Positions 1-64,000 of a stretch of 64,000 bases of DNA are shown one piece after another; positions within the stretch are counted from its first letter, which is position 1, and each line of letters opens with the position of its first letter. The position numbers and the translations under genes are program-made. The notes below the pieces were generated by a model, which saw only the letters and a program-made list of their open reading frames with translations, ran no database searches and was not told the origin of the DNA. The DNA is taken from positions 6,138,001-6,202,000 of the forward strand of contig NZ_CP042171.1 in the NCBI RefSeq assembly GCF_005938645.2. Direction: 5' to 3'. The DNA is from Pedobacter sp. KBS0701. Its GTDB lineage: Bacteria; Bacteroidota; Bacteroidia; Sphingobacteriales; Sphingobacteriaceae.

Positions 1-13
1 TAATTTTTTGATC

Positions 14-1783
14 ATGAAAATAAACTTAGTAAAACTGGGTGTGGCTGTGCTATGCCTCATAATGGGCATAGAAACTTTTGCACAACAAAAACTAACCTTA
101 CCCGATAGCAATAATTACATCATTAACGATAGTGTGATGATTAAAACAAAATACGGCATTAGTTTATCTGCCGTAGTGGTGAGGAAAAAAGGTGTGCAGC
201 AGAAATTGCCAGCCGCATTGTTCTATTTTATCTACTCCAATACCAATAGAAGTTTGGTGGAAGCCAAATATGCAGCCGATCATGGTTATGTTGGTATTGT
301 TGCCGATGCAAGAGGAAAACGGCTCAGCCCCGATATACCGGTGCCTTACGAATATGAAACCAAAGATGTAAATGCGGTTATTGATTGGATCATCCAACAA
401 TCATGGAGTAATGGTAGGGTAGGGATGTATGGTGGAAGTTATTCAGGCTTTGCGCAATGGGCAGCGGCCAAATACCTGCATCCGGCACTTAAAACCATTG
501 TACCCTATGTAGCGGCTATTCCAGGGCTTGGCTTGCCCATGGAAAATAATGTTTTTTTAGCAGCCAATTATCAGTGGGCATTTTACATCACCAATAACAA
601 ATACACGGATGATGCTGTGAATAAAGATAATGCCCGTTGGCGCAGGATGCGGAATAACTGGTGGGAAAGTGGGGCCGCTTACAATAAGATCGACAGCATT
701 GATGGCACACCAAATCCATTGTTGCAGAAATGGCTTAATCACCCCGATTACGATGCCTACTGGCAGTCGATGGTGCCTTATGGTAAAGATTTTAAACACA
801 TTAATATTCCAGTGCTCAGTATTACTGGTTATTACGACGATGGGCAAATTTCAGCATTAGAGTACCTCCGCGAACATTACAAGTATAATCCATCAGCCGA
901 ACATTATTTAATTATAGGCCCTTATGATCATTTTGGATCGCAGATAGGTGGAGTAGCCAGGCTGAGAGATTATGAGGTAGACTCAATAGCACTGATCAAT
1001 ACCCGCGAAATCACTTTCCAATGGCTTGATTATATTCTTAAGGGCGGAAAGAAACCTGCACTGTTAAAAGATAAGATCAATTATGAGGTAATGAGCGCAA
1101 GTAAGTGGAAGCATGTTTCTTCATTGGCAAAGATGGAGGATTACCACATCCGCTTTTATCTGGACAGTGCGGAAAACGGGCTGATGCTATCGGAGCAAAA
1201 GCCAGCCAAAGAAATTTTCATGCACCAGCACATTGATCTGGCCGATAGAAACGAGTTCTACAACGATTATTATCCTGATCCGATCATCAAAAAAGAAATC
1301 GACAGATCCAATGGACTGTTTTTTATCACGAAGCCATTTAATCAAGCCATTTCGGTATCAGGTGCACCAGAGGGACAGCTTAAAGCCATCATCAACAAAA
1401 AGGATATGGATGTAGGCCTGGTCCTGTATGAAGTTACTCCCTCTGGCGAATATTTCCAGCTTTCTTATTATTTAGGAAGAGCAAGCTATGCACACGACAT
1501 GAGTAAAAGGAAATTACTCAGGCCTGGCAAATTAGAAACCATACCTTTTTATAGGTCGAGGGTTTTTAGTAAGCAGCTTCAAAAAGGTAGCAGGTTACTT
1601 TTGGTGCTCAATATTAATAAAAATCCTTTTGCGCAGATCAATTATGGAACGGGTAAGGATGTGAGTAAAGAAACTGTAAAAGATGCAGGTACTCCACTCA
1701 AAATTAAATGGTCTACACAGAGTTTTATTGAGTTAGGTTTGTCGGTTGATGCAAAATTTTATTTAGATAAATACAACCGCTAA
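14..1783 (+). CDS. Secreted CocE/NonD-type serine hydrolase (X-Pro dipeptidyl-peptidase S15-like)
   Basis: Predicted alpha/beta hydrolase of the CocE/NonD family, which cleaves acyl esters or N-terminal Xaa-Pro peptides. The ATG at 14 gives 589 residues with a signal peptide of about 23 residues (hydrophobic GVAVLCLIMGI, then ETFA before QQ). The nucleophile motif GGSYSG puts Ser at about residue 142. An Asp in GYYDD (275/276) and the His in GPYDHFG (306) complete a plausible triad. The last ~200 residues match the C-terminal beta-sandwich of this family (residues such as SGAPEGQL and SRLLLVLNINKNP). It should act in the periplasm. The upstream context lies outside the window, so operon membership on the left is unknown. 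Family assignment is firm; the substrate is not known. Confidence 0.85.
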   Translation: MKINLVKLGVAVLCLIMGIETFAQQKLTLPDSNNYIINDSVMIKTKYGISLSAVVVRKKGVQQKLPAALFYFIYSNTNRSLVEAKYAADHGYVGIVADARGKRLSPDIPVPYEYETKDVNAVIDWIIQQSWSNGRVGMYGGSYSGFAQWAAAKYLHPALKTIVPYVAAIPGLGLPMENNVFLAANYQWAFYITNNKYTDDAVNKDNARWRRMRNNWWESGAAYNKIDSIDGTPNPLLQKWLNHPDYDAYWQSMVPYGKDFKHINIPVLSITGYYDDGQISALEYLREHYKYNPSAEHYLIIGPYDHFGSQIGGVARLRDYEVDSIALINTREITFQWLDYILKGGKKPALLKDKINYEVMSASKWKHVSSLAKMEDYHIRFYLDSAENGLMLSEQKPAKEIFMHQHIDLADRNEFYNDYYPDPIIKKEIDRSNGLFFITKPFNQAISVSGAPEGQLKAIINKKDMDVGLVLYEVTPSGEYFQLSYYLGRASYAHDMSKRKLLRPGKLETIPFYRSRVFSKQLQKGSRLLLVLNINKNPFAQINYGTGKDVSKETVKDAGTPLKIKWSTQSFIELGLSVDAKFYLDKYNR

Positions 1784-1795
1784 TTGATCAGGATA

Positions 1796-1905
1796 TGCAT
1801 TTAGCGGGCCTGGATTTACAATTCGTTTATAAATATTCATTTGTCCGCAGATTTAGAATATGAGCTCAGAATCAACTCCATCACCCATCTTACATTTTCC
1901 ATGCT
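1796..1905. repeat. Degenerate intergenic repeat, copy A (flanks AraC/SDR pair)
   Basis: Between the hydrolase and the AraC gene. It shares an ordered series of near-matching blocks with 3874-3985: TGGATTTACAATTCGTTT / AGGATTTGCAATTCGTTT, then TCCGCAGAT, then CAGAATCAAcTCCAtCa, then an ATCttACaTTttCC-like block. Both copies are in the same orientation. Read on the minus strand both give a similar short peptide ending (VMELIL / MLELIL) followed by a stop, which could be a remnant of a coding or mobile sequence. Confidence 0.5.
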
Positions 1906-1918
1906 TTTGCTCCGGGCT

Positions 1919-2707
1919 TCAGACTTTTCGCAACAGTTTACTCACGTGGCTTTCATCAACAAGGCCAAATTCTACGGCAATTTGTTTCAATCCAAATCTT
2001 CCGCTTTCTATTCGCTGTTGAATTAAATGCTGACGATAATTGTGGATATACTGGCGTAAGGTTATCCCTGTATTTCTTTTAAAATATGGTCCTATATAGT
2101 CTTCTGAAAGATTAAAATGTGTTGCCATTACATTCGCCTTTAAATTTTTAGGCTGGTAAATATATTTGTGCAGGTAACAGAAAATGGCTTGAATGTCTTT
2201 TGATCGTTGTGCGCTGCTTTTAATTTCGGGCATATTGCGTTGCATAATAGTGGAAAGCATTAAGATCTGTGTCCAGATTAAAGCTTCATTTTGCAACATG
2301 TTTATGTTGAGTGACAGGATGAGCGCAATGATTTTTTCAACAATCAGATGATCGTTTTCCGTAAAGTTAAAACTTAGAAAATGCGTTTCCCGGCTTTTGA
2401 TCAGGTATTCTAAGTACTGTAAGCCTGTTGAACCAATCTCTTTTTGATGGATGTATATATCAGTAAACTTGATGTAAATGAAATGTGTTTTTTCATCAAT
2501 TTCAAAACGATGGTCATCATCCGGACCAATTAAGAAGAGATTCCCTCCTTTGTAAACAATTGGGATTTCGTTAATGATATGATGGCCAGATCCATTTTTA
2601 ATGTATATGAGTTCGTAATGATTGTGCCGGTGTACAGGGTGCTGCCATTTGCTTACTTCAAATTCTGAAATAACAATTGGTTGAAATTGGACGTATCGCT
2701 TCATCAT
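1919..2707 (-). CDS. AraC-family transcriptional regulator
   Basis: Predicted DNA-binding regulator of about 262 residues. The N-terminal ~130 residues look like an AraC cupin sensor domain (HRHNHYELIYIKNGSGHHI and a following IYKGGNLFLIGPDD-like stretch). The C-terminal ~90 residues form the double helix-turn-helix: NVMATHFNLSEDYIGPYFKR and the second helix pair around LKQIAVEFGLVDESHVSKL. The start was placed at the MMKRYVQF methionines; an upstream ATG at 2728 would add seven residues. It is divergent from the SDR gene with under 100 bp between starts, so it probably controls that gene and itself. The effector is unknown. Confidence 0.85.
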   Translation of the reverse strand: MMKRYVQFQPIVISEFEVSKWQHPVHRHNHYELIYIKNGSGHHIINEIPIVYKGGNLFLIGPDDDHRFEIDEKTHFIYIKFTDIYIHQKEIGSTGLQYLEYLIKSRETHFLSFNFTENDHLIVEKIIALILSLNINMLQNEALIWTQILMLSTIMQRNMPEIKSSAQRSKDIQAIFCYLHKYIYQPKNLKANVMATHFNLSEDYIGPYFKRNTGITLRQYIHNYRQHLIQQRIESGRFGLKQIAVEFGLVDESHVSKLLRKV

Positions 2708-2800
2708 AGATTTATACAAATCTATCATACTATTTTACAAAAACATAGCTTTAGTTTGTCAGGATCTTTGCTTTACATGAATCAATTTAAATCAAAAGAG

Positions 2801-3859
2801 ATGAATAACAGTAAAACAGCATTAGTTGTGGGTTCAAATGGCGTAATTGGCAGTAATTTAATCAGCCATTTAGAAAATCTTGGCGATTGGGATATTATCG
2901 GTTTATCGCGTCGGGGTGGGCTCGATACGGATAAAACCAGGTACATTTCTGTAAACCTGCTCGACCCAGAGGACAGTAAGAAACAATTGAGCCCTTTAAC
3001 TATGGTAACACATATTTTTTATGCCGCTTATCAAGATAAACCTACATGGGTGGAGCTGGTTGCGCCTAATTTGGCGATGCTTGTAAACGTGGTTAATGCC
3101 ATTGAAGGTATTGCAAAAGACTTACAGCACATCAGTTTAATGCAAGGCTATAAAGTATACGGGGCGCATTACGGTCCTTTTAAAACACCGGCAAAAGAAA
3201 GCGACGGTGGACACATGCCTCCGGAATTTAATGTAAATCAGCAACAGTTTCTTGAGGCACAGCAAAAAGGTAAAAAATGGAATTGGTCTTCTCTTCGGCC
3301 ATCTGTAGTTGCAGGTACTGCATTGGGAAATCCGATGAATTTGGTTTCTGTAATTGCAGTTTATGCATCCATATCGAAAGAACTGGGTTTGCCTTTGCGT
3401 TTCCCTGGCAAATTAGGGGCTTATGATAAGCTTTTAGATATTACAGACGCTGGATTATTGGCAAAAGCAACGGTATGGGCGGCTACAAGCCCGGCATGTG
3501 CCAATCAAGCTTTTAATATAACCAATGGTGATTTGGTCCGCTGGAATGATCTTTGGCCTAAAATCGCAGCATATTTTAAAATGGATGCTGCACCTCCACT
3601 TCAAATGCCTTTGCAAACCGTAATGGCCGATAAATCGGCTTTATGGACACAGATGCAAGAAAAACATAACCTAGCCAAACATAGTTATGAAGACGTATCT
3701 TCATGGGCCTTTGGCGACTTTGTTTTTTCCTGGGATTACGATTTTTTCTCGGATGGTACCAAAGCAAGGCGATTGGGCTTCCACGAGTACGTTGATACTA
3801 AAAAAATGTTTTTTAATCTGTTTGACGAACTTAAACGTAAAAAAGTTATCCCGAATTAG
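2801..3859 (+). CDS. NAD(P)-dependent SDR-family oxidoreductase (PRISE / progesterone 5-beta-reductase-like)
   Basis: About 352 residues with an N-terminal Rossmann motif, VVGSNGVIGSNL (glycines at about 11-17), followed by a cofactor-binding GLSRRG. The middle part (MQGYKVYGAHYGPFKTPAKE, then SSLRPSVVAG) resembles the atypical SDR group of progesterone 5-beta-reductases and iridoid synthases, which reduce enone carbonyl compounds. The ATG at 2801 is preceded by an AG-rich AAAAGAG; an in-frame ATG at 2777 is possible. Divergent from the AraC regulator, which is its most likely controller. The physiological substrate cannot be read from sequence. Confidence 0.8.
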   Translation: MNNSKTALVVGSNGVIGSNLISHLENLGDWDIIGLSRRGGLDTDKTRYISVNLLDPEDSKKQLSPLTMVTHIFYAAYQDKPTWVELVAPNLAMLVNVVNAIEGIAKDLQHISLMQGYKVYGAHYGPFKTPAKESDGGHMPPEFNVNQQQFLEAQQKGKKWNWSSLRPSVVAGTALGNPMNLVSVIAVYASISKELGLPLRFPGKLGAYDKLLDITDAGLLAKATVWAATSPACANQAFNITNGDLVRWNDLWPKIAAYFKMDAAPPLQMPLQTVMADKSALWTQMQEKHNLAKHSYEDVSSWAFGDFVFSWDYDFFSDGTKARRLGFHEYVDTKKMFFNLFDELKRKKVIPN

Positions 3860-3873
3860 TTTTCTTGCCTGGA

Positions 3874-3985
3874 GTTAATATTGACCAGGATTTGCAATTC
3901 GTTTTTAATTATTTATTCCGCAGATCCAGAAGATAAATGCAGAATCAATTCCAACATCCAACTTACGTTCCCATCATTAAGCACT
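3874..3985. repeat. Degenerate intergenic repeat, copy B
   Basis: Second copy of the sequence at 1796-1905, same orientation, about 2.07 kb away, so the pair brackets the AraC/SDR genes. The remaining intergenic stretch up to 4157 includes a short G+C-rich block (CCCGGCCCCCCGACTTCGG, about 4011-4029) and no credible gene. Open frames on either strand here are short and have no codon pattern like the neighbours. Confidence 0.5.
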
Positions 3986-4157
3986 AAGGTATGTTTCTTT
4001 TGCACGATAGGCCCGGCCCCCCGACTTCGGATTAGATCCATCTTACATTCATTACCTACTAGATATTGTGATGCTTTTGACATGAATTGCAATTTGAAGA
4101 ATCTATATAGAACTAATGTTCTCATAATTTAGATATTTGCAGCTACTAATAATTTTA

Positions 4158-5696
4158 ATGATGAAGCCTTACCTGCAACTATTCGATTTTTCAAAGAAAA
4201 TAAATTACAGAACTGAAATTCTTGCAGGTTTAACGGTGGCCATGACCATGATCCCCGAATCGTTATCATTTGCTATCCTTGCGGGTTTTCCTCCCTTAAC
4301 AGGTTTGTACGCTGCTTTTATTATGGGCCTGGTTACGGCTGTTTTAGGTGGCAGGCCAGGCTTGGTTTCGGGTGGGGCAGGTGCAACAGTAATTGTGCTT
4401 ATCGCTTTAATGAAAACACAGGGTATAGAGTATGTTTTTGCGGCAGTGGCTTTAGCAGGCGTAATCCAGATTATAGCAGGGCTGTTTAAACTTGGGAAAT
4501 TTGTCAGGCTGGTTCCGCAGCCCGTAATGTTCGGTTTTGTTAACGGCTTGGCGGTTATTATATTTATGTCGCAGTTAGAACAGTTCAAAACCCTTGTTAA
4601 CGGCAGAGTAGAATGGTTGAGTGGTGTGCCTTTATATATCATGTTGGCTTTGGTATTACTCACTGTTGCAATAGTGATCATTCTCCCTAAAATAACCAAA
4701 GCCATTCCATCCTCACTGGTGGCTATTATTGTGGTTTTTCTTGTTGTCTTATGTTTTAGGATTGATACCAAACTGGTTAAAGATATTGCTTCAGTAAATG
4801 GTGGTTTTCCGCCCTTTCATATTCCGAAAGTTCCGCTTAATCTGGATATGCTCAAGATCATTTTTCCCTATTCACTCATTATGGCTGGTGTGGGCTTAAC
4901 AGAGGGCCTGCTTACGTTGAACCTGGTTGATGAAATTACAGAAACTAAAGGCAATGGGAACAGGGAAAGTATTGCACAAGGAATTGCCAATATTACAAAC
5001 GGCTTTTTTACGGGGATGGGTGGCTGTCCGATGATTGCCCAAACACTGGTTAACCTCTCGGCAGGTGCCAGGGCCAGGTTATCAGGTATTGTTGCGGCCT
5101 TAACTATACTCGTTATCATCTTGATAGGTGCTCCGGTGATCGATCGTGTACCTATGGCCGCGCTGGTTGGTGTAATGATGATGGTAGCCATTGGCACTTT
5201 TGAATGGATGAGCTTTAAAGTGATTAATAAAATGCCTGTGCATGATATTATCATTGGCATCCTGGTGGCTGTTATCACCATTTGGCTGCATAACCTGGCA
5301 CTTGCGGTATTAATAGGTGTAATTATTTCAGCACTTGTTTTCGCCTGGGAGAGTTCTAAAAGAATACGTGCCAGTAAACATATCGATGCCAATGGTGTGA
5401 AAACTTACGAAATATTCGGGCCCCTGTTTTTTGGATCAATTGCTAGTTTTAATGAACTGTTTGATGTGGCACACGATCCGCAGCATATCATTATTGATTT
5501 TAAGCACAGCCGTGTTTTTGATATGTCGGGCATTGATGCGCTGAATAAACTAACCGAACGTTATCGTTTAGTGGATAAGAAACTTCAATTAAAACATCTG
5601 AGTAACGACTGTAAGCGCTTGCTGAAAAATGCTGATCAGATTATCGCAGTAAACATTATGGAAGATCCTACCTATCGGATAGCTACTGAAAGATAA
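4158..5696 (+). CDS. SulP-family inorganic anion transporter with STAS domain
   Basis: Inner-membrane SulP/SLC26-type transporter of about 512 residues (sulfate, bicarbonate or related anions). It opens with the typical cytoplasmic segment and the SulP signature-like ILAGLTVAMTMIPESLSFAI. Some 10-12 hydrophobic segments follow, with GFVNGLAVIIFMSQLEQF and NGFFTGMGGCPMIAQTLVN as conserved positions. The last ~90 residues (from about 420) form a STAS domain (HIIIDFKHSRVFDMSGIDAL). Two adjacent ATGs at 4158 and 4161 are possible starts. It stands alone; the substrate ion is not predictable from sequence. Confidence 0.9.
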   Translation: MMKPYLQLFDFSKKINYRTEILAGLTVAMTMIPESLSFAILAGFPPLTGLYAAFIMGLVTAVLGGRPGLVSGGAGATVIVLIALMKTQGIEYVFAAVALAGVIQIIAGLFKLGKFVRLVPQPVMFGFVNGLAVIIFMSQLEQFKTLVNGRVEWLSGVPLYIMLALVLLTVAIVIILPKITKAIPSSLVAIIVVFLVVLCFRIDTKLVKDIASVNGGFPPFHIPKVPLNLDMLKIIFPYSLIMAGVGLTEGLLTLNLVDEITETKGNGNRESIAQGIANITNGFFTGMGGCPMIAQTLVNLSAGARARLSGIVAALTILVIILIGAPVIDRVPMAALVGVMMMVAIGTFEWMSFKVINKMPVHDIIIGILVAVITIWLHNLALAVLIGVIISALVFAWESSKRIRASKHIDANGVKTYEIFGPLFFGSIASFNELFDVAHDPQHIIIDFKHSRVFDMSGIDALNKLTERYRLVDKKLQLKHLSNDCKRLLKNADQIIAVNIMEDPTYRIATER

Positions 5697-5828
5697 ATTA
5701 AGTTAACCTTTCTTTTACAATACACTTGCAGTTAACTGATTTTAAGGGATAATTGGGTAGTAGCTATTCAGAACTAAACTATTGCCGGCAATTTAATGGT
5801 AATACATACTCTGCATATTAATTTTTAC

Positions 5829-5840
5829 TAAAACGTTTAA
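5829..5840. promoter_or_regulatory. Candidate operator half-conserved palindrome upstream of PUL 1
   Basis: TAAAACGTTTAA, centred on CG, with an 8-bp perfect core AAACGTTT. It resembles the sites at 6048-6059 and 24321-24344 in sequence and position (upstream of a PUL 1 transcription start). A central CG palindrome is typical of LacI/GalR-type operators; this is inference. Confidence 0.4.
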
Positions 5841-6047
5841 GCATTTTAAAAAATTGTAACCTAAAATTGTTCTGATTATTGTAATTATTTGTAAAAAATA
5901 TCCTTATCTACTGTTTTATAGGATGTTAATTTTTCAAATTATTTTAATAATATTTATTTTTTACCTGTCTGCTTGACAATTATTTTAATAGAATTAAATA
6001 TTATTGCGCTGTTTTATAAAAATTTCATAAAAATGACAATTCGTTAT

Positions 6048-6059
6048 TAAAACGTTTTA
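6048..6059. promoter_or_regulatory. Candidate operator, perfect 12-bp palindrome
   Basis: TAAAACGTTTTA is perfectly self-complementary. It ends 8 bases before the predicted -7 box TATATTTG (6068-6075), a position where a bound repressor would block transcription. Similar sites stand at 5829 and 24321. Confidence 0.5.
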
Positions 6060-6067
6060 GTATATTA

Positions 6068-6075
6068 TATATTTG
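6068..6075 (+). promoter_or_regulatory. Predicted Bacteroidota -7 promoter box of PUL 1
   Basis: TATATTTG matches the Bacteroidota consensus TAnnTTTG. A clear -33 TTTG element is not visible at the usual distance, which would fit an activator- or repressor-controlled promoter. The transcript would start near 6080 and carry a leader of about 140 nt before susC. Confidence 0.4.
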
Positions 6076-6097
6076 AGTTAACCAAATACTAAATTTT

Positions 6098-6175
6098 ATG
6101 AGAATCCCTAACTATTACTACCAAAGTACCTGTTCTTTTAACCTAAGACGTGTCTTGCCGTTTCCGAAAAAATAA
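6098..6175 (+). CDS. Possible 25-residue leader peptide upstream of susC
   Basis: The frame starts with MRIPNYYYQSTC and ends with two lysines before TAA, 43 bases ahead of the susC start. It would be the first open frame on the predicted transcript from the 6068 promoter. It is tyrosine- and arginine-containing and basic, with no membrane segment. Short frames like this arise by chance; the only support is position. It could be a leader or attenuator peptide, or nothing. Confidence 0.2.
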   Translation: MRIPNYYYQSTCSFNLRRVLPFPKK

Positions 6176-6218
6176 GTTCTAGAAATCATTTTTTTACCAA
6201 TTAAAAGATCCATTAACT

Positions 6219-9200
6219 ATGCGATACTTATGGGCGTGCCTTGTTTTTTTTGCCGCGTTTACGTTAAACGTTTTACCCGTTTTTTCTGCGGGCAAAAAAA
6301 ATCATAAAGGCCTAACAATTAATTATTTGATCCTTCAGGATACGACGAAAATTAAGATCGTATCAACTAAAGATTCTTTGCGAAAAGATAGTCTTGAACA
6401 GATCAGGAAAAAAACACTTTACAACAAATTGTCTGGTGGTGTACAAAAAGACACCAGAGATTTATCGCTCTTCCCTGCAATTTCATTACAGCAAAATTTA
6501 AAGGGCAATTTTGCTGGTCTGTATATTCAGGAACCCTCAGGCGAACCAGGTTCTATTCAGAACATGTTTATTAGGGGAGCTGCAATGCCGCTATTATCTA
6601 AAAAGGATTTGTACGATGCTCAACCTCTGGTGGTTCTAGATGGAATCCCGTTGGTACGGGAGCATCCTTTCGCTTTTGATATACAGCAATTCGATTTTAA
6701 CAGAATCGGTCCTGCAACTAATTTATTGACTGGTATTGATATGAATAATATTGCATCGGTAGAAGTGCTTAAAGATTTAGGTTCCACTTCTGTTTACGGC
6801 CCAAGAGGTGTTAACGGGGTAATTGTTTTAACCTCAAAAACAGCAGTTGGTAAATACCGCGCGATATCTTTCAATTCGTATATCGGTATGGTGCAAAAAC
6901 CATTTGTAAATACCATCAATGGTAAATATGAAAATGATTTCAGACAGCGCTTTTATGATGTATATACCACAAATGGCAGATATTCTGATGATGAAGAGTA
7001 TCCGGTATATTTAAGCGATTCGCTAAATAATGTGTACAGTGGAAAATCAGACTGGACAGATCTATACTATAAAAATGCACTGGTATATGGTATTAATTTC
7101 TCACTTGCCGGCGGTACGGACAGGGCGAACTTTAGGTTTGCATTGGGTAATACCAAAAGTGAAGGTGTAGCAGATCAAACGGGTATCGACCGTTATAGCG
7201 CCACTTTCAATATCAATATGAAGCCAACCAAATGGTTGTTGTTTTCGACTATGATTAATGCGAACCGCTTAAACCGCGACAGAAATAAAACCTTGCGCGA
7301 CCGGTTTGCACAACTTAATTATTTTCCTGATTTAAGTGCGCCTCTGCCTCCAAATAAAGATTTCTATGGTTCATACCTGCAAGAATATAAGAAAGGTTTT
7401 GATGATAACAAAACAAACTCTATTCAGGGTTATGCCAAATTAGAAGGAATTTTTGGTCAGTTTAAGGTGGTATCATCTTTTAATGCTGATTACAGTGAGG
7501 GGTATAGAGATGTTTTTTATGCCAGAACGCTTTTGCAGGGAAACAGTTATGCATCCAATTATTATGGCTTTAGCCAGAGATTAATGATGGATAACAAAGT
7601 AACTTACGATTTAAACCTGGATAAGGTTCACGATTTTCATTTTGCCTTAGGGCAATCCATGCAATGGGATATTTATAAATACAGTAACGCCTACGCTTAT
7701 AAAGGTGTTAATGATTATATTAAAATCAATTTGCTGGACTCTAAACCTAAAAATGACGATGGTAAGGATAACCCAGGTTATTTAACACCAGTTGCCTTTC
7801 CAAGAGAATTAACTTATCGGTTTTTAGATAAAACGGAAGATAACTTATTGTCTTTCTATGGAAAAGCTGATTACTCATTTAGCGATAAATACTTCTTATC
7901 AGCCGTATTACGTTTAGATGGCTCTTCAAACGCACAACCAACAAGCCGTTGGTTTTATTCGCCAACTATTTCTGCCGCCTGGAATATCAAAAATGAATTT
8001 TTGAAAGATAACAGCTTGGTTGATGATTTGGTATTGCGTGCAAGTGCTGGTAGAATGGGGCGTACCTTTAGTTACGATAATTATACGCAGGGTCCACAAT
8101 ATACAGCTTCAGTTGGTTATACTGGTAACTTAACAGTACCTGGATATAATGCATTCGGTGTTTTAACACGTCCTTATCAATTTGGTTGGGTAGGTTATGG
8201 TGTGCCTTGGTCGTACTCAGATCAACTTAATGTTGGTGCTGATGTGGCGATGTTGAAAAACCGTCTTCACGTTTCTGTTGACCTTTACAGCAAAACCGAC
8301 AAAAATCAATTAATTGGCATCCCTGCTTATGCCGAATATGGTTATAAACAATCTATCGAAAGCGGAATGTCTGTTAACAACACGGGTATCGATTTCACCG
8401 TGAGTGCTCAAATCATCGCAAAAAGTAAATTCTCATGGAATTCGGCCTTAAACTTTAATCACAATGCTAACGAATTGAAAGCATTGCCAAGAGGACTGGA
8501 TCAGTTGGTAGTAGGTAACAGATTTTTAAAAGTTGGCCAGCCCGTAGATCAATATTGGTTATTGGAGAATAATGGTATTTACACTGCAGATGCTGATGTG
8601 CCAGCGGTTAACGGACAAAAATTAAAATATAAGGGGATTGTTTTAAAGGCCGGCGATCCACGTTGGAAAGATCAAAATGGAGATAATACTATTGATGATA
8701 ACGATAAAGTATTAAAAGGTCATTCATTACCGACCCTTGCAGGTGGTTTCGATAACAATTTTAGATATGGCAATTGGAGTCTGGCTACAAGTTTCTACTT
8801 TAATTTAGGCAGAAAGCTAATCAACCAGGAGATGGCTAACCATTTTGATTTTGTTAACCGCGAAGGTAATACCGATATCAGTTCTGTTAAAGAAATTACC
8901 TTCTGGGAGAAACGTGGCGATTACTCAAAATATCCGCTTTACAATCCCTGGAGTACGGTAATCCCATACCGTGCAGATCAGGATCTCTTTTTAGAGAATG
9001 CTTCATTCTTAAAATTAAGACAGGTTTCATTGGGTTACGAACTGGGTAATCTGCTTAGTAAGAAGAACATCAAAATCAACAAATTCTTCGTATACGGTGC
9101 CGTGAGTAATATTTTCACCATCACGCCTTACACCGGTCAGGATCCCGAGCTAGTTAGCTACGATGGCGTGGATACAGGTTATGGCCAACCCATTCCGAGA

Positions 9201-9233
9201 ACATATACACTGGGTGTTAAAATGGAGCTATAA
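6219..9233 (+). CDS. SusC/RagA-family TonB-dependent outer-membrane receptor (PUL 1, first)
   Basis: 1004 residues. Outer-membrane beta-barrel that imports oligosaccharides with its SusD partner using TonB energy. The signal peptide spans about residues 1-25 (WACLVFFAAFTLNVLPVFSA). A short linker leads straight into the plug domain (LQQNLKGNFAGLYIQEPSGE, then PLVVLDGIPL, then VEVLKDLGSTSVYGPRGVNG). The barrel ends in a typical GQPIPRTYTLGVKMEL. Unlike the other three SusC proteins in this window it lacks the N-terminal carboxypeptidase-regulatory-like beta-sandwich. susD starts one base after its stop codon, so the two are co-transcribed. Confidence 0.93.
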   Translation: MRYLWACLVFFAAFTLNVLPVFSAGKKNHKGLTINYLILQDTTKIKIVSTKDSLRKDSLEQIRKKTLYNKLSGGVQKDTRDLSLFPAISLQQNLKGNFAGLYIQEPSGEPGSIQNMFIRGAAMPLLSKKDLYDAQPLVVLDGIPLVREHPFAFDIQQFDFNRIGPATNLLTGIDMNNIASVEVLKDLGSTSVYGPRGVNGVIVLTSKTAVGKYRAISFNSYIGMVQKPFVNTINGKYENDFRQRFYDVYTTNGRYSDDEEYPVYLSDSLNNVYSGKSDWTDLYYKNALVYGINFSLAGGTDRANFRFALGNTKSEGVADQTGIDRYSATFNINMKPTKWLLFSTMINANRLNRDRNKTLRDRFAQLNYFPDLSAPLPPNKDFYGSYLQEYKKGFDDNKTNSIQGYAKLEGIFGQFKVVSSFNADYSEGYRDVFYARTLLQGNSYASNYYGFSQRLMMDNKVTYDLNLDKVHDFHFALGQSMQWDIYKYSNAYAYKGVNDYIKINLLDSKPKNDDGKDNPGYLTPVAFPRELTYRFLDKTEDNLLSFYGKADYSFSDKYFLSAVLRLDGSSNAQPTSRWFYSPTISAAWNIKNEFLKDNSLVDDLVLRASAGRMGRTFSYDNYTQGPQYTASVGYTGNLTVPGYNAFGVLTRPYQFGWVGYGVPWSYSDQLNVGADVAMLKNRLHVSVDLYSKTDKNQLIGIPAYAEYGYKQSIESGMSVNNTGIDFTVSAQIIAKSKFSWNSALNFNHNANELKALPRGLDQLVVGNRFLKVGQPVDQYWLLENNGIYTADADVPAVNGQKLKYKGIVLKAGDPRWKDQNGDNTIDDNDKVLKGHSLPTLAGGFDNNFRYGNWSLATSFYFNLGRKLINQEMANHFDFVNREGNTDISSVKEITFWEKRGDYSKYPLYNPWSTVIPYRADQDLFLENASFLKLRQVSLGYELGNLLSKKNIKINKFFVYGAVSNIFTITPYTGQDPELVSYDGVDTGYGQPIPRTYTLGVKMEL

Positions 9234-9234
9234 G

Positions 9235-10773
9235 ATGAAAACAAGAACTAACAAAACATCAGGTAAGATGAAAAATATATTATACATACTTCTGGTTTCT
9301 ATAATTGCCTTTTCGAGCTGTAATAAAGCTTTAGAAACCGATTCTACCAGGGTTGTAGGCGAAAAAAATGCCTGGAATACAGTAGAGGATGCCCGGTCGG
9401 GAATTTTGGGGGTTTATGCTTTAACACGGGCTGCCTTATCAGATAATAACGGTCACTGGATTTATGGTGATGTAAGAACCGGAGAGTTTTTAAGTCCGAA
9501 AAGACAGGATTTAAAGGCTGTAATCGGCAATAATTTAAACGCAGCATATCCTGTGATGGAGGCGTTATCTGATTGGACAAGGTTTTACGCCATTGTAAAC
9601 GGTGCTAATGTTTTCTTAGAAAATATTGGGCATGTAAAAGAAACAGATAAACGATACACAAGCAATAACATGACAGTGGATATTGCGCAAGCCAGGTTTT
9701 TAAGGGCTTTTGCCTATTTCTACATGGTGAGAATCTGGGGTGATGTACCATTTATTACCTCATCAGACGAAGGTAAATTTACGAATAAACCCCGCGAAAG
9801 CCAGGCCAGGATTTTAGCATGGGCCGAGCAGGAAATGCTAAAAGCAGCAGCTGATCTGCCATTTATTTATAGCGGTGGCGATGTGCAGCAGCCAACTGAT
9901 TATTATAATGAAACTTCAGGAAGATGGGGCGGTGCTTTGGCTACAAAAGTTACGGTATACGCGGTTCTAGCGCATTTGGCAGCCTGGAATGGCGATTATA
10001 CCAGCGTTTCTAAATATGCCAAATTTGTGGAAGATAATTACGGAAAAAGTGCCGGAGGTTTTACAGGAAGTGCTGACTTATCAAATTCCAACGGGTTTTT
10101 CTATAATAAAAACACCAGGCAGATGTTCGGTTTTAACTCCGATTATGGCCACGTGGATGGTTCATCTACCGGGCATATTGAAGAGTTAACTTTAGCTGAA
10201 CCGGTTATGACTAAGTCAGTTCCGGATATTTATCTTCCGAAAGATTCGATTCTAAAATATTTCAATATTGCAAAAGATCAAAGGTTTGCGGTTGATACTT
10301 TAGGGCAAGCAAAATACGATGGAAGATATTTTACCAACATAAACGGTAAGTATCCCATTTTCAGCAAAATCAAAGTAATTCAGGGTGGCGGAACAGATCC
10401 AAACTTCAGGTACTTTACCAGTGCTTTGGTTTTTACCCGCTTAGAAGATATCGTATTGTTAAGAGCAGAAGCGCTTTCAGTTTTGGGCGACCAACAGGGC
10501 GCTTTAAATGAACTGCTTTCTGTGATGGTGAGAAGATATGATGACGGATTTTCTGTAAATATAGATGACATCATTAAATTAATTTTCGAAGAGCGTCACC
10601 GCGAATTGTTGGGTGAAGGCTCAAGGTGGTATGATTTGATCCGTTACAACAAGATCAAACAGAACGACGCCAAATTTATGAACCTCATTAATTCTGGTGG
10701 CATTTACTGGCCAATATCAAGAAAGCTGATTGCTCAAAATAGTTTATTAACCCAAAATGCTTACTGGCGCTAA
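9235..10773 (+). CDS. SusD/RagB-family nutrient-binding lipoprotein (PUL 1, first)
   Basis: 512 residues. Surface lipoprotein that closes over the SusC barrel and binds the glycan. The lipobox AFSSC puts the acylated Cys at 29. A TPR-like SusD fold is indicated by VDIAQARFLRAFAYFYMVRI, WGDVPFI and, near the end, FEERHRELLGEGSRWYDLIR. The start at 9235 follows GGAGCTATAAG; a start at 9268 (MKNILYILL) is equally reasonable. A longer frame reaching into susC is read-through of the overlapping frame. Its TAA shares a base with the next start. Confidence 0.93.
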   Translation: MKTRTNKTSGKMKNILYILLVSIIAFSSCNKALETDSTRVVGEKNAWNTVEDARSGILGVYALTRAALSDNNGHWIYGDVRTGEFLSPKRQDLKAVIGNNLNAAYPVMEALSDWTRFYAIVNGANVFLENIGHVKETDKRYTSNNMTVDIAQARFLRAFAYFYMVRIWGDVPFITSSDEGKFTNKPRESQARILAWAEQEMLKAAADLPFIYSGGDVQQPTDYYNETSGRWGGALATKVTVYAVLAHLAAWNGDYTSVSKYAKFVEDNYGKSAGGFTGSADLSNSNGFFYNKNTRQMFGFNSDYGHVDGSSTGHIEELTLAEPVMTKSVPDIYLPKDSILKYFNIAKDQRFAVDTLGQAKYDGRYFTNINGKYPIFSKIKVIQGGGTDPNFRYFTSALVFTRLEDIVLLRAEALSVLGDQQGALNELLSVMVRRYDDGFSVNIDDIIKLIFEERHRELLGEGSRWYDLIRYNKIKQNDAKFMNLINSGGIYWPISRKLIAQNSLLTQNAYWR

Positions 10774-11894
10774 TGATAACGGATATGAAAAATTCAATTA
10801 AATACACAGGCGCACTGGCAATCTTATCATTGCTTACGCTCATCAATTCGGCCTGCAAAAAGAATGGAGGATTTTACGATGCACCAGACCAGAATGTAAC
10901 TTTTGCCGGCAATACTTACGATTATTTGAAAAGCAAACCAGGCGTTTTCGATTCGCTTATTGTAGCGATTGACAGGATGGGTTTGAAAAAAACATTAACC
11001 GATAGTAATGTTACGTTATTTGCAGTAAGCAATCCAAGCTTCCAACTGGCTTTACGTAACTTAAATACGTTAAGAAAACTATCTGATAAAGACCCACTTT
11101 TTTTGGCCAATATTGATGCTGTTCAGTTGGATACGATGACCTCGTACTATATTATCAGAGGTAAGAAAACAACCGATTCATTAAAACTTCAGGATGGTTT
11201 AGACTTGAAAAGTGTACATATTGGTTACCCGATGCATGCGAGTGTAACCAAAATATCGGCTTCTGGTCAGGTTGGTGCCGGACCTGAGGTTATTAATTTT
11301 GATAATACCAAAAAAAGCAAATTCGTTCGCAACTGGGCAACCAGTACAACATCATCAAATAACATTAAAACCAAAAACGGTGTCGTACATGTTATCAGTG
11401 CCGATCACGTATTTGGCTTCAATGAGTTCGTTACCCGGTTAACTTTTGTACCACCACCACCAAACCTTTATCTCGAAATTGGCGGTATATTTTCATCAAA
11501 CCGCGAAAATGGCGGCGGTATAACCAGTGGAGAAAATTCGAGAAAAGTAATTGATGGGGATGATCACACTAAATTCCTGGCCGATTTACAAGGCGAATTA
11601 TGGATGAGATTTGAACTTAAAACACCTGCGGTTTCGTCCGTATATACTTTAACATCTGCAAATGATGCCAACGAAAGAGATCCAAAAGCATGGACTTATG
11701 AAGGCTCGATGGATGGTTCAAACTGGGTAGAATTGGACAGAAGATCTAATTTCTTCTTTGAAGAAAGATACCAGCAAAAAGTATTTAGGTGTACAAATAC
11801 GGTTGCCTACAAATTTTACCGCATTGTGATTACCGAACTCAGAAACAGTGGAACCTTCCAGTTGGCTGAGTTTACCATAAACAAAACGAAATAA
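10773..11894 (+). CDS. Fasciclin (FAS1) plus discoidin-like lipoprotein
   Basis: 373 residues. A lipobox at INSAC (Cys 28) predicts a lipid anchor. Residues ~45-215 look like a FAS1 domain (GVFDSLIVAIDRMGLKKTL, VTLFAVSNPSFQ, TSYYIIRGKK, NGVVHVISADHVF). Residues ~235-373 resemble an F5/8 type C (discoidin) carbohydrate-binding domain (KVIDGDDHTKFLAD, VYTLTSANDANERDPKAW, YKFYRIVITELRN, FQLAEFTINK). The start ATG overlaps the susD stop by one base, and a start at 10785 is possible. It probably sits beside the first SusCD pair as an extra glycan-contact protein. The ligand is unknown. Confidence 0.8.
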   Translation: MITDMKNSIKYTGALAILSLLTLINSACKKNGGFYDAPDQNVTFAGNTYDYLKSKPGVFDSLIVAIDRMGLKKTLTDSNVTLFAVSNPSFQLALRNLNTLRKLSDKDPLFLANIDAVQLDTMTSYYIIRGKKTTDSLKLQDGLDLKSVHIGYPMHASVTKISASGQVGAGPEVINFDNTKKSKFVRNWATSTTSSNNIKTKNGVVHVISADHVFGFNEFVTRLTFVPPPPNLYLEIGGIFSSNRENGGGITSGENSRKVIDGDDHTKFLADLQGELWMRFELKTPAVSSVYTLTSANDANERDPKAWTYEGSMDGSNWVELDRRSNFFFEERYQQKVFRCTNTVAYKFYRIVITELRNSGTFQLAEFTINKTK

Positions 11895-11897
11895 GTG

Positions 11898-13022
11898 ATG
11901 CGAAATAGAAACACTAAAATAAATAGCCCGATGAAATCGATCATATATAAATATTTTGCGCTCCTTTTGCTTGCTGTAACCGTTTGCAGTAGCTGTAAAA
12001 AGATTTTCGATTTACCCGATGAGAAAGATTATATCAGTAACAATGTAAATTTTAGCAATAAAATTCTGGAGCCAATAATCGGAAGGACCAATCTTATCGG
12101 TGGCTTTAACAGCGATAACTCGACCAATCCCATCACTTTCGAAATTGTAAACGTTAGGTTTGGGGATGGAAAGCCGGTGAACGATCTTTTTACAACGGCG
12201 CCAACTTACGTATGGACGGCCCCTTATACGGGTTTGGAAAAAAGCCTGGCTGAAATTGAGGCAAAAAGAAAAATCGAAACACATCCGATATTCGAAATAC
12301 GTTCATCAGGTGAATTTATCTTGTGGCCATCAGCAACCAACCAGCTATTGAAACCCCGTCCGACTGATAGTACCAACTTTGCTCAGGATACACGCTTTTT
12401 TGATGTAAAGGTTAAAAACACCGGTGGCGAGCGCCTGATCAGAGATTTTCAGATCAGACCTTTCAGAGAACGCCCTTACGAACCATCGAATGATTTTAAT
12501 GCTTATACAGGTTTGCCTGCCCCTGATCCAAAATTTCCGTTAGACAAAAAACTGAGGGATTACATCCGTCCTTATCTGAATAATGTGATCGGTGCTACTT
12601 CTAATTTAAACTTAGTGAGCAACAATGATAAGAAGGATGCCATTGTTTACATCCGTCCATTAACATCAGGAGGTAATGGCCATTCACTACGTATTGTGGT
12701 TTTGGGTAAAGATTCTTTACCGATCGATCCTAAGTTCTTCAATGAAACAGTTTGGGATAAAATGATCCATGGTTTCAATATCCAGAAAACCGATCAATAT
12801 GTTCAGTATGATGTTGCTTATCCAATTCCATTGGTAGAAATCCCTACATCTTATGCTAAAGGCGGATCAAGGGCAAAAGCAGAGTTGAGTTACTCCAGGA
12901 TTGGTTTTGGAGGGGCACGTACAGTGGCCAGTTTCGGTGTCGATTTCGCTATTTATAAGGCTGGCGACTGGGAAATCGTCTTTTATTTCAAAAACGAGAA
13001 CCCAAAATTTGCTAACGAATAG
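11898..13022 (+). CDS. PUL-associated lipoprotein, DUF5007-like (tentative)
   Basis: 374 residues, lipoprotein signal with a VTVCSSC lipobox. There is no catalytic motif I recognise. The position directly after SusC-SusD-fasciclin and the beta-rich composition suggest the DUF5007-type accessory proteins of Bacteroidota PULs; this assignment is from memory of gene context and not firm. The in-frame start at 11931 (MKSIIYKYF) gives a more standard signal peptide. It most likely resides on the cell surface and takes part in glycan binding. Confidence 0.6.
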   Translation: MRNRNTKINSPMKSIIYKYFALLLLAVTVCSSCKKIFDLPDEKDYISNNVNFSNKILEPIIGRTNLIGGFNSDNSTNPITFEIVNVRFGDGKPVNDLFTTAPTYVWTAPYTGLEKSLAEIEAKRKIETHPIFEIRSSGEFILWPSATNQLLKPRPTDSTNFAQDTRFFDVKVKNTGGERLIRDFQIRPFRERPYEPSNDFNAYTGLPAPDPKFPLDKKLRDYIRPYLNNVIGATSNLNLVSNNDKKDAIVYIRPLTSGGNGHSLRIVVLGKDSLPIDPKFFNETVWDKMIHGFNIQKTDQYVQYDVAYPIPLVEIPTSYAKGGSRAKAELSYSRIGFGGARTVASFGVDFAIYKAGDWEIVFYFKNENPKFANE

Positions 13023-13043
13023 TTGATCAATAAAGCTAATATT

Positions 13044-16000
13044 ATGAAAAGAAATATACTTTTATATACATTACTTATTGTATGTATAATCTGTTGTACG
13101 AATGCCTATTCGCAAGAAAAAAATATTATTGTAAATGGCAGGGTTCTGGATAAAGATACCAAACAGGGGGTGCCAGGCGTATCTGTTGTTTTGCAAAGCA
13201 CAAATAAAGGCTTAACGCAAACAAACGGTGATGGAAAGTTTTCGGTTAACGTGCCTGTTGGAGGAACACTTTTATTTAAATTTTTAGGGTACAATACCTC
13301 ATCGGTTAAAATTACCAATCAAACCAATATCACAGTAACCATTAGCGAGGATCGTAAAGATCTGAATGATGTGATTATTGTAGCTTACCAAAACAGACCA
13401 AAAGAAACAACTGCCGGATCGGTAACGGTGCTTAGCGGTAAGGATGTATCCGATATCCCGGTATCAAATATTGAAACCCTTTTACAGGGTAAGGTGCCAG
13501 GGTTAAATATCCAGAACAATACCGGTGCCCCTGGTTTTAGGGGATCGGTACAGCTTCGTGGTTTATCAAGTTTAAGTATTTCGGGTAGTGGTAACGATTC
13601 ATTTTTACAACCTACATCGCCATTATACATTATCGATGGTGTGCCATTAGATGCAGATAAGGCAGCAGAGTTTGGTTTTCAAACGCAAGGCCCCGGGGTG
13701 AGTCCACTTTCGCTAATCCCTCAGGAGGATATCGAAAACATCCAGATCCTGAAAGATGCGCAGGCCACTTCCATGTATGGATCAAGAGGTGCTTATGGGG
13801 TAATCATCATCACCACAAAAAGAGGTAATTCTAAAGTGCCGCGTATTAAATATGTATCGAACTTTTTCGTTAATGCTCCGCCTAAATTACGCGAAACATT
13901 AGGCGGTAATTCAGAACGCCAATTAAAAATTCAGCAAATTATTTTAAACGCTGAGACCATTAATCAGATCAGGGGAATTAGCAATACACCTTTTCTTGCC
14001 GATAGTTTAAATGCGTATTATAATAACTCTACCGATTGGCAGGATGTATTTTATCAAACCACCTTTAACCAAAGTCATAACCTGGCTTTAGATGGCGGTG
14101 ACCAAAAATTTAATTACAAAGCTAATATGGGCTATTATGCGGAAAAAGGTGTAATTAAAAATACGGGTTATAACCGTTACAATTTAAACATGAACATGGA
14201 GTTTAAGCCGAATGATAAATTCAGGTTTTTCGGTTTCGTTAATGGCTCTGTAGGTAAACAGAATAAAGGTAACGGTGCAGGTTTGCTTCAATCGGGTGTA
14301 GCTGAAAACGGCCAGGCATCAACACTTTTGCCACCTCCGTCTTTTTATCAGGCATCTGGCGGGGTATTATCTGCTTTGCAAACGCTAAACGATAACAATT
14401 CCAGAAATTTAAGAGCAAATATAGATGCCCGTTACGAATTTATACCAGGTTTCGCAGCATCTTCTACCTTAAGTTATGATTATACCTCAGATACTGAAAC
14501 TACATTTACACCAGCCGCAGCCAACGGATCATTTGCCAAGCTTTATGATTATAATGGCCGAAATTTCCAGCTATACAATAGAAATGCAATTACCTACGCT
14601 AAAACATTAGGTGAAAAGCACAATTTCTTTATCAATACATTTAACGAAATTTATAAACAGGGCTCCCAATCATCAATAAGCCGGCAGGAAAGAATTCCAA
14701 ACGATCAGCTCCAGGGGCCAGTCGGCTTCGATGGTTATTACTCAAGAGGTGGCGGAGTTTTAAGTAGTTATAAAAATGCTACAATTGCCTCTTTCGCAGG
14801 ATCGCTATCTTACGATTATGATAAAAAATATGTTGCTGAATTCTCTTACCGTTTAGATGGTACCTCATCAAGTGGTTTGGAAAATCCATATTCTAAAAAC
14901 TCTTCAATAGGTTTAAGATGGAATTTCAACAAAGAAAACTGGTTAACAGATCAAAAATGGTTAGACTATGGTAGTTTAAGATTAACCTGGGGCCAGAATA
15001 TTGTGCCAACAGGTAATCTGCAAAGTATTTATGGTATTTATAACCTTAATGGAAATTACAACAATACGCAAACCATTGGTATCAATTACGATTTAATTCC
15101 AAATCCGGCTTTAAAGCCAACCACTACAAGTCAGTATAACCTTGGTTTTGACATTGGTTTCCTGAACAGATTCTCGATTGTTGTGGATAGTTATTTTAAA
15201 AAAGTAGATAATTTACTGTTCGATCGTATTTTATCAAATACTACAGGTTTTAATAAACTATCAAGTAACGATTTGGGTATAGCCAATTATGGTACCGAGA
15301 TCAGCTTAAATGTAAAAGCCATTACCAGCAAGGATTTCGATTTATCTTTCTCAATAAACGGTGCTTACAACCGCGATGTGCTGTTAAAATTGCCTGAAGA
15401 GTATAACGGGCAGTATATCCGCTTCGATGATTCCGGTTACCTGCAACATAATGTTTTCCGTGTAGGCAGAAATACCCTGTCAAACTATTTAAGAATTAAC
15501 CAGGGGGTTTACAAAACAGACGCAGATGTACCTGTAGATCCGGTTACCGGAAAAAGATACCAAACAAACAATACCTTCTTTTACGGGGGAGATCCGATCT
15601 TAAAAGATGTAAATGGCGATTATATTCTGGACAGCAGAGATTACGAAATTACCGGAAACTCACAGCCATTGTTAACAGGTGGTTTATCATTCACCATGAG
15701 GTATAAAAGATGGGGACTAAATATGTATGCCAGTTACACTGCCGACAGAACAATCTTAAATAATGCCCTTGCCGATCGTATTGCCATCATGAGAGATCCT
15801 TATGCATTAAATGCAGTAGTACCTTTAGGTGATTTGAATATCTGGCAGAAACCAGGCGATGTGGCTAAATATCCATATCCTTATGATTTTAGCCGTTACG
15901 GAAATATCCAACCATTAAGAGCTGACCAAACCTTATGGCAGGAAAGTGGTACGTATTTGAAAATTAACAACTTAACTCTTTCCTATATGTTCGATAAGAA

Positions 16001-16190
16001 GTTGATCAGCAGATTCGGACTGGCTAATTTAAGGATATTTGGTTCCACTAATAACTTAATTACATTTTCTAAGTATAGTGGCCCTAATCCGGAAAACGTA
16101 ACTGCATTAGGTCGCGATATTTCTAACGGTTATCCTGTGCCACGTACCTATAACATTGGTTTAAATTTAGAACTTAATACAGGCAACTAA
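13044..16190 (+). CDS. SusC/RagA-family TonB-dependent receptor (PUL 1, second)
   Basis: 1048 residues from the ATG at 13044. Signal peptide, then a carboxypeptidase-regulatory-like domain (NVNGRVLDKD-type stretch: VNGRVLDKDTKQGVPGVSVV, about residues 25-105). The TonB-box region is near NDVIIVAYQNR, and the plug follows (ETLLQGKVPGLNIQNNTGAP, PLYIIDGVPL, ILKDAQATSMYGSRGAYG). The barrel ends in NGYPVPRTYNIGLNLEL. Second receptor of the same locus, about 47 residues longer than the first at the N-terminus. It may take up a different fragment size of the same glycan. Followed after 11 bases by its susD. Confidence 0.93.
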   Translation: MKRNILLYTLLIVCIICCTNAYSQEKNIIVNGRVLDKDTKQGVPGVSVVLQSTNKGLTQTNGDGKFSVNVPVGGTLLFKFLGYNTSSVKITNQTNITVTISEDRKDLNDVIIVAYQNRPKETTAGSVTVLSGKDVSDIPVSNIETLLQGKVPGLNIQNNTGAPGFRGSVQLRGLSSLSISGSGNDSFLQPTSPLYIIDGVPLDADKAAEFGFQTQGPGVSPLSLIPQEDIENIQILKDAQATSMYGSRGAYGVIIITTKRGNSKVPRIKYVSNFFVNAPPKLRETLGGNSERQLKIQQIILNAETINQIRGISNTPFLADSLNAYYNNSTDWQDVFYQTTFNQSHNLALDGGDQKFNYKANMGYYAEKGVIKNTGYNRYNLNMNMEFKPNDKFRFFGFVNGSVGKQNKGNGAGLLQSGVAENGQASTLLPPPSFYQASGGVLSALQTLNDNNSRNLRANIDARYEFIPGFAASSTLSYDYTSDTETTFTPAAANGSFAKLYDYNGRNFQLYNRNAITYAKTLGEKHNFFINTFNEIYKQGSQSSISRQERIPNDQLQGPVGFDGYYSRGGGVLSSYKNATIASFAGSLSYDYDKKYVAEFSYRLDGTSSSGLENPYSKNSSIGLRWNFNKENWLTDQKWLDYGSLRLTWGQNIVPTGNLQSIYGIYNLNGNYNNTQTIGINYDLIPNPALKPTTTSQYNLGFDIGFLNRFSIVVDSYFKKVDNLLFDRILSNTTGFNKLSSNDLGIANYGTEISLNVKAITSKDFDLSFSINGAYNRDVLLKLPEEYNGQYIRFDDSGYLQHNVFRVGRNTLSNYLRINQGVYKTDADVPVDPVTGKRYQTNNTFFYGGDPILKDVNGDYILDSRDYEITGNSQPLLTGGLSFTMRYKRWGLNMYASYTADRTILNNALADRIAIMRDPYALNAVVPLGDLNIWQKPGDVAKYPYPYDFSRYGNIQPLRADQTLWQESGTYLKINNLTLSYMFDKKLISRFGLANLRIFGSTNNLITFSKYSGPNPENVTALGRDISNGYPVPRTYNIGLNLELNTGN

Positions 16191-16201
16191 AAATATTGAT
16201 T

Positions 16202-17722
16202 ATGAAAAAAGTTATTATTTACACTTTGGTTATTGCAGCATCTTTTTGCTTGCCTTCATGTAAAAAGTTTTTAAACGTACAGCCTTTAGATAAACTAACA
16301 GGGAACAACTTTTTCCAGACTAAAGAAGACGTTGTTGCCAATATTTATGATTTGTCGAGGATTGTTTTTAGCAAAATAAATGAAACGCATTATGTTGGTG
16401 CGGTTGGCGAATACAGATCAGGCGAAGTATTACACGAAAGCCAGTCTGACAATGCCGCTTCCCGTGAATATGTGGAGTATTTAGGTCGAAATGATCTGTT
16501 AAACCTGATTAGGAGAGGGCAGCCCTGGGACTATTATAATTTTGATAGAATAACAGACTGGACCGGTTATTACAGGGCAATTCAAGGTGCCAATATCCTG
16601 ATTGCGAAATTAGATGAGGGTGTTCCGGGTGTTTCTGAAACAGAAAAAGGACAGTTTAAGGCTGAAGCCGCCTTTATTCGCTCACTTTGTTACTTTACCA
16701 TGGTACGGTTATTTGGCGATGTAGTGTATTATACTGATGCATTTCATTCTACATCCTTACCCCGCGAAAATTTTGTATCCGTATTAAATAAATGTATTGC
16801 CGATTTAAGTAGTTATAAAAATCAAATTCCATTTACCTACAGCGATCCTGCTTTAAAAGGCGTTCGGGCAAGTAGAGGTAGCATCATTGCCTTAATGATG
16901 GAGATGAATATGTGGAACGCAGGCTTTGACGGCGCTAACGCAAGAAAATATTATCAGGCTACAGCAGATCTGGGTAAAGAATTGGTTGCAAGTAATGCCT
17001 ATCGGTTATTACCAATTTCAGACTGGTCTACAGTAATTAAGGGCCGCTCAGATGAAAGTTTATTCGAATTTTATCAAAGTATAAATTATGGAGATGCCGT
17101 ACTGAATGTTGCACCAATTGCCGACATGTTTTTGCATTACCCATACAAAAGACCTGAATATACACACCGCGTAAGTTTTGCTTATTACAGGGGCGAATAT
17201 ATGCAGAAACTTTTTCAGGATGGAGGCGACAAAAGGATCACAACCTGGTTTAATGAAGATATTTTTGCCGACAATGGTAAGTTCATGTTATTAAAATATG
17301 CCAAGAACTCTTTTATTGTTGGTGAGGAAGATGCCAATCCGGATAATACCTTTATGATTTTCAGGTATGGTGGAGAACTCCTGCTGGCGGCAGAAGCGCT
17401 TGCAAATATAGATGAAGATGCCGAAGCCATAAAACTGGTAAATATGGTAAGGGGCCGCGCCGGCGCATCTCCATATACGTCTTCAAATGGAGATCTTAAG
17501 GAATTTATCTTTTACGAACGTTCAAGGGAGCTTATTGGCGAAGGTCATCACTATTTTGATTTAGTTAGAACGAAGAGAATTTTAAATAGTCAATATTCTT
17601 ACAACGTACTTACATCCGATAAATTTAGTCGTGGTGCCTGGACCTGGCCGATAAACCCGGGTGCGCTAAACAACAACCCATTCATGAAACTGAATGATTA
17701 TTGGGTTAATGGTGGTAATTAA
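16202..17722 (+). CDS. SusD/RagB-family lipoprotein (PUL 1, second)
   Basis: 506 residues. Lipobox CLPSC (Cys 20). SusD hallmarks are KAEAAFIRSLCYFTMVRLFG near residue 160 and YERSRELIGEGHHYFDLVRT near the C-terminus. The start at 16202 was chosen over the in-frame TTG at 16196. It partners the receptor at 13044. The next gene follows its stop after 16 bases. Confidence 0.93.
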   Translation: MKKVIIYTLVIAASFCLPSCKKFLNVQPLDKLTGNNFFQTKEDVVANIYDLSRIVFSKINETHYVGAVGEYRSGEVLHESQSDNAASREYVEYLGRNDLLNLIRRGQPWDYYNFDRITDWTGYYRAIQGANILIAKLDEGVPGVSETEKGQFKAEAAFIRSLCYFTMVRLFGDVVYYTDAFHSTSLPRENFVSVLNKCIADLSSYKNQIPFTYSDPALKGVRASRGSIIALMMEMNMWNAGFDGANARKYYQATADLGKELVASNAYRLLPISDWSTVIKGRSDESLFEFYQSINYGDAVLNVAPIADMFLHYPYKRPEYTHRVSFAYYRGEYMQKLFQDGGDKRITTWFNEDIFADNGKFMLLKYAKNSFIVGEEDANPDNTFMIFRYGGELLLAAEALANIDEDAEAIKLVNMVRGRAGASPYTSSNGDLKEFIFYERSRELIGEGHHYFDLVRTKRILNSQYSYNVLTSDKFSRGAWTWPINPGALNNNPFMKLNDYWVNGGN

Positions 17723-17738
17723 TTATAATAAAAAAGAT

Positions 17739-18479
17739 ATGAAAAAGCTAATTTTTGCTTGTGCTGCTTTACTGCTGATATTAAATGCTTGTAAGCGTGA
17801 TGAATATTATCGTGATGGAGGCCTGGCCAATCCTGACTTTAATGGTAACATGCTTCAATATTTACAGGCTAAAAAAGTACCTTTTGATACCATAGCCAAA
17901 ATTGTAAAACTGGCGGGTTTAGAAAGTACCTTTTCAAATGAGGACTTTACTTTTTTTGCGCCTGATGATGAGGTAATTAAAAAAACAATCGGGACAATTA
18001 GAACTGATGGATTAAATAACCTACTTTTTTACGCAGGAAAAGATACCGTTAAAACGCTGGATCAGATTAGTCCGGTAATCTGGAGGAGATATCTGCAACG
18101 TTATATGTTTAAGGGTGTGAATAGGTTAAAGGATTATCAGCAAATCGATTTTGATGTTAAGAGTGTTTATCCGGGCGGTTTGTATTATTCTCTTAGTGGT
18201 AATATCTCAAATATTGGAGTAACCTATGCTACCGCGAACAATATCAAATATATCGGGTACCGCCAATTAAACTTAACTTATATCCCCGATGCTTCAAAAC
18301 CTAATGATAATTGGTACATCAACAAGGTGGCATCATCTGATATAAAACCTACCAATGGCGTTGTACACACTTTGGCCTATAATGACATAAGAGGCGGCGC
18401 TTATTTTGGCTTTAACGAGAGTGATTTTTTTAGTGATGTATATTTTAGCGGTTTAGCTCCTTCTGATCCCTCAAAATAA
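17739..18479 (+). CDS. Fasciclin-domain lipoprotein (second PUL 1 module)
   Basis: 246 residues. Lipobox ILNAC (Cys 18). A single FAS1-type domain: VPFDTIAKIVKLAGLESTF, EDFTFFAPDDEVI, RRYLQRYMFKGV and NGVVHTLAYND. It is the positional counterpart of the fasciclin protein at 10773 but lacks its discoidin half. The ATG at 17739 gives a clean lipoprotein signal; longer starts run back into the susD reading frame. FAS1 domains usually mediate adhesion or protein contact; in PULs their exact role is unproven. Confidence 0.8.
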   Translation: MKKLIFACAALLLILNACKRDEYYRDGGLANPDFNGNMLQYLQAKKVPFDTIAKIVKLAGLESTFSNEDFTFFAPDDEVIKKTIGTIRTDGLNNLLFYAGKDTVKTLDQISPVIWRRYLQRYMFKGVNRLKDYQQIDFDVKSVYPGGLYYSLSGNISNIGVTYATANNIKYIGYRQLNLTYIPDASKPNDNWYINKVASSDIKPTNGVVHTLAYNDIRGGAYFGFNESDFFSDVYFSGLAPSDPSK

Positions 18480-18509
18480 GTCATAACTGGTTTTACCTCA
18501 AGAAATTAA

Positions 18510-20132
18510 ATGATGAAAAAAATTAAATTTATATTCACAATAATCACTTTGATTGCTTTCAGCTTTCAAGGATGTAAAAAGGCAGATGATGTAATCCCTG
18601 ACCCTTATGCTGATGCTAAATCGCCATTAGGCGTGGCCATTTCGCAAACTGATGTCCCAGTTCCTGCTGTTGGGATTGTAGGTACATCTGTAGTCATCAA
18701 AGCTTCGGGCTTTGATAAATATAAAGATCGATTAACCTTTATGTTTAACGGCGAAAAGGCCGAGGTAATTAGCGTTACGGCCACAGAAATTACCGTTAAA
18801 GTTCCGGAAAGCGGAAGTACGGGCGTAACATCAATCGCTATTGGCGATCAGTTATTTATTGGGCCAACTTTTACCGTAACCGGGCTCATGCAGATTGATC
18901 CTACTTTTAAAGCTATAGCAGGTACCAACGGTTATGTAAGTCAGGTATACGAAATGCTTGATGGAAGGAATATCGTAGTTGGTAATTTTACCAATTTTGA
19001 TAATAAAGGAGGTGTGGTTCCCATTAACCGGATCGCAAGAACATCATTAGATGGAGAATACGATCGTACTTTCCGTACAGGGCGGGGAGCTAACGGGACT
19101 TTAGCCAGGATTGTAGAAATTGGTGGGCGTTTTATTGTAGCAGGTGGTTTTACCGGATTTAACCAGCGTACAGAAAATATCAGCAACATTACCAGTTTGT
19201 TCACCAGCGGAGCAATAGACACCATAAAAATTCAAACCAAAAGAAAGCCAACAGTCACTGATACCGTTACGCAGAAATGGTTTCCGAGGTTTAACGGCGG
19301 TACAAATGGTTTTATTAACCGTGTATACGCACACCAGGGAAAAATTTTAGCAACCGGCGATTTCAGGTATTATGTAAAAAGAACTTACGATAAGTTTAAT
19401 TACGATTTATCGAGGGATACGGTCATATTGGACAGTACAGAAATCCGCCAGATTTTGCGCTTTAATTTAGATGGTAGTCTTGATAAAACATTCCGTTTCA
19501 ACACCGCTACCAATAAAGGAAAAGAAAGTGCAAACGGACCTGTGGATACTTACATGCATACTGAGGCAGAGAAGCTGGAAAAACTGGTTGTGTTTGGTAA
19601 TTTTACCACTTTCGATGGTCAGCAAGCTAACCGCATTGTGAGGTTAAATGCTGATGGAAGTATCGATCCTACTTTTACATCAGGTACAGGCGCCGATAAT
19701 GCCATATATTCTTGTACTTATAATGTAACAACAAAAAAATATGTGATTACCGGAAGTTTTACCCGTTATAATGGTAAAGCAGTAGTAGGTGTTGCGGTTT
19801 TAAACGATAATGGAACTTTAGATGAATCATTCGCATCGCTCTCCTTCGAAGGTGGGCAAGCTAATTTTGCCAAACAGCTTAATAATGGGTTAATTGTAGT
19901 AAGCGGGTATTTTATTAAATACAATGGCATCACCAGAAATGGGTTTATGGTTTTAACACCAACAGGAACATTGGCAAAAGGATACAATTCTACAGGTCCT
20001 TTTAATGGTAGCCTATCCGATGTGATCGAAACGAAATCGGCAGATGGTAAAAAAGCACTATTGCTAATAGGTAGCTTTAGTCGTTTTGATAATTTACCAT
20101 TATACAACATTATTAGGGTAACTATCGAATAA
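18510..20132 (+). CDS. DUF5008-like lipoprotein with IPT/TIG domain and delta-60 repeats
   Basis: 540 residues. Lipobox SFQGC (Cys 22). An IPT/TIG immunoglobulin-like domain covers about residues 45-125 (GTSVVIKASGFDKYKDRLTF, ITVKVPESGSTG). The rest contains repeats of the delta-60 type: GRNIVVGNFTNF, GRFIVAGGFTGF, KLVVFGNFTTF with NADGSIDPTFTSGTGADNA, KYVITGSFTRYNGK with NDNGTLDESF. These form a beta-propeller-like surface protein. It follows the second fasciclin protein as the DUF5007-like protein follows the first. A binding role on the surface is inferred. Confidence 0.65.
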   Translation: MMKKIKFIFTIITLIAFSFQGCKKADDVIPDPYADAKSPLGVAISQTDVPVPAVGIVGTSVVIKASGFDKYKDRLTFMFNGEKAEVISVTATEITVKVPESGSTGVTSIAIGDQLFIGPTFTVTGLMQIDPTFKAIAGTNGYVSQVYEMLDGRNIVVGNFTNFDNKGGVVPINRIARTSLDGEYDRTFRTGRGANGTLARIVEIGGRFIVAGGFTGFNQRTENISNITSLFTSGAIDTIKIQTKRKPTVTDTVTQKWFPRFNGGTNGFINRVYAHQGKILATGDFRYYVKRTYDKFNYDLSRDTVILDSTEIRQILRFNLDGSLDKTFRFNTATNKGKESANGPVDTYMHTEAEKLEKLVVFGNFTTFDGQQANRIVRLNADGSIDPTFTSGTGADNAIYSCTYNVTTKKYVITGSFTRYNGKAVVGVAVLNDNGTLDESFASLSFEGGQANFAKQLNNGLIVVSGYFIKYNGITRNGFMVLTPTGTLAKGYNSTGPFNGSLSDVIETKSADGKKALLLIGSFSRFDNLPLYNIIRVTIE

Positions 20133-20162
20133 CAGATTAAGCTAACCAGAATATAAATTAAG

Positions 20163-21866
20163 ATGAGTATGATGAAAAAATATAAATTATTGATTGGCTT
20201 AATCGCAACAATAATTACCACGGCCATATTTTCTTGTAATAAAGAATTCGAAAGAACTATTGGAGATAAGAATGCCAGTGATACCACAACTGTTAAATAC
20301 GGAAACCGTAAGGTACTTTATTTAGTTGTCGATGGAGCCAGGGGGCAATCGGTTTTAGATGCAAATACACCAAATATTGATGCTATTTTACCGCACGCTA
20401 TCTACACATGGGTAGGGTTAAGTGATCCTGAAGCAACTGCAAGTGCAACCAATTGGGCAAACATGTTAACCGGGGTTAAAAAAGAGAAGCATAAGGTTAC
20501 CACCGATGCATTAACGAATAACAATCTGCAGAATTACCCAATTATCTTCAACAGGATTAAAGAGGCAAGTGCAAAATCGAAAATCGTTACCTATACCTCA
20601 TCAGCGGTTTTTAAATCGTTAAATACAGGAGCTGACGTGACTAGCCTGTTGGCAGATGATGATGCTGTTAAAGCCGGATTGATCAGCAATTTAACAAGTG
20701 ATACTGCAACGGTTATTGTAGGCCATTTTACGGGGGTTAATGCGGCAGGTGCTGCATCAGGATATGATGTTTCTTTTCCAGCTTATAAAGCAGCTATCGA
20801 AAAATTCGATACTTCCGTAGGTGAAATCCTCGCGGCACTAAAAAAACGTCCTGATTATAACAATGAGCAATGGCTGGTGGTTATTGCATCAAGTGCAGGC
20901 GGGCAATATACCTTACCCTCAAATGCCGATGACCAAACTATTTTTAGCCAGCCAAAAGTAAATTCGTTTGTAATTTATTATGCACCAACCTACAACAAAC
21001 GAATTTTAACAAAGCCATTTACGGGTAACAGGTATTTAGGCAAAACAATCCGTTTTAAAGGGGAAGATGTGAGGGCACAGGTTGATGCTGCTGACGCAAA
21101 CGTTTACAATATAGATGACACTACAAAAGTGACCATTGAACTTAAGGTTAAAAAGAACGAAGACAAATTCTTCTGGCCAAGTGTTTTAGGTAAACGTAAT
21201 GAGTGGTCTGGTGGCCATCCGAGTGTAGGCTGGGTTATTTATTTAGAAGAAGACTATTGGTATTTTGAGTGGCGGGGCACCAAAGATGGAGATTACCACC
21301 AATGTAGGGGTGGGAGTTTTGCCAAGGGGAAATGGACAAATTTAACGGCAAAAATAGAGGTACGTAATGGACAAAGGTTTGTTCGTACCTATACCAATGG
21401 TAGCTTTAATAATGAGCTCGAAATTACAGGTTCAGGTTCATTGGCAAATTCTAATCCTTTAAAACTGGGATTTTTAAACGGAAACGGACACGGAGTACCA
21501 GATGTATATGTAAGTGATATCCGCTTTTTTAAATTTTCTGTTCCGGACGGAATGATCGGCAACTATGCCTGTCAAACTTCAATAGACCAAAGTCATCCAT
21601 ACTTTAATTTTCTGGTAGGGTATTGGCCCGCAACAGATGGTAATGGTGATATCATGGCAGATTTAAGTTCTCAGGCACATGATTTTAAATTTCAGGGAAA
21701 CTATGCCTGGGAGAGTTTTAACGATTTAATCTGCCCTCCGGCACCAGAAACACTGGCCATATTTGTTCCTCAAACATCAGATATACCTGCACAGATTATA
21801 AATTGGTTAAAGATTGCCAATAAACAAATATGGGGGCTTGATGGCCGGGTTTGGTTAGATCAATAA
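20163..21866 (+). CDS. Lipoprotein with degenerate alkaline-phosphatase fold and LamG-like domain (DUF4983-like)
   Basis: 567 residues, lipobox AIFSC (Cys 25). Residues ~50-300 follow the alkaline phosphatase/phosphodiesterase superfamily order: LYLVVDGARGQ (Asp 57), ATNWANMLTG (~95-104), HFTGVNAAG (188-196) and VVIASSAGG (239-247). Active members normally carry a D-H pair in the last block and D...H in the preceding one. Here these are Ser-Ala and Asn/Ala, so metal binding looks lost. Residues ~310-480 are a LamG/concanavalin-like sandwich (KVTIELKVKKNEDKFFWP and NPLKLGFLNGNGHG-like). Likely a surface binding protein and not an enzyme. An active variant with shifted ligands is possible. Confidence 0.65.
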   Translation: MSMMKKYKLLIGLIATIITTAIFSCNKEFERTIGDKNASDTTTVKYGNRKVLYLVVDGARGQSVLDANTPNIDAILPHAIYTWVGLSDPEATASATNWANMLTGVKKEKHKVTTDALTNNNLQNYPIIFNRIKEASAKSKIVTYTSSAVFKSLNTGADVTSLLADDDAVKAGLISNLTSDTATVIVGHFTGVNAAGAASGYDVSFPAYKAAIEKFDTSVGEILAALKKRPDYNNEQWLVVIASSAGGQYTLPSNADDQTIFSQPKVNSFVIYYAPTYNKRILTKPFTGNRYLGKTIRFKGEDVRAQVDAADANVYNIDDTTKVTIELKVKKNEDKFFWPSVLGKRNEWSGGHPSVGWVIYLEEDYWYFEWRGTKDGDYHQCRGGSFAKGKWTNLTAKIEVRNGQRFVRTYTNGSFNNELEITGSGSLANSNPLKLGFLNGNGHGVPDVYVSDIRFFKFSVPDGMIGNYACQTSIDQSHPYFNFLVGYWPATDGNGDIMADLSSQAHDFKFQGNYAWESFNDLICPPAPETLAIFVPQTSDIPAQIINWLKIANKQIWGLDGRVWLDQ

Positions 21867-21897
21867 CAGATTTGCTGATTATTTAAAATATCATAAA

Positions 21898-23337
21898 ATG
21901 AAGAAAATTATATATATCGCATTGATAAGTTTAGCCATAATTGGTGTTTATTCTTGTCGCAAATCACAAATAGATGATTTAAAATTGCCAGATCCTAATA
22001 CCAGAAGTGTAACAGGGGAAGGTATCGTTGCCGGAAACGTTTCCATAGATAACGAATACATTAAAGTTCCTTTTAAAATTTCTTTAACGGGCGTTGCAGA
22101 AGAGGCCTTTCAGGTAGGTTTAACTTTAAATAACGATACTGTTACGCAGTTAATTAATAATGGAACCATTACAAATGCGATCCTAATGCCGTCTGCAGGG
22201 GTAGAATATCCTAATGTGATCAACGTGGCTTACGGAACCGATAAGAGCGAAGGCGTTGCTATTGTTCGCCGGTCAGTATTGGAGCGCAATTATGGTAAAA
22301 AAGTGGTTTTCGCCCTAAAGCTTTCGGCTCCCGGCAAAGGAAATAAGATTGCCGCTGGCCAATCTACCATCATGGTTATTATCAATACTGCCGATCTGTT
22401 AAAACCCACCGATCTGCACTATTTAACTTTAAATGGCGGTGGTACCTATAATGTAGTATATCAGGGCAATTACATTGTAGGCCCTGCCGGGGTAACGATT
22501 CCACTGATTGTAAGTTTAGAAAACCAACCATCAACAGCTTTCAATATTAAAATCAAGGAAAACATAGATACCATTGCTACTTTAGTTGGCAGGGGAACTT
22601 TGCCCGCAGATGCAATCCATTTGGCTGCTAAAGATTATAGCGTTGATACTTTGGTTCGGTTTGCCACGGGAGCTTCGAGTGCGATCGTCAGACTTCAGAT
22701 CCCATGGCCGGTTTTCGATGCCAACATTGTTGCAAATAAGAAATTTGCATTCGCCTTCAGTATTAACGAGGCAAGCAATCATGTAATTCACCCAACTAAC
22801 AGCAAATTAATAGTGATTGTAGATCCTAATGTAAATTTGGATAATAACTCTTACATCACCGGAAACGGTACTGGTTTAACAGCAAAATATTATACCAATA
22901 CCCAATTAGATCCGGATGATGGACGCGCGCCATTTAAAACCAGAATTGATGAGCAAATTAACTTTAGTGGGGATAGTTGGCCAGATAGTGTGTACGTTAA
23001 TACAAAAAGTAATTCTTTGAGCCGAGATAACTTTGCGACCAGGTGGACAGGCGAGTTTTTGGCGCCAGTTCGTGGTACCTATACTTTTTATCAAACCCGC
23101 TGGGATGATGGTGCCAGACTATATGTTAATGGCGTAGCGTTAGTAGACGATTACACCACCCAATGGGATAAAGATACACGTAAGGGCACCATATTTTTAG
23201 AACGTGGTAAAAGATATAAAATAGAAGCACATCACCGCGAAAATGTAGGTGGGCAGCAGGCTTATCTTGAAATTGAAGTGCCGAATATTTTATCCAAAAG
23301 GGTAATACCAAAATCTCAATTATTTCCAACACCTTAA
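21898..23337 (+). CDS. DUF1735 (BT_3987-like) plus PA14 domain lipoprotein
   Basis: 479 residues. Lipobox GVYSC (Cys 20). Two immunoglobulin-like DUF1735-type segments can be traced (about 35-170 and 175-310), each with a pattern of internal strands ending in a KLSAPGKGNKI / FSINEASNHVI-like segment. The C-terminal ~150 residues are a PA14 domain (GLTAKYYTNTQLD, FATRWTGEFLAPVRGTYTFY, DDGARLYVNGVALVDD, HHRENVGGQQAYLEIE). PA14 domains commonly bind carbohydrate. It sits in the accessory part of PUL 1 and probably displays glycan-binding surfaces outside the cell. Confidence 0.75.
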   Translation: MKKIIYIALISLAIIGVYSCRKSQIDDLKLPDPNTRSVTGEGIVAGNVSIDNEYIKVPFKISLTGVAEEAFQVGLTLNNDTVTQLINNGTITNAILMPSAGVEYPNVINVAYGTDKSEGVAIVRRSVLERNYGKKVVFALKLSAPGKGNKIAAGQSTIMVIINTADLLKPTDLHYLTLNGGGTYNVVYQGNYIVGPAGVTIPLIVSLENQPSTAFNIKIKENIDTIATLVGRGTLPADAIHLAAKDYSVDTLVRFATGASSAIVRLQIPWPVFDANIVANKKFAFAFSINEASNHVIHPTNSKLIVIVDPNVNLDNNSYITGNGTGLTAKYYTNTQLDPDDGRAPFKTRIDEQINFSGDSWPDSVYVNTKSNSLSRDNFATRWTGEFLAPVRGTYTFYQTRWDDGARLYVNGVALVDDYTTQWDKDTRKGTIFLERGKRYKIEAHHRENVGGQQAYLEIEVPNILSKRVIPKSQLFPTP

Positions 23338-23350
23338 ATATTAATCAGAT

Positions 23351-24184
23351 ATGAAAAATAACGTAAAAAAATTACTCAGTATTCTATCTCTTTTAATACT
23401 TATTGTAATGACAACAGTAAAGTGTAAGAAAGATGCAGAAGAGGTTGTTCCGGTGGTGGACGAACCTAAACCAACAGCAGGTTTTTCGTACGTAAGGCCG
23501 GATACTGTAAAATTCTTAGAGTACCAGTTTACGGGTAGCTCGACAAATTACAAAACTTTGTTGTGGCAATTCGGAGATGATAGTACCTCTGTTTTGGTTA
23601 ATCCAAAACATACCTATCGTTTCCCCGGCAAATATAAAGTAACCTTAACCACCAGAAACAGCCAGGGCTATTCGGCCGCAAAAGAAGTGCTTTTAAATAT
23701 TGTAGATCCAAATTTCGATCCAACAAAAATTGGAGAGAATTATATGCAGACGGTTGGTGGCATATTTTCGGTAAATTTAGAAGCCGGTGCCGGACCTAAT
23801 TCTGATGAGGGATCGAAAAAACTGGTTGATGGCGACATCACGACCAAATTTTTGCAGGCAGGTTTTGATGGTACGCAAAGATGTACTTTCGAACTTGCAA
23901 CCCCACAGGTTGTTGGTGCTTATACTTTAACTTCGGGAAACGATGCTGAAGATAGAGACCCTAGATATTGGATTTTACAGGGATCAATAGATGGTATTCA
24001 GTATACCGATTTACATACCGTAACCACTTGCCCGTGGGCAAACTCTAATGAAAGACGCGTTACCAAAAGGTATTATTTCGACAACTTTGTTGCCTATAAA
24101 TTCTATCGTCTTTATATTAAAGCAAACAGAGGAAGCAGGGTTTTCCAATTATCCGAATGGACCATTAACAAAAAACAGCCTTAG
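23351..24184 (+). CDS. PKD plus discoidin (F5/8 type C) lipoprotein
   Basis: 277 residues. Hydrophobic signal followed by TTVKC (Cys 25). A PKD domain spans about residues 40-120 (FTGSSTNYKTLLWQFGDDST, NPKHTYRFPGKYKVTLTTRN). A discoidin-like domain covers 130-277 (KLVDGDITTKFL, AYTLTSGNDAEDRDPRYW, YKFYRLYIKAN, FQLSEWTINKK). The last domain is visibly related to the C-terminal domain of the fasciclin protein at 10773, so the operon carries two versions of one binding module. Last gene before a 207-base gap that has its own operator. Confidence 0.8.
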   Translation: MKNNVKKLLSILSLLILIVMTTVKCKKDAEEVVPVVDEPKPTAGFSYVRPDTVKFLEYQFTGSSTNYKTLLWQFGDDSTSVLVNPKHTYRFPGKYKVTLTTRNSQGYSAAKEVLLNIVDPNFDPTKIGENYMQTVGGIFSVNLEAGAGPNSDEGSKKLVDGDITTKFLQAGFDGTQRCTFELATPQVVGAYTLTSGNDAEDRDPRYWILQGSIDGIQYTDLHTVTTCPWANSNERRVTKRYYFDNFVAYKFYRLYIKANRGSRVFQLSEWTINKKQP

Positions 24185-24320
24185 TTTATATAGGTTTTAT
24201 GCACAATTTGAAAGATACATGGAGCTTAAAAACTTCATGTATTTTTTTGAGGGCTCATTTTAAATGTCATTTAGACAATTAAAAAAATGTCTTCACTTGC
24301 AAATTAAATTATATTTTATA

Positions 24321-24344
24321 CTTTAGTAAAACGTTTAACTAAAG
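24321..24344. promoter_or_regulatory. Candidate operator upstream of the PUL 1 glycosidase
   Basis: CTTTAGTAAAAC followed by GTTTAACTAAAG: a 24-bp palindrome with one mismatched pair, centred on CG. Just upstream is a promoter-like CTTGC ... TATACTTTA. The 207-base gap 24185-24391 is otherwise AT-rich. The site shares the AAACGTTT core with those upstream of the first susC, suggesting common control of both transcription units. Confidence 0.55.
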
Positions 24345-24391
24345 TTAAATCTAACCAAAATATACAATCGGATTTCAACACACACATACAA

Positions 24392-26869
24392 ATGATGAAC
24401 AAAACCAACACTTTTAAATTTATAGGCGTACTCGGCTGCATGTTTGCAGGCAGTTTGCTGAAGGCCCAGGAGCGGAAAGCCCCGGCTTATCCCTTAATTA
24501 CACACAATACCTATTTCAGTATCTGGTCTACCACGGATAAATTAAACGAATCTTCTACCCAACACTGGACGGGAGCTGATCACTCTCTTTTAGGAATGAT
24601 TAATGTTGACGGTGGTATTTATCGGTTTTTAGGTAAAGAAACTACCACTTATAGAACGGTTGTACCTGCTTCCGACGAAAAAGCTTACGAAGTTAAATAT
24701 ACTGAAAGTGAGCCACAGGGCGATTGGAAGGCGGAAAATTATAGCGCCACCAACTGGCAAACAGGTGCTACGCCAATTGGTGATGATGAAAAAAATGTAA
24801 AAACCGTTTGGAAATCGCATGATATATGGGTGAGGAGAGCCTTTAATGTCGCTAACCCGGCATCAATAAACGAACTGTTTTTAAAGATTAATCATGATGA
24901 TAATATTGAGGTTTACCTGAATGGAAAGAAAATCTACACGAAAGAAGGCTGGACCAATAACTTCCAATATATTGCCTTAAGCAATAGCGATAAAAATGCT
25001 TTAAAGGCAGGGTCTAACGTAATCTCGATCCATTTAATTAACACTGCTGGCGGCCGCTTTCTCGATTTTGGTTTAGTAGAAAAGCTAAAAGACAAAGCAG
25101 AAAAAGTACAGCTGGCTAAACAAAAAAGTGTTGATATCAATGCCACGCAAACCATTTATAACTTTACCTGTGGTAAGGTCGATTTAAAATTAACTTTTAC
25201 CTCTCCCTTGTTAATGAACGATTTGGGTTTGTTTGCACGTCCGGTTTCTTACGTTTCCTATCAGGTAAAAGCAAATGATGGTAAAACGCACCAGGTAAAA
25301 GTGTATTTAAGTGCTTCTTCTAACATTGCAGTTTACCGTCCTACACAAGAGGTTGCCGCAACCAAGTACGCAACAGCTAAATTATCAGTATTGAAAACAG
25401 GAACGGTAGAGCAGCCAGTTCTTCAAAAAGCAAGTGATGATATGCGAATTGACTGGGGTTATTTTTACGTGGCTGCGCCAAAAACCGGCAATGCCATCCA
25501 GTTTGTAACGGCCGAAAAAGATGCTGCCGATGCTTTTAGAAAAGGCAATTCCGCTTCAACCGTTAAACAAGGCAAAATGCTTGCATTGAATACTGTTATC
25601 CCCTTCGGAACAGTGGGTAAAGCTGCGGTAGAAAAATATGTTGAATTAGGCTATGACGAAATTTATAGTGTTCAATATTTTAACAAAAATTTAAGACCAT
25701 GGTGGAATACCTCAGGTAAAGAAACCATTGAATCACAGTTAACGGCTGCGGCTGATGAATACAAAACGGTGATCCGGAAATGCGAGACTTTTAACAAAAA
25801 TTTATATGCCGATGCCTTAAAATCGGGTGGTAAAGAATATGCTGATTTATGCGTTTTAGGTTACCGCCAGAGTATTGCAGCACATACTCTGGCAAAAAGT
25901 CCGCAAGGAGAGATTTTATGGTTATCTAAAGAAAATAACAGTGGTGGTTTTATTAATACCGTCGATGTAACTTACCCTTCGGCACCATTATACCTGATTT
26001 ATAATCCAGAGTTATTGCAAGGCATGTTGAACGGTATTTTCTATTTCAGCGAAAGTGGAAAATATCCTCATCCCTGGGCAGCCCACGATCTGGGTACTTA
26101 CCCCTTAGCCAACGGACAAACCTATGGCGAGCCAATGCCGGTTGAAGAATCGGGCAACATGATTATTTTAACTGCGGCGATTGCCAAAGCACAGGGAAAT
26201 GCCAATTACGCTAAAGCACACTGGAAAACCTTAACCACCTGGGTTGATTATTTAACCAAAGAGGGCTTAGATCCAAAAACACAGTTATGTACCGATGATT
26301 TTGCTGGTCACCTTGCCCGTAATGCCAACTTATCGGTAAAAGCTATTGTGGGTATAGCCTGTTATGCCCAGATGGCACAAACATTAGGTTATAATGAAGT
26401 AGCTAAAAAATATAGGGATATTGCTGAAAGTATGGTGCCAAAATGGATAGAAATGGCCGATGCAGGCGATCACTATGCTTTAACTTTTGATAACAAAAAT
26501 ACCTGGAGCCAGAAGTATAACCTGGTTTGGGATAAGGTTTTAAATTTAAATTTGTTCCCTCAAAAAATATATGATACCGAAACCAAATATTACCTGACGA
26601 AACAAAATAAATACGGTATCCCATTAGATAGTAGAAAGGCCTACACTAAAAACGACTGGATCTTGTGGACCGCTACTTTTGCACCAACACAAAAAGAATT
26701 CGAAGCTTTGATTCATCCTGTTTACAAGCATGCTATCGAAACTGACTCTAGAGTGCCTTTGAATGATTTTTATGATTCAAATACTGGTATTCGCGATAAC
26801 TTTAAAGCCCGCAGTGTAGTGGGTGGCTTTTACATGAAAATGCTTGCCGATAAATTAAATAGTAAATAA
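24392..26869 (+). CDS. DUF4965/DUF1793 glutaminase-A-like protein, predicted carbohydrate-active enzyme
   Basis: 825 residues with a signal peptide ending near KAQERKAP. The order is: DUF4964-like N-terminus (PAYPLITHNTYFSIW, QHWTGADHSLLGMI), an inserted jelly-roll segment at about 85-235 (HDIWVRRAFNV, INHDDNIEVYLNGKKIY), a DUF5127-like beta domain, then an alpha/alpha toroid (DUF4965/DUF1793, about 460-825). The toroid carries WAAHDLGTYPLANGQTYGE, MPVEESGNM and CTDDFAGHLARNANLSVKAI, acidic residues that could be catalytic. Named after fungal glutaminase A, but bacterial members occur in PULs and are thought to act on glycans. It is the only plausible hydrolase of PUL 1 in the window. Ends at a strong terminator. 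Confidence 0.8.
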   Translation: MMNKTNTFKFIGVLGCMFAGSLLKAQERKAPAYPLITHNTYFSIWSTTDKLNESSTQHWTGADHSLLGMINVDGGIYRFLGKETTTYRTVVPASDEKAYEVKYTESEPQGDWKAENYSATNWQTGATPIGDDEKNVKTVWKSHDIWVRRAFNVANPASINELFLKINHDDNIEVYLNGKKIYTKEGWTNNFQYIALSNSDKNALKAGSNVISIHLINTAGGRFLDFGLVEKLKDKAEKVQLAKQKSVDINATQTIYNFTCGKVDLKLTFTSPLLMNDLGLFARPVSYVSYQVKANDGKTHQVKVYLSASSNIAVYRPTQEVAATKYATAKLSVLKTGTVEQPVLQKASDDMRIDWGYFYVAAPKTGNAIQFVTAEKDAADAFRKGNSASTVKQGKMLALNTVIPFGTVGKAAVEKYVELGYDEIYSVQYFNKNLRPWWNTSGKETIESQLTAAADEYKTVIRKCETFNKNLYADALKSGGKEYADLCVLGYRQSIAAHTLAKSPQGEILWLSKENNSGGFINTVDVTYPSAPLYLIYNPELLQGMLNGIFYFSESGKYPHPWAAHDLGTYPLANGQTYGEPMPVEESGNMIILTAAIAKAQGNANYAKAHWKTLTTWVDYLTKEGLDPKTQLCTDDFAGHLARNANLSVKAIVGIACYAQMAQTLGYNEVAKKYRDIAESMVPKWIEMADAGDHYALTFDNKNTWSQKYNLVWDKVLNLNLFPQKIYDTETKYYLTKQNKYGIPLDSRKAYTKNDWILWTATFAPTQKEFEALIHPVYKHAIETDSRVPLNDFYDSNTGIRDNFKARSVVGGFYMKMLADKLNSK

Positions 26870-26896
26870 GATCTCATCTCCTTTAAATTAACAATC

Positions 26897-26931
26897 AAAG
26901 GTTCTGCATTAATTTGCAGGACCTTTTTTTT
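26897..26931 (+). terminator. Rho-independent terminator of PUL 1
   Basis: AAAGGTTCTGCA, loop TTAATT, TGCAGGACCTTT: 12 pairs with one G-U, running into eight T. Placed 28 bases after the stop codon. Confidence 0.9.
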
Positions 26932-26937
26932 CCCATC

Positions 26938-26990
26938 ATGCCCTCCATTCCCCTCTTTTAAAGGGGTGTCAGCAGGACGGGGCATTTTTT
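26938..26990. repeat. Hairpin-like intergenic repeat with T run
   Basis: ATGCCC at the left pairs with GGGCAT at the right, and an inner CCCCT pairs with AGGGG; a T6 run follows. The C/G-rich CCCCTCTTTTAAAGGGG pattern with a following GTCAGCAGGACGGGG is the sort of element scattered between Bacteroidota genes. It could act as a second terminator. Confidence 0.4.
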
Positions 26991-27071
26991 ATCCTATCGA
27001 TTGGTGTCTCACCCACCGAAATTAAAGATATCTTGTTAGAAATGATTGGCTTGTGGTTCCTGGCTGGTTTT
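26991..27071. repeat. Partial, diverged unit of the 333-bp tandem array
   Basis: The first ~80 bases of the 333-bp unit (ATCCTATCGATTGGTGTC to GGCTGGTTTT) precede the first full copy and then break off. Divergence from the full units is higher than among the full units. Confidence 0.8.
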
Positions 27072-28070
27072 ATCCTATCGGTCGGTGTCTCACCGACCGA
27101 AGTAAAAGATATCTTATTAGGAAATGAGTGGCTTGTGGTTTCTGGCTGGCTTTAGTCCCGCCATTCGCTATAGCTCCGATAGAAACATCGGAGGCTGCCG
27201 CTGCTGTCGGGTTTAGGAACAATGGTTTCTGCACATAGCAACCCCAAAAATGAAATGCTATTTTGCCCAATAGCCCCGGTTGAAGCGGTACCCTGCAACG
27301 ACCGAGGTACGAGGAAGTGAAGCGTACAAGCGTAAAACGGGAAGGCATTTATTGCTCTGCAGAGGCCTTGCGCTCCATATAATGGAAATAGGCACTTTTA
27401 AATTATCCTATCGTTTGGTGTCGCACCGACCGAAATAAAAGATATCTTATTAGGAAATGAGTGACTTGTGGTTCCTGGCTGGTTTTAGTCCCGCCATTCG
27501 CTATAGCTCCGATAGAAACATCGGAGGCTGCCGCTGTTGTCGGGTTTAGGAACAATGGTTTCTGCACATAGCAACCCCAAAAATGAAATGCTATTTTGCC
27601 CAATAGCCCCGGTTGAAGCGGTACCCTGCAACGACCGAGGTACGAGGAAGTGAAGCGTACAAGCGTAAAACGGGAAGGCATTTATTGCTCTGCAGAGGCC
27701 TTCCGCTCCATATAATGGAAATAGGCACTTTTAAATTATCCTATCGTTTGGTGTCGCACCGACCGAAGTAAAAGATATCTTATTAGGAAATGAGTGGCTT
27801 GTGGTTTCTGGCTGGCTTTAGTCCCGCCATTCGCTATAGCTCCGATAGAAACATCGGAGGCTGCCGCTGTTGTCGGGTTTAGGAACAATGGTTTCTGCAC
27901 ATAGCAACCCCAAAAATGAAATGCTATTTTGCCCAATAGCCCCGGTTGAAGCGGTACCCTGCAACGACCGAGGTACGAGGAAGTGAAGCGTACAAGCGTA
28001 AAACGGGAAGGCATTTATTGCTCTGCAGAGGCCTTGCGCTTCATATAATGGAAATAGGCACTTTTAAATT
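27072..28070. repeat. Tandem array of three 333-bp units
   Basis: Units start at 27072, 27405 and 27738 (ATCCTATCG) and the third ends at 28070 (CTTTTAAATT), each exactly 333 bp and differing at only a few positions. Each unit contains a first hairpin (in copy 1 TCGGTCGGTG-TCT-CACCGACCGA, a perfect 10-bp stem, weakened in copies 2 and 3) and a second one, CTCCGAT-AGAAAC-ATCGGAG. The minus strand has the same 92-codon frame in each unit. I do not call it a gene because it depends only on the repeat. The array fills the gap between PUL 1 and dinB. Function unknown. Confidence 0.95.
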
Positions 28071-28098
28071 ACGAAATTCATGTATTAAACATCAATCA

Positions 28099-29199
28099 TT
28101 AAAACTCAAACTCCAGCTGATTACTTTCTGGCTTTTCTATCTCCACATCATCATAAAACCGCGATAAGGTAATACCCAACAACCTGACTTGTGTTACGCC
28201 GATAGCTGCCTCTTCCAAAAGTTTAATCGCCTCTGCATAAATTACCTCAGCTTTGTTTATCGGTATAGCAAAAGAACGGCTGCGTGTAATGAGTTTAAAA
28301 TCGGCGAACTTGATTTTTAGGGTTACCGTTTTTCCACTTAGCTGGTATTTTTCTAAACGTTTGGCCACGGTTTCGCTAATCTGTTTCAGCAGATCGTGCA
28401 TCACCGAATCTTCATTGGTATCCTCTGCAAAAGTATCTTCTGCACCAACCGATTTCGCCTCACGGTTTGCCCTCACAGGCCTGTCATCAATACCACGAAC
28501 AATCTTATAATAAAACCTTCCCGATTTTCCGAACTGGGCAACAAGCTGGGCTTCAGTCAGTTTTTTTAAATCTGCACCCGTATTAATTTGCATGGCCTTC
28601 ATTTTGGCGCCGGTAACTTTGCCTACACCAAAGAATTTCTCTACCGGGAGTTTTTCCATAAAAGCTTCAATCTTCGATGGACCAATGAAAGTCAAACCAT
28701 CAGGTTTGTTCATGTCTGAAGCTACTTTAGCCACAAATTTATTGATCGATACACCTGCTGAAGCCGTTAGGTTTAACTCATTTTTAATTGCATCCTTAAT
28801 CGATTGTGCTATATCAATGGCCGATCCAATTCCGAGTTTGTCTTCTGTTACATCAAGGTAAGCTTCATCCAGCGAAAGGGGTTCTATGACATCCGTATAG
28901 CGGCTAAAAATTTCCCTAAGCGCTTTCGAAACCGCAGTATAAGCATCAAAACGAGGATAGACGAAAATTGCTGTCGGGCAAAGCTGGTAAGCTTTACTTG
29001 ACGACATTGCCGAGCAAATTCCATATTGCCGGGCTTCGTAACTGGCTGTAGAAACCACCCCACGACTATCTGGCTTGCCACCAACCACCAAAGGCTTTCC
29101 CCGGTATTCAGGAAAATCGCGTTGCTCTACAGATGCATAAAAAGCATCCATATCGATATGAATTATTTTTCTTAAAACCGGTGGAGTTGAATCAGACAT
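28099..29199 (-). CDS. dinB: DNA polymerase IV (Y-family translesion polymerase)
   Basis: 366 residues, usual length for DinB. Palm-domain metal ligands are visible in HIDMDAFYASVEQ (Asp 16, 18) and SLDEAYLDVT (Asp 111, Glu 112). The helix-hairpin-helix thumb (FFGVGKVTGAKMKAMQI) and the little-finger domain follow. The extreme C-terminus QLEFEF matches a beta-clamp binding peptide. It copies past damaged DNA with low fidelity. Its 3-prime end lies only 28 bases from the tandem array. Confidence 0.95.
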   Translation of the reverse strand: MSDSTPPVLRKIIHIDMDAFYASVEQRDFPEYRGKPLVVGGKPDSRGVVSTASYEARQYGICSAMSSSKAYQLCPTAIFVYPRFDAYTAVSKALREIFSRYTDVIEPLSLDEAYLDVTEDKLGIGSAIDIAQSIKDAIKNELNLTASAGVSINKFVAKVASDMNKPDGLTFIGPSKIEAFMEKLPVEKFFGVGKVTGAKMKAMQINTGADLKKLTEAQLVAQFGKSGRFYYKIVRGIDDRPVRANREAKSVGAEDTFAEDTNEDSVMHDLLKQISETVAKRLEKYQLSGKTVTLKIKFADFKLITRSRSFAIPINKAEVIYAEAIKLLEEAAIGVTQVRLLGITLSRFYDDVEIEKPESNQLEFEF

Positions 29200-29264
29200 G
29201 CAATGATCTAAATTTCGTGATTTTTATCAGGATTATTGAGCTGGATTTTTTTTCTTTACAAAAT

Positions 29265-29618
29265 ATGGAGAGAGCAATTCGTTTTTATAAAAATGCAAAA
29301 CACGAATGGTATGCCGATATACCTGAATGGGGAGGGGCTATTGAAGATCTACAAATGGTAGAGGGTGCCGACGAACTGTTAAACTGGATAGCTGCTGCCG
29401 AAAATGAATGTAAATTATTAATGGCCGATGAGCAAATACAAAATGCCGAAATTTTAGATCTTGTTTATGCACGCGAAGAGAATTTAGGCGGGGGTGGCGA
29501 CTATCTGTTAGAAAAATTTAGAGGAGAATTTAAGAACCATAAAATTTGGCTTTGCCATGTAACGGAGTTTGTTTTTAAACAATTGCCTGAAAGGATTTAT
29601 TTTAAGGAAATTGAATAA
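29265..29618 (+). CDS. Small conserved protein, possibly DUF6717 family
   Basis: 117 residues from MERAIRFYKNAKHEWYADI. Acidic and cytoplasmic, with no signal or membrane segment. It has tryptophan-rich start and middle segments (EWYADIPEWGG, LLNWIAAAENECKL) and a glycine cluster ENLGGGGDYL. The resemblance to DUF6717 is from memory and weak. Divergent from dinB with 65 bases between starts. Function unknown. Confidence 0.65.
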   Translation: MERAIRFYKNAKHEWYADIPEWGGAIEDLQMVEGADELLNWIAAAENECKLLMADEQIQNAEILDLVYAREENLGGGGDYLLEKFRGEFKNHKIWLCHVTEFVFKQLPERIYFKEIE

Positions 29619-29726
29619 CAAGATTTTGAGCGAGGCTAAATTTATGGAGGCAGCGCTCTCCATTTCGCTTCAGTTGGTATAACGATTGTTCCGGAAAGCC
29701 ATACATGCTAAACCTTATGCCTTTAT

Positions 29727-30086
29727 CTAATCCAACAATGTTTCTACCCTATTCAGTAAAGAATCCATCTCAAATGGTTTTTCCATAAAATCATTTGCAC
29801 CAGCATCCAGTGCAGATTGTCTGATGTCTCTGCTAGCCGAGATCATTAAGATAGGAATTTCCTTAAATTGAGGGTCGTTTTTAAGCTGCTTGCAGATATC
29901 TCTCCCATCATGACCGCTCATCCAGATATCGAGCAGAATCAAATCTGGCCTATTTTTTACCGCATCTATTACTGCTCCGCCATCATACGTAAAGTCAACA
30001 TCATAACCCATCACTTCCAAAATCATTGTTATAGCATCAACAATCCCTTCGTCGTCATCGGCGATGAGTATTTTTTTGTTCCCCAT
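29727..30086 (-). CDS. Single-domain response regulator (CheY-like receiver)
   Basis: 119 residues, one receiver domain with no output domain. Acidic pocket Asp 10-12 in IADDDEG, phospho-acceptor Asp 53 in LILLDIWMSG, switch Ser 83 in MISASRD and Lys 103 in MEKPF. No histidine kinase is adjacent, so the partner must be encoded elsewhere. The 286 bases between it and the divergent lacI-type gene are AT-rich; I see no clear regulatory palindrome there. Confidence 0.9.
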   Translation of the reverse strand: MGNKKILIADDDEGIVDAITMILEVMGYDVDFTYDGGAVIDAVKNRPDLILLDIWMSGHDGRDICKQLKNDPQFKEIPILMISASRDIRQSALDAGANDFMEKPFEMDSLLNRVETLLD

Positions 30087-30372
30087 TTTGTAATTTTATT
30101 TCAAATAGTTTTGTTTTTCAATCGGTTAATGAGAAGATGATTAATATCGATAGATTATTAATGCGGCAAAGATGCTTTTTGTTTTAAAAAAAACGAATAT
30201 TTATTTAAAGAATTTTATGGCAAATATTGACTATTGTCAATTGATAAAGTATAGCTGTTTTATTCCCGAAGTAGTGAATTAACTGATAATTTATTTTACA
30301 TGCCAGATATTCGTACATTAATATTTTATATTTACAGCGTTTATTCAAATTAATTGGGTTTAATGGCCAAAA

Positions 30373-31383
30373 ATGGATAGTATTAATATTAAGAAGTTAG
30401 CAGAGGCGTTAAATTTATCTACTTCTACAATTTCGAGGGCTTTTAGGGATAATAGCGACATTAATGGCGCTACGAAAGCGCTTATATTAGCCAAGGCGAA
30501 AGAGTTAAACTATCAGCCTAACCATTATGCCAGTAATTTAAGGGAGCAAAAAAGCAAGACTATTGCTGTTATTGTACCCGAACTCGCTAATAATTATTTC
30601 TCGCAGGCCATTCATGGTATCGAACGTGTGGCAAGAGAAAATGGTTACCATATTTTGATTTACGTAACCGATGATGATTATCAAAAGGAAGTAACTTTCA
30701 TTCGCCACTTACACAATGGCAGAGCCGATGGCATTATCATGTCCGTTTCCGGAGAAGCCAATGATCATAATTACCTCAATAAATTTGGCACTAAAAGGCT
30801 GCCGCTGGTATTTTTTGATCGTATTTATGAAGACATAGCTACCCCAAGGGTAATTACAAATGATTATAACAGCAGTTTTCTGGCAACGGAACACTTAATA
30901 GAGCAGGGTTGCAAAAGAATTGCTTACCTGGTGGTGAATAAAAGTTTATCTATTGGTAAAACCCGTATGCAGGGCTACCTTGATGCACTGGCCAAACATC
31001 AGATTCCTTTCGAAGAAAATTTGATTGTAGACTGCAGCAACAGTTACGAAGAAAACAGCATTATCATAAAACATGCTTTAATGCAATTGAAACCTGATGG
31101 TGTTTTTACCTCGGTAGAGCGTTTGGCCTTTGCCACCTATTATGCTTGTTACGATCTCCACATCAACATTCCCGGAGATTTAAAGGTGATCAGTTTCTCC
31201 AGTTTGGAAATTGCTCCTTTGTTAAATCCTTCACTTACCACCATCACCCAACCCGCAATTGAAATTGGAGAAGAAGCGGCTAAATTATTGTTTACTGTTT
31301 TGGATGATCATGCCGATAAAAACCAGGCAAATGAGGTGGTTTTAGAGTCCAAAATTATCAAGCGGAATTCGACCAATAAATAG
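30373..31383 (+). CDS. LacI/GalR-family transcriptional regulator of PUL 2
   Basis: 336 residues. N-terminal helix-turn-helix and hinge helix (INIKKLAEALNLSTSTISRA, then LNYQPNHYASNLR, residues 4-58), followed by a periplasmic-binding-protein-like sensor domain (IAVIVPELANNYFSQAIHGI, ADGIIMSVSGE, PLVFFDRIYED, AYLVVNKSLSIG, LTTITQPAIEIGEEAAKLL). It directly precedes two perfect palindromes and the SusC gene, so it very probably senses a maltose-type sugar and controls PUL 2. The Bacteroides sus locus uses the unrelated SusR instead. Confidence 0.92.
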   Translation: MDSINIKKLAEALNLSTSTISRAFRDNSDINGATKALILAKAKELNYQPNHYASNLREQKSKTIAVIVPELANNYFSQAIHGIERVARENGYHILIYVTDDDYQKEVTFIRHLHNGRADGIIMSVSGEANDHNYLNKFGTKRLPLVFFDRIYEDIATPRVITNDYNSSFLATEHLIEQGCKRIAYLVVNKSLSIGKTRMQGYLDALAKHQIPFEENLIVDCSNSYEENSIIIKHALMQLKPDGVFTSVERLAFATYYACYDLHINIPGDLKVISFSSLEIAPLLNPSLTTITQPAIEIGEEAAKLLFTVLDDHADKNQANEVVLESKIIKRNSTNK

Positions 31384-31473
31384 GTGAAAAAAGGCCAGGA
31401 AAACCACCTTGTTTTTGGTCTTAAATTTTCAAAAAAAATCTTCACTTAGTGTAAAATAAGCAGAATTGCGACT

Positions 31474-31499
31474 CATTTTCGGGAACGTTCCCGAAAATG
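31474..31499. promoter_or_regulatory. LacI-type operator 1 of PUL 2
   Basis: A perfect 26-bp palindrome: CATTTTCGGGAAC then GTTCCCGAAAATG. The central AACGTT with CG in the middle is the pattern expected for LacI-family binding. Next to the regulator gene at 30373. Confidence 0.85.
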
Positions 31500-31518
31500 G
31501 CTTAAATTTTTATACAAT

Positions 31519-31542
31519 TTTTTCGGGAACGTTCCCGAAAAA
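31519..31542. promoter_or_regulatory. LacI-type operator 2 of PUL 2
   Basis: A perfect 24-bp palindrome: TTTTTCGGGAAC then GTTCCCGAAAAA, same 18-bp core as operator 1. The centres are 44 bp apart, about four helical turns, so two dimers would lie on the same DNA face. Confidence 0.85.
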
Positions 31543-31820
31543 TACTCCAAAAAAGGCTTAGTGTAATAATTACACCTTAAAATCAAATTTAATGTTTGTA
31601 ATATATTTATAATCAATAAATTAAGTAATTAACAATTAATTAATGTGGTTTTTTAGGCTCGTCTAAAAGTCTGATTTTGCGAAGTTTTTGAAGCCCCGTT
31701 TTTTATCCCAAATATATTTTTTAAATAAATTTTGAAATATCATTAACAGCTGTAAATTAGGCCTATGTGTAAATCACTATAATATTTAACCAAATTTTTA
31801 TACTTAAACGAGCTTCAAAT

Positions 31821-34796
31821 ATGAGAGTATTTTACCTGTTAAAACAGGGGCTTTTGGTGCTGTTAGTTTTTTCAGCATTAATGGTAAAAGCACAAACCGG
31901 ATCGGTATCTGGTAAAGTGCTTGATGAAACCGGCCTGCCACTACCTGGCGCTTCTGTAGTTGTTAAAGGAACAACAAGAAGTACATCAACCGATGCCAAT
32001 GGTAATTTTAAACTGGCAGGGTTATCGGATGGTTCGATAACGCTATCAGCAAGTTTTATCGGCTATCAAACCCTTGATAAAGCCGTAAGCATTTCAGCAA
32101 ATGCTACTGTTAATTTTCAATTGGTGCCTGATGCACAAAAACTGAACGAAGTGGTGGTAATTGGTTACGGTACGGCTGAAAAGAAAAACCTAACCGGTTC
32201 TATCACTACCGTAAATTCGAAAGATTTTCAAAAGGGTACCATTACTACACCTGAACAATTGATTCAGGGTAAGGTAGCTGGCGTAAACATCATCTCAAAT
32301 AGTGGTCAGCCAGGGGTAGGAAGTACCATCCGTATCCGTGGAGGTGCTTCACTTAATGCCAGTAACGATCCGCTTATCGTAATTGACGGGGTTCCCTTCA
32401 GTGGTAACTCTATTGGTAATGCGCCAAGTCCATTATCATTGGTTAACCCTAACGATATCGAAACCTTTACCGTTTTAAAGGATGCAAATGCAACAGCTAT
32501 TTATGGTTCGAGGGCATCAAACGGGGTAATTTTAATCACCACCAAAAAAGGTGCGTCAGGTGCTCCGGTGTTTAACTTTAGCACCAACAATTCTATTGCT
32601 ACGGTTGCTAAAAAGGTTGATATTCTTTCTTCAGGTCAGATCCGCGATTTCGTAAACGCGAACCCAAATGCAAGTTATGATGATGGTAAAAAATTCACCT
32701 CATTATTGGGCGGCTCGAATACCGATTGGCAGGATGAAATTTATCAGAATGCATTTTCTACTGATAATAGTTTAAGCATTGCAGGCTCGTTTAAAGGCGT
32801 TCCTTACCGTGTTTCTGCTGGTTATTTAGATCAACAAGGTCTTTTAATTAGCGATCATTTTTCTCGTGGTACCGGTGCAATCAGCATTTCGCCAAAATTA
32901 TTCCAGGATCATTTAAAAATCGACTTAAACTTAAAAGGTGCTTTAACCCAGTCGCATTTTGCTAATGCTGGTGCTGTTGGCGCAGCTATTCAGTTCGATC
33001 CAACACAATCGGTAAACGCAAACAATAACTTTGGTAACTATTTTGAATGGTTAAGAAGCGATGGTACGGTAAACCCGAATGCACCGCGGAATCCGGTAGG
33101 TTTAATCAGGTTGAACGATAATAACGGTAATGCCGAAAGAAGTTTTGGTAATGCACGTTTCGATTACTCTTTCCACTTTTTACCAGAATTGCATGCCAAT
33201 TTAAATTTAGGTTACGATCTGTCTAAAGGTTATGGTGAGGTTCGTATCCCGGTTTATGCCGCACAAAGCATTTCAACTTCAGGATCATACACCCATTCTT
33301 TGAATACAGAAACAAACAAACTTTCTGAGTTTTACTTAAACTATGCACACACGGTAGAAAGTATTAAAAGCCGTTTTGATGTAACTGCAGGTTACGGATA
33401 TTACGATAACTCAAAAACCGGTTTCAACTTTACTTCTTACAAAGGAACCGGCGAAGTTTTGGTAACTCCTGTTTTCCCTTTCTCTACCGATCGTGATAAA
33501 TTGCTTTCTTACTACGGAAGGTTTATTTACACTTTGGCCGATAAATATATTTTATCCGGAACATTAAGGGCTGATGCTTCTTCTAAATTCGCAGAGAAAA
33601 ACCGTTGGGGTTATTTTCCTTCAGCTGCTTTTACCTGGAGAATTTCGAACGAGAATTTCCTGAAAAACAGTACATCAGTTTCTGATTTAAAACTCCGTTT
33701 AAGTTACGGTCAAACAGGTAATAAAGATGGTATCGGTTATTACGATTACTTATCTAAATATTATGCCAACAGCAATACCGGCCAATACCAGATCGGCAAT
33801 ACTTTTTACAACTATTATACGCCTGCAGCTTACGATCCTGATCTGAAATGGGAAACGACTACTACTTACAATGCAGGTTTAGATTATGGTTTTATGAAAG
33901 GTCGTTTATATGGAAGTATCGATGTGTACTACAAAAAAACCTCTGATCTTTTAAGCAAAATCAATATTCCGGTAGGTACAAACTTTAACAACGAGTTAAC
34001 TACAAATGTGGGTAATATGGATGTTAAAGGTGTTGAGGGAAGTTTAAACTTCTCGGCAATCAAAACCGAAAACACCAGTTGGGATTTTGGTGTAAACATT
34101 GCGTACAACAAAAGGAAAGTAACCAATTTAACCTTAAATCCTGATCCGGCTTCTAAAGTTGGTGCGGGCGATATTACAGGTGGTACCGGTGTTACCTTAA
34201 AATACAATGCGGTTAACCAGATTCCAGGATCTTTTTTCGTATACAAACAGGTGTATAACGCGGATGGAAAACCTTTAGAAGGTGTTTATGAAGACTTGAA
34301 TAAAGATGGCGTGATCAATACCAGCGATCAGTATTTTTATAAATCACCAGATCCAAACATTACCCTGGGTTTCAATACTTCTTTCTCTTATAAAAAATGG
34401 AGTTTTACAACATCACTCAGGGCAAACTTTGGCAATTACATATATGATAACGTTTCTTCAAACTTTGGTGTAAGGGCGAATATCTTGAGTCCGGCAGGTG
34501 TGATCAATAACGCATCTACAGATTTTCTGGCAACCAATTTCCAGAACAACCAGTTTTTAAGCGATTATTATATTAAAAACGCTTCATTCCTGAAAATGGA
34601 TAATGCAGGTATTTCTTACAACGCCGGCAAGTTATCTAAAACCGGAACAGCCTCGTTAAGGATATCGGCAAACTGTCAAAATGTTTTTACCGTAACGAAG
34701 TATAATGGTATAGACCCTGAATTGAGCGGTGGTATTGATTATAACCTATATCCGCGTCCACGCACGTATACTTTAGGTTTTAATGTTGGTTTTTAA
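31821..34796 (+). CDS. susC: SusC-type TonB-dependent malto-oligosaccharide receptor (PUL 2)
   Basis: 991 residues. Signal peptide ending AQTGSV, carboxypeptidase-regulatory-like domain (SGKVLDETGLPLPGASVVVK, about 25-105), TonB-box-like NEVVVIGYGTAEKKN, plug (EQLIQGKVAGVNIISNSGQP, PLIVIDGVPFSG, VLKDANATAIYGSRASNGV), barrel, and C-terminal PRPRTYTLGFNVGF. No STN domain, consistent with control by the LacI-type regulator and not by a sigma/anti-sigma relay. Substrate is inferred from the adjoining GH13, GH65 and SusE genes. Confidence 0.92.
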   Translation: MRVFYLLKQGLLVLLVFSALMVKAQTGSVSGKVLDETGLPLPGASVVVKGTTRSTSTDANGNFKLAGLSDGSITLSASFIGYQTLDKAVSISANATVNFQLVPDAQKLNEVVVIGYGTAEKKNLTGSITTVNSKDFQKGTITTPEQLIQGKVAGVNIISNSGQPGVGSTIRIRGGASLNASNDPLIVIDGVPFSGNSIGNAPSPLSLVNPNDIETFTVLKDANATAIYGSRASNGVILITTKKGASGAPVFNFSTNNSIATVAKKVDILSSGQIRDFVNANPNASYDDGKKFTSLLGGSNTDWQDEIYQNAFSTDNSLSIAGSFKGVPYRVSAGYLDQQGLLISDHFSRGTGAISISPKLFQDHLKIDLNLKGALTQSHFANAGAVGAAIQFDPTQSVNANNNFGNYFEWLRSDGTVNPNAPRNPVGLIRLNDNNGNAERSFGNARFDYSFHFLPELHANLNLGYDLSKGYGEVRIPVYAAQSISTSGSYTHSLNTETNKLSEFYLNYAHTVESIKSRFDVTAGYGYYDNSKTGFNFTSYKGTGEVLVTPVFPFSTDRDKLLSYYGRFIYTLADKYILSGTLRADASSKFAEKNRWGYFPSAAFTWRISNENFLKNSTSVSDLKLRLSYGQTGNKDGIGYYDYLSKYYANSNTGQYQIGNTFYNYYTPAAYDPDLKWETTTTYNAGLDYGFMKGRLYGSIDVYYKKTSDLLSKINIPVGTNFNNELTTNVGNMDVKGVEGSLNFSAIKTENTSWDFGVNIAYNKRKVTNLTLNPDPASKVGAGDITGGTGVTLKYNAVNQIPGSFFVYKQVYNADGKPLEGVYEDLNKDGVINTSDQYFYKSPDPNITLGFNTSFSYKKWSFTTSLRANFGNYIYDNVSSNFGVRANILSPAGVINNASTDFLATNFQNNQFLSDYYIKNASFLKMDNAGISYNAGKLSKTGTASLRISANCQNVFTVTKYNGIDPELSGGIDYNLYPRPRTYTLGFNVGF

Positions 34797-34810
34797 TAAG
34801 GAGACAAAAA

Positions 34811-36400
34811 ATGAAAAACTCATTTAAAATAATATTGGCATCAGGTGTTTTATTGTTGTCATTAAATTCATGCAAAAAAGGAGATTTAAACGTATTGCCC
34901 ACCAACGATGTTACTGCGGCAACCGTTTATGCTACTCCGGCAGGTTATAAACAAGGTTTGGTTAAACTATATGCAGCTTATGCATTAACCAGTTCTACCG
35001 GATCGGATAATAGTGATATTGGTGGATTGAACTCGGGTTTTGCAGATTTCCTGCGTTTATTCTGGACTTCACAAGAGCTGGTAACCGATGAGGCGATCTG
35101 TGCCTGGGGAGATACTGGTATTCCGGAATTGGATTATGGTACACCAAGTGTGGATAATCAATTTTTAAGGGGATTATACTCGAGAAGTATTTTACAGATC
35201 ACGGTTTGTAATGAATTTCTTCGCGAAAGTACACCTGAGAAATTAGCTTCGCGCAACATTACGGGTACCGATGCTGCAGATATTGCCAAATACCGTGCAG
35301 AAGCCCGTTTCTTACGTGCTTATCAATATTGGGTGCTTTTAGATGCCTTTGGTAATCCGCCTTTTGTTACCGAAAATGATGAAATCGGTAAAGTAGCCCC
35401 AAAACAAATTCAGAGAGCGGCTCTTTTTACTTATATCGAATCAGAACTAAAAGCAATTGAGGGTGATTTAGCCAATGCCCGTGGCAACGAATATGGTCGC
35501 GCAGATAAAGGTGCTGACTGGGCGCTACTGGCCAGGTTATATTTAAATGCACAGGTGTATACCGGCACTGCAAAATATACCGAAGCCATTACTTACTCAA
35601 GCAAGGTAATTGCTGCAGGTTATAGCTTAAAATCCAATTATATGGATCTTTTTAAAGCAGATAACAACATCAACAATACCGAAAACATCTTAACTATTAA
35701 TTATGATGGCATAACAGGTACCAATTATGGAGGCACCACATTCCTGATCAATGCAGGCATTAATGCCGATATGGGTACAGCCTCTTATGGTGTGCCAAAT
35801 GGTGGTTGGGGCGGTAACAGGACCCGTCAGAATTTGCCTGCACTATTCCCAGATGCAAATGGAACTTTAGATAAACGCGGTACTTTTTTCGGTGCGAAAA
35901 ATACAGTTGATGAAATTGGTGTGTTTACAGATGGATTGCGTGTTACAAAATTCAAAAACATCATTGGTACAAGTACCATACCGCCATCATTAAATGGAAC
36001 ATTCAGCTCTTTGGATTTTGCCATTTTCCGTTTGGCTGAACAGTATTTGATTTACGGAGAAGCAGTTGCCCGTGGCGGTTCAGGTGGCGATGCAGGGAAA
36101 GCACTCGAATATGTTAATGCCTTACGTCAACGTGCTTATGGCAATGCGTCAGGTAATCTGACTCCGGCTGCCTTAACTGTCGATTTTTATTTGGATGAGC
36201 GTGCCCGCGAATTATACTGGGAAGGTCACCGCCGTACCGATTTGGTGCGTTATGGTAAATTTACCGGTGGTACTTACTTATGGCCGTTTAAAGGTGGGGT
36301 TAAAGCCGGAACTTCCATTCCAGCTTACCGCAACATCTATCCGATTCCGGCGGCAGATTTAATTGCCAATCCGAATCTGGTTCAAAACACAGGTTATTAA
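34811..36400 (+). CDS. susD: SusD-type starch/malto-oligosaccharide-binding lipoprotein
   Basis: 529 residues, lipobox SLNSC (Cys 21). RagB/SusD hallmarks: IAKYRAEARFLRAYQYWVLL (about 155-175) and LDERARELYWEGHRRTDLVR near the C-terminus. It lies 14 bases after susC and is preceded by AAGGAGAC, one of the few clear ribosome binding sites here. Binds glycan on the cell surface and passes it to SusC. Confidence 0.92.
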   Translation: MKNSFKIILASGVLLLSLNSCKKGDLNVLPTNDVTAATVYATPAGYKQGLVKLYAAYALTSSTGSDNSDIGGLNSGFADFLRLFWTSQELVTDEAICAWGDTGIPELDYGTPSVDNQFLRGLYSRSILQITVCNEFLRESTPEKLASRNITGTDAADIAKYRAEARFLRAYQYWVLLDAFGNPPFVTENDEIGKVAPKQIQRAALFTYIESELKAIEGDLANARGNEYGRADKGADWALLARLYLNAQVYTGTAKYTEAITYSSKVIAAGYSLKSNYMDLFKADNNINNTENILTINYDGITGTNYGGTTFLINAGINADMGTASYGVPNGGWGGNRTRQNLPALFPDANGTLDKRGTFFGAKNTVDEIGVFTDGLRVTKFKNIIGTSTIPPSLNGTFSSLDFAIFRLAEQYLIYGEAVARGGSGGDAGKALEYVNALRQRAYGNASGNLTPAALTVDFYLDERARELYWEGHRRTDLVRYGKFTGGTYLWPFKGGVKAGTSIPAYRNIYPIPAADLIANPNLVQNTGY

Positions 36401-36420
36401 TCTTAATATTTTAATAAGAT

Positions 36421-37437
36421 ATGAAATCAATATTTTTCAAAACCTTGGCCCTTTGCTTTATAGCACTATCGCTTTGGTCGTGTAAAAAAGACGAAACCCA
36501 AACGGTTTCAACTATTGGGGCAGCAGGCACACTAACTGCTTCTACTACTAACTTAAGTTTAGTGCAGGCAAACGGTGCGCAGGCCGCATTAACATTAAGC
36601 TATCCACTGGCTACTTCATCAGGTTATGTGGTGCCGGTTAACTCCACCCTACAGTTCGCTTTAAAAGGTACCAATTTTGCTACTCCAAAAGAAGTAGTGG
36701 TTAACACAAAAACCTATGCCCCAACCGTAACCGAAATCAACAACATGATTTTGGCTTTAGGTGGCAAAGTTGGCGTTGCTGCCCAGGTAGAAGTGAGGTT
36801 GAAATCGGGCGCAGCCGTAAACGATTTAACTTACTCAAACGTGATCACTTTAACCGCTACACCTTATTTAGCTTCAGCATGGATTTATGCTCCGGGAGCT
36901 TATCAGGGCTGGGATCCTACCACTGCTGACAGTTTAATTTCGTTATCAAGCAATGGTATATACACCGGAATGATTGCTTATACTGCCGGAAACCTGGAGT
37001 TTAAAATTACACCTGCCAAAAAATGGGATGTTGCCTATGGCGACGCAGGTGCGGGTAAAATCAGCAGTAGCGCAGGCGATAACCTAAAATCACCAGATGC
37101 TGTAGTGAAACAGGTTACAGTTGATTTAAATGCTAAAACCATAGTTTTTTCAACACCGAACGAATGGTCGATTATTGGAGACGCAACTTTGGGCGGGTGG
37201 AACAATGATACGGATATGAAAGTGGTAAATGATGGAAAATCAAATAATTACTCCATTAAAACAACCTTAACCACTGGTGCATTGAAATTCAGGTTCAAAC
37301 ACGATTGGACCGTTAATCTTGGTGGTAGCATAACTGCTTTAACCAATGGAGGCGATAACATTGCCGTAACCGCTCCCGGAACTTATACCATCACTTTAGA
37401 TGTAGCTGCAAAAAAAGCTACAATGGTTAAAAACTAA
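36421..37437 (+). CDS. susE: SusE/SusF-family surface starch-binding lipoprotein
   Basis: 338 residues, lipobox SLWSC (Cys 21). An N-terminal SusE domain (~25-150) contains the LSLVQANGAQAALTLSYPLA pattern. Two starch-binding-like modules follow: AWIYAPGAYQGWDPTTADSL with LEFKITPAKKWDVAYG (about 155-245), and WSIIGDATLGGWNNDTDM with LKFRFKHDWTVNLGG (about 245-338). The Trp residues in the GW positions are the usual sugar-stacking residues of these modules. It ends the receptor part of PUL 2, before a strong terminator. Confidence 0.85.
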   Translation: MKSIFFKTLALCFIALSLWSCKKDETQTVSTIGAAGTLTASTTNLSLVQANGAQAALTLSYPLATSSGYVVPVNSTLQFALKGTNFATPKEVVVNTKTYAPTVTEINNMILALGGKVGVAAQVEVRLKSGAAVNDLTYSNVITLTATPYLASAWIYAPGAYQGWDPTTADSLISLSSNGIYTGMIAYTAGNLEFKITPAKKWDVAYGDAGAGKISSSAGDNLKSPDAVVKQVTVDLNAKTIVFSTPNEWSIIGDATLGGWNNDTDMKVVNDGKSNNYSIKTTLTTGALKFRFKHDWTVNLGGSITALTNGGDNIAVTAPGTYTITLDVAAKKATMVKN

Positions 37438-37449
37438 TTCTTATTACCT

Positions 37450-37481
37450 GCCCTGCAGTTAAGTACTGCAGGGCTTTTTTT
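37450..37481 (+). terminator. Rho-independent terminator after susE
   Basis: GCCCTGCAGT, loop TAAGT, ACTGCAGGGC: 10 perfect pairs, followed by seven T. It would separate susCDE from the downstream enzyme genes or attenuate their expression. Confidence 0.9.
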
Positions 37482-37500
37482 AAATCTTTAAAGTTTTAGC

Positions 37501-39417
37501 ATGAACAGATCTCATACCCATCCAAATTATCCGTTCCCAATTCATAATCATACTAATACTTCCTTTTTAAAAAGGGTAACAACCATTTTGACCCTTCTGG
37601 TTGTCTTGCTAACAAACAATCTCTTTGCCCAAAAGCTGGAACGGGTAGAACCGATGTTCTGGTTTACAGACATGCACAATCCAAAATTGCAATTGCTGGT
37701 TCATGGCGAAAACATTGCTTCAAGCTCGGTTTCCTTAACTTATCCGGGAGTAAAACTCGTAAAGGTTAACAAAGTTGAAAACCCGAACTATATATTTCTT
37801 GATTTAATAATTGCTCCCGCGGCCAAAGCCGGAAAATTCCCGATTAACTTTGCCGTTAACGGAAAAAAGATATTTACTTACACCTACGAATTAAAAAACC
37901 GTGATAAAAGCGCGGGCAGGATTCAGGGTGTAACCAACAAAGATTTTATTTACCTGCTCATGCCTGACCGTTTTTCGAACGGCGATAAAAGCAACGATGT
38001 GGTGCAGGGCTTAACCGAAACCGCATTAAACCGCGACAGCATGTACTACCGCCATGGCGGCGATATCCAGGGCGTAATCAATCACCTCGATTACCTGAAA
38101 AATTTAGGAATTACGACCGTTTGGATGACGCCAGAGGTAGAAAATGACATGCCACATGCTTCATATCATGGCTATGCGGTAACCGATCACTACAAAATAG
38201 ATCCACGTTATGGTACTAACGCACTTTACAAGAAATACGTAGAAGTTGCGCATGCCAAAGGACTAAAAGTAATAAAAGATATTGTGCACAACCACATTGG
38301 TACCCAACATTGGTTTTATAAAGATTTACCAATGAAAAGCTGGTTAAACCAATGGCCAAAATATACACAGACCAGTTACCGCGATCAAACGGTAATGGAT
38401 ATCCATGCATCAGCAGCCGACCGCAAGCAGATGTTGGATGGCTGGTTTGTACCTTCAATGCCCGATTTAAACCAACGTAACCCTTTCGTACAAAATTACC
38501 TGACCCAAAACCACATCTGGTGGATAGAATATGCTGGTATTGATGGTTTACGTTTGGATACTTATGGATACAATGATCCGGCTTACATGGCCGATTGGGC
38601 TGTAAAAGTGCAGGCAGAATTTCCACACTTATCTGTTTTTGGTGAAACATTGGTAACCGCGGTGGCTAACCAGGCTTTCTTTACTGGTGGCAATACCGTG
38701 AACCGCGGTTTCGATACCCATTTACAGGGCATTACTGATGCTACTTTAAAAGATGCGATTTATGAAGGAATAAACGGCAAAAATGGTTGGGTAGATGGCA
38801 TTAACCGTTTGTATGCAACCCTGGCGCATGATTTTCTCTACAAAAATCCAAATACCAACTGTATTTTTCTGGACAACCACGATATGAGCCGTTTTTACTC
38901 AATGGTGGGCGAAGATTTCGATAAATACAAAATGGGAATGAGTATCTTGTTAACCATGCGCGGCATTCCGCAAATGTATTACGGAACCGAAATTTTAATG
39001 AAAAATTTCTCCAATCCAGATGGATTAATCCGTTCTGATTTTCCTGGGGGATGGGAAGGCGATAAAAAAGATAAATTCATAGCCGATGGCCGTACAAACA
39101 AAGAAAACGAGGCTTTCAACTTTGTAAAAACCTTAGCTAATTTCCGCAAAAACAGTCCGGCATTGCAAACAGGTAAATTGATGCAGTTTGTGCCACAGGA
39201 TGATATTTATGTTTATTTCCGTTACAATGCAGAACCAAAAGGCACTGTAATGGTTATTGTAAACAATACAGAGAAAGAAAAGCCATTAAATACAGATCGC
39301 TTTGCAGAAAGAACAACAGGAATTACTTCCGCGAAAAATGTAATTACAGGCGAAAACATCGAATTTAAAAACATTAAAGTACCCGCTAAAACAACGTTGG
39401 TATTGGAATTAAGATAG
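37501..39417 (+). CDS. GH13 alpha-amylase/neopullulanase-like enzyme (SusA-like)
   Basis: 638 residues with a signal-like hydrophobic stretch (ILTLLVVLLTNNLFAQ), so periplasmic. A cyclomaltodextrinase N-terminal domain (EPMFWFTDMHNPKLQLLVHG, about 50-135) is followed by a GH13 barrel. The conserved regions are DIVHNH (~260), GLRLDTYGY (nucleophile Asp 353), FGETLV (acid/base Glu 382) and LDNHDMSR (Asp 461). A C-terminal beta domain ends in KVPAKTTLVLELR. It hydrolyses alpha-1,4 linkages of imported malto-oligosaccharides or cyclodextrin-like substrates. Starts 20 bases after the terminator. Confidence 0.92.
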   Translation: MNRSHTHPNYPFPIHNHTNTSFLKRVTTILTLLVVLLTNNLFAQKLERVEPMFWFTDMHNPKLQLLVHGENIASSSVSLTYPGVKLVKVNKVENPNYIFLDLIIAPAAKAGKFPINFAVNGKKIFTYTYELKNRDKSAGRIQGVTNKDFIYLLMPDRFSNGDKSNDVVQGLTETALNRDSMYYRHGGDIQGVINHLDYLKNLGITTVWMTPEVENDMPHASYHGYAVTDHYKIDPRYGTNALYKKYVEVAHAKGLKVIKDIVHNHIGTQHWFYKDLPMKSWLNQWPKYTQTSYRDQTVMDIHASAADRKQMLDGWFVPSMPDLNQRNPFVQNYLTQNHIWWIEYAGIDGLRLDTYGYNDPAYMADWAVKVQAEFPHLSVFGETLVTAVANQAFFTGGNTVNRGFDTHLQGITDATLKDAIYEGINGKNGWVDGINRLYATLAHDFLYKNPNTNCIFLDNHDMSRFYSMVGEDFDKYKMGMSILLTMRGIPQMYYGTEILMKNFSNPDGLIRSDFPGGWEGDKKDKFIADGRTNKENEAFNFVKTLANFRKNSPALQTGKLMQFVPQDDIYVYFRYNAEPKGTVMVIVNNTEKEKPLNTDRFAERTTGITSAKNVITGENIEFKNIKVPAKTTLVLELR

Positions 39418-39506
39418 CGAAAAGTACAAGATTGAGGTTTTTAAGACGTAGAACTTACATCTTGATACTCAATACTCATTACTTGATACTAAAAAATATA
39501 ACAAAG

Positions 39507-40205
39507 ATGCAAGATAACATCCACTCAGAACCTTCCTCCTTACACCTTACACCTTCTGCCTCAATAAAGGCTTGTCTTTTCGACCTTGATGGTGTGCTGG
39601 TAGATACTGCGGTTTACCATTATAAAGCATGGAAACGTTTGGCTAATACCATGGGTTTTGATTTTACTGAAGAGCAGAACGAGCAGTTGAAAGGTGTTAG
39701 CCGGGTAGAAAGTTTGAACAAGATTTTGGCCTGGGGCGGCGTAGAGAAAACTGATGATGAGAAAGAAGAACTGGCCACTTTGAAAAACAGTTGGTATGTA
39801 GATATGATTACAAAAATGACGCCTGCTGAAGTTTTGCCCGGAACGGTTGATTTTTTAACCGAAATACACAAAGCAGGTTATAAACTGGCATTGGGCTCAG
39901 CAAGCAAAAACTCAGGAATCATTTTAGAAAAAACAAATCTGGCCCATTTCTTCGATGAAATAGTTGATGGAAACATGGTAACCAAATCAAAACCAGACCC
40001 CGAGGTATTTTTAAAAGGTGCCGAACTTTTAGGTTTTAAACCTGATGAATGTGTGGTTTTTGAAGATGCCGTTGCAGGCGTAGAAGCAGCAAAAAGAGGC
40101 GGAATGAAAGCCATCGGTATCGGCGAAAAAAGCGTGCTTAGCCAGGCAGATCTGGTAGTAAGCGGATTAGATAAATTAACAGTTAAAGACCTAGAAGAAT
40201 TGTAA
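39507..40205 (+). CDS. pgmB: Beta-phosphoglucomutase (HAD superfamily)
   Basis: 232 residues. HAD motif I CLFDLDGVLVDTAVYHYKAW gives the phospho-Asp 26 and acid/base Asp 28. Motif II is LALGSASKN, and motifs III and IV are KSKPDPEVF and VVFEDAVAGVEAAK. It converts beta-glucose 1-phosphate to glucose 6-phosphate, which is the product route for the GH65 phosphorylase encoded next. The ATG at 39507 gives a ~20-residue extension before the fold begins, slightly long for this family; no later Met is available. Confidence 0.92.
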   Translation: MQDNIHSEPSSLHLTPSASIKACLFDLDGVLVDTAVYHYKAWKRLANTMGFDFTEEQNEQLKGVSRVESLNKILAWGGVEKTDDEKEELATLKNSWYVDMITKMTPAEVLPGTVDFLTEIHKAGYKLALGSASKNSGIILEKTNLAHFFDEIVDGNMVTKSKPDPEVFLKGAELLGFKPDECVVFEDAVAGVEAAKRGGMKAIGIGEKSVLSQADLVVSGLDKLTVKDLEEL

Positions 40206-40207
40206 AG

Positions 40208-40302
40208 GAGTAGCAAGTATTAAGTAGTAAGTATCAAGTAGTAAATTTATCTTGATACCCGATTCTAATTACTTGATACTAGTTACTCGCTACTTGATAC
40301 TA
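40208..40302. repeat. TTGATACT-type intergenic repeats between pgmB and GH65 gene
   Basis: The motif ACTTGATACT occurs repeatedly in direct and inverted form (AGTATCAAGT near 40229, TTGATAC near 40252, ACTTGATACT near 40271, CTACTTGATACTA near 40290). Two more copies stand upstream of pgmB at about 39461 and 39481. The inverted copies could form hairpins. Typical of dispersed intergenic sequence, function unknown. Confidence 0.6.
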
Positions 40303-40305
40303 AAT

Positions 40306-42624
40306 ATGAAAAACTACATTAAAGCAGATGAGTGGAATATTATCGAAGAAGGCTTTGATCCACATTTAAATAAAATTTCGGAAAGTATTTTCAGCCTGGG
40401 CAATGGTCGCATGGGGCAGCGAGCCAATTTTGAAGAAACCTATACCGGAGAAACTCTGCCGGGCAATTATGTTGCAGGTGTTTATTATCCCGATAAAACC
40501 CGTGTGGGATGGTGGAAAAACGGTTATCCGGAATATTTTGCAAAAGTGTTAAATGCAGCAAACTGGGTAGGTATCGAAGTGAAAATCGATGATGAAATCC
40601 TGGATCTGGCAACAGCTGAAGTGAGCGATTTTAAACGTGTGCTGAACATGCATGCCGGATATCTGGAGCGTAGTTTCACCGCGAAATTAAAAAGTGGTAA
40701 AACCCTAAAAGTTAAATCGACACGTTTTTGCAGCATAGCTGATGATGAAGTTGGCGCTATCCGTTACAATATTACGCCGCTGGATTTTGATGGAAAATTA
40801 ACTTTAACACCTTTTATTGATGGTGATGTAAAAAATCAGGACAGTAACTACGATGAAAAATTCTGGGATATGGTTGCTGATGAAATTTCAGGAACGGAAG
40901 CCTACATCAAATTAAGGACAAAGAAAACTGAATTTGAGGTTTGCACCGGAAGCAACATCGAACTGTATAAAAATACAGAGAAATTAGACATTAACCCAGA
41001 AGCTGTCCGCAAAGAGAAATTCGTCGGACAAACTTTTTCTGTTGATGTAAAAGCAAACGATGAAATTACTCTGGTTAAAATTGCGGCGAATTTATCTTCA
41101 GAAAATTACCCTAAAGAATCACTTTTAAAAGAAACCAAATCAGTAATTGCCAAAGCATCTGCTAAGGGGTTTGATACTTTATTAAAAGAACAAGGCGAAG
41201 CCTGGGCAGGCAAGTGGGAAGAAAGCGATATCATTATCAAAGGCGACGTTTCAGCTCAACAGGCTATTCGTTTTAATATTTTTCAACTTTTTCAAACCTA
41301 TACCGGTAAAGATGACCGATTGAACATTGGTCCGAAAGGTTTTACCGGAGAGAAATATGGTGGCTCAACTTATTGGGATACCGAAGCTTATTGTGTGCCT
41401 TTTTACCTGGCAACTGCTCCACAGGAAGTAAGTAAAAACCTGTTGGTATATCGCTATAAACAATTAGGTAAAGCCATAGAAAATGCGGAGAAATTAGGTT
41501 TTAAAAATGGTGCGGTATTGTATCCAATGGTAACGATGAATGGTGAAGAATGCCATAATGAGTGGGAAATTACTTTCGAGGAAATCCACCGTAATGGTGC
41601 CATTGCCTTTGCCATTTTTAATTACATCCGTTATACTGGCGATGAAAGCTACCTTTCTGATTTTGGTTTAGAAGTATTGATTGGTATTGCCCGTTTCTGG
41701 AAACAACGCGTTAACTGGAGCAACAATAAACAGCAATATGTAATGCTTGGCGTAACCGGGCCAAATGAGTACGAAAACAACGTCAATAACAACTGGTACA
41801 CCAATGTTCTGGCCACATGGTGTATGAAATATGCCACCGAAGCTGCCGAAATTGTAAAAACACAGCAGCCGGAAAAATATAACAGCTTGTTAAAAAGTTT
41901 AAACTTCGATCAAAAAGAATTTACCGATTGGGCTGATATTATCGACCAGATGTATTATCCGCAGGATGAAAAACTGGGTATTTTCTTACAGCAGGATGGT
42001 TATTTAGATAAGGAACAAACTTTGGTTAAAGATCTGCCAGCGAGCGAAAGGCCGATTAACCAAAAATGGAGCTGGGACAGGATTTTACGTTCGTGTTTTA
42101 TTAAACAGGCTGATGTTTTACAAGGCTTATATTTCTTTGAAGAAGATTATGATCTGGATACATTAAAACGCAACTTCGATTTTTATGAGCCGCGTACGGT
42201 ACACGAAAGTTCGTTGTCGCCTTGCGTTCACAGTATTTTGGCAGCCAAATTAAACGACGAAACCCGCGCCTACGAATTCTACTTACGTACTGCACGTTTA
42301 GACCTTGATGATTATAATAACGATACTGAGGATGGTTTACACATCACCTCGATGGCAGGAACCTGGATGAGTGTGGTAGAAGGTTTTGCAGGCATGCGTG
42401 TGCGCGACGGTAAATTGCATTTTAATCCTTTCTTGCCAGGCAAGTGGAAGTCATTTTCGTTTACCATTGGCTTCAGAGGAGCTACCTTAAAAATTAATAT
42501 CACCGAGAGCGGCATCAGCATTAAAAACCACGCAGCTATTGATTTGGAAATCGGTATCAGAAACCAGCTTTATAAATTGGCCGGAAATACTGAAATTGAA
42601 GTAAATAATACAGAGTTGGTATGA
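40306..42624 (+). CDS. GH65 maltose phosphorylase (kojibiose-phosphorylase family)
   Basis: 772 residues, no signal peptide, cytoplasmic. N-terminal beta-sandwich (NIIEEGFDP, SIFSLGNGRMGQRANFEE), then an alpha/alpha toroid with GGSTYWDTEAYCVPFYL, MNGEECHNEWEITFEEIHRN and GPNEYENNVNNNWYTN. In the last motif Glu 488 occupies the general-acid position of family members. It phosphorolyses maltose to beta-glucose 1-phosphate plus glucose. Pairing with pgmB fits this exactly. Related activities (trehalose, kojibiose) are possible, but the GH13-rich context favours maltose. Confidence 0.9.
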   Translation: MKNYIKADEWNIIEEGFDPHLNKISESIFSLGNGRMGQRANFEETYTGETLPGNYVAGVYYPDKTRVGWWKNGYPEYFAKVLNAANWVGIEVKIDDEILDLATAEVSDFKRVLNMHAGYLERSFTAKLKSGKTLKVKSTRFCSIADDEVGAIRYNITPLDFDGKLTLTPFIDGDVKNQDSNYDEKFWDMVADEISGTEAYIKLRTKKTEFEVCTGSNIELYKNTEKLDINPEAVRKEKFVGQTFSVDVKANDEITLVKIAANLSSENYPKESLLKETKSVIAKASAKGFDTLLKEQGEAWAGKWEESDIIIKGDVSAQQAIRFNIFQLFQTYTGKDDRLNIGPKGFTGEKYGGSTYWDTEAYCVPFYLATAPQEVSKNLLVYRYKQLGKAIENAEKLGFKNGAVLYPMVTMNGEECHNEWEITFEEIHRNGAIAFAIFNYIRYTGDESYLSDFGLEVLIGIARFWKQRVNWSNNKQQYVMLGVTGPNEYENNVNNNWYTNVLATWCMKYATEAAEIVKTQQPEKYNSLLKSLNFDQKEFTDWADIIDQMYYPQDEKLGIFLQQDGYLDKEQTLVKDLPASERPINQKWSWDRILRSCFIKQADVLQGLYFFEEDYDLDTLKRNFDFYEPRTVHESSLSPCVHSILAAKLNDETRAYEFYLRTARLDLDDYNNDTEDGLHITSMAGTWMSVVEGFAGMRVRDGKLHFNPFLPGKWKSFSFTIGFRGATLKINITESGISIKNHAAIDLEIGIRNQLYKLAGNTEIEVNNTELV

Positions 42625-44486
42625 GAAAGGTAAAGGGTGTAAAGGTTGAGGGTAGAGGGTTAAAATCTAAAACTTTATCTGATGGAAGATGTTATTCTGC
42701 TCAAAGCTTATCCGTATTTGGAAGTAATAAAGAGTGGCTATTTACACTTTTTTTTACCTTTATAATACTCTCTATACCATCTTTTGCACAAAAAAAGCGT
42801 ACAAAAATGAACGATAAACAGATCGTTATATATCAGTTACTGCCCCGTTTGTTCGGGAATAAAAATACTACTAATACACCTTACGGAACCATCGAACAAA
42901 ATGGTTCTGGCAAGTTTAACGATATTACCGATAAAGCTTTAGATGGTATAAAAGAACTCCATGTAAATTACGTTTGGTATACAGGAGCCATTGCACACGC
43001 CAGCCTAACCGATTATTCTGCTTACGGAATTAAGGTTGATGATGCTGATGTGGTAAAAGGCAGGGCAGGTTCGCCTTATGCCATCCGCGATTATTATGAT
43101 GTGGATCCTGATTTAGCTGTTGATGTTAAAAACAGGATGGATGAATTTGAGGCTTTGATTAAAAGAACACATGCCAAAAACTTAAAAATTTTGATCGATT
43201 TTGTACCCAATCATGTCGCCAGGAGTTACCATTCTTATTCAAAACCGGATGGCGTAGTTGATTTTGGGGCAGAGGATGAGGTAACCAAAGCATTTAGCCC
43301 TAAAAACGATTTTTATTATATACCTGGTCAGGCTTTGGTGGTTCCTGCAAATGGGCAAAAAACACCACTTTCGGCACTTCAGGATGCTAAGTTTAAAGAG
43401 AATCCAGCAAAAGCAACTGGGAACAATGTGTTTTCTGCTCAGCCTAAATACGATGATTGGTACGAAACCATCAAGTTAAATTATGGAGTAGATTATCAAA
43501 ATGGGGAGAAAAAATATTTCGATCCCATTCCACCGGTTTGGCTAAAAATGCGTGATATTTTAACCTTTTGGACCAATAAAGGGATTGATGGTTTCAGATG
43601 TGATATGGCCGAAATGGTTCCTATTGCATTTTGGAACTGGGTCATTCCTCAGGTTAAAAAAGTGAATCCTGATTTAATTTTTATCGGAGAAGCCTATATT
43701 CCACAAGTGTACAAACAATATTTAGACGAAGGTAAATTCGATTACCTGTACGATAAGGTAGGTTTATATGATGGTTTAAAAAGATTGGTCAGGAATGAAC
43801 CAAACGCAGATGTAAAAGATATTAGTTTCGTTTGGCAGAAAGAGAGTGCTGGTTTTGGCCAACGCATGTTACGCTTTTTGGAAAACCATGATGAAGAACG
43901 CATCGCATCTGCAGGATTTGCAGGCAAGGCCGAACTGGCTCTACCTGCAATGGTAGTTACGGCAACTTTAGGTGGTGGTCCGGTGATGCTTTATTTTGGT
44001 CAGGAAGTTGGCGAACCGGGAAAAGGGCAAGAGGGTTTTGGTGAGGACGATAATAGGACCACCATTTTCGATTATTGGGGCGTTCCGAATCACCAGAAAT
44101 GGATGAACGGCGGCTTATTTGATGGCCATAAATTAAATGCTGCCCAGCAAAATCTAAGGGCTTATTATAAGCAATTATTAAAAGTAACCACAACAAGTGA
44201 TGCTGTAATTAATGGCAGAATTTATGAAGTGCCTGCTACCGGCAATATGAATAAGCGCATGTACGCTTTTATCCGTTATTCAGGTAAACAACGTCTATTG
44301 ATCGTGGCCAATTTTAATCGAACAGAAGCTTTAACTGCCAACATTCAAATCCCAGAGGAGATTTTAAAGGTTAAAAGTTCATCGCCCGTTACCGAGCTGT
44401 TAACAGGTAAAAAATTAAATATTCCCGCAGGAACAAGCATTCCAGTAACCCTGGCACCGGTTAGTGCACAGGTGATAGAATTTTAA
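42621..44486 (+). CDS. GH13 alpha-amylase family enzyme (PUL 2, second)
   Basis: 621 residues. The ATG overlaps the stop of the GH65 gene (ATGA). GH13 regions: LIDFVPNHVA, GFRCDMAEMV (nucleophile Asp 328), FIGEAYIP (acid/base Glu 357) and LENHDEER (Asp 424). A C-terminal beta domain follows. The N-terminus is odd: residues 1-36 (RKVKGVKVEGRG and onward) look like translated intergenic sequence. Only after them comes a signal-like LFTLFFTFIILSIPSFAQ, with no start codon close to it. An internal Met at 42807 (MNDKQIVIYQ) would give a cytoplasmic enzyme. Likely periplasmic alpha-amylase; exact linkage preference unknown. Confidence 0.88.
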   Translation: MRKVKGVKVEGRGLKSKTLSDGRCYSAQSLSVFGSNKEWLFTLFFTFIILSIPSFAQKKRTKMNDKQIVIYQLLPRLFGNKNTTNTPYGTIEQNGSGKFNDITDKALDGIKELHVNYVWYTGAIAHASLTDYSAYGIKVDDADVVKGRAGSPYAIRDYYDVDPDLAVDVKNRMDEFEALIKRTHAKNLKILIDFVPNHVARSYHSYSKPDGVVDFGAEDEVTKAFSPKNDFYYIPGQALVVPANGQKTPLSALQDAKFKENPAKATGNNVFSAQPKYDDWYETIKLNYGVDYQNGEKKYFDPIPPVWLKMRDILTFWTNKGIDGFRCDMAEMVPIAFWNWVIPQVKKVNPDLIFIGEAYIPQVYKQYLDEGKFDYLYDKVGLYDGLKRLVRNEPNADVKDISFVWQKESAGFGQRMLRFLENHDEERIASAGFAGKAELALPAMVVTATLGGGPVMLYFGQEVGEPGKGQEGFGEDDNRTTIFDYWGVPNHQKWMNGGLFDGHKLNAAQQNLRAYYKQLLKVTTTSDAVINGRIYEVPATGNMNKRMYAFIRYSGKQRLLIVANFNRTEALTANIQIPEEILKVKSSSPVTELLTGKKLNIPAGTSIPVTLAPVSAQVIEF

Positions 44487-44497
44487 GAACAATGAAT

Positions 44498-44592
44498 TAA
44501 CCGCAAAGAACGCTAAGTGTGGCGCAAAGGAAGCAGAGGTCGTATTTTAATTTCCACTTTAAGTCTCTTTGCCTCTGTGCCCTTTGCGGTTA
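44498..44592. repeat. Inverted intergenic repeat between GH13 and MFS genes
   Basis: TAACCGCAAAG at 44498-44508 is the exact complement of CTTTGCGGTTA at 44582-44592, and the inner arms (GGCGCAAAGGAAGCAGAGG / CCTCTGTGCC) partly pair. It occupies nearly the whole 124-base gap before the transporter gene. It could fold in the transcript. Confidence 0.55.
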
Positions 44593-44610
44593 CAAACTAA
44601 ACCAGATATA

Positions 44611-45987
44611 ATGACGTTAAAAACAATATTCGAGAACCCCAAATTAACACTCGCACAGATCATCAACATGAGCGTTGGTTTTTTCGGGATCCAGTTCGGT
44701 TGGGATTTACAAAGGGCCAACATGGGGCGTATTTACGAAAACCTGGGCGCCAATCCCGATCAGGTTCCATTATTGTTTTTGGCAGCACCTTTAACCGGAT
44801 TGCTCGTTCAGCCTGTTATTGGTTACCTGAGCGACCGTACCTGGCATCCAAAATGGGGGAGAAGAAGACCTTATTTTATGCTTGGAGCTATTGTAAGTAG
44901 TATTGCCTTAATCTTTATGCCACATAGCAGTGTATTGTGGATGGCAGCCGGACTGCTTTGGATTCTGGATGTTTTTGGAAACATTGCCATGGAACCTTTC
45001 CGCGCTTTTGTTACTGATAAATTGCCTGATAGCCAGGTGAACCGTGGTTTTATTATGCAGAGTATGATGATTGGTTTGGGTGGGAGTGTTGCATCAGCCT
45101 TGCCCTGGATCATGAACAATGTTTTCCATTTAACTAATACGGCAGCGCAAGGTAATATCCCCGAAAATGTAAAATTTTCTTTTTATATCGGTGCATTTTT
45201 CTTTTTCGCTGCAGTATTATGGACGGTGCTTACCACTAAAGAATACCCGCCTCAGGATGTAGATTTCAAAGAAAAAGTAAAAGAAAGCAATAAAGGTTTT
45301 GGTGGTGGTGCAAGAGAGATTTTTCATGCCTTGAGGAATATGCCAAAAAGGATGCAGATTGTTTCCCTGGTTCAGTTTTTTACCTGGCCAGGTTTATTTT
45401 TAATGTGGTTTTATTACACTACAGCCGTTGCTGTTAATGTTTTTGGCGGTAAAGATGCTGCTGATCCGGTTTATGCACATGGTGCAGATTTTGGCAGTTT
45501 AACACTTGCTTATTACAGTGTAATTACTTTTCTGTTTGCCCTGGTACTACCAAAAATTGCCGATACATTGGGCCGCAAAACCACCCATGCCCTTTGTTTA
45601 ATCTGCGGAGCAATCGGTTTGATCAGTGTGGCCTGGGTGCACGATAAAAATATGCTGTATTTATGCATGACAGGCGTGGGTATTGCCTGGGCCAGTATCC
45701 TTTCTATGCCTTATGCTATGTTAAGCGGATCGCTGCCTAAAGATAAAATCGGGATTTACATGGGGATTTTCAACTTCTTTATTGTATTGCCAGAAATTAT
45801 TGCTTCGCTTGGTTTTGGGTGGCTTATGCGTAATGTGCTCAATAACGACAGGCTTTTGGCGGTACAATTAGGCGGTGGATTGATGATTTTAGCGGCAATA
45901 ATCTGTTATTTATTTATCCGTGAACCAAAGAAAGCAGATGAAGTTTTAACTTCAAAACTGGAAGTAGAAGAAAATAGATCGGTCTAA
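44611..45987 (+). CDS. MFS maltose/oligosaccharide transporter (SLC45-like)
   Basis: 458 residues, inner-membrane, about 12 hydrophobic segments. The signature MSVGFFGIQFGWDLQRANMG and the first loop GYLSDRTWHPKWGRRRPYF (an MFS motif A variant) resemble the glycoside-pentoside-hexuronide / sucrose-type transporters placed in starch loci of Bacteroidota. It should carry maltose or short malto-oligosaccharides into the cytoplasm for the GH65 phosphorylase. A start at 44611 was chosen because the upstream in-frame ATG lies within the intergenic repeat. Confidence 0.9.
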   Translation: MTLKTIFENPKLTLAQIINMSVGFFGIQFGWDLQRANMGRIYENLGANPDQVPLLFLAAPLTGLLVQPVIGYLSDRTWHPKWGRRRPYFMLGAIVSSIALIFMPHSSVLWMAAGLLWILDVFGNIAMEPFRAFVTDKLPDSQVNRGFIMQSMMIGLGGSVASALPWIMNNVFHLTNTAAQGNIPENVKFSFYIGAFFFFAAVLWTVLTTKEYPPQDVDFKEKVKESNKGFGGGAREIFHALRNMPKRMQIVSLVQFFTWPGLFLMWFYYTTAVAVNVFGGKDAADPVYAHGADFGSLTLAYYSVITFLFALVLPKIADTLGRKTTHALCLICGAIGLISVAWVHDKNMLYLCMTGVGIAWASILSMPYAMLSGSLPKDKIGIYMGIFNFFIVLPEIIASLGFGWLMRNVLNNDRLLAVQLGGGLMILAAIICYLFIREPKKADEVLTSKLEVEENRSV

Positions 45988-46000
45988 AACACTACTCCAT

Positions 46001-46054
46001 GGTCTGTGTCCTCACAGACCATTATTCATATTTCGGCCTGTGGGGACGCAGACC
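46001..46054. repeat. Paired hairpin element GGTCTGTG...CACAGACC
   Basis: GGTCTGTG-TCCT-CACAGACC (46001-46020) is a perfect 8-bp hairpin. It is followed by CGGCCTGTGGGGACGCAGACCG (46034 onward), another copy in inverted form. The design resembles the first hairpin of the 333-bp units (GGTCGGTG-TCT-CACCGACC), including a following GACCGAGGTAC. It may be a further member of one dispersed family. Confidence 0.5.
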
Positions 46055-46137
46055 GAGGTACATAAAATATTTATTTTCAGTGCGCTCCGTGATAACTCGG
46101 TGTTCTCTGTGGTAAAACCAATAATAATCCTAACCAA

Positions 46138-48069
46138 ATGAAAAGAATAATTAACCACCTTGTTTCGTGTGTGCACGAAACAAAAAGAGTCAAAACCATT
46201 GTTTACCTTTTACTATTAGTAATAATATGTAGTATGGCCTGTAAAAAAGCGTCAGATGGTGTTTTAGAACCTGCGCCAACTGATCAAAAAGCTGATCTGC
46301 CTGCAGGAGCCAAAGATGGTGTCGTGTTTATCAATAACGGGACATCGGCCATTGTAACCTTGTATGCGCCCGGTAAAAAATCGGTTGCACTAATCGGCGA
46401 ATTTAACAATTGGTCAACCAGCGCAACACCGATGAAAAACACAACCGATGGAAATTACTGGTGGATCCAGGTTGATAATTTAAACCCAGCTACAGAATAT
46501 GCCTATCAGTTTTATGTAGATGGAAGCCTGAAAGTAGCCGATCCCTATTGCGAAAAAGTGCTTGATCCGGATAATGATCAATATATTTCTGCGGCGACTT
46601 ACCCAAACTTAAAAGCTTACCCAACAGGTAAAACTACAGGAATTGTGAGTGTGATGCAGGCCAATCAACCCGTTTATACCTGGAAGAATAGCGGCTTTAC
46701 GCGTCCAGATAAAAATAACCTGGTGATTTATGAATTGCTGATCCGCGATTTTACCTCCGATCATAATTATGCATCAACCTTGGCCAAACTCGATTATTTA
46801 ACTGGTTTGGGTATCAATGCTATTGAGTTAATGCCGGTAAATGAATTTGAGGGAAATTTAAGCTGGGGTTATAATCCTTCTTTTTACTTTGCCCCCGATA
46901 AGTATTATGGTACTAAAACCGCTCTGCAAAACTTCATCGATGAATGCCATGGCCGCGGAATAGCCGTAATTATGGATATGGTATTAAATCACTCTTTTGG
47001 TCAATCGCCTATGGTGCAATTGTATTTCGATGGCTCAAAACCTACTGCAAACAGCCCATGGTTTAATGTTGATGCTAAACATCCATTTAATGTAGGTTAC
47101 GATTTTAACCATGAAAGTTCGGCGACTAAAAAATTCTCGAAAGACGTGATGAAGTTTTGGATGCAGCAATATAAAATTGATGGTTTTCGTTTTGATCTGT
47201 CAAAAGGATTTACACAGAAACAATCAACAGATGATACACAGTTCAGGTTATACGATGCTGGTCGTGTCGCCATCTGGAAAGACTATAATGGCTACATTAA
47301 AAGCTTAGACCCTAATTTTTATGTGATTTTAGAACATTTTGCCGAAGAATCAGAAGAAAAGGTATTGGCTGATGACGGTATGATGCTTTGGAATAACCTC
47401 AATTACAATATGAACGAGGCCACAATGGGCTGGCTGGATAATTCCAATTTTCAGTGGGGCTTTTATGCCAATCATGGCTTCACCAGGTCTGATGGTCTGG
47501 TTACCTATGGTGAAAGTCACGACGAGGAACGTCTGAACTTTAAAAATATCACTTATGGAAATGCTTCAGGCAGTTATGTGATTAAAGGAAACCTGGCCAC
47601 TTCCTTAAAAAGAGAAGAACTTGCAGCAGCATTTTTGTTCAGTATACCCGGACCGAAAATGGTTTGGCAATTCGGAGAACTGGGTTATGATATCAACATC
47701 GATTTTAATGGTAGAACAGGCGAAAAGCCAATTAAATGGGATTATTATACTGATCCAAACCGTAAAGCCCTGTACAATGCCTACGCTAAATTTATCAAAT
47801 TGAAAAAGAATAACAGCATTTTTAATTCAGGCAATTCAACTTATAACCTGGCGGGAGGCGTTAAATACATCAAGTTAACCGAAGGGAGCAATACTGTTGT
47901 GGTTGTAGGTAATTTTGATGTGGTGAGCCAAACGGCAAATATCGATTTCGGATCGGCTGGAACCTGGATCGATGCGGTTGGAAATGGTGTTAACTTTTCG
48001 GGCAGTACGTATACGAAAACGTTGGCGCCTGGTGAATATCATATTTTTAGTAGCGTAGCTTTAAAATAA
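46138..48069 (+). CDS. GH13 alpha-amylase lipoprotein with N-terminal CBM48-like domain
   Basis: 643 residues. Lipobox CSMAC (Cys at about 35) predicts a surface or periplasmic lipoprotein. An N-terminal E-set/CBM48-like domain covers ~55-165 (TLYAPGKKSVALIGEFNNW, YQFYVDGSLKVADPY). The GH13 barrel has VIMDMVLNHS, DGFRFDLSKG (nucleophile Asp 353), VILEHFAEE (Glu 399) and GESHDEER (Asp 462). It is the likely outer-surface amylase (SusG-like role) of PUL 2. The segment before the hydrophobic core (LVSCVHETKRVK) is encoded by a perfect hairpin (46160-46183), so this part of the signal region may come from an inserted repeat. Confidence 0.9.
   Translation: MKRIINHLVSCVHETKRVKTIVYLLLLVIICSMACKKASDGVLEPAPTDQKADLPAGAKDGVVFINNGTSAIVTLYAPGKKSVALIGEFNNWSTSATPMKNTTDGNYWWIQVDNLNPATEYAYQFYVDGSLKVADPYCEKVLDPDNDQYISAATYPNLKAYPTGKTTGIVSVMQANQPVYTWKNSGFTRPDKNNLVIYELLIRDFTSDHNYASTLAKLDYLTGLGINAIELMPVNEFEGNLSWGYNPSFYFAPDKYYGTKTALQNFIDECHGRGIAVIMDMVLNHSFGQSPMVQLYFDGSKPTANSPWFNVDAKHPFNVGYDFNHESSATKKFSKDVMKFWMQQYKIDGFRFDLSKGFTQKQSTDDTQFRLYDAGRVAIWKDYNGYIKSLDPNFYVILEHFAEESEEKVLADDGMMLWNNLNYNMNEATMGWLDNSNFQWGFYANHGFTRSDGLVTYGESHDEERLNFKNITYGNASGSYVIKGNLATSLKREELAAAFLFSIPGPKMVWQFGELGYDINIDFNGRTGEKPIKWDYYTDPNRKALYNAYAKFIKLKKNNSIFNSGNSTYNLAGGVKYIKLTEGSNTVVVVGNFDVVSQTANIDFGSAGTWIDAVGNGVNFSGSTYTKTLAPGEYHIFSSVALK
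46160..46183. repeat. Palindrome inside the signal-peptide coding region
   Basis: TTGTTTCGTG, loop TGTG, CACGAAACAA: a perfect 10-bp stem within codons 8-15 of the GH13 lipoprotein gene. The TTCGTG/CACGAA core is shared with the hairpin at 48169-48191, just after the same gene. Confidence 0.7.
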
Positions 48070-48074
48070 ATTAC

Positions 48075-48191
48075 AGACCCCGCAGGTTCAATTCGTGGCT
48101 TATATTGTTTTTCAATGGTCTCATTGAGGGTTACGCTGTTTAAAAACCTGCGAGGTCTAAATTTCAACTCAGTTCGTGTTGCACGAACTGA
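48075..48191. repeat. Two intergenic hairpins after the GH13 lipoprotein gene
   Basis: First, AGACCCCGCAGGTT (48075-48088) pairs with AACCTGCGAGGTCT (48145-48158), 13 of 14 pairs. Second, TCAGTTCGTG-TTG-CACGAACTGA (48169-48191) is a perfect 10-bp hairpin. They could serve as terminators of PUL 2 but lack a T run. The first matches a motif commonly seen between Bacteroidota genes. Confidence 0.7.
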
Positions 48192-48248
48192 AACTTAGTA
48201 ATAATCTTATTGTTTTTAGTTAATATTGCGATAACAACTAACAACTTA

Positions 48249-48803
48249 ATGGATAACAAATTAGCGCATCATTTATTATGGGAACGATTACGGACTGGCG
48301 ATAAAGATGCATTTTTTGATCTCTATACGGCACTTTATTATCCATTGGTTAATTTCGGGATCAGGGTTTGTGCCGATGCCGATACGGCCAGTGAAGCCAC
48401 CGACCTCGTTTTTACCACTGTATGGGAAAAGCATGAAAGTTTAATCCGGGTTGACAATGTTGAAGCTTACCTGCGCACCTTCTTAAAACGGAAATTGCTC
48501 AGGATTCTCGAAAGAAAGCGTAAAATTAATGATGCCCTTTTTAATGCAGGTGCAGATGGCGATTGGATGGAGATGAGCTACGAAGAATTTATTGTAAAGG
48601 TGCAAAGCGACGAACTGGTACAGCACCAACTCAAAAATGCATTGGAAAAACTCACTTTTCGCCAGAAACAACTGATCCATTTAAAGTTTTTTGAAGGCTT
48701 AAGTTACGAGCAGATTGCCGAACAGAGCAACCAGACGATAAAAACGGCCTACAATACCATTTATGATGCCCTTAAAATCCTGAGAAAGGAATTTAATGCA
48801 TAA
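48249..48803 (+). CDS. ECF-type RNA polymerase sigma factor (PUL 3)
   Basis: 184 residues. Region 2 is at about 20-90 (AFFDLYTALYYPLVNFGIRV, TDLVFTTVWEKHE, VEAYLRTFLKRKLLRILER). Region 4 is at about 125-180 (ALEKLTFRQKQLIHLKFFEG, LSYEQIAEQSNQTIKTAYNT). This is the Bacteroidota type that partners FecR anti-sigmas. The start at 48249 was chosen because the upstream frame is AT-rich non-coding sequence. Its expected partner fecR begins only at 50724, because an IS110-type element lies between. Confidence 0.92.
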   Translation: MDNKLAHHLLWERLRTGDKDAFFDLYTALYYPLVNFGIRVCADADTASEATDLVFTTVWEKHESLIRVDNVEAYLRTFLKRKLLRILERKRKINDALFNAGADGDWMEMSYEEFIVKVQSDELVQHQLKNALEKLTFRQKQLIHLKFFEGLSYEQIAEQSNQTIKTAYNTIYDALKILRKEFNA

Positions 48804-48890
48804 TTTTAGTTTCGTCCTTTAGATTTGTTTTGATATTTTATTTAAAGATACCAAGTACTTACTTTGCTTAAATTATAAATCAGATTACCT

Positions 48891-49065
48891 AAAACGGTAG
48901 CGGCACATTAAAATTCGTCAAGGTTTTTATGCCTATGAAATGATTCAATCCGTTACCGTTTTTTCCCTTAGTGACCAGATAACAATTAGGGTAATACCCA
49001 TTATTAAGGACTAGGATCGATGGGGTAAAACTTAGGTAACCATTACAAACATAAAAAATAGCAGG
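48891..49065 (+). ncRNA. Candidate IS110 bridge RNA region
   Basis: Long structured left end directly upstream of the transposase. AAAACGGTAGCGG (48891-48903) pairs with CCGTTACCGTTTT (48950-48962), 13 pairs with one G-U, enclosing a 46-nt loop. A second part contains CCCTTAG, GGGTAATA / TATTA and TTAAGGACTAGG blocks that can form further stems. In the IS110 group, a bridge RNA with target- and donor-binding loops is encoded at this position. Its presence here is inferred from position and foldability only. Confidence 0.5.
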
Positions 49066-50088
49066 ATGATTGCCACTACAAAATTTTTTATCGGTATTGA
49101 TATTTCCAAACCGCACTTCGATGTTGCATTAATGGCCGTTGTGAACCATGTAAAACAGGAAATAGCCACCGCACGGTTTGATAACACCGCTCCAGGTATA
49201 AAGCTATTTGAGAAGTGGTTGAAATCTCAGAAAACCACATTCAATGGGGACTCCCTGGTTGTCATGGAAAATACGGGGATCTATCATCGTTTAATATGGA
49301 CTTTCTGCAGCAACAGAAATCTGCCCATCCATATTGGCAATGCCGCCCATATCAAATGGAGTTTTGGGATAGCAAGGGGCAAAAATGATAAAATAGACAG
49401 TATCCGTTTATGCAACTATGCCTTTAAGGAAGCGGATGACCTAAAGGCTACAGCTGCCCTGGATCCCGAACTGATGCTCCTGAAAGATCTGATATCAGCG
49501 AGGACAAAGCTGCTCAAACAAAGGTCCGGCATTAGCGTTTCGGTAAAAGAACTTGGCAATGTCAATGGTAAAGAACATCAGAAACTGATTGAAAAAGCAC
49601 TTAAAAATGCAATTGAGGGTATCGCAAAGTCAATCAGGAACCTCGAAGATCAGATCAAAAAAATTATCACAGGAAACCAGGGTTTCAAGCAGAACTACAA
49701 ACTATTGCTCAGTATCCCTGGGATAGGACATGTTACCGCAGTATACCTGATTGGCTGCACTGGAAATTTTGCAGGGCGCCCCAGCGGAAAAGAACTGGCC
49801 TGTTATGCAGGGGTTGTACCATTTGAACACAGCAGTGGTATAAGTATCAAAGGTAAAACAAGAGTACACCGGATGGCCAATAAAGAGCTTAAAAGATTGC
49901 TGCATATGTGTGCATTATCTTTGATTCAACATAATCAGGAATTCAAAACATATTACAATAGAAAAAAGGATGAAGGGAAGCACAGCATGAGCATAATTAA
50001 TGCCGTTAGAAACAAGATAGCATTAAGAGTTGCTGCTGTTATAAAAAATCAAGCCAGCTATAAAAATAACTATAAAATAGCTGCTTAA
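49066..50088 (+). CDS. IS110-family transposase/recombinase
   Basis: 340 residues, full length for the family. An N-terminal RuvC-like DEDD domain has Asp 12 (FIGIDISK), Glu 68 (VVMENTG), Asp 108 and Asp 111 (KNDKIDSIRL). The C-terminal Transposase_20 domain has a helix-hairpin-helix-like LLSIPGIGHVTAVYLIG, CYAGVVPFEHSSG with the candidate catalytic Ser 256/257, and a closing IINAVRNKIALRVAAVI. No frameshift or missing catalytic residue is visible, so it may be active. Confidence 0.93.
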   Translation: MIATTKFFIGIDISKPHFDVALMAVVNHVKQEIATARFDNTAPGIKLFEKWLKSQKTTFNGDSLVVMENTGIYHRLIWTFCSNRNLPIHIGNAAHIKWSFGIARGKNDKIDSIRLCNYAFKEADDLKATAALDPELMLLKDLISARTKLLKQRSGISVSVKELGNVNGKEHQKLIEKALKNAIEGIAKSIRNLEDQIKKIITGNQGFKQNYKLLLSIPGIGHVTAVYLIGCTGNFAGRPSGKELACYAGVVPFEHSSGISIKGKTRVHRMANKELKRLLHMCALSLIQHNQEFKTYYNRKKDEGKHSMSIINAVRNKIALRVAAVIKNQASYKNNYKIAA

Positions 50089-50723
50089 AATTTGTTTTTA
50101 TCATAACAATCATTTCGACCGGAGTGCAACGGAGTGGAGAAATCTAATTGACAGAAAAATTTTCTAAATTTTTCCTGCTAAAACGTAGTTTATTTAGGGA
50201 TATTTTTGTTTTGGAAACGAACATTCGTGTCTCCGTGGGGACTGTAGCCCCGTTATGCACTCCAATCTTTTTATTGCAATTTAACGCTACAGGCAATAAG
50301 TATACTTTAATCATGATTATAGGCAATAAAAAGGATTTCCGTTACTACCGGGTTTAGGGAATTAAGTTTGTAGTCCTTGGCGGCCTAATCGTCTGTACCC
50401 TGCACTCCTCAATAGTAATACAGCCTGGGCCATCTAAACCTGATTGCAGCGGTAGCTCCCGATTTTTTTCTAATCGGGACTACAAGCGAAAAGCAGGAAC
50501 ATTTTTTGCTAAATGCTTCTGTTCTTGCTTTCCAAAAAATGTGCTTAACTATTTTCAAGCCTGAGAAATCAGCCTTTTTAACCTCAAAATCCATATTATT
50601 ACAAATTAAATTTCTTCATTCTGCTGGCATTCAGGGCATATATTTCGTCATGTTAAAAAAAAGTTAAAATTTCCTTAGGAAAAAATAAAGCTTTTGGGCA
50701 CTGTTATATAAAAGGCAAAAAGA
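50089..50723. other. Repeat-rich intergenic region between IS110 and fecR
   Basis: 635 bases without a credible gene. It holds CATTTCGACCGGAGTGCAAC plus GGAGTGGAGAAATCT (50111-50145), an imperfect inverted repeat of a kind common in Bacteroidota. It also holds the hairpin element at 50440-50500 and, nearest fecR, an AT-rich stretch with TTTTGGGCAC then TATATAAAA (about 50693-50714) that may be the fecR promoter. The short open frames here look like chance. Confidence 0.6.
50440..50500. repeat. Dispersed hairpin element, inverted relative to the 333-bp units
   Basis: Sequence order CCTGATTGCAGCGGTAGCTC, CCCGATT-loop-AATCGGG (7-bp stem, 50458-50478), ACTACAAGCGAAAAGCAGGA. Read in the opposite direction it parallels the centre of the 333-bp unit (TAGTCCCGCC, hairpin, GCTGCCGCTGCTGTCGGGTT). 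A third relative is at about 58870-58940. Confidence 0.55.
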
Positions 50724-51797
50724 ATGGTTGATAGAAGTAAATTCAATGCAGAAGACTTTCTTGTTGACAGCACTTTCCAGCAATACTGCGCTGGAACAGA
50801 TAAGCTATGCATTGGATATTGGGAGAAATACATTAATGCACACCCCGAACAGGAAGCGGTAATTGCAGAGGCAAAAAAACTTTATGTGATATTGAGCGGT
50901 AACAAACGCCCGCTGGTTAAGCAGGTAGAACAATTTAAAGAAAATATGTTTCCTGCCACTGAAGAAAAAGTCCTTAAACTACAGCGTTATTTATGGTTAA
51001 AAATTGCCGCTGCCATAATTTTGGTGCTTGGTGGGGTTTTAATTTATAGCACCTATTATAAAAGTACAGGTACAAATAACGTAGTACCCGATGTTTACAC
51101 TTTCGCTACAAAAAATGGTGAACGTAAAAAAATTATGTTGCCTGATGGCACCTCTGTGCTGTTAAATGCCATGAGTATTTTAACCATTGCTAAAGATTTT
51201 AATGATAAATACCGCGAAGTTACTTTAACAGGTGAGGCGTTTTTTGATGTGAAACATAATAAGGAAAAACCTTTTAAAGTACATACCAACGATTTTAACA
51301 TCAATGTACTGGGTACCGCTTTTAATGTAAAAGCTTATCCGGATGAAATCAGCTCAGAAGCCACTTTGATTCGCGGTTTAATTACCATGGAAGGCGTAAA
51401 CGGAAATGGCGGTGTAATTACTTTAAAGCCAAGTCAGAAGGTTACGTTTTACAAAAGCGTAGCTCCGCAGCAAAAGAATAAATTGGTCAAACCTGCAGCA
51501 CCACAGCCCGAAATTACCATTAACCATTACACCAAAATAAAGGACAGCACTATTGTTGAAACCGCGTGGACACAAAACCGGATCGAAATTTACGATCAGG
51601 ATTTTAGCGAGATCAAAAATGTGCTGGAGAAATGGTACAATGTTGAAATCAGTTTCACTGACCCGACGCTTGAGAAATACCGTTTTACGGCAACCATTAC
51701 CAATGAGACCATTGAAGAAGTATTACATGCATTAAAAGCAACCGAAAATAATTTTAAATATGAGATAAAGGGAAAACAGGTAATTATCTCAAAATAG
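50724..51797 (+). CDS. FecR-family anti-sigma factor (PUL 3)
   Basis: 357 residues. Cytoplasmic sigma-binding N-terminus (~1-85), one membrane helix at about 90-110 (LKIAAAIILVLGGVLIYS), a periplasmic FecR domain (~125-225: KIMLPDGTSVLLNAMSIL, REVTLTGEAFFDVKHN, FNINVLGTAFNVKAYPDE), and a C-terminal DUF4974 domain (~280-357: IEIYDQDFSEIKNVLEKWYN). It holds the ECF sigma factor inactive until the SusC transducer reports bound ligand. Co-directional with, but separated from, its presumed sigma gene by the IS110 element. Confidence 0.92.
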   Translation: MVDRSKFNAEDFLVDSTFQQYCAGTDKLCIGYWEKYINAHPEQEAVIAEAKKLYVILSGNKRPLVKQVEQFKENMFPATEEKVLKLQRYLWLKIAAAIILVLGGVLIYSTYYKSTGTNNVVPDVYTFATKNGERKKIMLPDGTSVLLNAMSILTIAKDFNDKYREVTLTGEAFFDVKHNKEKPFKVHTNDFNINVLGTAFNVKAYPDEISSEATLIRGLITMEGVNGNGGVITLKPSQKVTFYKSVAPQQKNKLVKPAAPQPEITINHYTKIKDSTIVETAWTQNRIEIYDQDFSEIKNVLEKWYNVEISFTDPTLEKYRFTATITNETIEEVLHALKATENNFKYEIKGKQVIISK

Positions 51798-51808
51798 GAA
51801 GAAAAAAA

Positions 51809-51842
51809 GGACGGTGTTGGAGCACCGCCCTCTTGAATTTCT
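51809..51842 (+). terminator. Weak hairpin between fecR and susC
   Basis: GGACGGTG-TTGGAG-CACCGCCC, seven pairs with one mismatch, followed by TCTTGAATTTCTTTTTT. It could attenuate read-through from fecR into the receptor gene, letting the receptor have its own promoter. T tract is interrupted. Confidence 0.4.
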
Positions 51843-51917
51843 TTTTTGATCAATTAATGGCAGTTTATGCGCAAACAGATTGCTGCCAAGAACTTATGCA
51901 ACCAAAAAAACAAAAAT

Positions 51918-54900
51918 ATGATTTATTATTACTTACTGCAAGGGCGCCCAAAATATAAAGCGCTCCTAAAATTCATTATGCTAATGAAACTAGCCTGTAT
52001 TATGGTTTTCATTACCTGCCTTAATGTTTCTGCATCGGTTTTTTCGCAGGAAAAAATTTCACTGGATGTTAAGAAAACAAAACTGGCCAGGGTTTTACAG
52101 ATTATTGAGCAGCAAAGCAGTTACCATTTTGTTTACAGCTCTTCCTACGTTCCCGTAAATAAGGATATAAGTATTACTGTAACCAATACTTTGGTTACCG
52201 ATGTTTTGGCAGCCATTTTAAACAGAACCAACCTGAAATATTCTGTTTCTGATGGCGGCTTAATTGTCATTAGCAAAAATAAAGAAGTCCCCATTTCCGG
52301 AACAGTAAAAGATGCGCTTGGCGGTACTTTGCCGGGAGCCAGCGTGAGGGTTAAAGGAACAGGAATAGGCACATCTACCGATATTAATGGTAAATTTTCT
52401 CTTAATGCCCCGGAAAATGCAGTTTTGGTGGTTTCTTATGCAGGTTTTCAAACCAAAGAAGTAGGTATAGGCTCACAGACCAGCATTACTATCGTTTTAA
52501 CGGAAGATACCAAACAGCTTACCGATGTGGTAGTTACGGCTTTGGGTATTAAAAAAGAAAGAAGGGCTTTAGGCTATTCGGTTACGCAGGTAAGTGGCGA
52601 AACCTTAACCCAGGCCAGGGAAAATAATGTGGCCAACTCGTTAGTAGGTAAAGTGGCTGGTTTAGATATTAGCTCAACATCAGGTGGTGTGGGCGCGGCA
52701 ACCAGCGTAACCATCCGTGGGGTTTCCAGTTTAAGTCAAACCAACCAGCCTTTATATGTAATTAACGGTGTACCCATGGAGAATAAACCAGTGGGTTTAA
52801 ATAACCTGAATGGTAATGGGAACTCAGGTAGTCAATATGATAACGCACCTGATTTAGGAGATGCCGTTGGGAACTTGAATCCAGATGATATTGAAAGTAT
52901 TTCGGTGTTAAAAGGTGCCGCTGCAGCGGCCTTATACGGTTATCGTGCAAAAGCCGGGGTAATTTTGATCACCACTAAAAGTGGAAAGGGCAACAGCATC
53001 GAACTTAATTCCAATTATGTTGCAGAACAGGTAATGGACAGAACCAATTGGCAATATGTTTACGGACAGGGCGCCAATGGGGTAAAGCCAATTGATGCAG
53101 CAGCTGCTGCACAGGTAGGCGGATCTAGCTGGGGAGCAAAATTAGACGGTTCTAACGTGATTCAGTTTGACGGGATAAGCAGACCATATTCTGCGCAGAA
53201 AAATAATATTGAAGATTTTTACCGCACAGGGGGCACATGGTCTAATACCCTTGCTTTAAACAAAAGTTTTGATGGTGGTACCATCCGTTTATCTGCCAAC
53301 GATGTACATAACAATTCAGTTGTGCCAAATTCTGGCTTAAACAGACAATCTTTTAACCTGGTCGGTACTTTTAACCCAATTAAAAGGTTGACCATTGATG
53401 CTCGCATGAACTATATTTTAGAGCAGGCTAAAAACAGACCGATGGTATCAGATGGTGCAGGTAATGCCAATTATAACGTGGCATTTTTACCAACCAGTGT
53501 AAGCGTAAAAAACCTCGATCCATGGAAAGATGCCAATGGAAATGAAATTCAGTACAATAAAGGCAATGCTTATGCAACCAACCCCTGGTTTGCGGCAAAC
53601 GAATTCGTAAACGATACCAAACGCGATCGTTTGATTAGCTCTTTTAATGCCCGTTATACTTTTGATAATGGTTTGTTTGTACAAGGTCGTGCTGGTCGCG
53701 ATGCTTATAACGACACCTATAAAAATGTAGTTCCATCAGGTACAGCTTATTATGCGCCCGGTAAAATTGTTGAGCAGGCCACCAAATTTGCAGATGTTAA
53801 CGTCGATGTATTAATCGGCAAGCCTTTTAAAGTAGACGAAGATTTCTCTGTTACTCCAAATATCGGTGCGAGTTACCGTAGAACAAATATAACGCAAACC
53901 ACCAATAGCGGTGCCGATTTCGCCGTTTCCGGCGTTTATAATATTCTTAACGCTAAAAATAAATCGGTGGCGTATGTCGCATCCGAAGCCGAAACACAAT
54001 CGGTATATGGTACACTTGAACTTGCCTATAAAGATATTTTATATTTAACAGGTAGCGGACGTACCGACTGGTTTTCTACACTGGCAACGCCTGGTAAAGA
54101 CAATAAGTTAAATGTGGTTTATCCTTCCATTAGCGGTTCATTTGTTTTCTCAGAACTTTGGAAACCATCATTCTTAAGCTTTGGTAAAGTTAGGGCAGGT
54201 TATGCAGTAGTTGGTCAGGCCACAGATCCTTATCAAACTTTGTTAACCTATAGTTTAAGAAGTGAGGTTTTAAACGGATTGCCATTGGGTACCATTTCCA
54301 ACGTAAATATTCCTAATTCTGCATTAAAAGCTTCAAAAGCATCAGAATTGGAGATCGGAACGGAAATGCGCTTCTTCGGAGATCGTTTAAACCTCGATTT
54401 TACCTGGTACAAAAAAATATCTAAAGATGAAATCACGTTTGTAACCACATCTACATCGACTGGTTATAGTGGTGCGGTTTTAAATTCTGGTAAAATTCAA
54501 AATAAAGGAGTAGAGCTGTTGTTATCGGGTCAGGTGGTAAAAAACAAAGATTTAGTATGGACTTCTTCTTTGAATGGATCGTATAACGACAATAAAGTAA
54601 TCTCACTTGCTGATGGTGTTACCTCAAATCTTATTGCCACTTCAAGATCTGGCGTTGGCTTTTTACAGAATATCCCGGGCAAAGCCGCCTCTCAGGTAAT
54701 GGCTTACGATTATAAATATGATGCTTCAGGAAATATTATGCTGGGTGCAAATAACGCCCCACAGCGTGGTGATCTGGTTGCTTATGGTTCTGCATATAAT
54801 AAATGGTTTGCAGGCTGGAATAACGAGTTTAATTATAAAGGTGCAACCCTATCTTTTTTGATTGATGGTAAATGGGGTGGAAAAGTATTCTCTGCAACTG

Positions 54901-55262
54901 ATTATTATGGTTATGTTTTTGGTTTACACCAGGCTACGCTCGAAAACCGCGAGGCATTGGGTAACACGGCCGCAACTTACTATCAGCTATCGGCAGATAA
55001 TGTGTCTAATAAATTTGTGCAGGATGCAAGTTTCATCAAGTTCAGGCAGATGACCCTGGGTTATAATTTTCCTGCAAAAATGTTCAACAACAAAATACAT
55101 GGCTTAAATGTGAGTCTTGTAGGCAGGAACCTGTTTATCCTGATGAAAAAAACGGATAATATCGATCCTGAATCGAGTTATAATGCAACCTTTCCGGGAT
55201 TGGAACTGGGTGGTGTACCTCCGGTTAGAACATTTGGTGTAAACCTTAGTGTGAAGCTTTAA
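51918..55262 (+). CDS. SusC-type TonB-dependent transducer with STN domain (PUL 3)
   Basis: About 1114 residues from MIYYYLLQ; an in-frame ATG at 51867 would add 17. Signal peptide (LMKLACIMVFITCLNVSAS, then VFSQ). The STN signalling domain follows (ISLDVKKTKLARVLQIIEQQ to YSVSDGGLIVISK, about 45-125). Next are a carboxypeptidase-regulatory-like domain (SGTVKDALGGTLPGASVRVK), the plug (NSLVGKVAGLDISSTSGGVG, PLYVINGVPMEN, VLKGAAAAALYGYRAKAG) and the barrel, ending in PPVRTFGVNLSVKL. The STN domain contacts FecR in the periplasm, so this receptor signals as well as transports. Substrate unknown; no enzyme genes accompany it. Confidence 0.92.
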   Translation: MIYYYLLQGRPKYKALLKFIMLMKLACIMVFITCLNVSASVFSQEKISLDVKKTKLARVLQIIEQQSSYHFVYSSSYVPVNKDISITVTNTLVTDVLAAILNRTNLKYSVSDGGLIVISKNKEVPISGTVKDALGGTLPGASVRVKGTGIGTSTDINGKFSLNAPENAVLVVSYAGFQTKEVGIGSQTSITIVLTEDTKQLTDVVVTALGIKKERRALGYSVTQVSGETLTQARENNVANSLVGKVAGLDISSTSGGVGAATSVTIRGVSSLSQTNQPLYVINGVPMENKPVGLNNLNGNGNSGSQYDNAPDLGDAVGNLNPDDIESISVLKGAAAAALYGYRAKAGVILITTKSGKGNSIELNSNYVAEQVMDRTNWQYVYGQGANGVKPIDAAAAAQVGGSSWGAKLDGSNVIQFDGISRPYSAQKNNIEDFYRTGGTWSNTLALNKSFDGGTIRLSANDVHNNSVVPNSGLNRQSFNLVGTFNPIKRLTIDARMNYILEQAKNRPMVSDGAGNANYNVAFLPTSVSVKNLDPWKDANGNEIQYNKGNAYATNPWFAANEFVNDTKRDRLISSFNARYTFDNGLFVQGRAGRDAYNDTYKNVVPSGTAYYAPGKIVEQATKFADVNVDVLIGKPFKVDEDFSVTPNIGASYRRTNITQTTNSGADFAVSGVYNILNAKNKSVAYVASEAETQSVYGTLELAYKDILYLTGSGRTDWFSTLATPGKDNKLNVVYPSISGSFVFSELWKPSFLSFGKVRAGYAVVGQATDPYQTLLTYSLRSEVLNGLPLGTISNVNIPNSALKASKASELEIGTEMRFFGDRLNLDFTWYKKISKDEITFVTTSTSTGYSGAVLNSGKIQNKGVELLLSGQVVKNKDLVWTSSLNGSYNDNKVISLADGVTSNLIATSRSGVGFLQNIPGKAASQVMAYDYKYDASGNIMLGANNAPQRGDLVAYGSAYNKWFAGWNNEFNYKGATLSFLIDGKWGGKVFSATDYYGYVFGLHQATLENREALGNTAATYYQLSADNVSNKFVQDASFIKFRQMTLGYNFPAKMFNNKIHGLNVSLVGRNLFILMKKTDNIDPESSYNATFPGLELGGVPPVRTFGVNLSVKL

Positions 55263-55281
55263 ATTTTAAACAGACAAAACA

Positions 55282-56877
55282 ATGAAAACGAACATATTAA
55301 AAAAATATAGCCTGTTACTTTGTACCGGCATGTTAATGATCTCGGCTTGTACCAAAAATTTCGAGGATATCAATACCAACCCATCTGCTTATGGCGCAGC
55401 AACTTTTGATCCCAATTATACGTTAACCACTGCTCAGCTTACCTATACCGGCAGTATCGATTTCGCTTACGATACCTGGAGGGGAAATTTAATCTATTCT
55501 TCTACCATGATGCAGGGACTTTCTACTGTGGTAAGTTATTGGGCGGGTGATAAATATTTATTGAATGAAGGTTATACTGCAGCATACTGGGGCAGCACCA
55601 CTGTAGGTGCTTATGTAGAGCAGGTTAAACCAATTGTAGATATTGTTGAATTTACAAAGGGATTACCTAAATATAATAACGTACGCCAGGTGGCCCGTTT
55701 GTGGAAAGCACTGATTTTTGAACGTATTACCGATCTGTATGGCGATGCACCTTATTCTGAAGCAGGACAAGGTTATTATACCGGTAATCTGGCCCCAAAA
55801 TATGATAAACAACAAGCCATTTATGCCGATTTATTAAAAGAAGTAGAAGAAGCCACCAATGCATTGGATGTAAATGGTGATAAAGTTACCGGCGATGCCA
55901 TTTATAAAGGTGATATCAACAAATGGAAAATGTTCGGAAATACATTGCTGTTGCGTATTGCCATGCGTTTAACCAAAGTGGATGAAAACACAGCCAAAGC
56001 CTACACCCAAAAAGTGATCGGTAAAACCATGCTCAGTAATGATGATAATGCTTTTGTTAAACATGATGTATCTGGTGCAAGGGTAACGCAAAATAGAAAT
56101 AGCCAGGTATTATCGGGCGATGGTGGTCAGGAAAACTATTATGTTAAATGGTCGCAAACTTTCATTAATAAATTAAAAACAGCAAACGACCCGCGTTTAG
56201 CAAAAGTTGCCGTTACAGGCCTTTATCTGGATGAAAACAGTAAAACACAAAACCCCAATTACAGTGCCGATCCGCTTCTGCAAAAAGGAATGCCTAATGG
56301 AAAAGACCTGAGTGGTATAGCAGGCAGAGATGTTCGGCAAGATGCTTCTTACACCACATTTCCGGCTTACTCTTCGCCAAATCCGGCAATGATTAAAAAA
56401 GACGGCGTTACATTTATTTTAACCTATACCGAAAGCGAACTTTTATTGGCGGAGGCGGCGCAAAGATGGGCAATAGGCGGTTCGGCTGCTACTCATTATG
56501 CCAGTGGACTATCTGCAGGTATCACTTTCTTATCGCAGTATGATGCAAGTTTAGCCATTTCGGGTACAATAGCTGACGCTTATGCTGCTGCCAATCCTTA
56601 CGTTGCTGCCAATGGTTTAGAAATGATCAATACCCAATATTGGTTGCATACCTGTACCATGCTCGATTTTTATGAAACATGGTCTAACTGGCGTCGGTCA
56701 GGATTTCCGGCTTTAACCCCAGTGGTTTATCCAGGTAATGCCACCAATGGTACCATTCCACGCCGTTTCCCATACCCGGTTGAAGAAGCGGCCAAAAATA
56801 ACGCCAATTACAAAGCAGCCTCTTCGGCTGTACCTGGGGGTGACAACCTCACTGGCAGGGTTTGGTGGGATAAATAA
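55282..56877 (+). CDS. SusD-type lipoprotein (PUL 3)
   Basis: 531 residues, lipobox MISAC (Cys 22). It resembles the SusD-like_2 subgroup, which partners STN-type SusC proteins: NFEDINTNPSAYG at the mature N-terminus, VARLWKALIFERITDLYGDA near 140-160, LTYTESELLLAEAAQRWAIG near 375-395. It lies 19 bases after the receptor gene and ends at a good terminator. Ligand not known. Confidence 0.9.
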   Translation: MKTNILKKYSLLLCTGMLMISACTKNFEDINTNPSAYGAATFDPNYTLTTAQLTYTGSIDFAYDTWRGNLIYSSTMMQGLSTVVSYWAGDKYLLNEGYTAAYWGSTTVGAYVEQVKPIVDIVEFTKGLPKYNNVRQVARLWKALIFERITDLYGDAPYSEAGQGYYTGNLAPKYDKQQAIYADLLKEVEEATNALDVNGDKVTGDAIYKGDINKWKMFGNTLLLRIAMRLTKVDENTAKAYTQKVIGKTMLSNDDNAFVKHDVSGARVTQNRNSQVLSGDGGQENYYVKWSQTFINKLKTANDPRLAKVAVTGLYLDENSKTQNPNYSADPLLQKGMPNGKDLSGIAGRDVRQDASYTTFPAYSSPNPAMIKKDGVTFILTYTESELLLAEAAQRWAIGGSAATHYASGLSAGITFLSQYDASLAISGTIADAYAAANPYVAANGLEMINTQYWLHTCTMLDFYETWSNWRRSGFPALTPVVYPGNATNGTIPRRFPYPVEEAAKNNANYKAASSAVPGGDNLTGRVWWDK

Positions 56878-56901
56878 AATAAATCATCCCGATTTATACC
56901 T

Positions 56902-56935
56902 GGCCGGCAGTGCAGCATGCATTGTCGGCCTTTTT
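56902..56935 (+). terminator. Rho-independent terminator of PUL 3
   Basis: GGCCGGCAGTGCA, loop GCA, TGCATTGTCGGCC with two G-U pairs in a 13-bp stem, then five T. Twenty-four bases after the susD stop. Confidence 0.85.
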
Positions 56936-57204
56936 ATGTGATCTGATTTATAGCAAACGTTTGTGTGGTATTTATTGTAAAGATCTGATATTTAAAACAT
57001 TAAATTCGATGTCGCAGTGTCAGCAAGTGCAGAAGCCGTTGTGATTTAATTGATAAAATAATAAGACCTACTCCTTTATTGCAGCTTTTTTTGCAGAACC
57101 GGCATTGCCAAAAGCTTTGCTGGTTTTTTTATGGTAACATTTCTAATCGGTTTTTTGATTAACGGTGCATTAATTTGATATTTATATATCAAACCAAACT
57201 TTAA
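56936..57204. other. Intergenic region with a second terminator and two palindromes
   Basis: No protein gene. CAAACGTTTG at 56954-56963 is a 10-bp palindrome with the same AACGTT centre as the PUL 1 and PUL 2 sites. ACCGGCA ... TGCTGGT followed by seven T (57098-57130) looks like a terminator with no gene directly ahead of it, which leaves room for a small transcript of ~150 nt. The palindrome at 57174 is listed separately. Confidence 0.4.
57174..57193. promoter_or_regulatory. Palindrome just upstream of the S10 peptidase gene
   Basis: TTTGATAT, TTAT, ATATCAAA: eight perfect pairs, ending 11 bases before the ATG. Preceded by TTAATTTG, a near match to a -7 box. It may be an operator overlapping the start of transcription. 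Confidence 0.4.
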
Positions 57205-58764
57205 ATGAAATTCAGATTTATACTTACCACCTTTTTGTGTGCAGGTTTTTTTGTACATGCACAACAAACGCCAAAAAAGAGTCAGTCAAAAGAAACGGTA
57301 ACCACCACACAGGTTACCGTTAAAGATGAACCCAAATCATCATCAAACGAAAGAAACATAAAAGTAGAAAGCTCGGTAATCACCAATCATTCAGTAACGA
57401 TTGATGGAAAAGCCGTTCCATATAAAGCCACTACTGGTACATTACCGGTTTGGGACGAAGACGGGCAACCCATAGCCGGTTTGTTTTATACCTATTATGA
57501 ACGCAGCGATATACAAAACCGCGATAAAAGACCCTTGGTAATTTCTTTTAACGGTGGACCAGGTTCTGCTTCGGTTTGGATGCACATTGCCTATACCGGT
57601 CCGGTAGTGCTGAATATTGATGATGAAGGTTATCCTGTACAGCCTTACGGTTATAAAGAAAATCCATATTCTATTTTAGATGTGGCAGATATTGTATACA
57701 TCGATCCGGTTAACACAGGCTATTCCAGAGCGGTGAGCAAAGATATTCCAACCAATAAATTCTTTGGGGTAAGGGCCGATATTAAATACCTGGCCGAGTG
57801 GATCAATACTTTTGTAACCCGGAATAACCGATGGGCTTCGCCAAAGTTTTTAATCGGCGAAAGTTACGGTACCACCCGTGTCTCAGGCTTAGCTTTAGAA
57901 CTGCAAAACAGTCAATGGATGTATTTAAACGGTGTGATATTGGTTTCGCCAACCGAACTCGGTATTGAGCGTAGCGGCCCTGTTGATGCAGCTTTGCGCT
58001 TACCGTATTTCGCTGCTACTGCATGGTACCATAAAGCTTTGGCAGCCGATTTACAAAGCAAAGATTTAACCGCCATGCTCCCTGAAGTAGAAAGTTTTAC
58101 CATTAATGAGCTGATTCCGGCCATTTCGCAGGGAGGAATGTTGAGTGCTGATAAAAAGAAAGGCATTGCCGTAAAAATGGCACGTTACTCAGGTCTTTCA
58201 GAAAAAGTAATTTTAGATTATAACCTTAATGTACCAACCGATTTCTTTTGGAAAGAACTATTAAGAGATAAAGGGTTTACTGTTGGGAGGTTAGATTCGC
58301 GCTATCGTGGCATAGATAAAATGGGTGCCGGAGAAGCGCCTGATTATAATGCAGAACTAACTTCCTGGTTGCATTCTTTTACACCAGCTATCAATATGTA
58401 CATCCGCAACGAGCTGAATTATAAAACCGATTTGAAATACAATATGTTCGGTTCAGTTTATCCATGGGATAAATCCGGAGATCAGACCGGAGATAATCTC
58501 CGCCAGGCGATGGCACAAAACCCGTATCTACATTTATTGGTGCAATCGGGCTATTACGATGGAGCCTGCGATTATTTTAATGCCAAATACAGTATATGGC
58601 AGTTAGATGCAGCTGGTAAATTGCAAGACCGTATGAGCTGGGAAGGTTACCGTAGCGGACACATGATGTATTTACGTAAGGATGATCTGAAAACGGCCAA
58701 TAACCATATCCGTAAGTTTATCAAAAAAGCATTGCCAAAAGCAGGCGAGGCCGCTAAGTTCTAA
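57205..58764 (+). CDS. Secreted S10-family serine carboxypeptidase-like protein
   Basis: 519 residues with a signal peptide ending at about FVHAQQ. The S10 core has SFNGGPGSASVWMHI (oxyanion region), IGESYGTTR (nucleophile Ser 220), GYYDGACD (Asp 452) and SGHMMYL (His 486), a complete triad. A low-complexity lysine/threonine-rich stretch follows the signal. It removes C-terminal residues from peptides, probably in the periplasm. Single-gene unit between two terminator-type hairpins. Confidence 0.9.
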   Translation: MKFRFILTTFLCAGFFVHAQQTPKKSQSKETVTTTQVTVKDEPKSSSNERNIKVESSVITNHSVTIDGKAVPYKATTGTLPVWDEDGQPIAGLFYTYYERSDIQNRDKRPLVISFNGGPGSASVWMHIAYTGPVVLNIDDEGYPVQPYGYKENPYSILDVADIVYIDPVNTGYSRAVSKDIPTNKFFGVRADIKYLAEWINTFVTRNNRWASPKFLIGESYGTTRVSGLALELQNSQWMYLNGVILVSPTELGIERSGPVDAALRLPYFAATAWYHKALAADLQSKDLTAMLPEVESFTINELIPAISQGGMLSADKKKGIAVKMARYSGLSEKVILDYNLNVPTDFFWKELLRDKGFTVGRLDSRYRGIDKMGAGEAPDYNAELTSWLHSFTPAINMYIRNELNYKTDLKYNMFGSVYPWDKSGDQTGDNLRQAMAQNPYLHLLVQSGYYDGACDYFNAKYSIWQLDAAGKLQDRMSWEGYRSGHMMYLRKDDLKTANNHIRKFIKKALPKAGEAAKF

Positions 58765-58772
58765 AAAATTAG

Positions 58773-58814
58773 AGTTGACAAATTCCTATGCACATTGCTA
58801 TTAATTTGTCAACT
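58773..58814. repeat. Long-loop inverted repeat after the peptidase gene
   Basis: AGTTGACAAATT (58773-58784) is fully complementary to AATTTGTCAACT (58803-58814), 18-base loop. It begins 8 bases after the stop and may serve as a bidirectional or weak terminator, although only ATTTTA follows. Confidence 0.6.
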
Positions 58815-58848
58815 ATTTTAGGTTTATTGGGCGCAGTTGAAGAACAAT

Positions 58849-59060
58849 AATTATCGTTCGTCCTGCTTTGCATTGTAAGTCCGTCCCGATGAATCGGGAT
58901 ACTTCGCTTGCGTGCTTTCCATTGCAATCAGGGCTAGGTAGGTTAGGGCGGTGGCATGGAAACCCCGCATAATGCAGAAACCAGAATAAAATAAACCTGA
59001 TCGTACGGATGCCACTTTTCGTGGCTGGAGGGAGAGCAGGACGGAACCCAACCAAAGTGC
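58849..59060. repeat. Repeat-rich intergenic block upstream of accA
   Basis: The 442 bases between peptidase and accA hold no credible gene. GTCCCGAT-GA-ATCGGGAT (about 58883-58900) is flanked by TCCTGCTTTGC and TTGCAATCAGGG, the same order as the dispersed hairpin family at 27072 and 50440. A further part has GCCACTTTTCGTGGC (59011-59025), a 6-bp hairpin. Confidence 0.55.
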
Positions 59061-59188
59061 CACTGCAATTGCTTTCCAAAAAAAGAAATAAATCGTATTT
59101 ACAGCGGTCTTTTACCTGTAAAGCCAAAGCAATTCCCCTCCAAAAACGTAAACGAAAAACTGTTGGTTACAAACTAAAAATAATTACT

Positions 59189-59196
59189 TATTTTTG
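59189..59196 (+). promoter_or_regulatory. Predicted -7 box of accA
   Basis: TATTTTTG fits TAnnTTTG. A TTGG at 59163 could be the -33 element. The box is only 10 bases from the accA ATG, so transcription would begin about at the start codon (near-leaderless). Other upstream boxes cannot be excluded. Confidence 0.35.
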
Positions 59197-59206
59197 TGGT
59201 TCAATT

Positions 59207-60169
59207 ATGCAGCAAATAAAAACATCATTCGATTTTGAAAAACCTATTGCAGATTTAGTTCAGCAGATAGAAAAGGTTAAGCAAGTTGCCGAAAAAACTA
59301 AGGTAGATATGTCTGCCACTTTAGACGAGCTTGATGGTAAATTAGATGAAACTACCAATAACTTATATAAAAATTTAACCGGTTGGAACAAGGTTCAGAT
59401 GAGCCGTCACCCAGATCGTCCACAAACCCTTGATTATATTAACATGATCTGCGATGATTTTATTGAGATGCATGGCGATAGAACGGTTAAGGATGACAAG
59501 GCGATTATCGGTGGTTTTGCTTCCATCAATGGTCAAACAGTAATGGTTATCGGTCACCAGAAAGGTAAAAACACCAAAGAGCGTCAGTTTCGTAATTTCG
59601 GTATGGCCAACCCGGAAGGTTACCGTAAAGCATTGCGTTTAATGCGTTTGGCTGAAAAATTCAATAAACCGGTTGTCTCTTTTATCGATACGATGGGTGC
59701 TTACCCTGGTTTAGAGGCAGAAGAGCGTGGACAAGGTGAAGCTATTGCCAGAAACTTATTGGAAATGTCTATTCTGCGCGTGCCAATTATTTGCATTGTT
59801 GTAGGTGAAGGTGCTTCGGGTGGTGCTTTGGGCATCGGTATCGGCGATAAAGTTTATATGTTAGAGCATACCTGGTACTCTGTAATTTCTCCGGAATCTT
59901 GTTCATCTATTTTATGGAGAAGCTGGGATTTTAAAGAGAAAGCTGCTGAATGTTTGAAATTGACTTCTGATGATATGTTTGGCAACAAACTAATCGATGG
60001 CATCATTCCTGAGCCGCTTGGTGGTGCACACCAGGATCCGGAATTGATGGGTAAAACATTAAAAGAGTATATCGTTAAAGATTTAACTGCTTTAGGTAAA
60101 TTAAAAACGGATAAGCTGATCGAACAACGAATTGATAAATTCTGTGCGATGGGTGTAGTAAACGAATAA
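59207..60169 (+). CDS. accA: Acetyl-CoA carboxylase carboxyltransferase, alpha subunit
   Basis: 320 residues, the usual length. Helical N-terminus ([20 protein letters not shown]), then the crotonase-like carboxyltransferase fold: [82 protein letters not shown] and [11 protein letters not shown]. It transfers carboxyl groups to acetyl-CoA in the first step of fatty-acid synthesis together with AccD. Start at 59207 matches the normal N-terminus; upstream in-frame sequence is intergenic repeat. Confidence 0.96.
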
Positions 60170-60190
60170 TCATTAACTAAAATAAATTTG

Positions 60191-60226
60191 AATCCTGTTT
60201 GGCAATGCTGAATGGGATTTTTTTTT
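60191..60226 (+). terminator. Terminator of accA
   Basis: AATCCTGTT ... AATGGGATT (9 pairs, two G-U, 11-base loop) followed by an uninterrupted T tract to 60226. Twenty-one bases after the stop. Confidence 0.65.
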
Positions 60227-60233
60227 GCGCGCT

Positions 60234-60358
60234 CACGCTCGTTTCTAACGAGCGTGTAAATAGGATACCGTATTTTACGGTGTTAGTTATCAATATCTTT
60301 AGCTTGCTTTACGATTATATCGTAAAGCAATTGCTGCACTCGAAACGAGCGCAAGCAT
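60234..60358. repeat. Hairpin-rich repeat left of the RAYT gene
   Basis: Three hairpins in order: CACGCTCGTT-TCT-AACGAGCGTG (60234-60256, 10 bp), TTGCTTTACGAT-TAT-ATCGTAAAGCAA (60304-60330, 12 bp) and CTCG/CGAG within CACTCGAAACGAGCGCAAGC. The same order with diverged sequence is found at 60961-61093, in direct orientation. Confidence 0.85.
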
Positions 60359-60368
60359 TCAATAAATA

Positions 60369-60923
60369 TTAATCAATGTCTAGTAATTCAATTTCTATTA
60401 GTCCTCTAAGCCCATGATAATTAGTCGCGGAACTATAAATATAATGTTCGGGCTCTGATACAATTCCAGCTCTAACTGGATTTTGATGAATGTAATTTAG
60501 CTTTTGAAATGTAAAATCTCGACTGATTAATTCAATAGCATGGTAACCATCTTGCCAAACCTTATAATTCTCAATTCTTGTCAAGTATTTACCTGCAAAT
60601 TCAAATTTATTTAGCAGCCACTTTTTCCTGCTTTCATTTCCTGAAGTAATCTCTTTGATAATCGCCCTATTCGTAAACTTTTTAAAATCTCTAATAATTT
60701 CAAAAAGCTTTACATCTCCACTCGCAGAGGCAATGAGATGTATGTGGTTGGTCATCATGCAATAGGCGTAAAGTGTTAACCCTTTGTTGGATTGGCAGTG
60801 TTTTAGTGAATTAATAATAATTTCTTTATACGATGATCGGGTGAATATATCTACCCAATCTACAATCGTAAAAGTTAAAAAATAGATGCCTTCCGGATCT
60901 CTTGCTTGGTATTGATCTGACAT
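60369..60923 (-). CDS. REP-associated tyrosine transposase (RAYT, Y1/HUH family)
   Basis: 184 residues. Single-strand DNA nuclease fold: GIYFLTFTIVDWVDIF at the N-terminus, HUH motif TNHIHLI (His 60, His 62), and catalytic Tyr 144 in KLNYIHQNPVRAGIV, the family's most conserved block. RAYTs cut and join REP-type palindromes. The two flanking hairpin repeats are plausible substrates. Reading frame is intact. Confidence 0.92.
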   Translation of the reverse strand: MSDQYQARDPEGIYFLTFTIVDWVDIFTRSSYKEIIINSLKHCQSNKGLTLYAYCMMTNHIHLIASASGDVKLFEIIRDFKKFTNRAIIKEITSGNESRKKWLLNKFEFAGKYLTRIENYKVWQDGYHAIELISRDFTFQKLNYIHQNPVRAGIVSEPEHYIYSSATNYHGLRGLIEIELLDID

Positions 60924-60960
60924 TTAATAAAAATATTTATTTATTCAGAAAAATCATAAT

Positions 60961-61093
60961 TGCTCATGCTTGTTCCAACGAGCATATAGATAGTTGGTCA
61001 TATTTACGACTTATATCCTAAATTTAAATTTATATCATCTTTTACGATGAAATCGTAAGGCTATTACTGCGCTCGTTAGAAACGAGCGCAAGC
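60961..61093. repeat. Hairpin-rich repeat right of the RAYT gene
   Basis: Diverged second copy of 60234-60358: TGCTCatgcttGTTccaACGAGCA-like hairpin, TTACGAT-GAA-ATCGTAA (61042-61058, 7 bp) and GCGCTCGTT-AGA-AACGAGCGC (61069-61089, 9 bp). Both copies end in ACGAGCGCAAGC. The last hairpin is also the inverted form of the first hairpin of the left copy. Confidence 0.85.
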
Positions 61094-61128
61094 AAAAAAA
61101 AGCAGCTACAAATTAATGCAGCTGCTTT
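61094..61128 (-). terminator. Terminator of the DUF2723 gene
   Basis: On the minus strand: AAAGCAGCT, 12-base loop, AGCTGCTTT (9 perfect pairs), running into a T tract. Located 25 bases after the stop codon. Confidence 0.85.
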
Positions 61129-61152
61129 GTAAGCTATTTTTAAATCCGTTTA

Positions 61153-64000
61153 TTACTGCGGGCTTTGTTGTGGGAAGAACATTGATAAACGGCCTTCGAG
61201 GTTGTTGAATGTTTTCTGCAGCTTCTCGCTCAACTTATCCTGACCTGCAGCTTTACTGGTTTTAATCATTCGGTCCAGATAATATAAGCCGGTTTGAATA
61301 TTCTGCGATCCGGTTAAACCTTTTGATTGTGAAATATCAGCCAGGTAGTTTAATTCCTTATTGATATAATCGCCGGATTTGTCTAAAATATCATTCGCCC
61401 TGGCAGTTTCACCTAGTTTATATAAGTTTTCAGCCATATAGAATTTCACTACAACGGTACGGATGCCGAAGAATTTATCAGGCATTACCGCGAAATATTT
61501 ATCTACTACTTTTTTAGCTTCAGCAATTTTACCTTCTTTAATCAAGCTGTTGGTTAAGCTACTGAAGATATTGGTAAAAATGAAAGTATCATCTGATGAT
61601 TGCGGATCTAAATATTTAGCAGTTTTCATATTTCCCCACTTAAATTTAGTCATCACATTATTGTATAAAACAGGGGTATTCAATTGCTCTGGTCTATCTT
61701 CAGATGCAGTTGTATCAGCTTTAAGCGGTAATAAACGCATGGCCAAACCTTCATTGTATAAATACTTATCCAAGCCATTATATTGCTCAGAAGGTACAGT
61801 AGAAGCGAAATAAATCGGACGTTTCCAGTTGTTATGTGCAAGGATATCGAACATGGCCAAAGTCCCTTTAGTAACATAACCTTTATTGAATTTCCAATCC
61901 ATTGTGGTGGTAATTTTTGAAGCATCAGCTGCAGGCAATGTTCCTGTGCTGATTACTTGCTGTGGATCTACTGTAATTTTAAGGTTTTTAGTTGGTAGGA
62001 AATTAGATTTCGATCCATCTTGCATGGCTACTTTATCACTCTCATCGTTTGATAACAATAAATCAACTACATTTTTAAGCTCAACATTACCTGCAATTTT
62101 ATAATCATCATAAGGCATTACGTCTCTTTCACCCTGTACATATTGTTCAGGTTTCATGGTAATTGGCAATGGAGCCGATTCATTTTGTTTTTGTCTTAAA
62201 CCATTGATGTACCAATCTGTATCGAATAAACTTAAGTTTACAATGCGAACATCAGGGCGAACATTCTCTACCTCCTGGATATACCAAAGCGGGTAGGTAT
62301 CATTATCGCCGTAAGTAAATAGGATGGCATTTGGTGCACAGGATTGTAAGTAATCCAGAGCAATATCATGAGGAACCAGTTTCGTAGAACGGTCATGGTC
62401 ATCCCATCCTTGCTCGGCCATAATTACCGGAGCAGCCAATAAACCGATAACCGTTGCACCAATGGCACCGGCAGTTGGAGTTAGTTTTTTAAACAACCAC
62501 TCTTTAATGGCCAGTGCCCCGAGCCCAATCCATATCGCAAAGGCATAAAAAGATCCTACATAAGCATAATCCCTTTCACGAGGTTCCAGAGGCTTTTGGT
62601 TTAAGTATAATACAATCGCGATACCCGTAAAAAAGAATAACAAAGCCACTACGCCAGCATCTTTCTGGTTGCGTTTAAAGTGCCAAAGTGCGCCAATTAT
62701 TCCCATAATCAACGGTAAAAAGAAGAAACGATTGTATGCTTTATTATCAACTGTTGATGGTGGCAAATGACTTTGATCTCCACGTAACCAGCTATCAAAC
62801 GGTTTAATACCACTAATCCATTCTCCTTCAAATCCGCTTCCCTGACCTTGTTCATCGTTCTGGCGACCAACAAAATTCCAGAAAAAGTAACGCATATACA
62901 TGTAGCCGATCTGGTAGCTGGCCAAAAAGCCAACATTATCAACTAAATTCGGGTGTTTACTATCATCCAAATGCATCCACTCTTTATAAAAACTGGCATG
63001 TTTAGGGTCGTCGCTATACATACGTGGCAATAAAGTGTTGTTGCTGTATTCGTAATCGGTTTTTTTACCCGCTACCTCGTATTTGTCTTTTCCTTTTCTC
63101 CAGATGGTTTTACCTTCTGTTACACCTGTTCTTTCAGAGTTATAATTAGGACCGTAACCCAATGGCCTATCGCCATATTGCTCACGGTTTAGGTAACTTA
63201 AGAAAGAGAAAGCATCTTTAGGTGCACTGTTATTTAAATTCGGATCTGCTTTTGCCCTGATGATGATCATCGAGAAGGATGCATAACCGAAAATGATTAA
63301 AACGGTAGAGATTAAACCTAAGTTTAATAATTTCTTTTGATGCTTGATCGAATAACGGATCCCCCAAACCAGGGCACCGATTAATAAAATGGCGAAGAAT
63401 AAAACGCCGGTTCCAAAACCAAGACCTAATGTATTTACAAAGAACAGATCGAAATACGCACCGAACGAAACCAGGTATTGGATAATACCATATTGGATTA
63501 CTGCTAAAATTAAGATACCAACAATAAGTGTTTTGAATATACCTGCTGTGGTTGCTTTATCTGTTCTTTTGAAATAATAAATAAAAGCAAGTGCCGGGAT
63601 GGTTAATAAGTTTAACAAGTGGATACCGATTGATAAACCCATAATATAGGCGATAAACAGTAACCAACGATCGGCGCGTGGCTCATCGGCATGCGCTTCC
63701 CATTTAAGGATAGCCCAGAATACAATGGCTGTGAATAAAGAGGATTGCGCATAAACCTCTGATTCTACAGCCGAAAACCAGAAACTATCAGAGAAAGTAT
63801 AAGCCAGAGCACCAACGGCACCCGCACCCATAATACTGATCAATTTACCGGTTGTTAATCCTTCACCAGCTTTTAACACCGTTTTTTTAGCCAATGCAGT
63901 GATGGTCCAAAATAAAAATAAGATAGTTGCCCCGCTTGAAACAGCCGAGCCTACGTTCATCCAGTAAGCAATTTTGGTTAAATCTCCAGCTGCAAAAATG
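61153..64000 (-). CDS. DUF2723 integral membrane protein, 5-prime end cut by the window
   Basis: At least 949 residues; the frame is open to the window edge (reading AGDLTKIAYWMNVGSAVSSG at the border), so the true start lies to the right. Multi-spanning N-terminal half in the style of PMT/ArnT-like glycosyltransferases (GIHLLNLLTIPALAFIYYF, PREDYAYV-like EPRERDYAYVGSFYAF), followed by a soluble half with TYGDNDTYPLWYIQEVENVR and VRIVNLSLFDTDWYI. TPR-like helices close the protein (ENLYKLGETARANDILDKSG). DUF2723 proteins are widespread in Bacteroidota and are related to protein O-mannosyltransferase-type enzymes; the reaction has not been settled from sequence. Confidence 0.88.
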   Translation of the reverse strand, partial: IFAAGDLTKIAYWMNVGSAVSSGATILFLFWTITALAKKTVLKAGEGLTTGKLISIMGAGAVGALAYTFSDSFWFSAVESEVYAQSSLFTAIVFWAILKWEAHADEPRADRWLLFIAYIMGLSIGIHLLNLLTIPALAFIYYFKRTDKATTAGIFKTLIVGILILAVIQYGIIQYLVSFGAYFDLFFVNTLGLGFGTGVLFFAILLIGALVWGIRYSIKHQKKLLNLGLISTVLIIFGYASFSMIIIRAKADPNLNNSAPKDAFSFLSYLNREQYGDRPLGYGPNYNSERTGVTEGKTIWRKGKDKYEVAGKKTDYEYSNNTLLPRMYSDDPKHASFYKEWMHLDDSKHPNLVDNVGFLASYQIGYMYMRYFFWNFVGRQNDEQGQGSGFEGEWISGIKPFDSWLRGDQSHLPPSTVDNKAYNRFFFLPLIMGIIGALWHFKRNQKDAGVVALLFFFTGIAIVLYLNQKPLEPRERDYAYVGSFYAFAIWIGLGALAIKEWLFKKLTPTAGAIGATVIGLLAAPVIMAEQGWDDHDRSTKLVPHDIALDYLQSCAPNAILFTYGDNDTYPLWYIQEVENVRPDVRIVNLSLFDTDWYINGLRQKQNESAPLPITMKPEQYVQGERDVMPYDDYKIAGNVELKNVVDLLLSNDESDKVAMQDGSKSNFLPTKNLKITVDPQQVISTGTLPAADASKITTTMDWKFNKGYVTKGTLAMFDILAHNNWKRPIYFASTVPSEQYNGLDKYLYNEGLAMRLLPLKADTTASEDRPEQLNTPVLYNNVMTKFKWGNMKTAKYLDPQSSDDTFIFTNIFSSLTNSLIKEGKIAEAKKVVDKYFAVMPDKFFGIRTVVVKFYMAENLYKLGETARANDILDKSGDYINKELNYLADISQSKGLTGSQNIQTGLYYLDRMIKTSKAAGQDKLSEKLQKTFNNLEGRLSMFFPQQSPQ

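Follow-up and report, generated by a model that had tools for sequence, protein, structure and literature searches.

What does a PUL import when it encodes two sets of uptake proteins and a single candidate enzyme, and where is its substrate cut? The question is raised by positions 6219-26869 of a 64,000-nucleotide stretch of DNA from the soil bacterium Pedobacter sp. KBS0701, the whole of which is called the window here and which belongs to a complete genome of 6.33 Mb. A sequence-only reading had seen at this place a glycan capture system with one hydrolase, and had proposed that the substrate is very simple, or is processed by enzymes encoded elsewhere, or is a conjugate such as a glycoprotein. 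We argue that the locus is an old two-module cassette importing protein-linked glycans or glycopeptides, mannosylated in this organism, under the control of a LacI regulon and with the cutting done mostly outside the PUL; taken as a whole, we give this reading an even chance of being right.

Gene content of the locus

The interval 6219-26869 is one PUL. It is filled by twelve + strand ORFs (ORF list of the window), the first eleven of which are spaced by -29 to +31 bp, with an approximate start used for SusD1, and the last of which is preceded by 207 bp:

6219-9233, + strand, SusC1 (TIGR04056), N-terminal extension absent, no recognisable TonB box
9235-10773, + strand, SusD1 lipoprotein (start given by the ORF caller 9163; start by eye 9235 or 9268)
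10773-11894, + strand, FAS1 and F5/8 type C lipoprotein (Pfam)
11895-13022, + strand, DUF5007 lipoprotein (confident model, no convincing PDB match)
13023-16190, + strand, SusC2, N-terminal extension and TonB box present
16196-17722, + strand, SusD2 lipoprotein (SusD_RagB)
17694-18479, + strand, second FAS1 protein (lipobox by eye only; signal begins at a downstream M, MKKLIFA)
18510-20132, + strand, DUF5008/TIG and DUF5122 propeller lipoprotein (Pfam)
20163-21866, + strand, ENPP-like fold with LamG and DUF4983, probable pseudoenzyme (lipobox by eye only)
21898-23337, + strand, PA14 lipoprotein
23351-24184, + strand, PKD and F5/8 type C lipoprotein (Pfam)
24392-26869, + strand, GtaA-type six-hairpin protein, sole candidate enzyme (DUF4964, DUF5127, GtaA_6_Hairpin)

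Domain calls (Pfam/NCBIfam) bore out the arrangement described earlier, namely two SusCD-FAS1 modules on one strand followed by the listed lipoproteins and a DUF4965-type protein, which we took to be the ORF with DUF4964, DUF5127 and GtaA_6_Hairpin. The SusC and SusD genes adjoin in two pairs, SusD_RagB and Fasciclin were each found twice (the first Fasciclin together with F5/8 type C), and the ENPP-like protein carries Phosphodiest, Laminin_G_3 and DUF4983. The accessory lipoproteins had been called large, which does not hold for the first of them (DUF5007, 375 aa), and in the protein described as DUF1735/PA14 we found PA14, while DUF1735 was not detected even at E 10.

Nine of the products look like lipoproteins, SusD lids counted, seven through a loose lipobox pattern and two by eye only. 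The same pattern also matched VLGC at residue 16 of GtaA; we judged this match spurious, a plain secretion signal being likelier by eye. As predicted from domains, GtaA is the only candidate for a glycan-degrading enzyme in the PUL. An M60-like peptidase is absent from the window operon, and one M60 gene is present elsewhere in the same genome. Flavo-1 RNA matches above the gathering score were noticed at 27150-27218, just 3' of GtaA, and at 50242-50359 and 50432-50504 of the window.

The ENPP-like protein and structure searches

In type I phosphodiesterase/ENPP enzymes the DHG motif has a metal role. The ENPP-like protein keeps the first Asp motif, and S-[SN]-x-GG replaces the expected DHG in 40 of 40 core proteins; the Asp of DHG is gone in all 40 and its His is kept in two (L047 and L061). 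An active phosphatase as second enzyme was rejected on this loss of the Asp. Among comparison proteins from the same genome, DHG is present in L095 and L096 and EYG in L094; for the fourth match, L097, the wrong ORF was taken. The first ENPP-like ORF in 60 further loci has S[SN]xGG in 47 and an intact motif in none, the fetched regions of the remaining 13 beginning near or inside the ENPP-like gene, and among second ENPP-like copies S[SN]xGG was found in 38 of 44 and one looked intact. The Phosphodiest match is 36.5 bits (Pfam). The AlphaFold model (pLDDT 88.8) has ENPP6 as its best PDB match (E 4.4e-10), with ENPP6 and other phosphodiesterases ranking first and carbohydrate-binding LamG-type structures lower. 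Judged by its motifs, the window protein is probably a pseudoenzyme, which leaves GtaA as the sole candidate enzyme, in agreement with the one hydrolase proposed earlier.

The DUF5007 model (pLDDT 87.6) gave no meaningful match in Foldseek (best E 9e-4, TM 0.17). When solved structures were searched by sequence, neither the ENPP-like protein nor GtaA, DUF5007 or the second FAS1 protein had any match, and the matches of the propeller protein were short, weak and confined to designed trefoils. Elsewhere in this genome (L140, 6015-19880) we observed a run of FAS1 proteins beside a large outer-membrane-like protein; a phosphodiesterase gene close by has its DHG intact.

Conservation of the first nine genes

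Of 198 genomes drawn across the class, two have DUF5007 (PF16398), the window's own and one of the same family; within that family, 128 of 301 genomes carry it, in 11 of 25 genera. We chose 39 loci with strong DUF5007 matches, weak matches being left out except L073, fetched about 20 kb around each and assigned roles by best phmmer score. The nine genes from SusC1 to the ENPP-like protein stand in the same order on one strand in all 39 chosen loci, although the lowest identities to the window cassette are 27-42% by gene. Similarly, the full order was present in 77 of 80 named loci, which are the best 80 of 232 relatives and overlap partly in species with the 39; of the three exceptions, L252 stops at the contig end, and L248 and L254 each lost one gene to the ORF caller, which also missed genes in L051, L060 and L062. 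Among these best 80 of 232, the closest named DUF5007 match was that of Pedobacter alluvionis, with 98% identity. The cassette occurs in Pedobacter, Mucilaginibacter, Parapedobacter, Olivibacter, Sphingobacterium, Desertivirga and Anseongella. This conservation of order is far beyond chance; the first nine genes are an old, fixed cassette, and the proposal of one integrated capture and import system is upheld by the fixed order in relatives. We also noticed the cassette in L235 (Flavitalea sp.) and L237 (a Chitinophagaceae MAG) at 66% DUF5007 identity, like Mucilaginibacter, through either transfer or a mislabelled assembly.

The two SusC proteins

Both SusC proteins lie above the curated TIGR04056 cut-off of 368.25 bits, SusC1 with 457.6 and SusC2 with 677.3. 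In a tree of 80 rows (24 SusC1, 24 SusC2 and 32 from the own genome), made with FastTree because of the data size, SusC1 and SusC2 each formed one clade with support 100. These two clades and one own-genome SusC form a three-way fork with unresolved branching order, and we infer that SusC1 and SusC2 arose by duplication. The sequence-only reading had allowed for two unrelated modules; gene order compared across genomes, together with the SusC clades, ruled this out, as it did a chance grouping. A single SusC-SusD-FAS1-DUF5007-like module is also present in the own genome (L073, 12314-18764), and its SusC groups with SusC1/SusC2.

The N-terminal extension (PF13715) is present in the window SusC2 and had no match in the window SusC1, in which TIGR04056 aligns only from position 102; the N-termini of 24 SusC1 proteins were also read by eye. 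A TonB-box motif before the plug was found in 2 of 40 SusC1, 37 of 40 SusC2 and 25 of 34 other own-genome rows, and an alternative pattern gave 1 of 40, 36 of 40 and 25 of 32, respectively. SusC1 may have a divergent TonB box, since in control rows the pattern overlooks some boxes that the eye picks out, and since two SusC1 ORFs (L044 and L061) begin too late to be judged. SusC1 seems to have lost its TonB-contacting N-terminus across the family. The two SusCD pairs may then be one asymmetric machine, in which SusC1, as the passive or receptor half, would function only next to SusC2, driven by TonB; one pair would grip a bulky protein-linked glycan and the other would pump it. We put this forward tentatively and consider it doubtful. 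Another tandem double SusC locus of the own genome (L142, 4940-14323) has a second SusC without N-terminal extension, which by eye keeps a TonB-box-like stretch.

Variable genes downstream of the core

What follows the core varies. In 60 further loci, which we chose from the family scan so that the shares reflect that choice, the cargo was M60-family in 46, the PA14 type of the window in 12 and neither in two (phmmer). In M60-type loci the M60-family protein lies directly 3' of the core and is followed by the second ENPP-like protein. Its HExxH...E zinc motif is intact in 53 of 55 M60-family proteins from both locus sets, L064 and L065 being the exceptions. The option of a conjugate such as a glycoprotein gains evidence from these M60-family proteins in 46 of the 60 loci. 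Pfam applied to selected cargo of various loci gave GH35, GH84, PL8, GH29, GH88, GH92, GH78, GH43, GH95, GH31, GH2, melibiase and one subtilase; the subtilase-family gene, in L150 (13270-14838), stands beside M60 cargo as a second peptidase in one cassette.

Among loci of the PA14 type, GtaA lies downstream in 11 of the first set, in L077 and in L195. Desertivirga (L251) has GtaA upstream of the cassette and two GH92 genes downstream, the first assigned through Pfam (full ORF) and the other through phmmer. Nine of the 12 new PA14-type loci matched none of 19 cargo queries and had no GtaA in the downstream stretch covered (phmmer only; L197 is short).

A palindromic site at the PUL

The region before SusC1 and the gap before GtaA share an operator-like palindrome:

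5829-5840, + strand, palindromic operator-like site TAAAACGTTTAA, upstream of SusC1, kept in Pedobacter relatives
6048-6059, + strand, palindromic operator-like site TAAAACGTTTTA, upstream of SusC1
6068-6075, + strand, promoter-like TATATTTG, matching TAnnTTTG, conserved in the alignment
6264-6275, + strand, third palindromic site, within the SusC1 signal-peptide codons
24327-24338, + strand, further copy of the palindromic site, in the gap (207 bp) that precedes GtaA

With up to one mismatch, the window has four copies of TAAAACGTTTTA where 1.0 would be expected, and 1 of 100 shuffles reaches four; three of these sites are at SusC1 and one is in the gap before GtaA. TAnnTTTG, which we take to be the Bacteroidetes -7 consensus, lies 3' of the central site, an arrangement kept in Pedobacter. 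The site at 6048 with the adjoining ATATTTGA has one mismatch-free match in the genome and one more with two mismatches. We also observed that the stretch of about 520 bp upstream of SusC1 (5697-6218) holds no listed gene, its conservation in Pedobacter being centred on the palindrome and the promoter-like element.

In relatives, 44 of 78 named loci have AAACGTTT in the 450 bp upstream of SusC1, where 2.7 would be expected, and in one set it precedes GtaA in all 11 loci (0.24 expected), the related rows in such counts not being independent; it also stands before GtaA in L195. Against our reading, it is missing before SusC1 in 34 of the 78 named loci, just upstream of GtaA in L251 and L077, and just upstream of 5 of 5 GH92 ORFs beside the cassette in other genera (one set). 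In a second set of GH92 ORFs beside the cassette it is missing in all six having upstream sequence, five more starting where the locus ends. The loci L228-L241 and L259, 15 in all and mostly from Mucilaginibacter, have no AAACGTTT before SusC1 in 14 cases. Further along the window, at 30373-40205, a LacI gene is followed by SusC, SusE and a cyclomaltodextrinase/HAD set (a starch-type PUL). That this LacI gene at 30373 acts through the same site on the adjoining starch PUL was rejected, there being no AAACGTTT between 28363 and 39632.

Candidate partners across the genome

The genome has 26 matches to the pattern TWAAACGTTTWA and 11 to its reversed form. The window PUL (4), a second locus (5), GH92 genes (4) and another SusC, which one site precedes, account for fourteen of the 26; the other twelve are about the control number. 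Encoded at the second locus (4.22-4.24 Mb) are two GH92 proteins, a GtaA paralogue, a LacI-family regulator at about 4238517-4239521, a ROK-family protein, SusCD and two BSP peptidases, with a site 62 bp before one BSP peptidase gene. One of its five sites falls inside the ROK ORF, which counts against our reading.

PF07971 has ten matches in the genome, two of them within one ORF, and therefore we counted nine GH92 genes. For four of the nine, a site falls no more than 100 bp from the ORF start, in one case 45 bp inside the called start; the computed P value for this is 1.4e-10, or 5.5e-7 if sites are 8-fold enriched there, with sites treated as independent. Two more belong only to gene runs that lie 0.8 and 2.7 kb away from a site, and the remaining three have no site within 3 kb. 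These points, the site inside the called start among them, speak against our reading, as does the fact that the link is drawn from one genome. Both GtaA genes of the genome have a site upstream. Two further genomes, G389 and G273, also have sites at matching distances from the cassette DUF5007, and away from the cassette a cluster of 7 sites in the first (C13, 47628-60102) and one of 4 in the second (C11, 271402-289946) suggest a second locus of like kind.

The control sites suggest that the PUL supplies mannose- or protein-linked glycans to enzymes whose genes lie in other parts of the genome. Of the options proposed earlier, processing elsewhere gains evidence from the site common to GH92 and GtaA genes, and the glycoprotein option gains further evidence from the BSP peptidases beside GH92 at the second locus. 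In our reading, the window PUL provides uptake within a dispersed regulon of LacI type that deals with mannosylated glycoconjugates.

Comparison with known systems

No description of a dual SusCD-fasciclin cassette was found among the literature matches listed, and a full-text name search found literature naming DUF5007, with DUF5008 and DUF4983 not named there. The earlier suggestion of a wholly undescribed system nevertheless finds no support, for BT0269-75 and BT0277-79 of B. theta PUL5 (BT0262-BT0290) have matching product names. According to the portions of these sources available, BT0268 is a SusC (PMC5061871); the names given for BT0269-75 are SusD, hypothetical, DUF5007, SusD and DUF5124, and those for BT0277-79 are carbohydrate-binding protein, alkaline phosphatase family protein and hypothetical (PMC10434189, among genes lower under iron depletion). 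Five names are given for seven BT0269-75 tags, so the B. theta gene order is deduced, and the cassette resembles BT0268-BT0279 by product names only, within an arabinogalactan PUL. In the accessible text, arabinogalactan is the primary substrate of BT0262-90 (PMC3243724, PMC6874557; also PMC5061871), whereas PMC13088901 gives the substrate of PUL5 as unknown. Its regulator is the HTCS BT0267 (PMC6874557, in the part available), in contrast to the LacI-type control proposed here, and BT0277 falls outside the three M60 proteins reported for B. theta in the excerpt of PMC13176161.

The mucin O-glycoprotein PUL BT4240-50 of B. theta has a surface M60-like glycopeptidase and SusCD, with proposed import of glycopeptides (PMC11992087, available text). 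It resembles the M60-bearing sister loci, whereas the branch of the window has no M60; moreover, the available text of PMC11992087 shows one SusCD pair, and the word fasciclin is absent from it. The levan importer Bt1762-63 likewise uses a SusC/SusD pair for glycan import, and the TonB box of Bt1763 is needed for growth on levan (PMC7782687, available part). That system, however, is a single pair whose SusC has both NTE and TonB box, unlike the window SusC1, which has no NTE and no recognisable box. The last gene of the window shares Pfam domains with GtaA/DUF4964-DUF5127-DUF4965 proteins, which the accessible part of PMC9668830 suggests to be glycoside hydrolases; a tested GtaA-domain homologue, outside the branch of the window, had no glutaminase activity (same source). 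The Urechidicola symbiont (PMC10199937), with a PUL of two SusCD pairs and a separate FAS1 transcript, was set aside, as the genes listed in the available text differ from the cassette.

Substrate and mechanism

In the reading we prefer, two specialised SusCD-FAS1 modules would capture and import glycans still attached to protein, or glycopeptides. At the cell surface the polymer would be bound by the lipoproteins, two of which are SusD lids, and handed over to the two SusC pumps. A LacI-family repressor binding TWAAACGTTTWA would switch on the uptake operon, GtaA and the dispersed GH92 set, along with BSP peptidases at the second locus. As the site is common to the uptake operon, GtaA and the dispersed GH92 genes, cutting would be mostly by genes outside the PUL. 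M60-bearing relatives would cut the glycoprotein at the surface, as proposed for BT4240-50; the branch of the window would have lost or never had M60, keeping its binding proteins and depending on hydrolases elsewhere. Because this branch has no M60, the case for protein linkage is borrowed from outside the PUL, namely from its sister loci and from the BSP peptidases of the second locus, which counts against our reading. The GH92 family as a whole acts on alpha-mannosides. It includes alpha-1,2-mannosidases (PMC10167667, part available). We infer that the substrate in this Pedobacter is alpha-mannosylated material, e.g., fungal mannoprotein or N-glycoprotein.

The weak beta-galactosidase activity of a GtaA-domain homologue (PMC9668830, accessible part) and the arabinogalactan response of the B. 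theta look-alike point to galactans, against our reading. The cassette could accordingly import arabinogalactan-protein fragments or other beta-galactans, with GtaA as a galactosidase and GH92 co-regulation as part of a broader fungal/plant glycoprotein response. Besides that activity and the place of BT0268 and the similarly named BT0269-79 in the BT0262-90 PUL, GH35 in some relatives and GH2 and melibiase in others agree with such a substrate. We nevertheless think it unlikely, as the scanned subset of proteins from the window operon and the second locus includes no galactan enzyme, the enzyme genes at the shared site are GH92 and GtaA, and the B. theta match depends on product names. The tension with arabinogalactan may mean that the substrate differs by lineage, or that the shared theme is glycoprotein rather than one sugar.

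The few enzymes would also be explained if the PUL were an ordinary importer of soluble oligosaccharides made by other organisms, and the nine of 12 new PA14-type loci without cargo-query or GtaA matches fit such scavenging. Nine lipoproteins, SusD lids counted, and two transporters are much for a simple sugar, however; the sister loci keep an active-looking M60 protein, and the site links the window operon with hydrolase genes, so that we hold scavenging to be distinctly improbable. FAS1 and discoidin domains are common in adhesion proteins, and with PKD and PA14 they might indicate a system mainly for adhesion or surface display in which transport is secondary. That two SusC barrels stay together with two SusD lids in all 39 chosen loci argues for transport, and we regard this explanation as very improbable indeed.

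Prediction of PUL substrates leans on neighbouring CAZymes, whereas here the importer is conserved and the enzymes vary by lineage or lie elsewhere; in this genome a simple palindrome recovers probable partners of the PUL. DUF5007, DUF5008 and DUF4983 gain a shared functional setting, and a SusC lineage that has neither NTE nor recognisable TonB box is useful for asking what energises SusCD pairs. If the asymmetric arrangement of the two pairs is true, the cassette would import through two SusC proteins that divide the labour between them, and would serve a regulon of scattered hydrolases.
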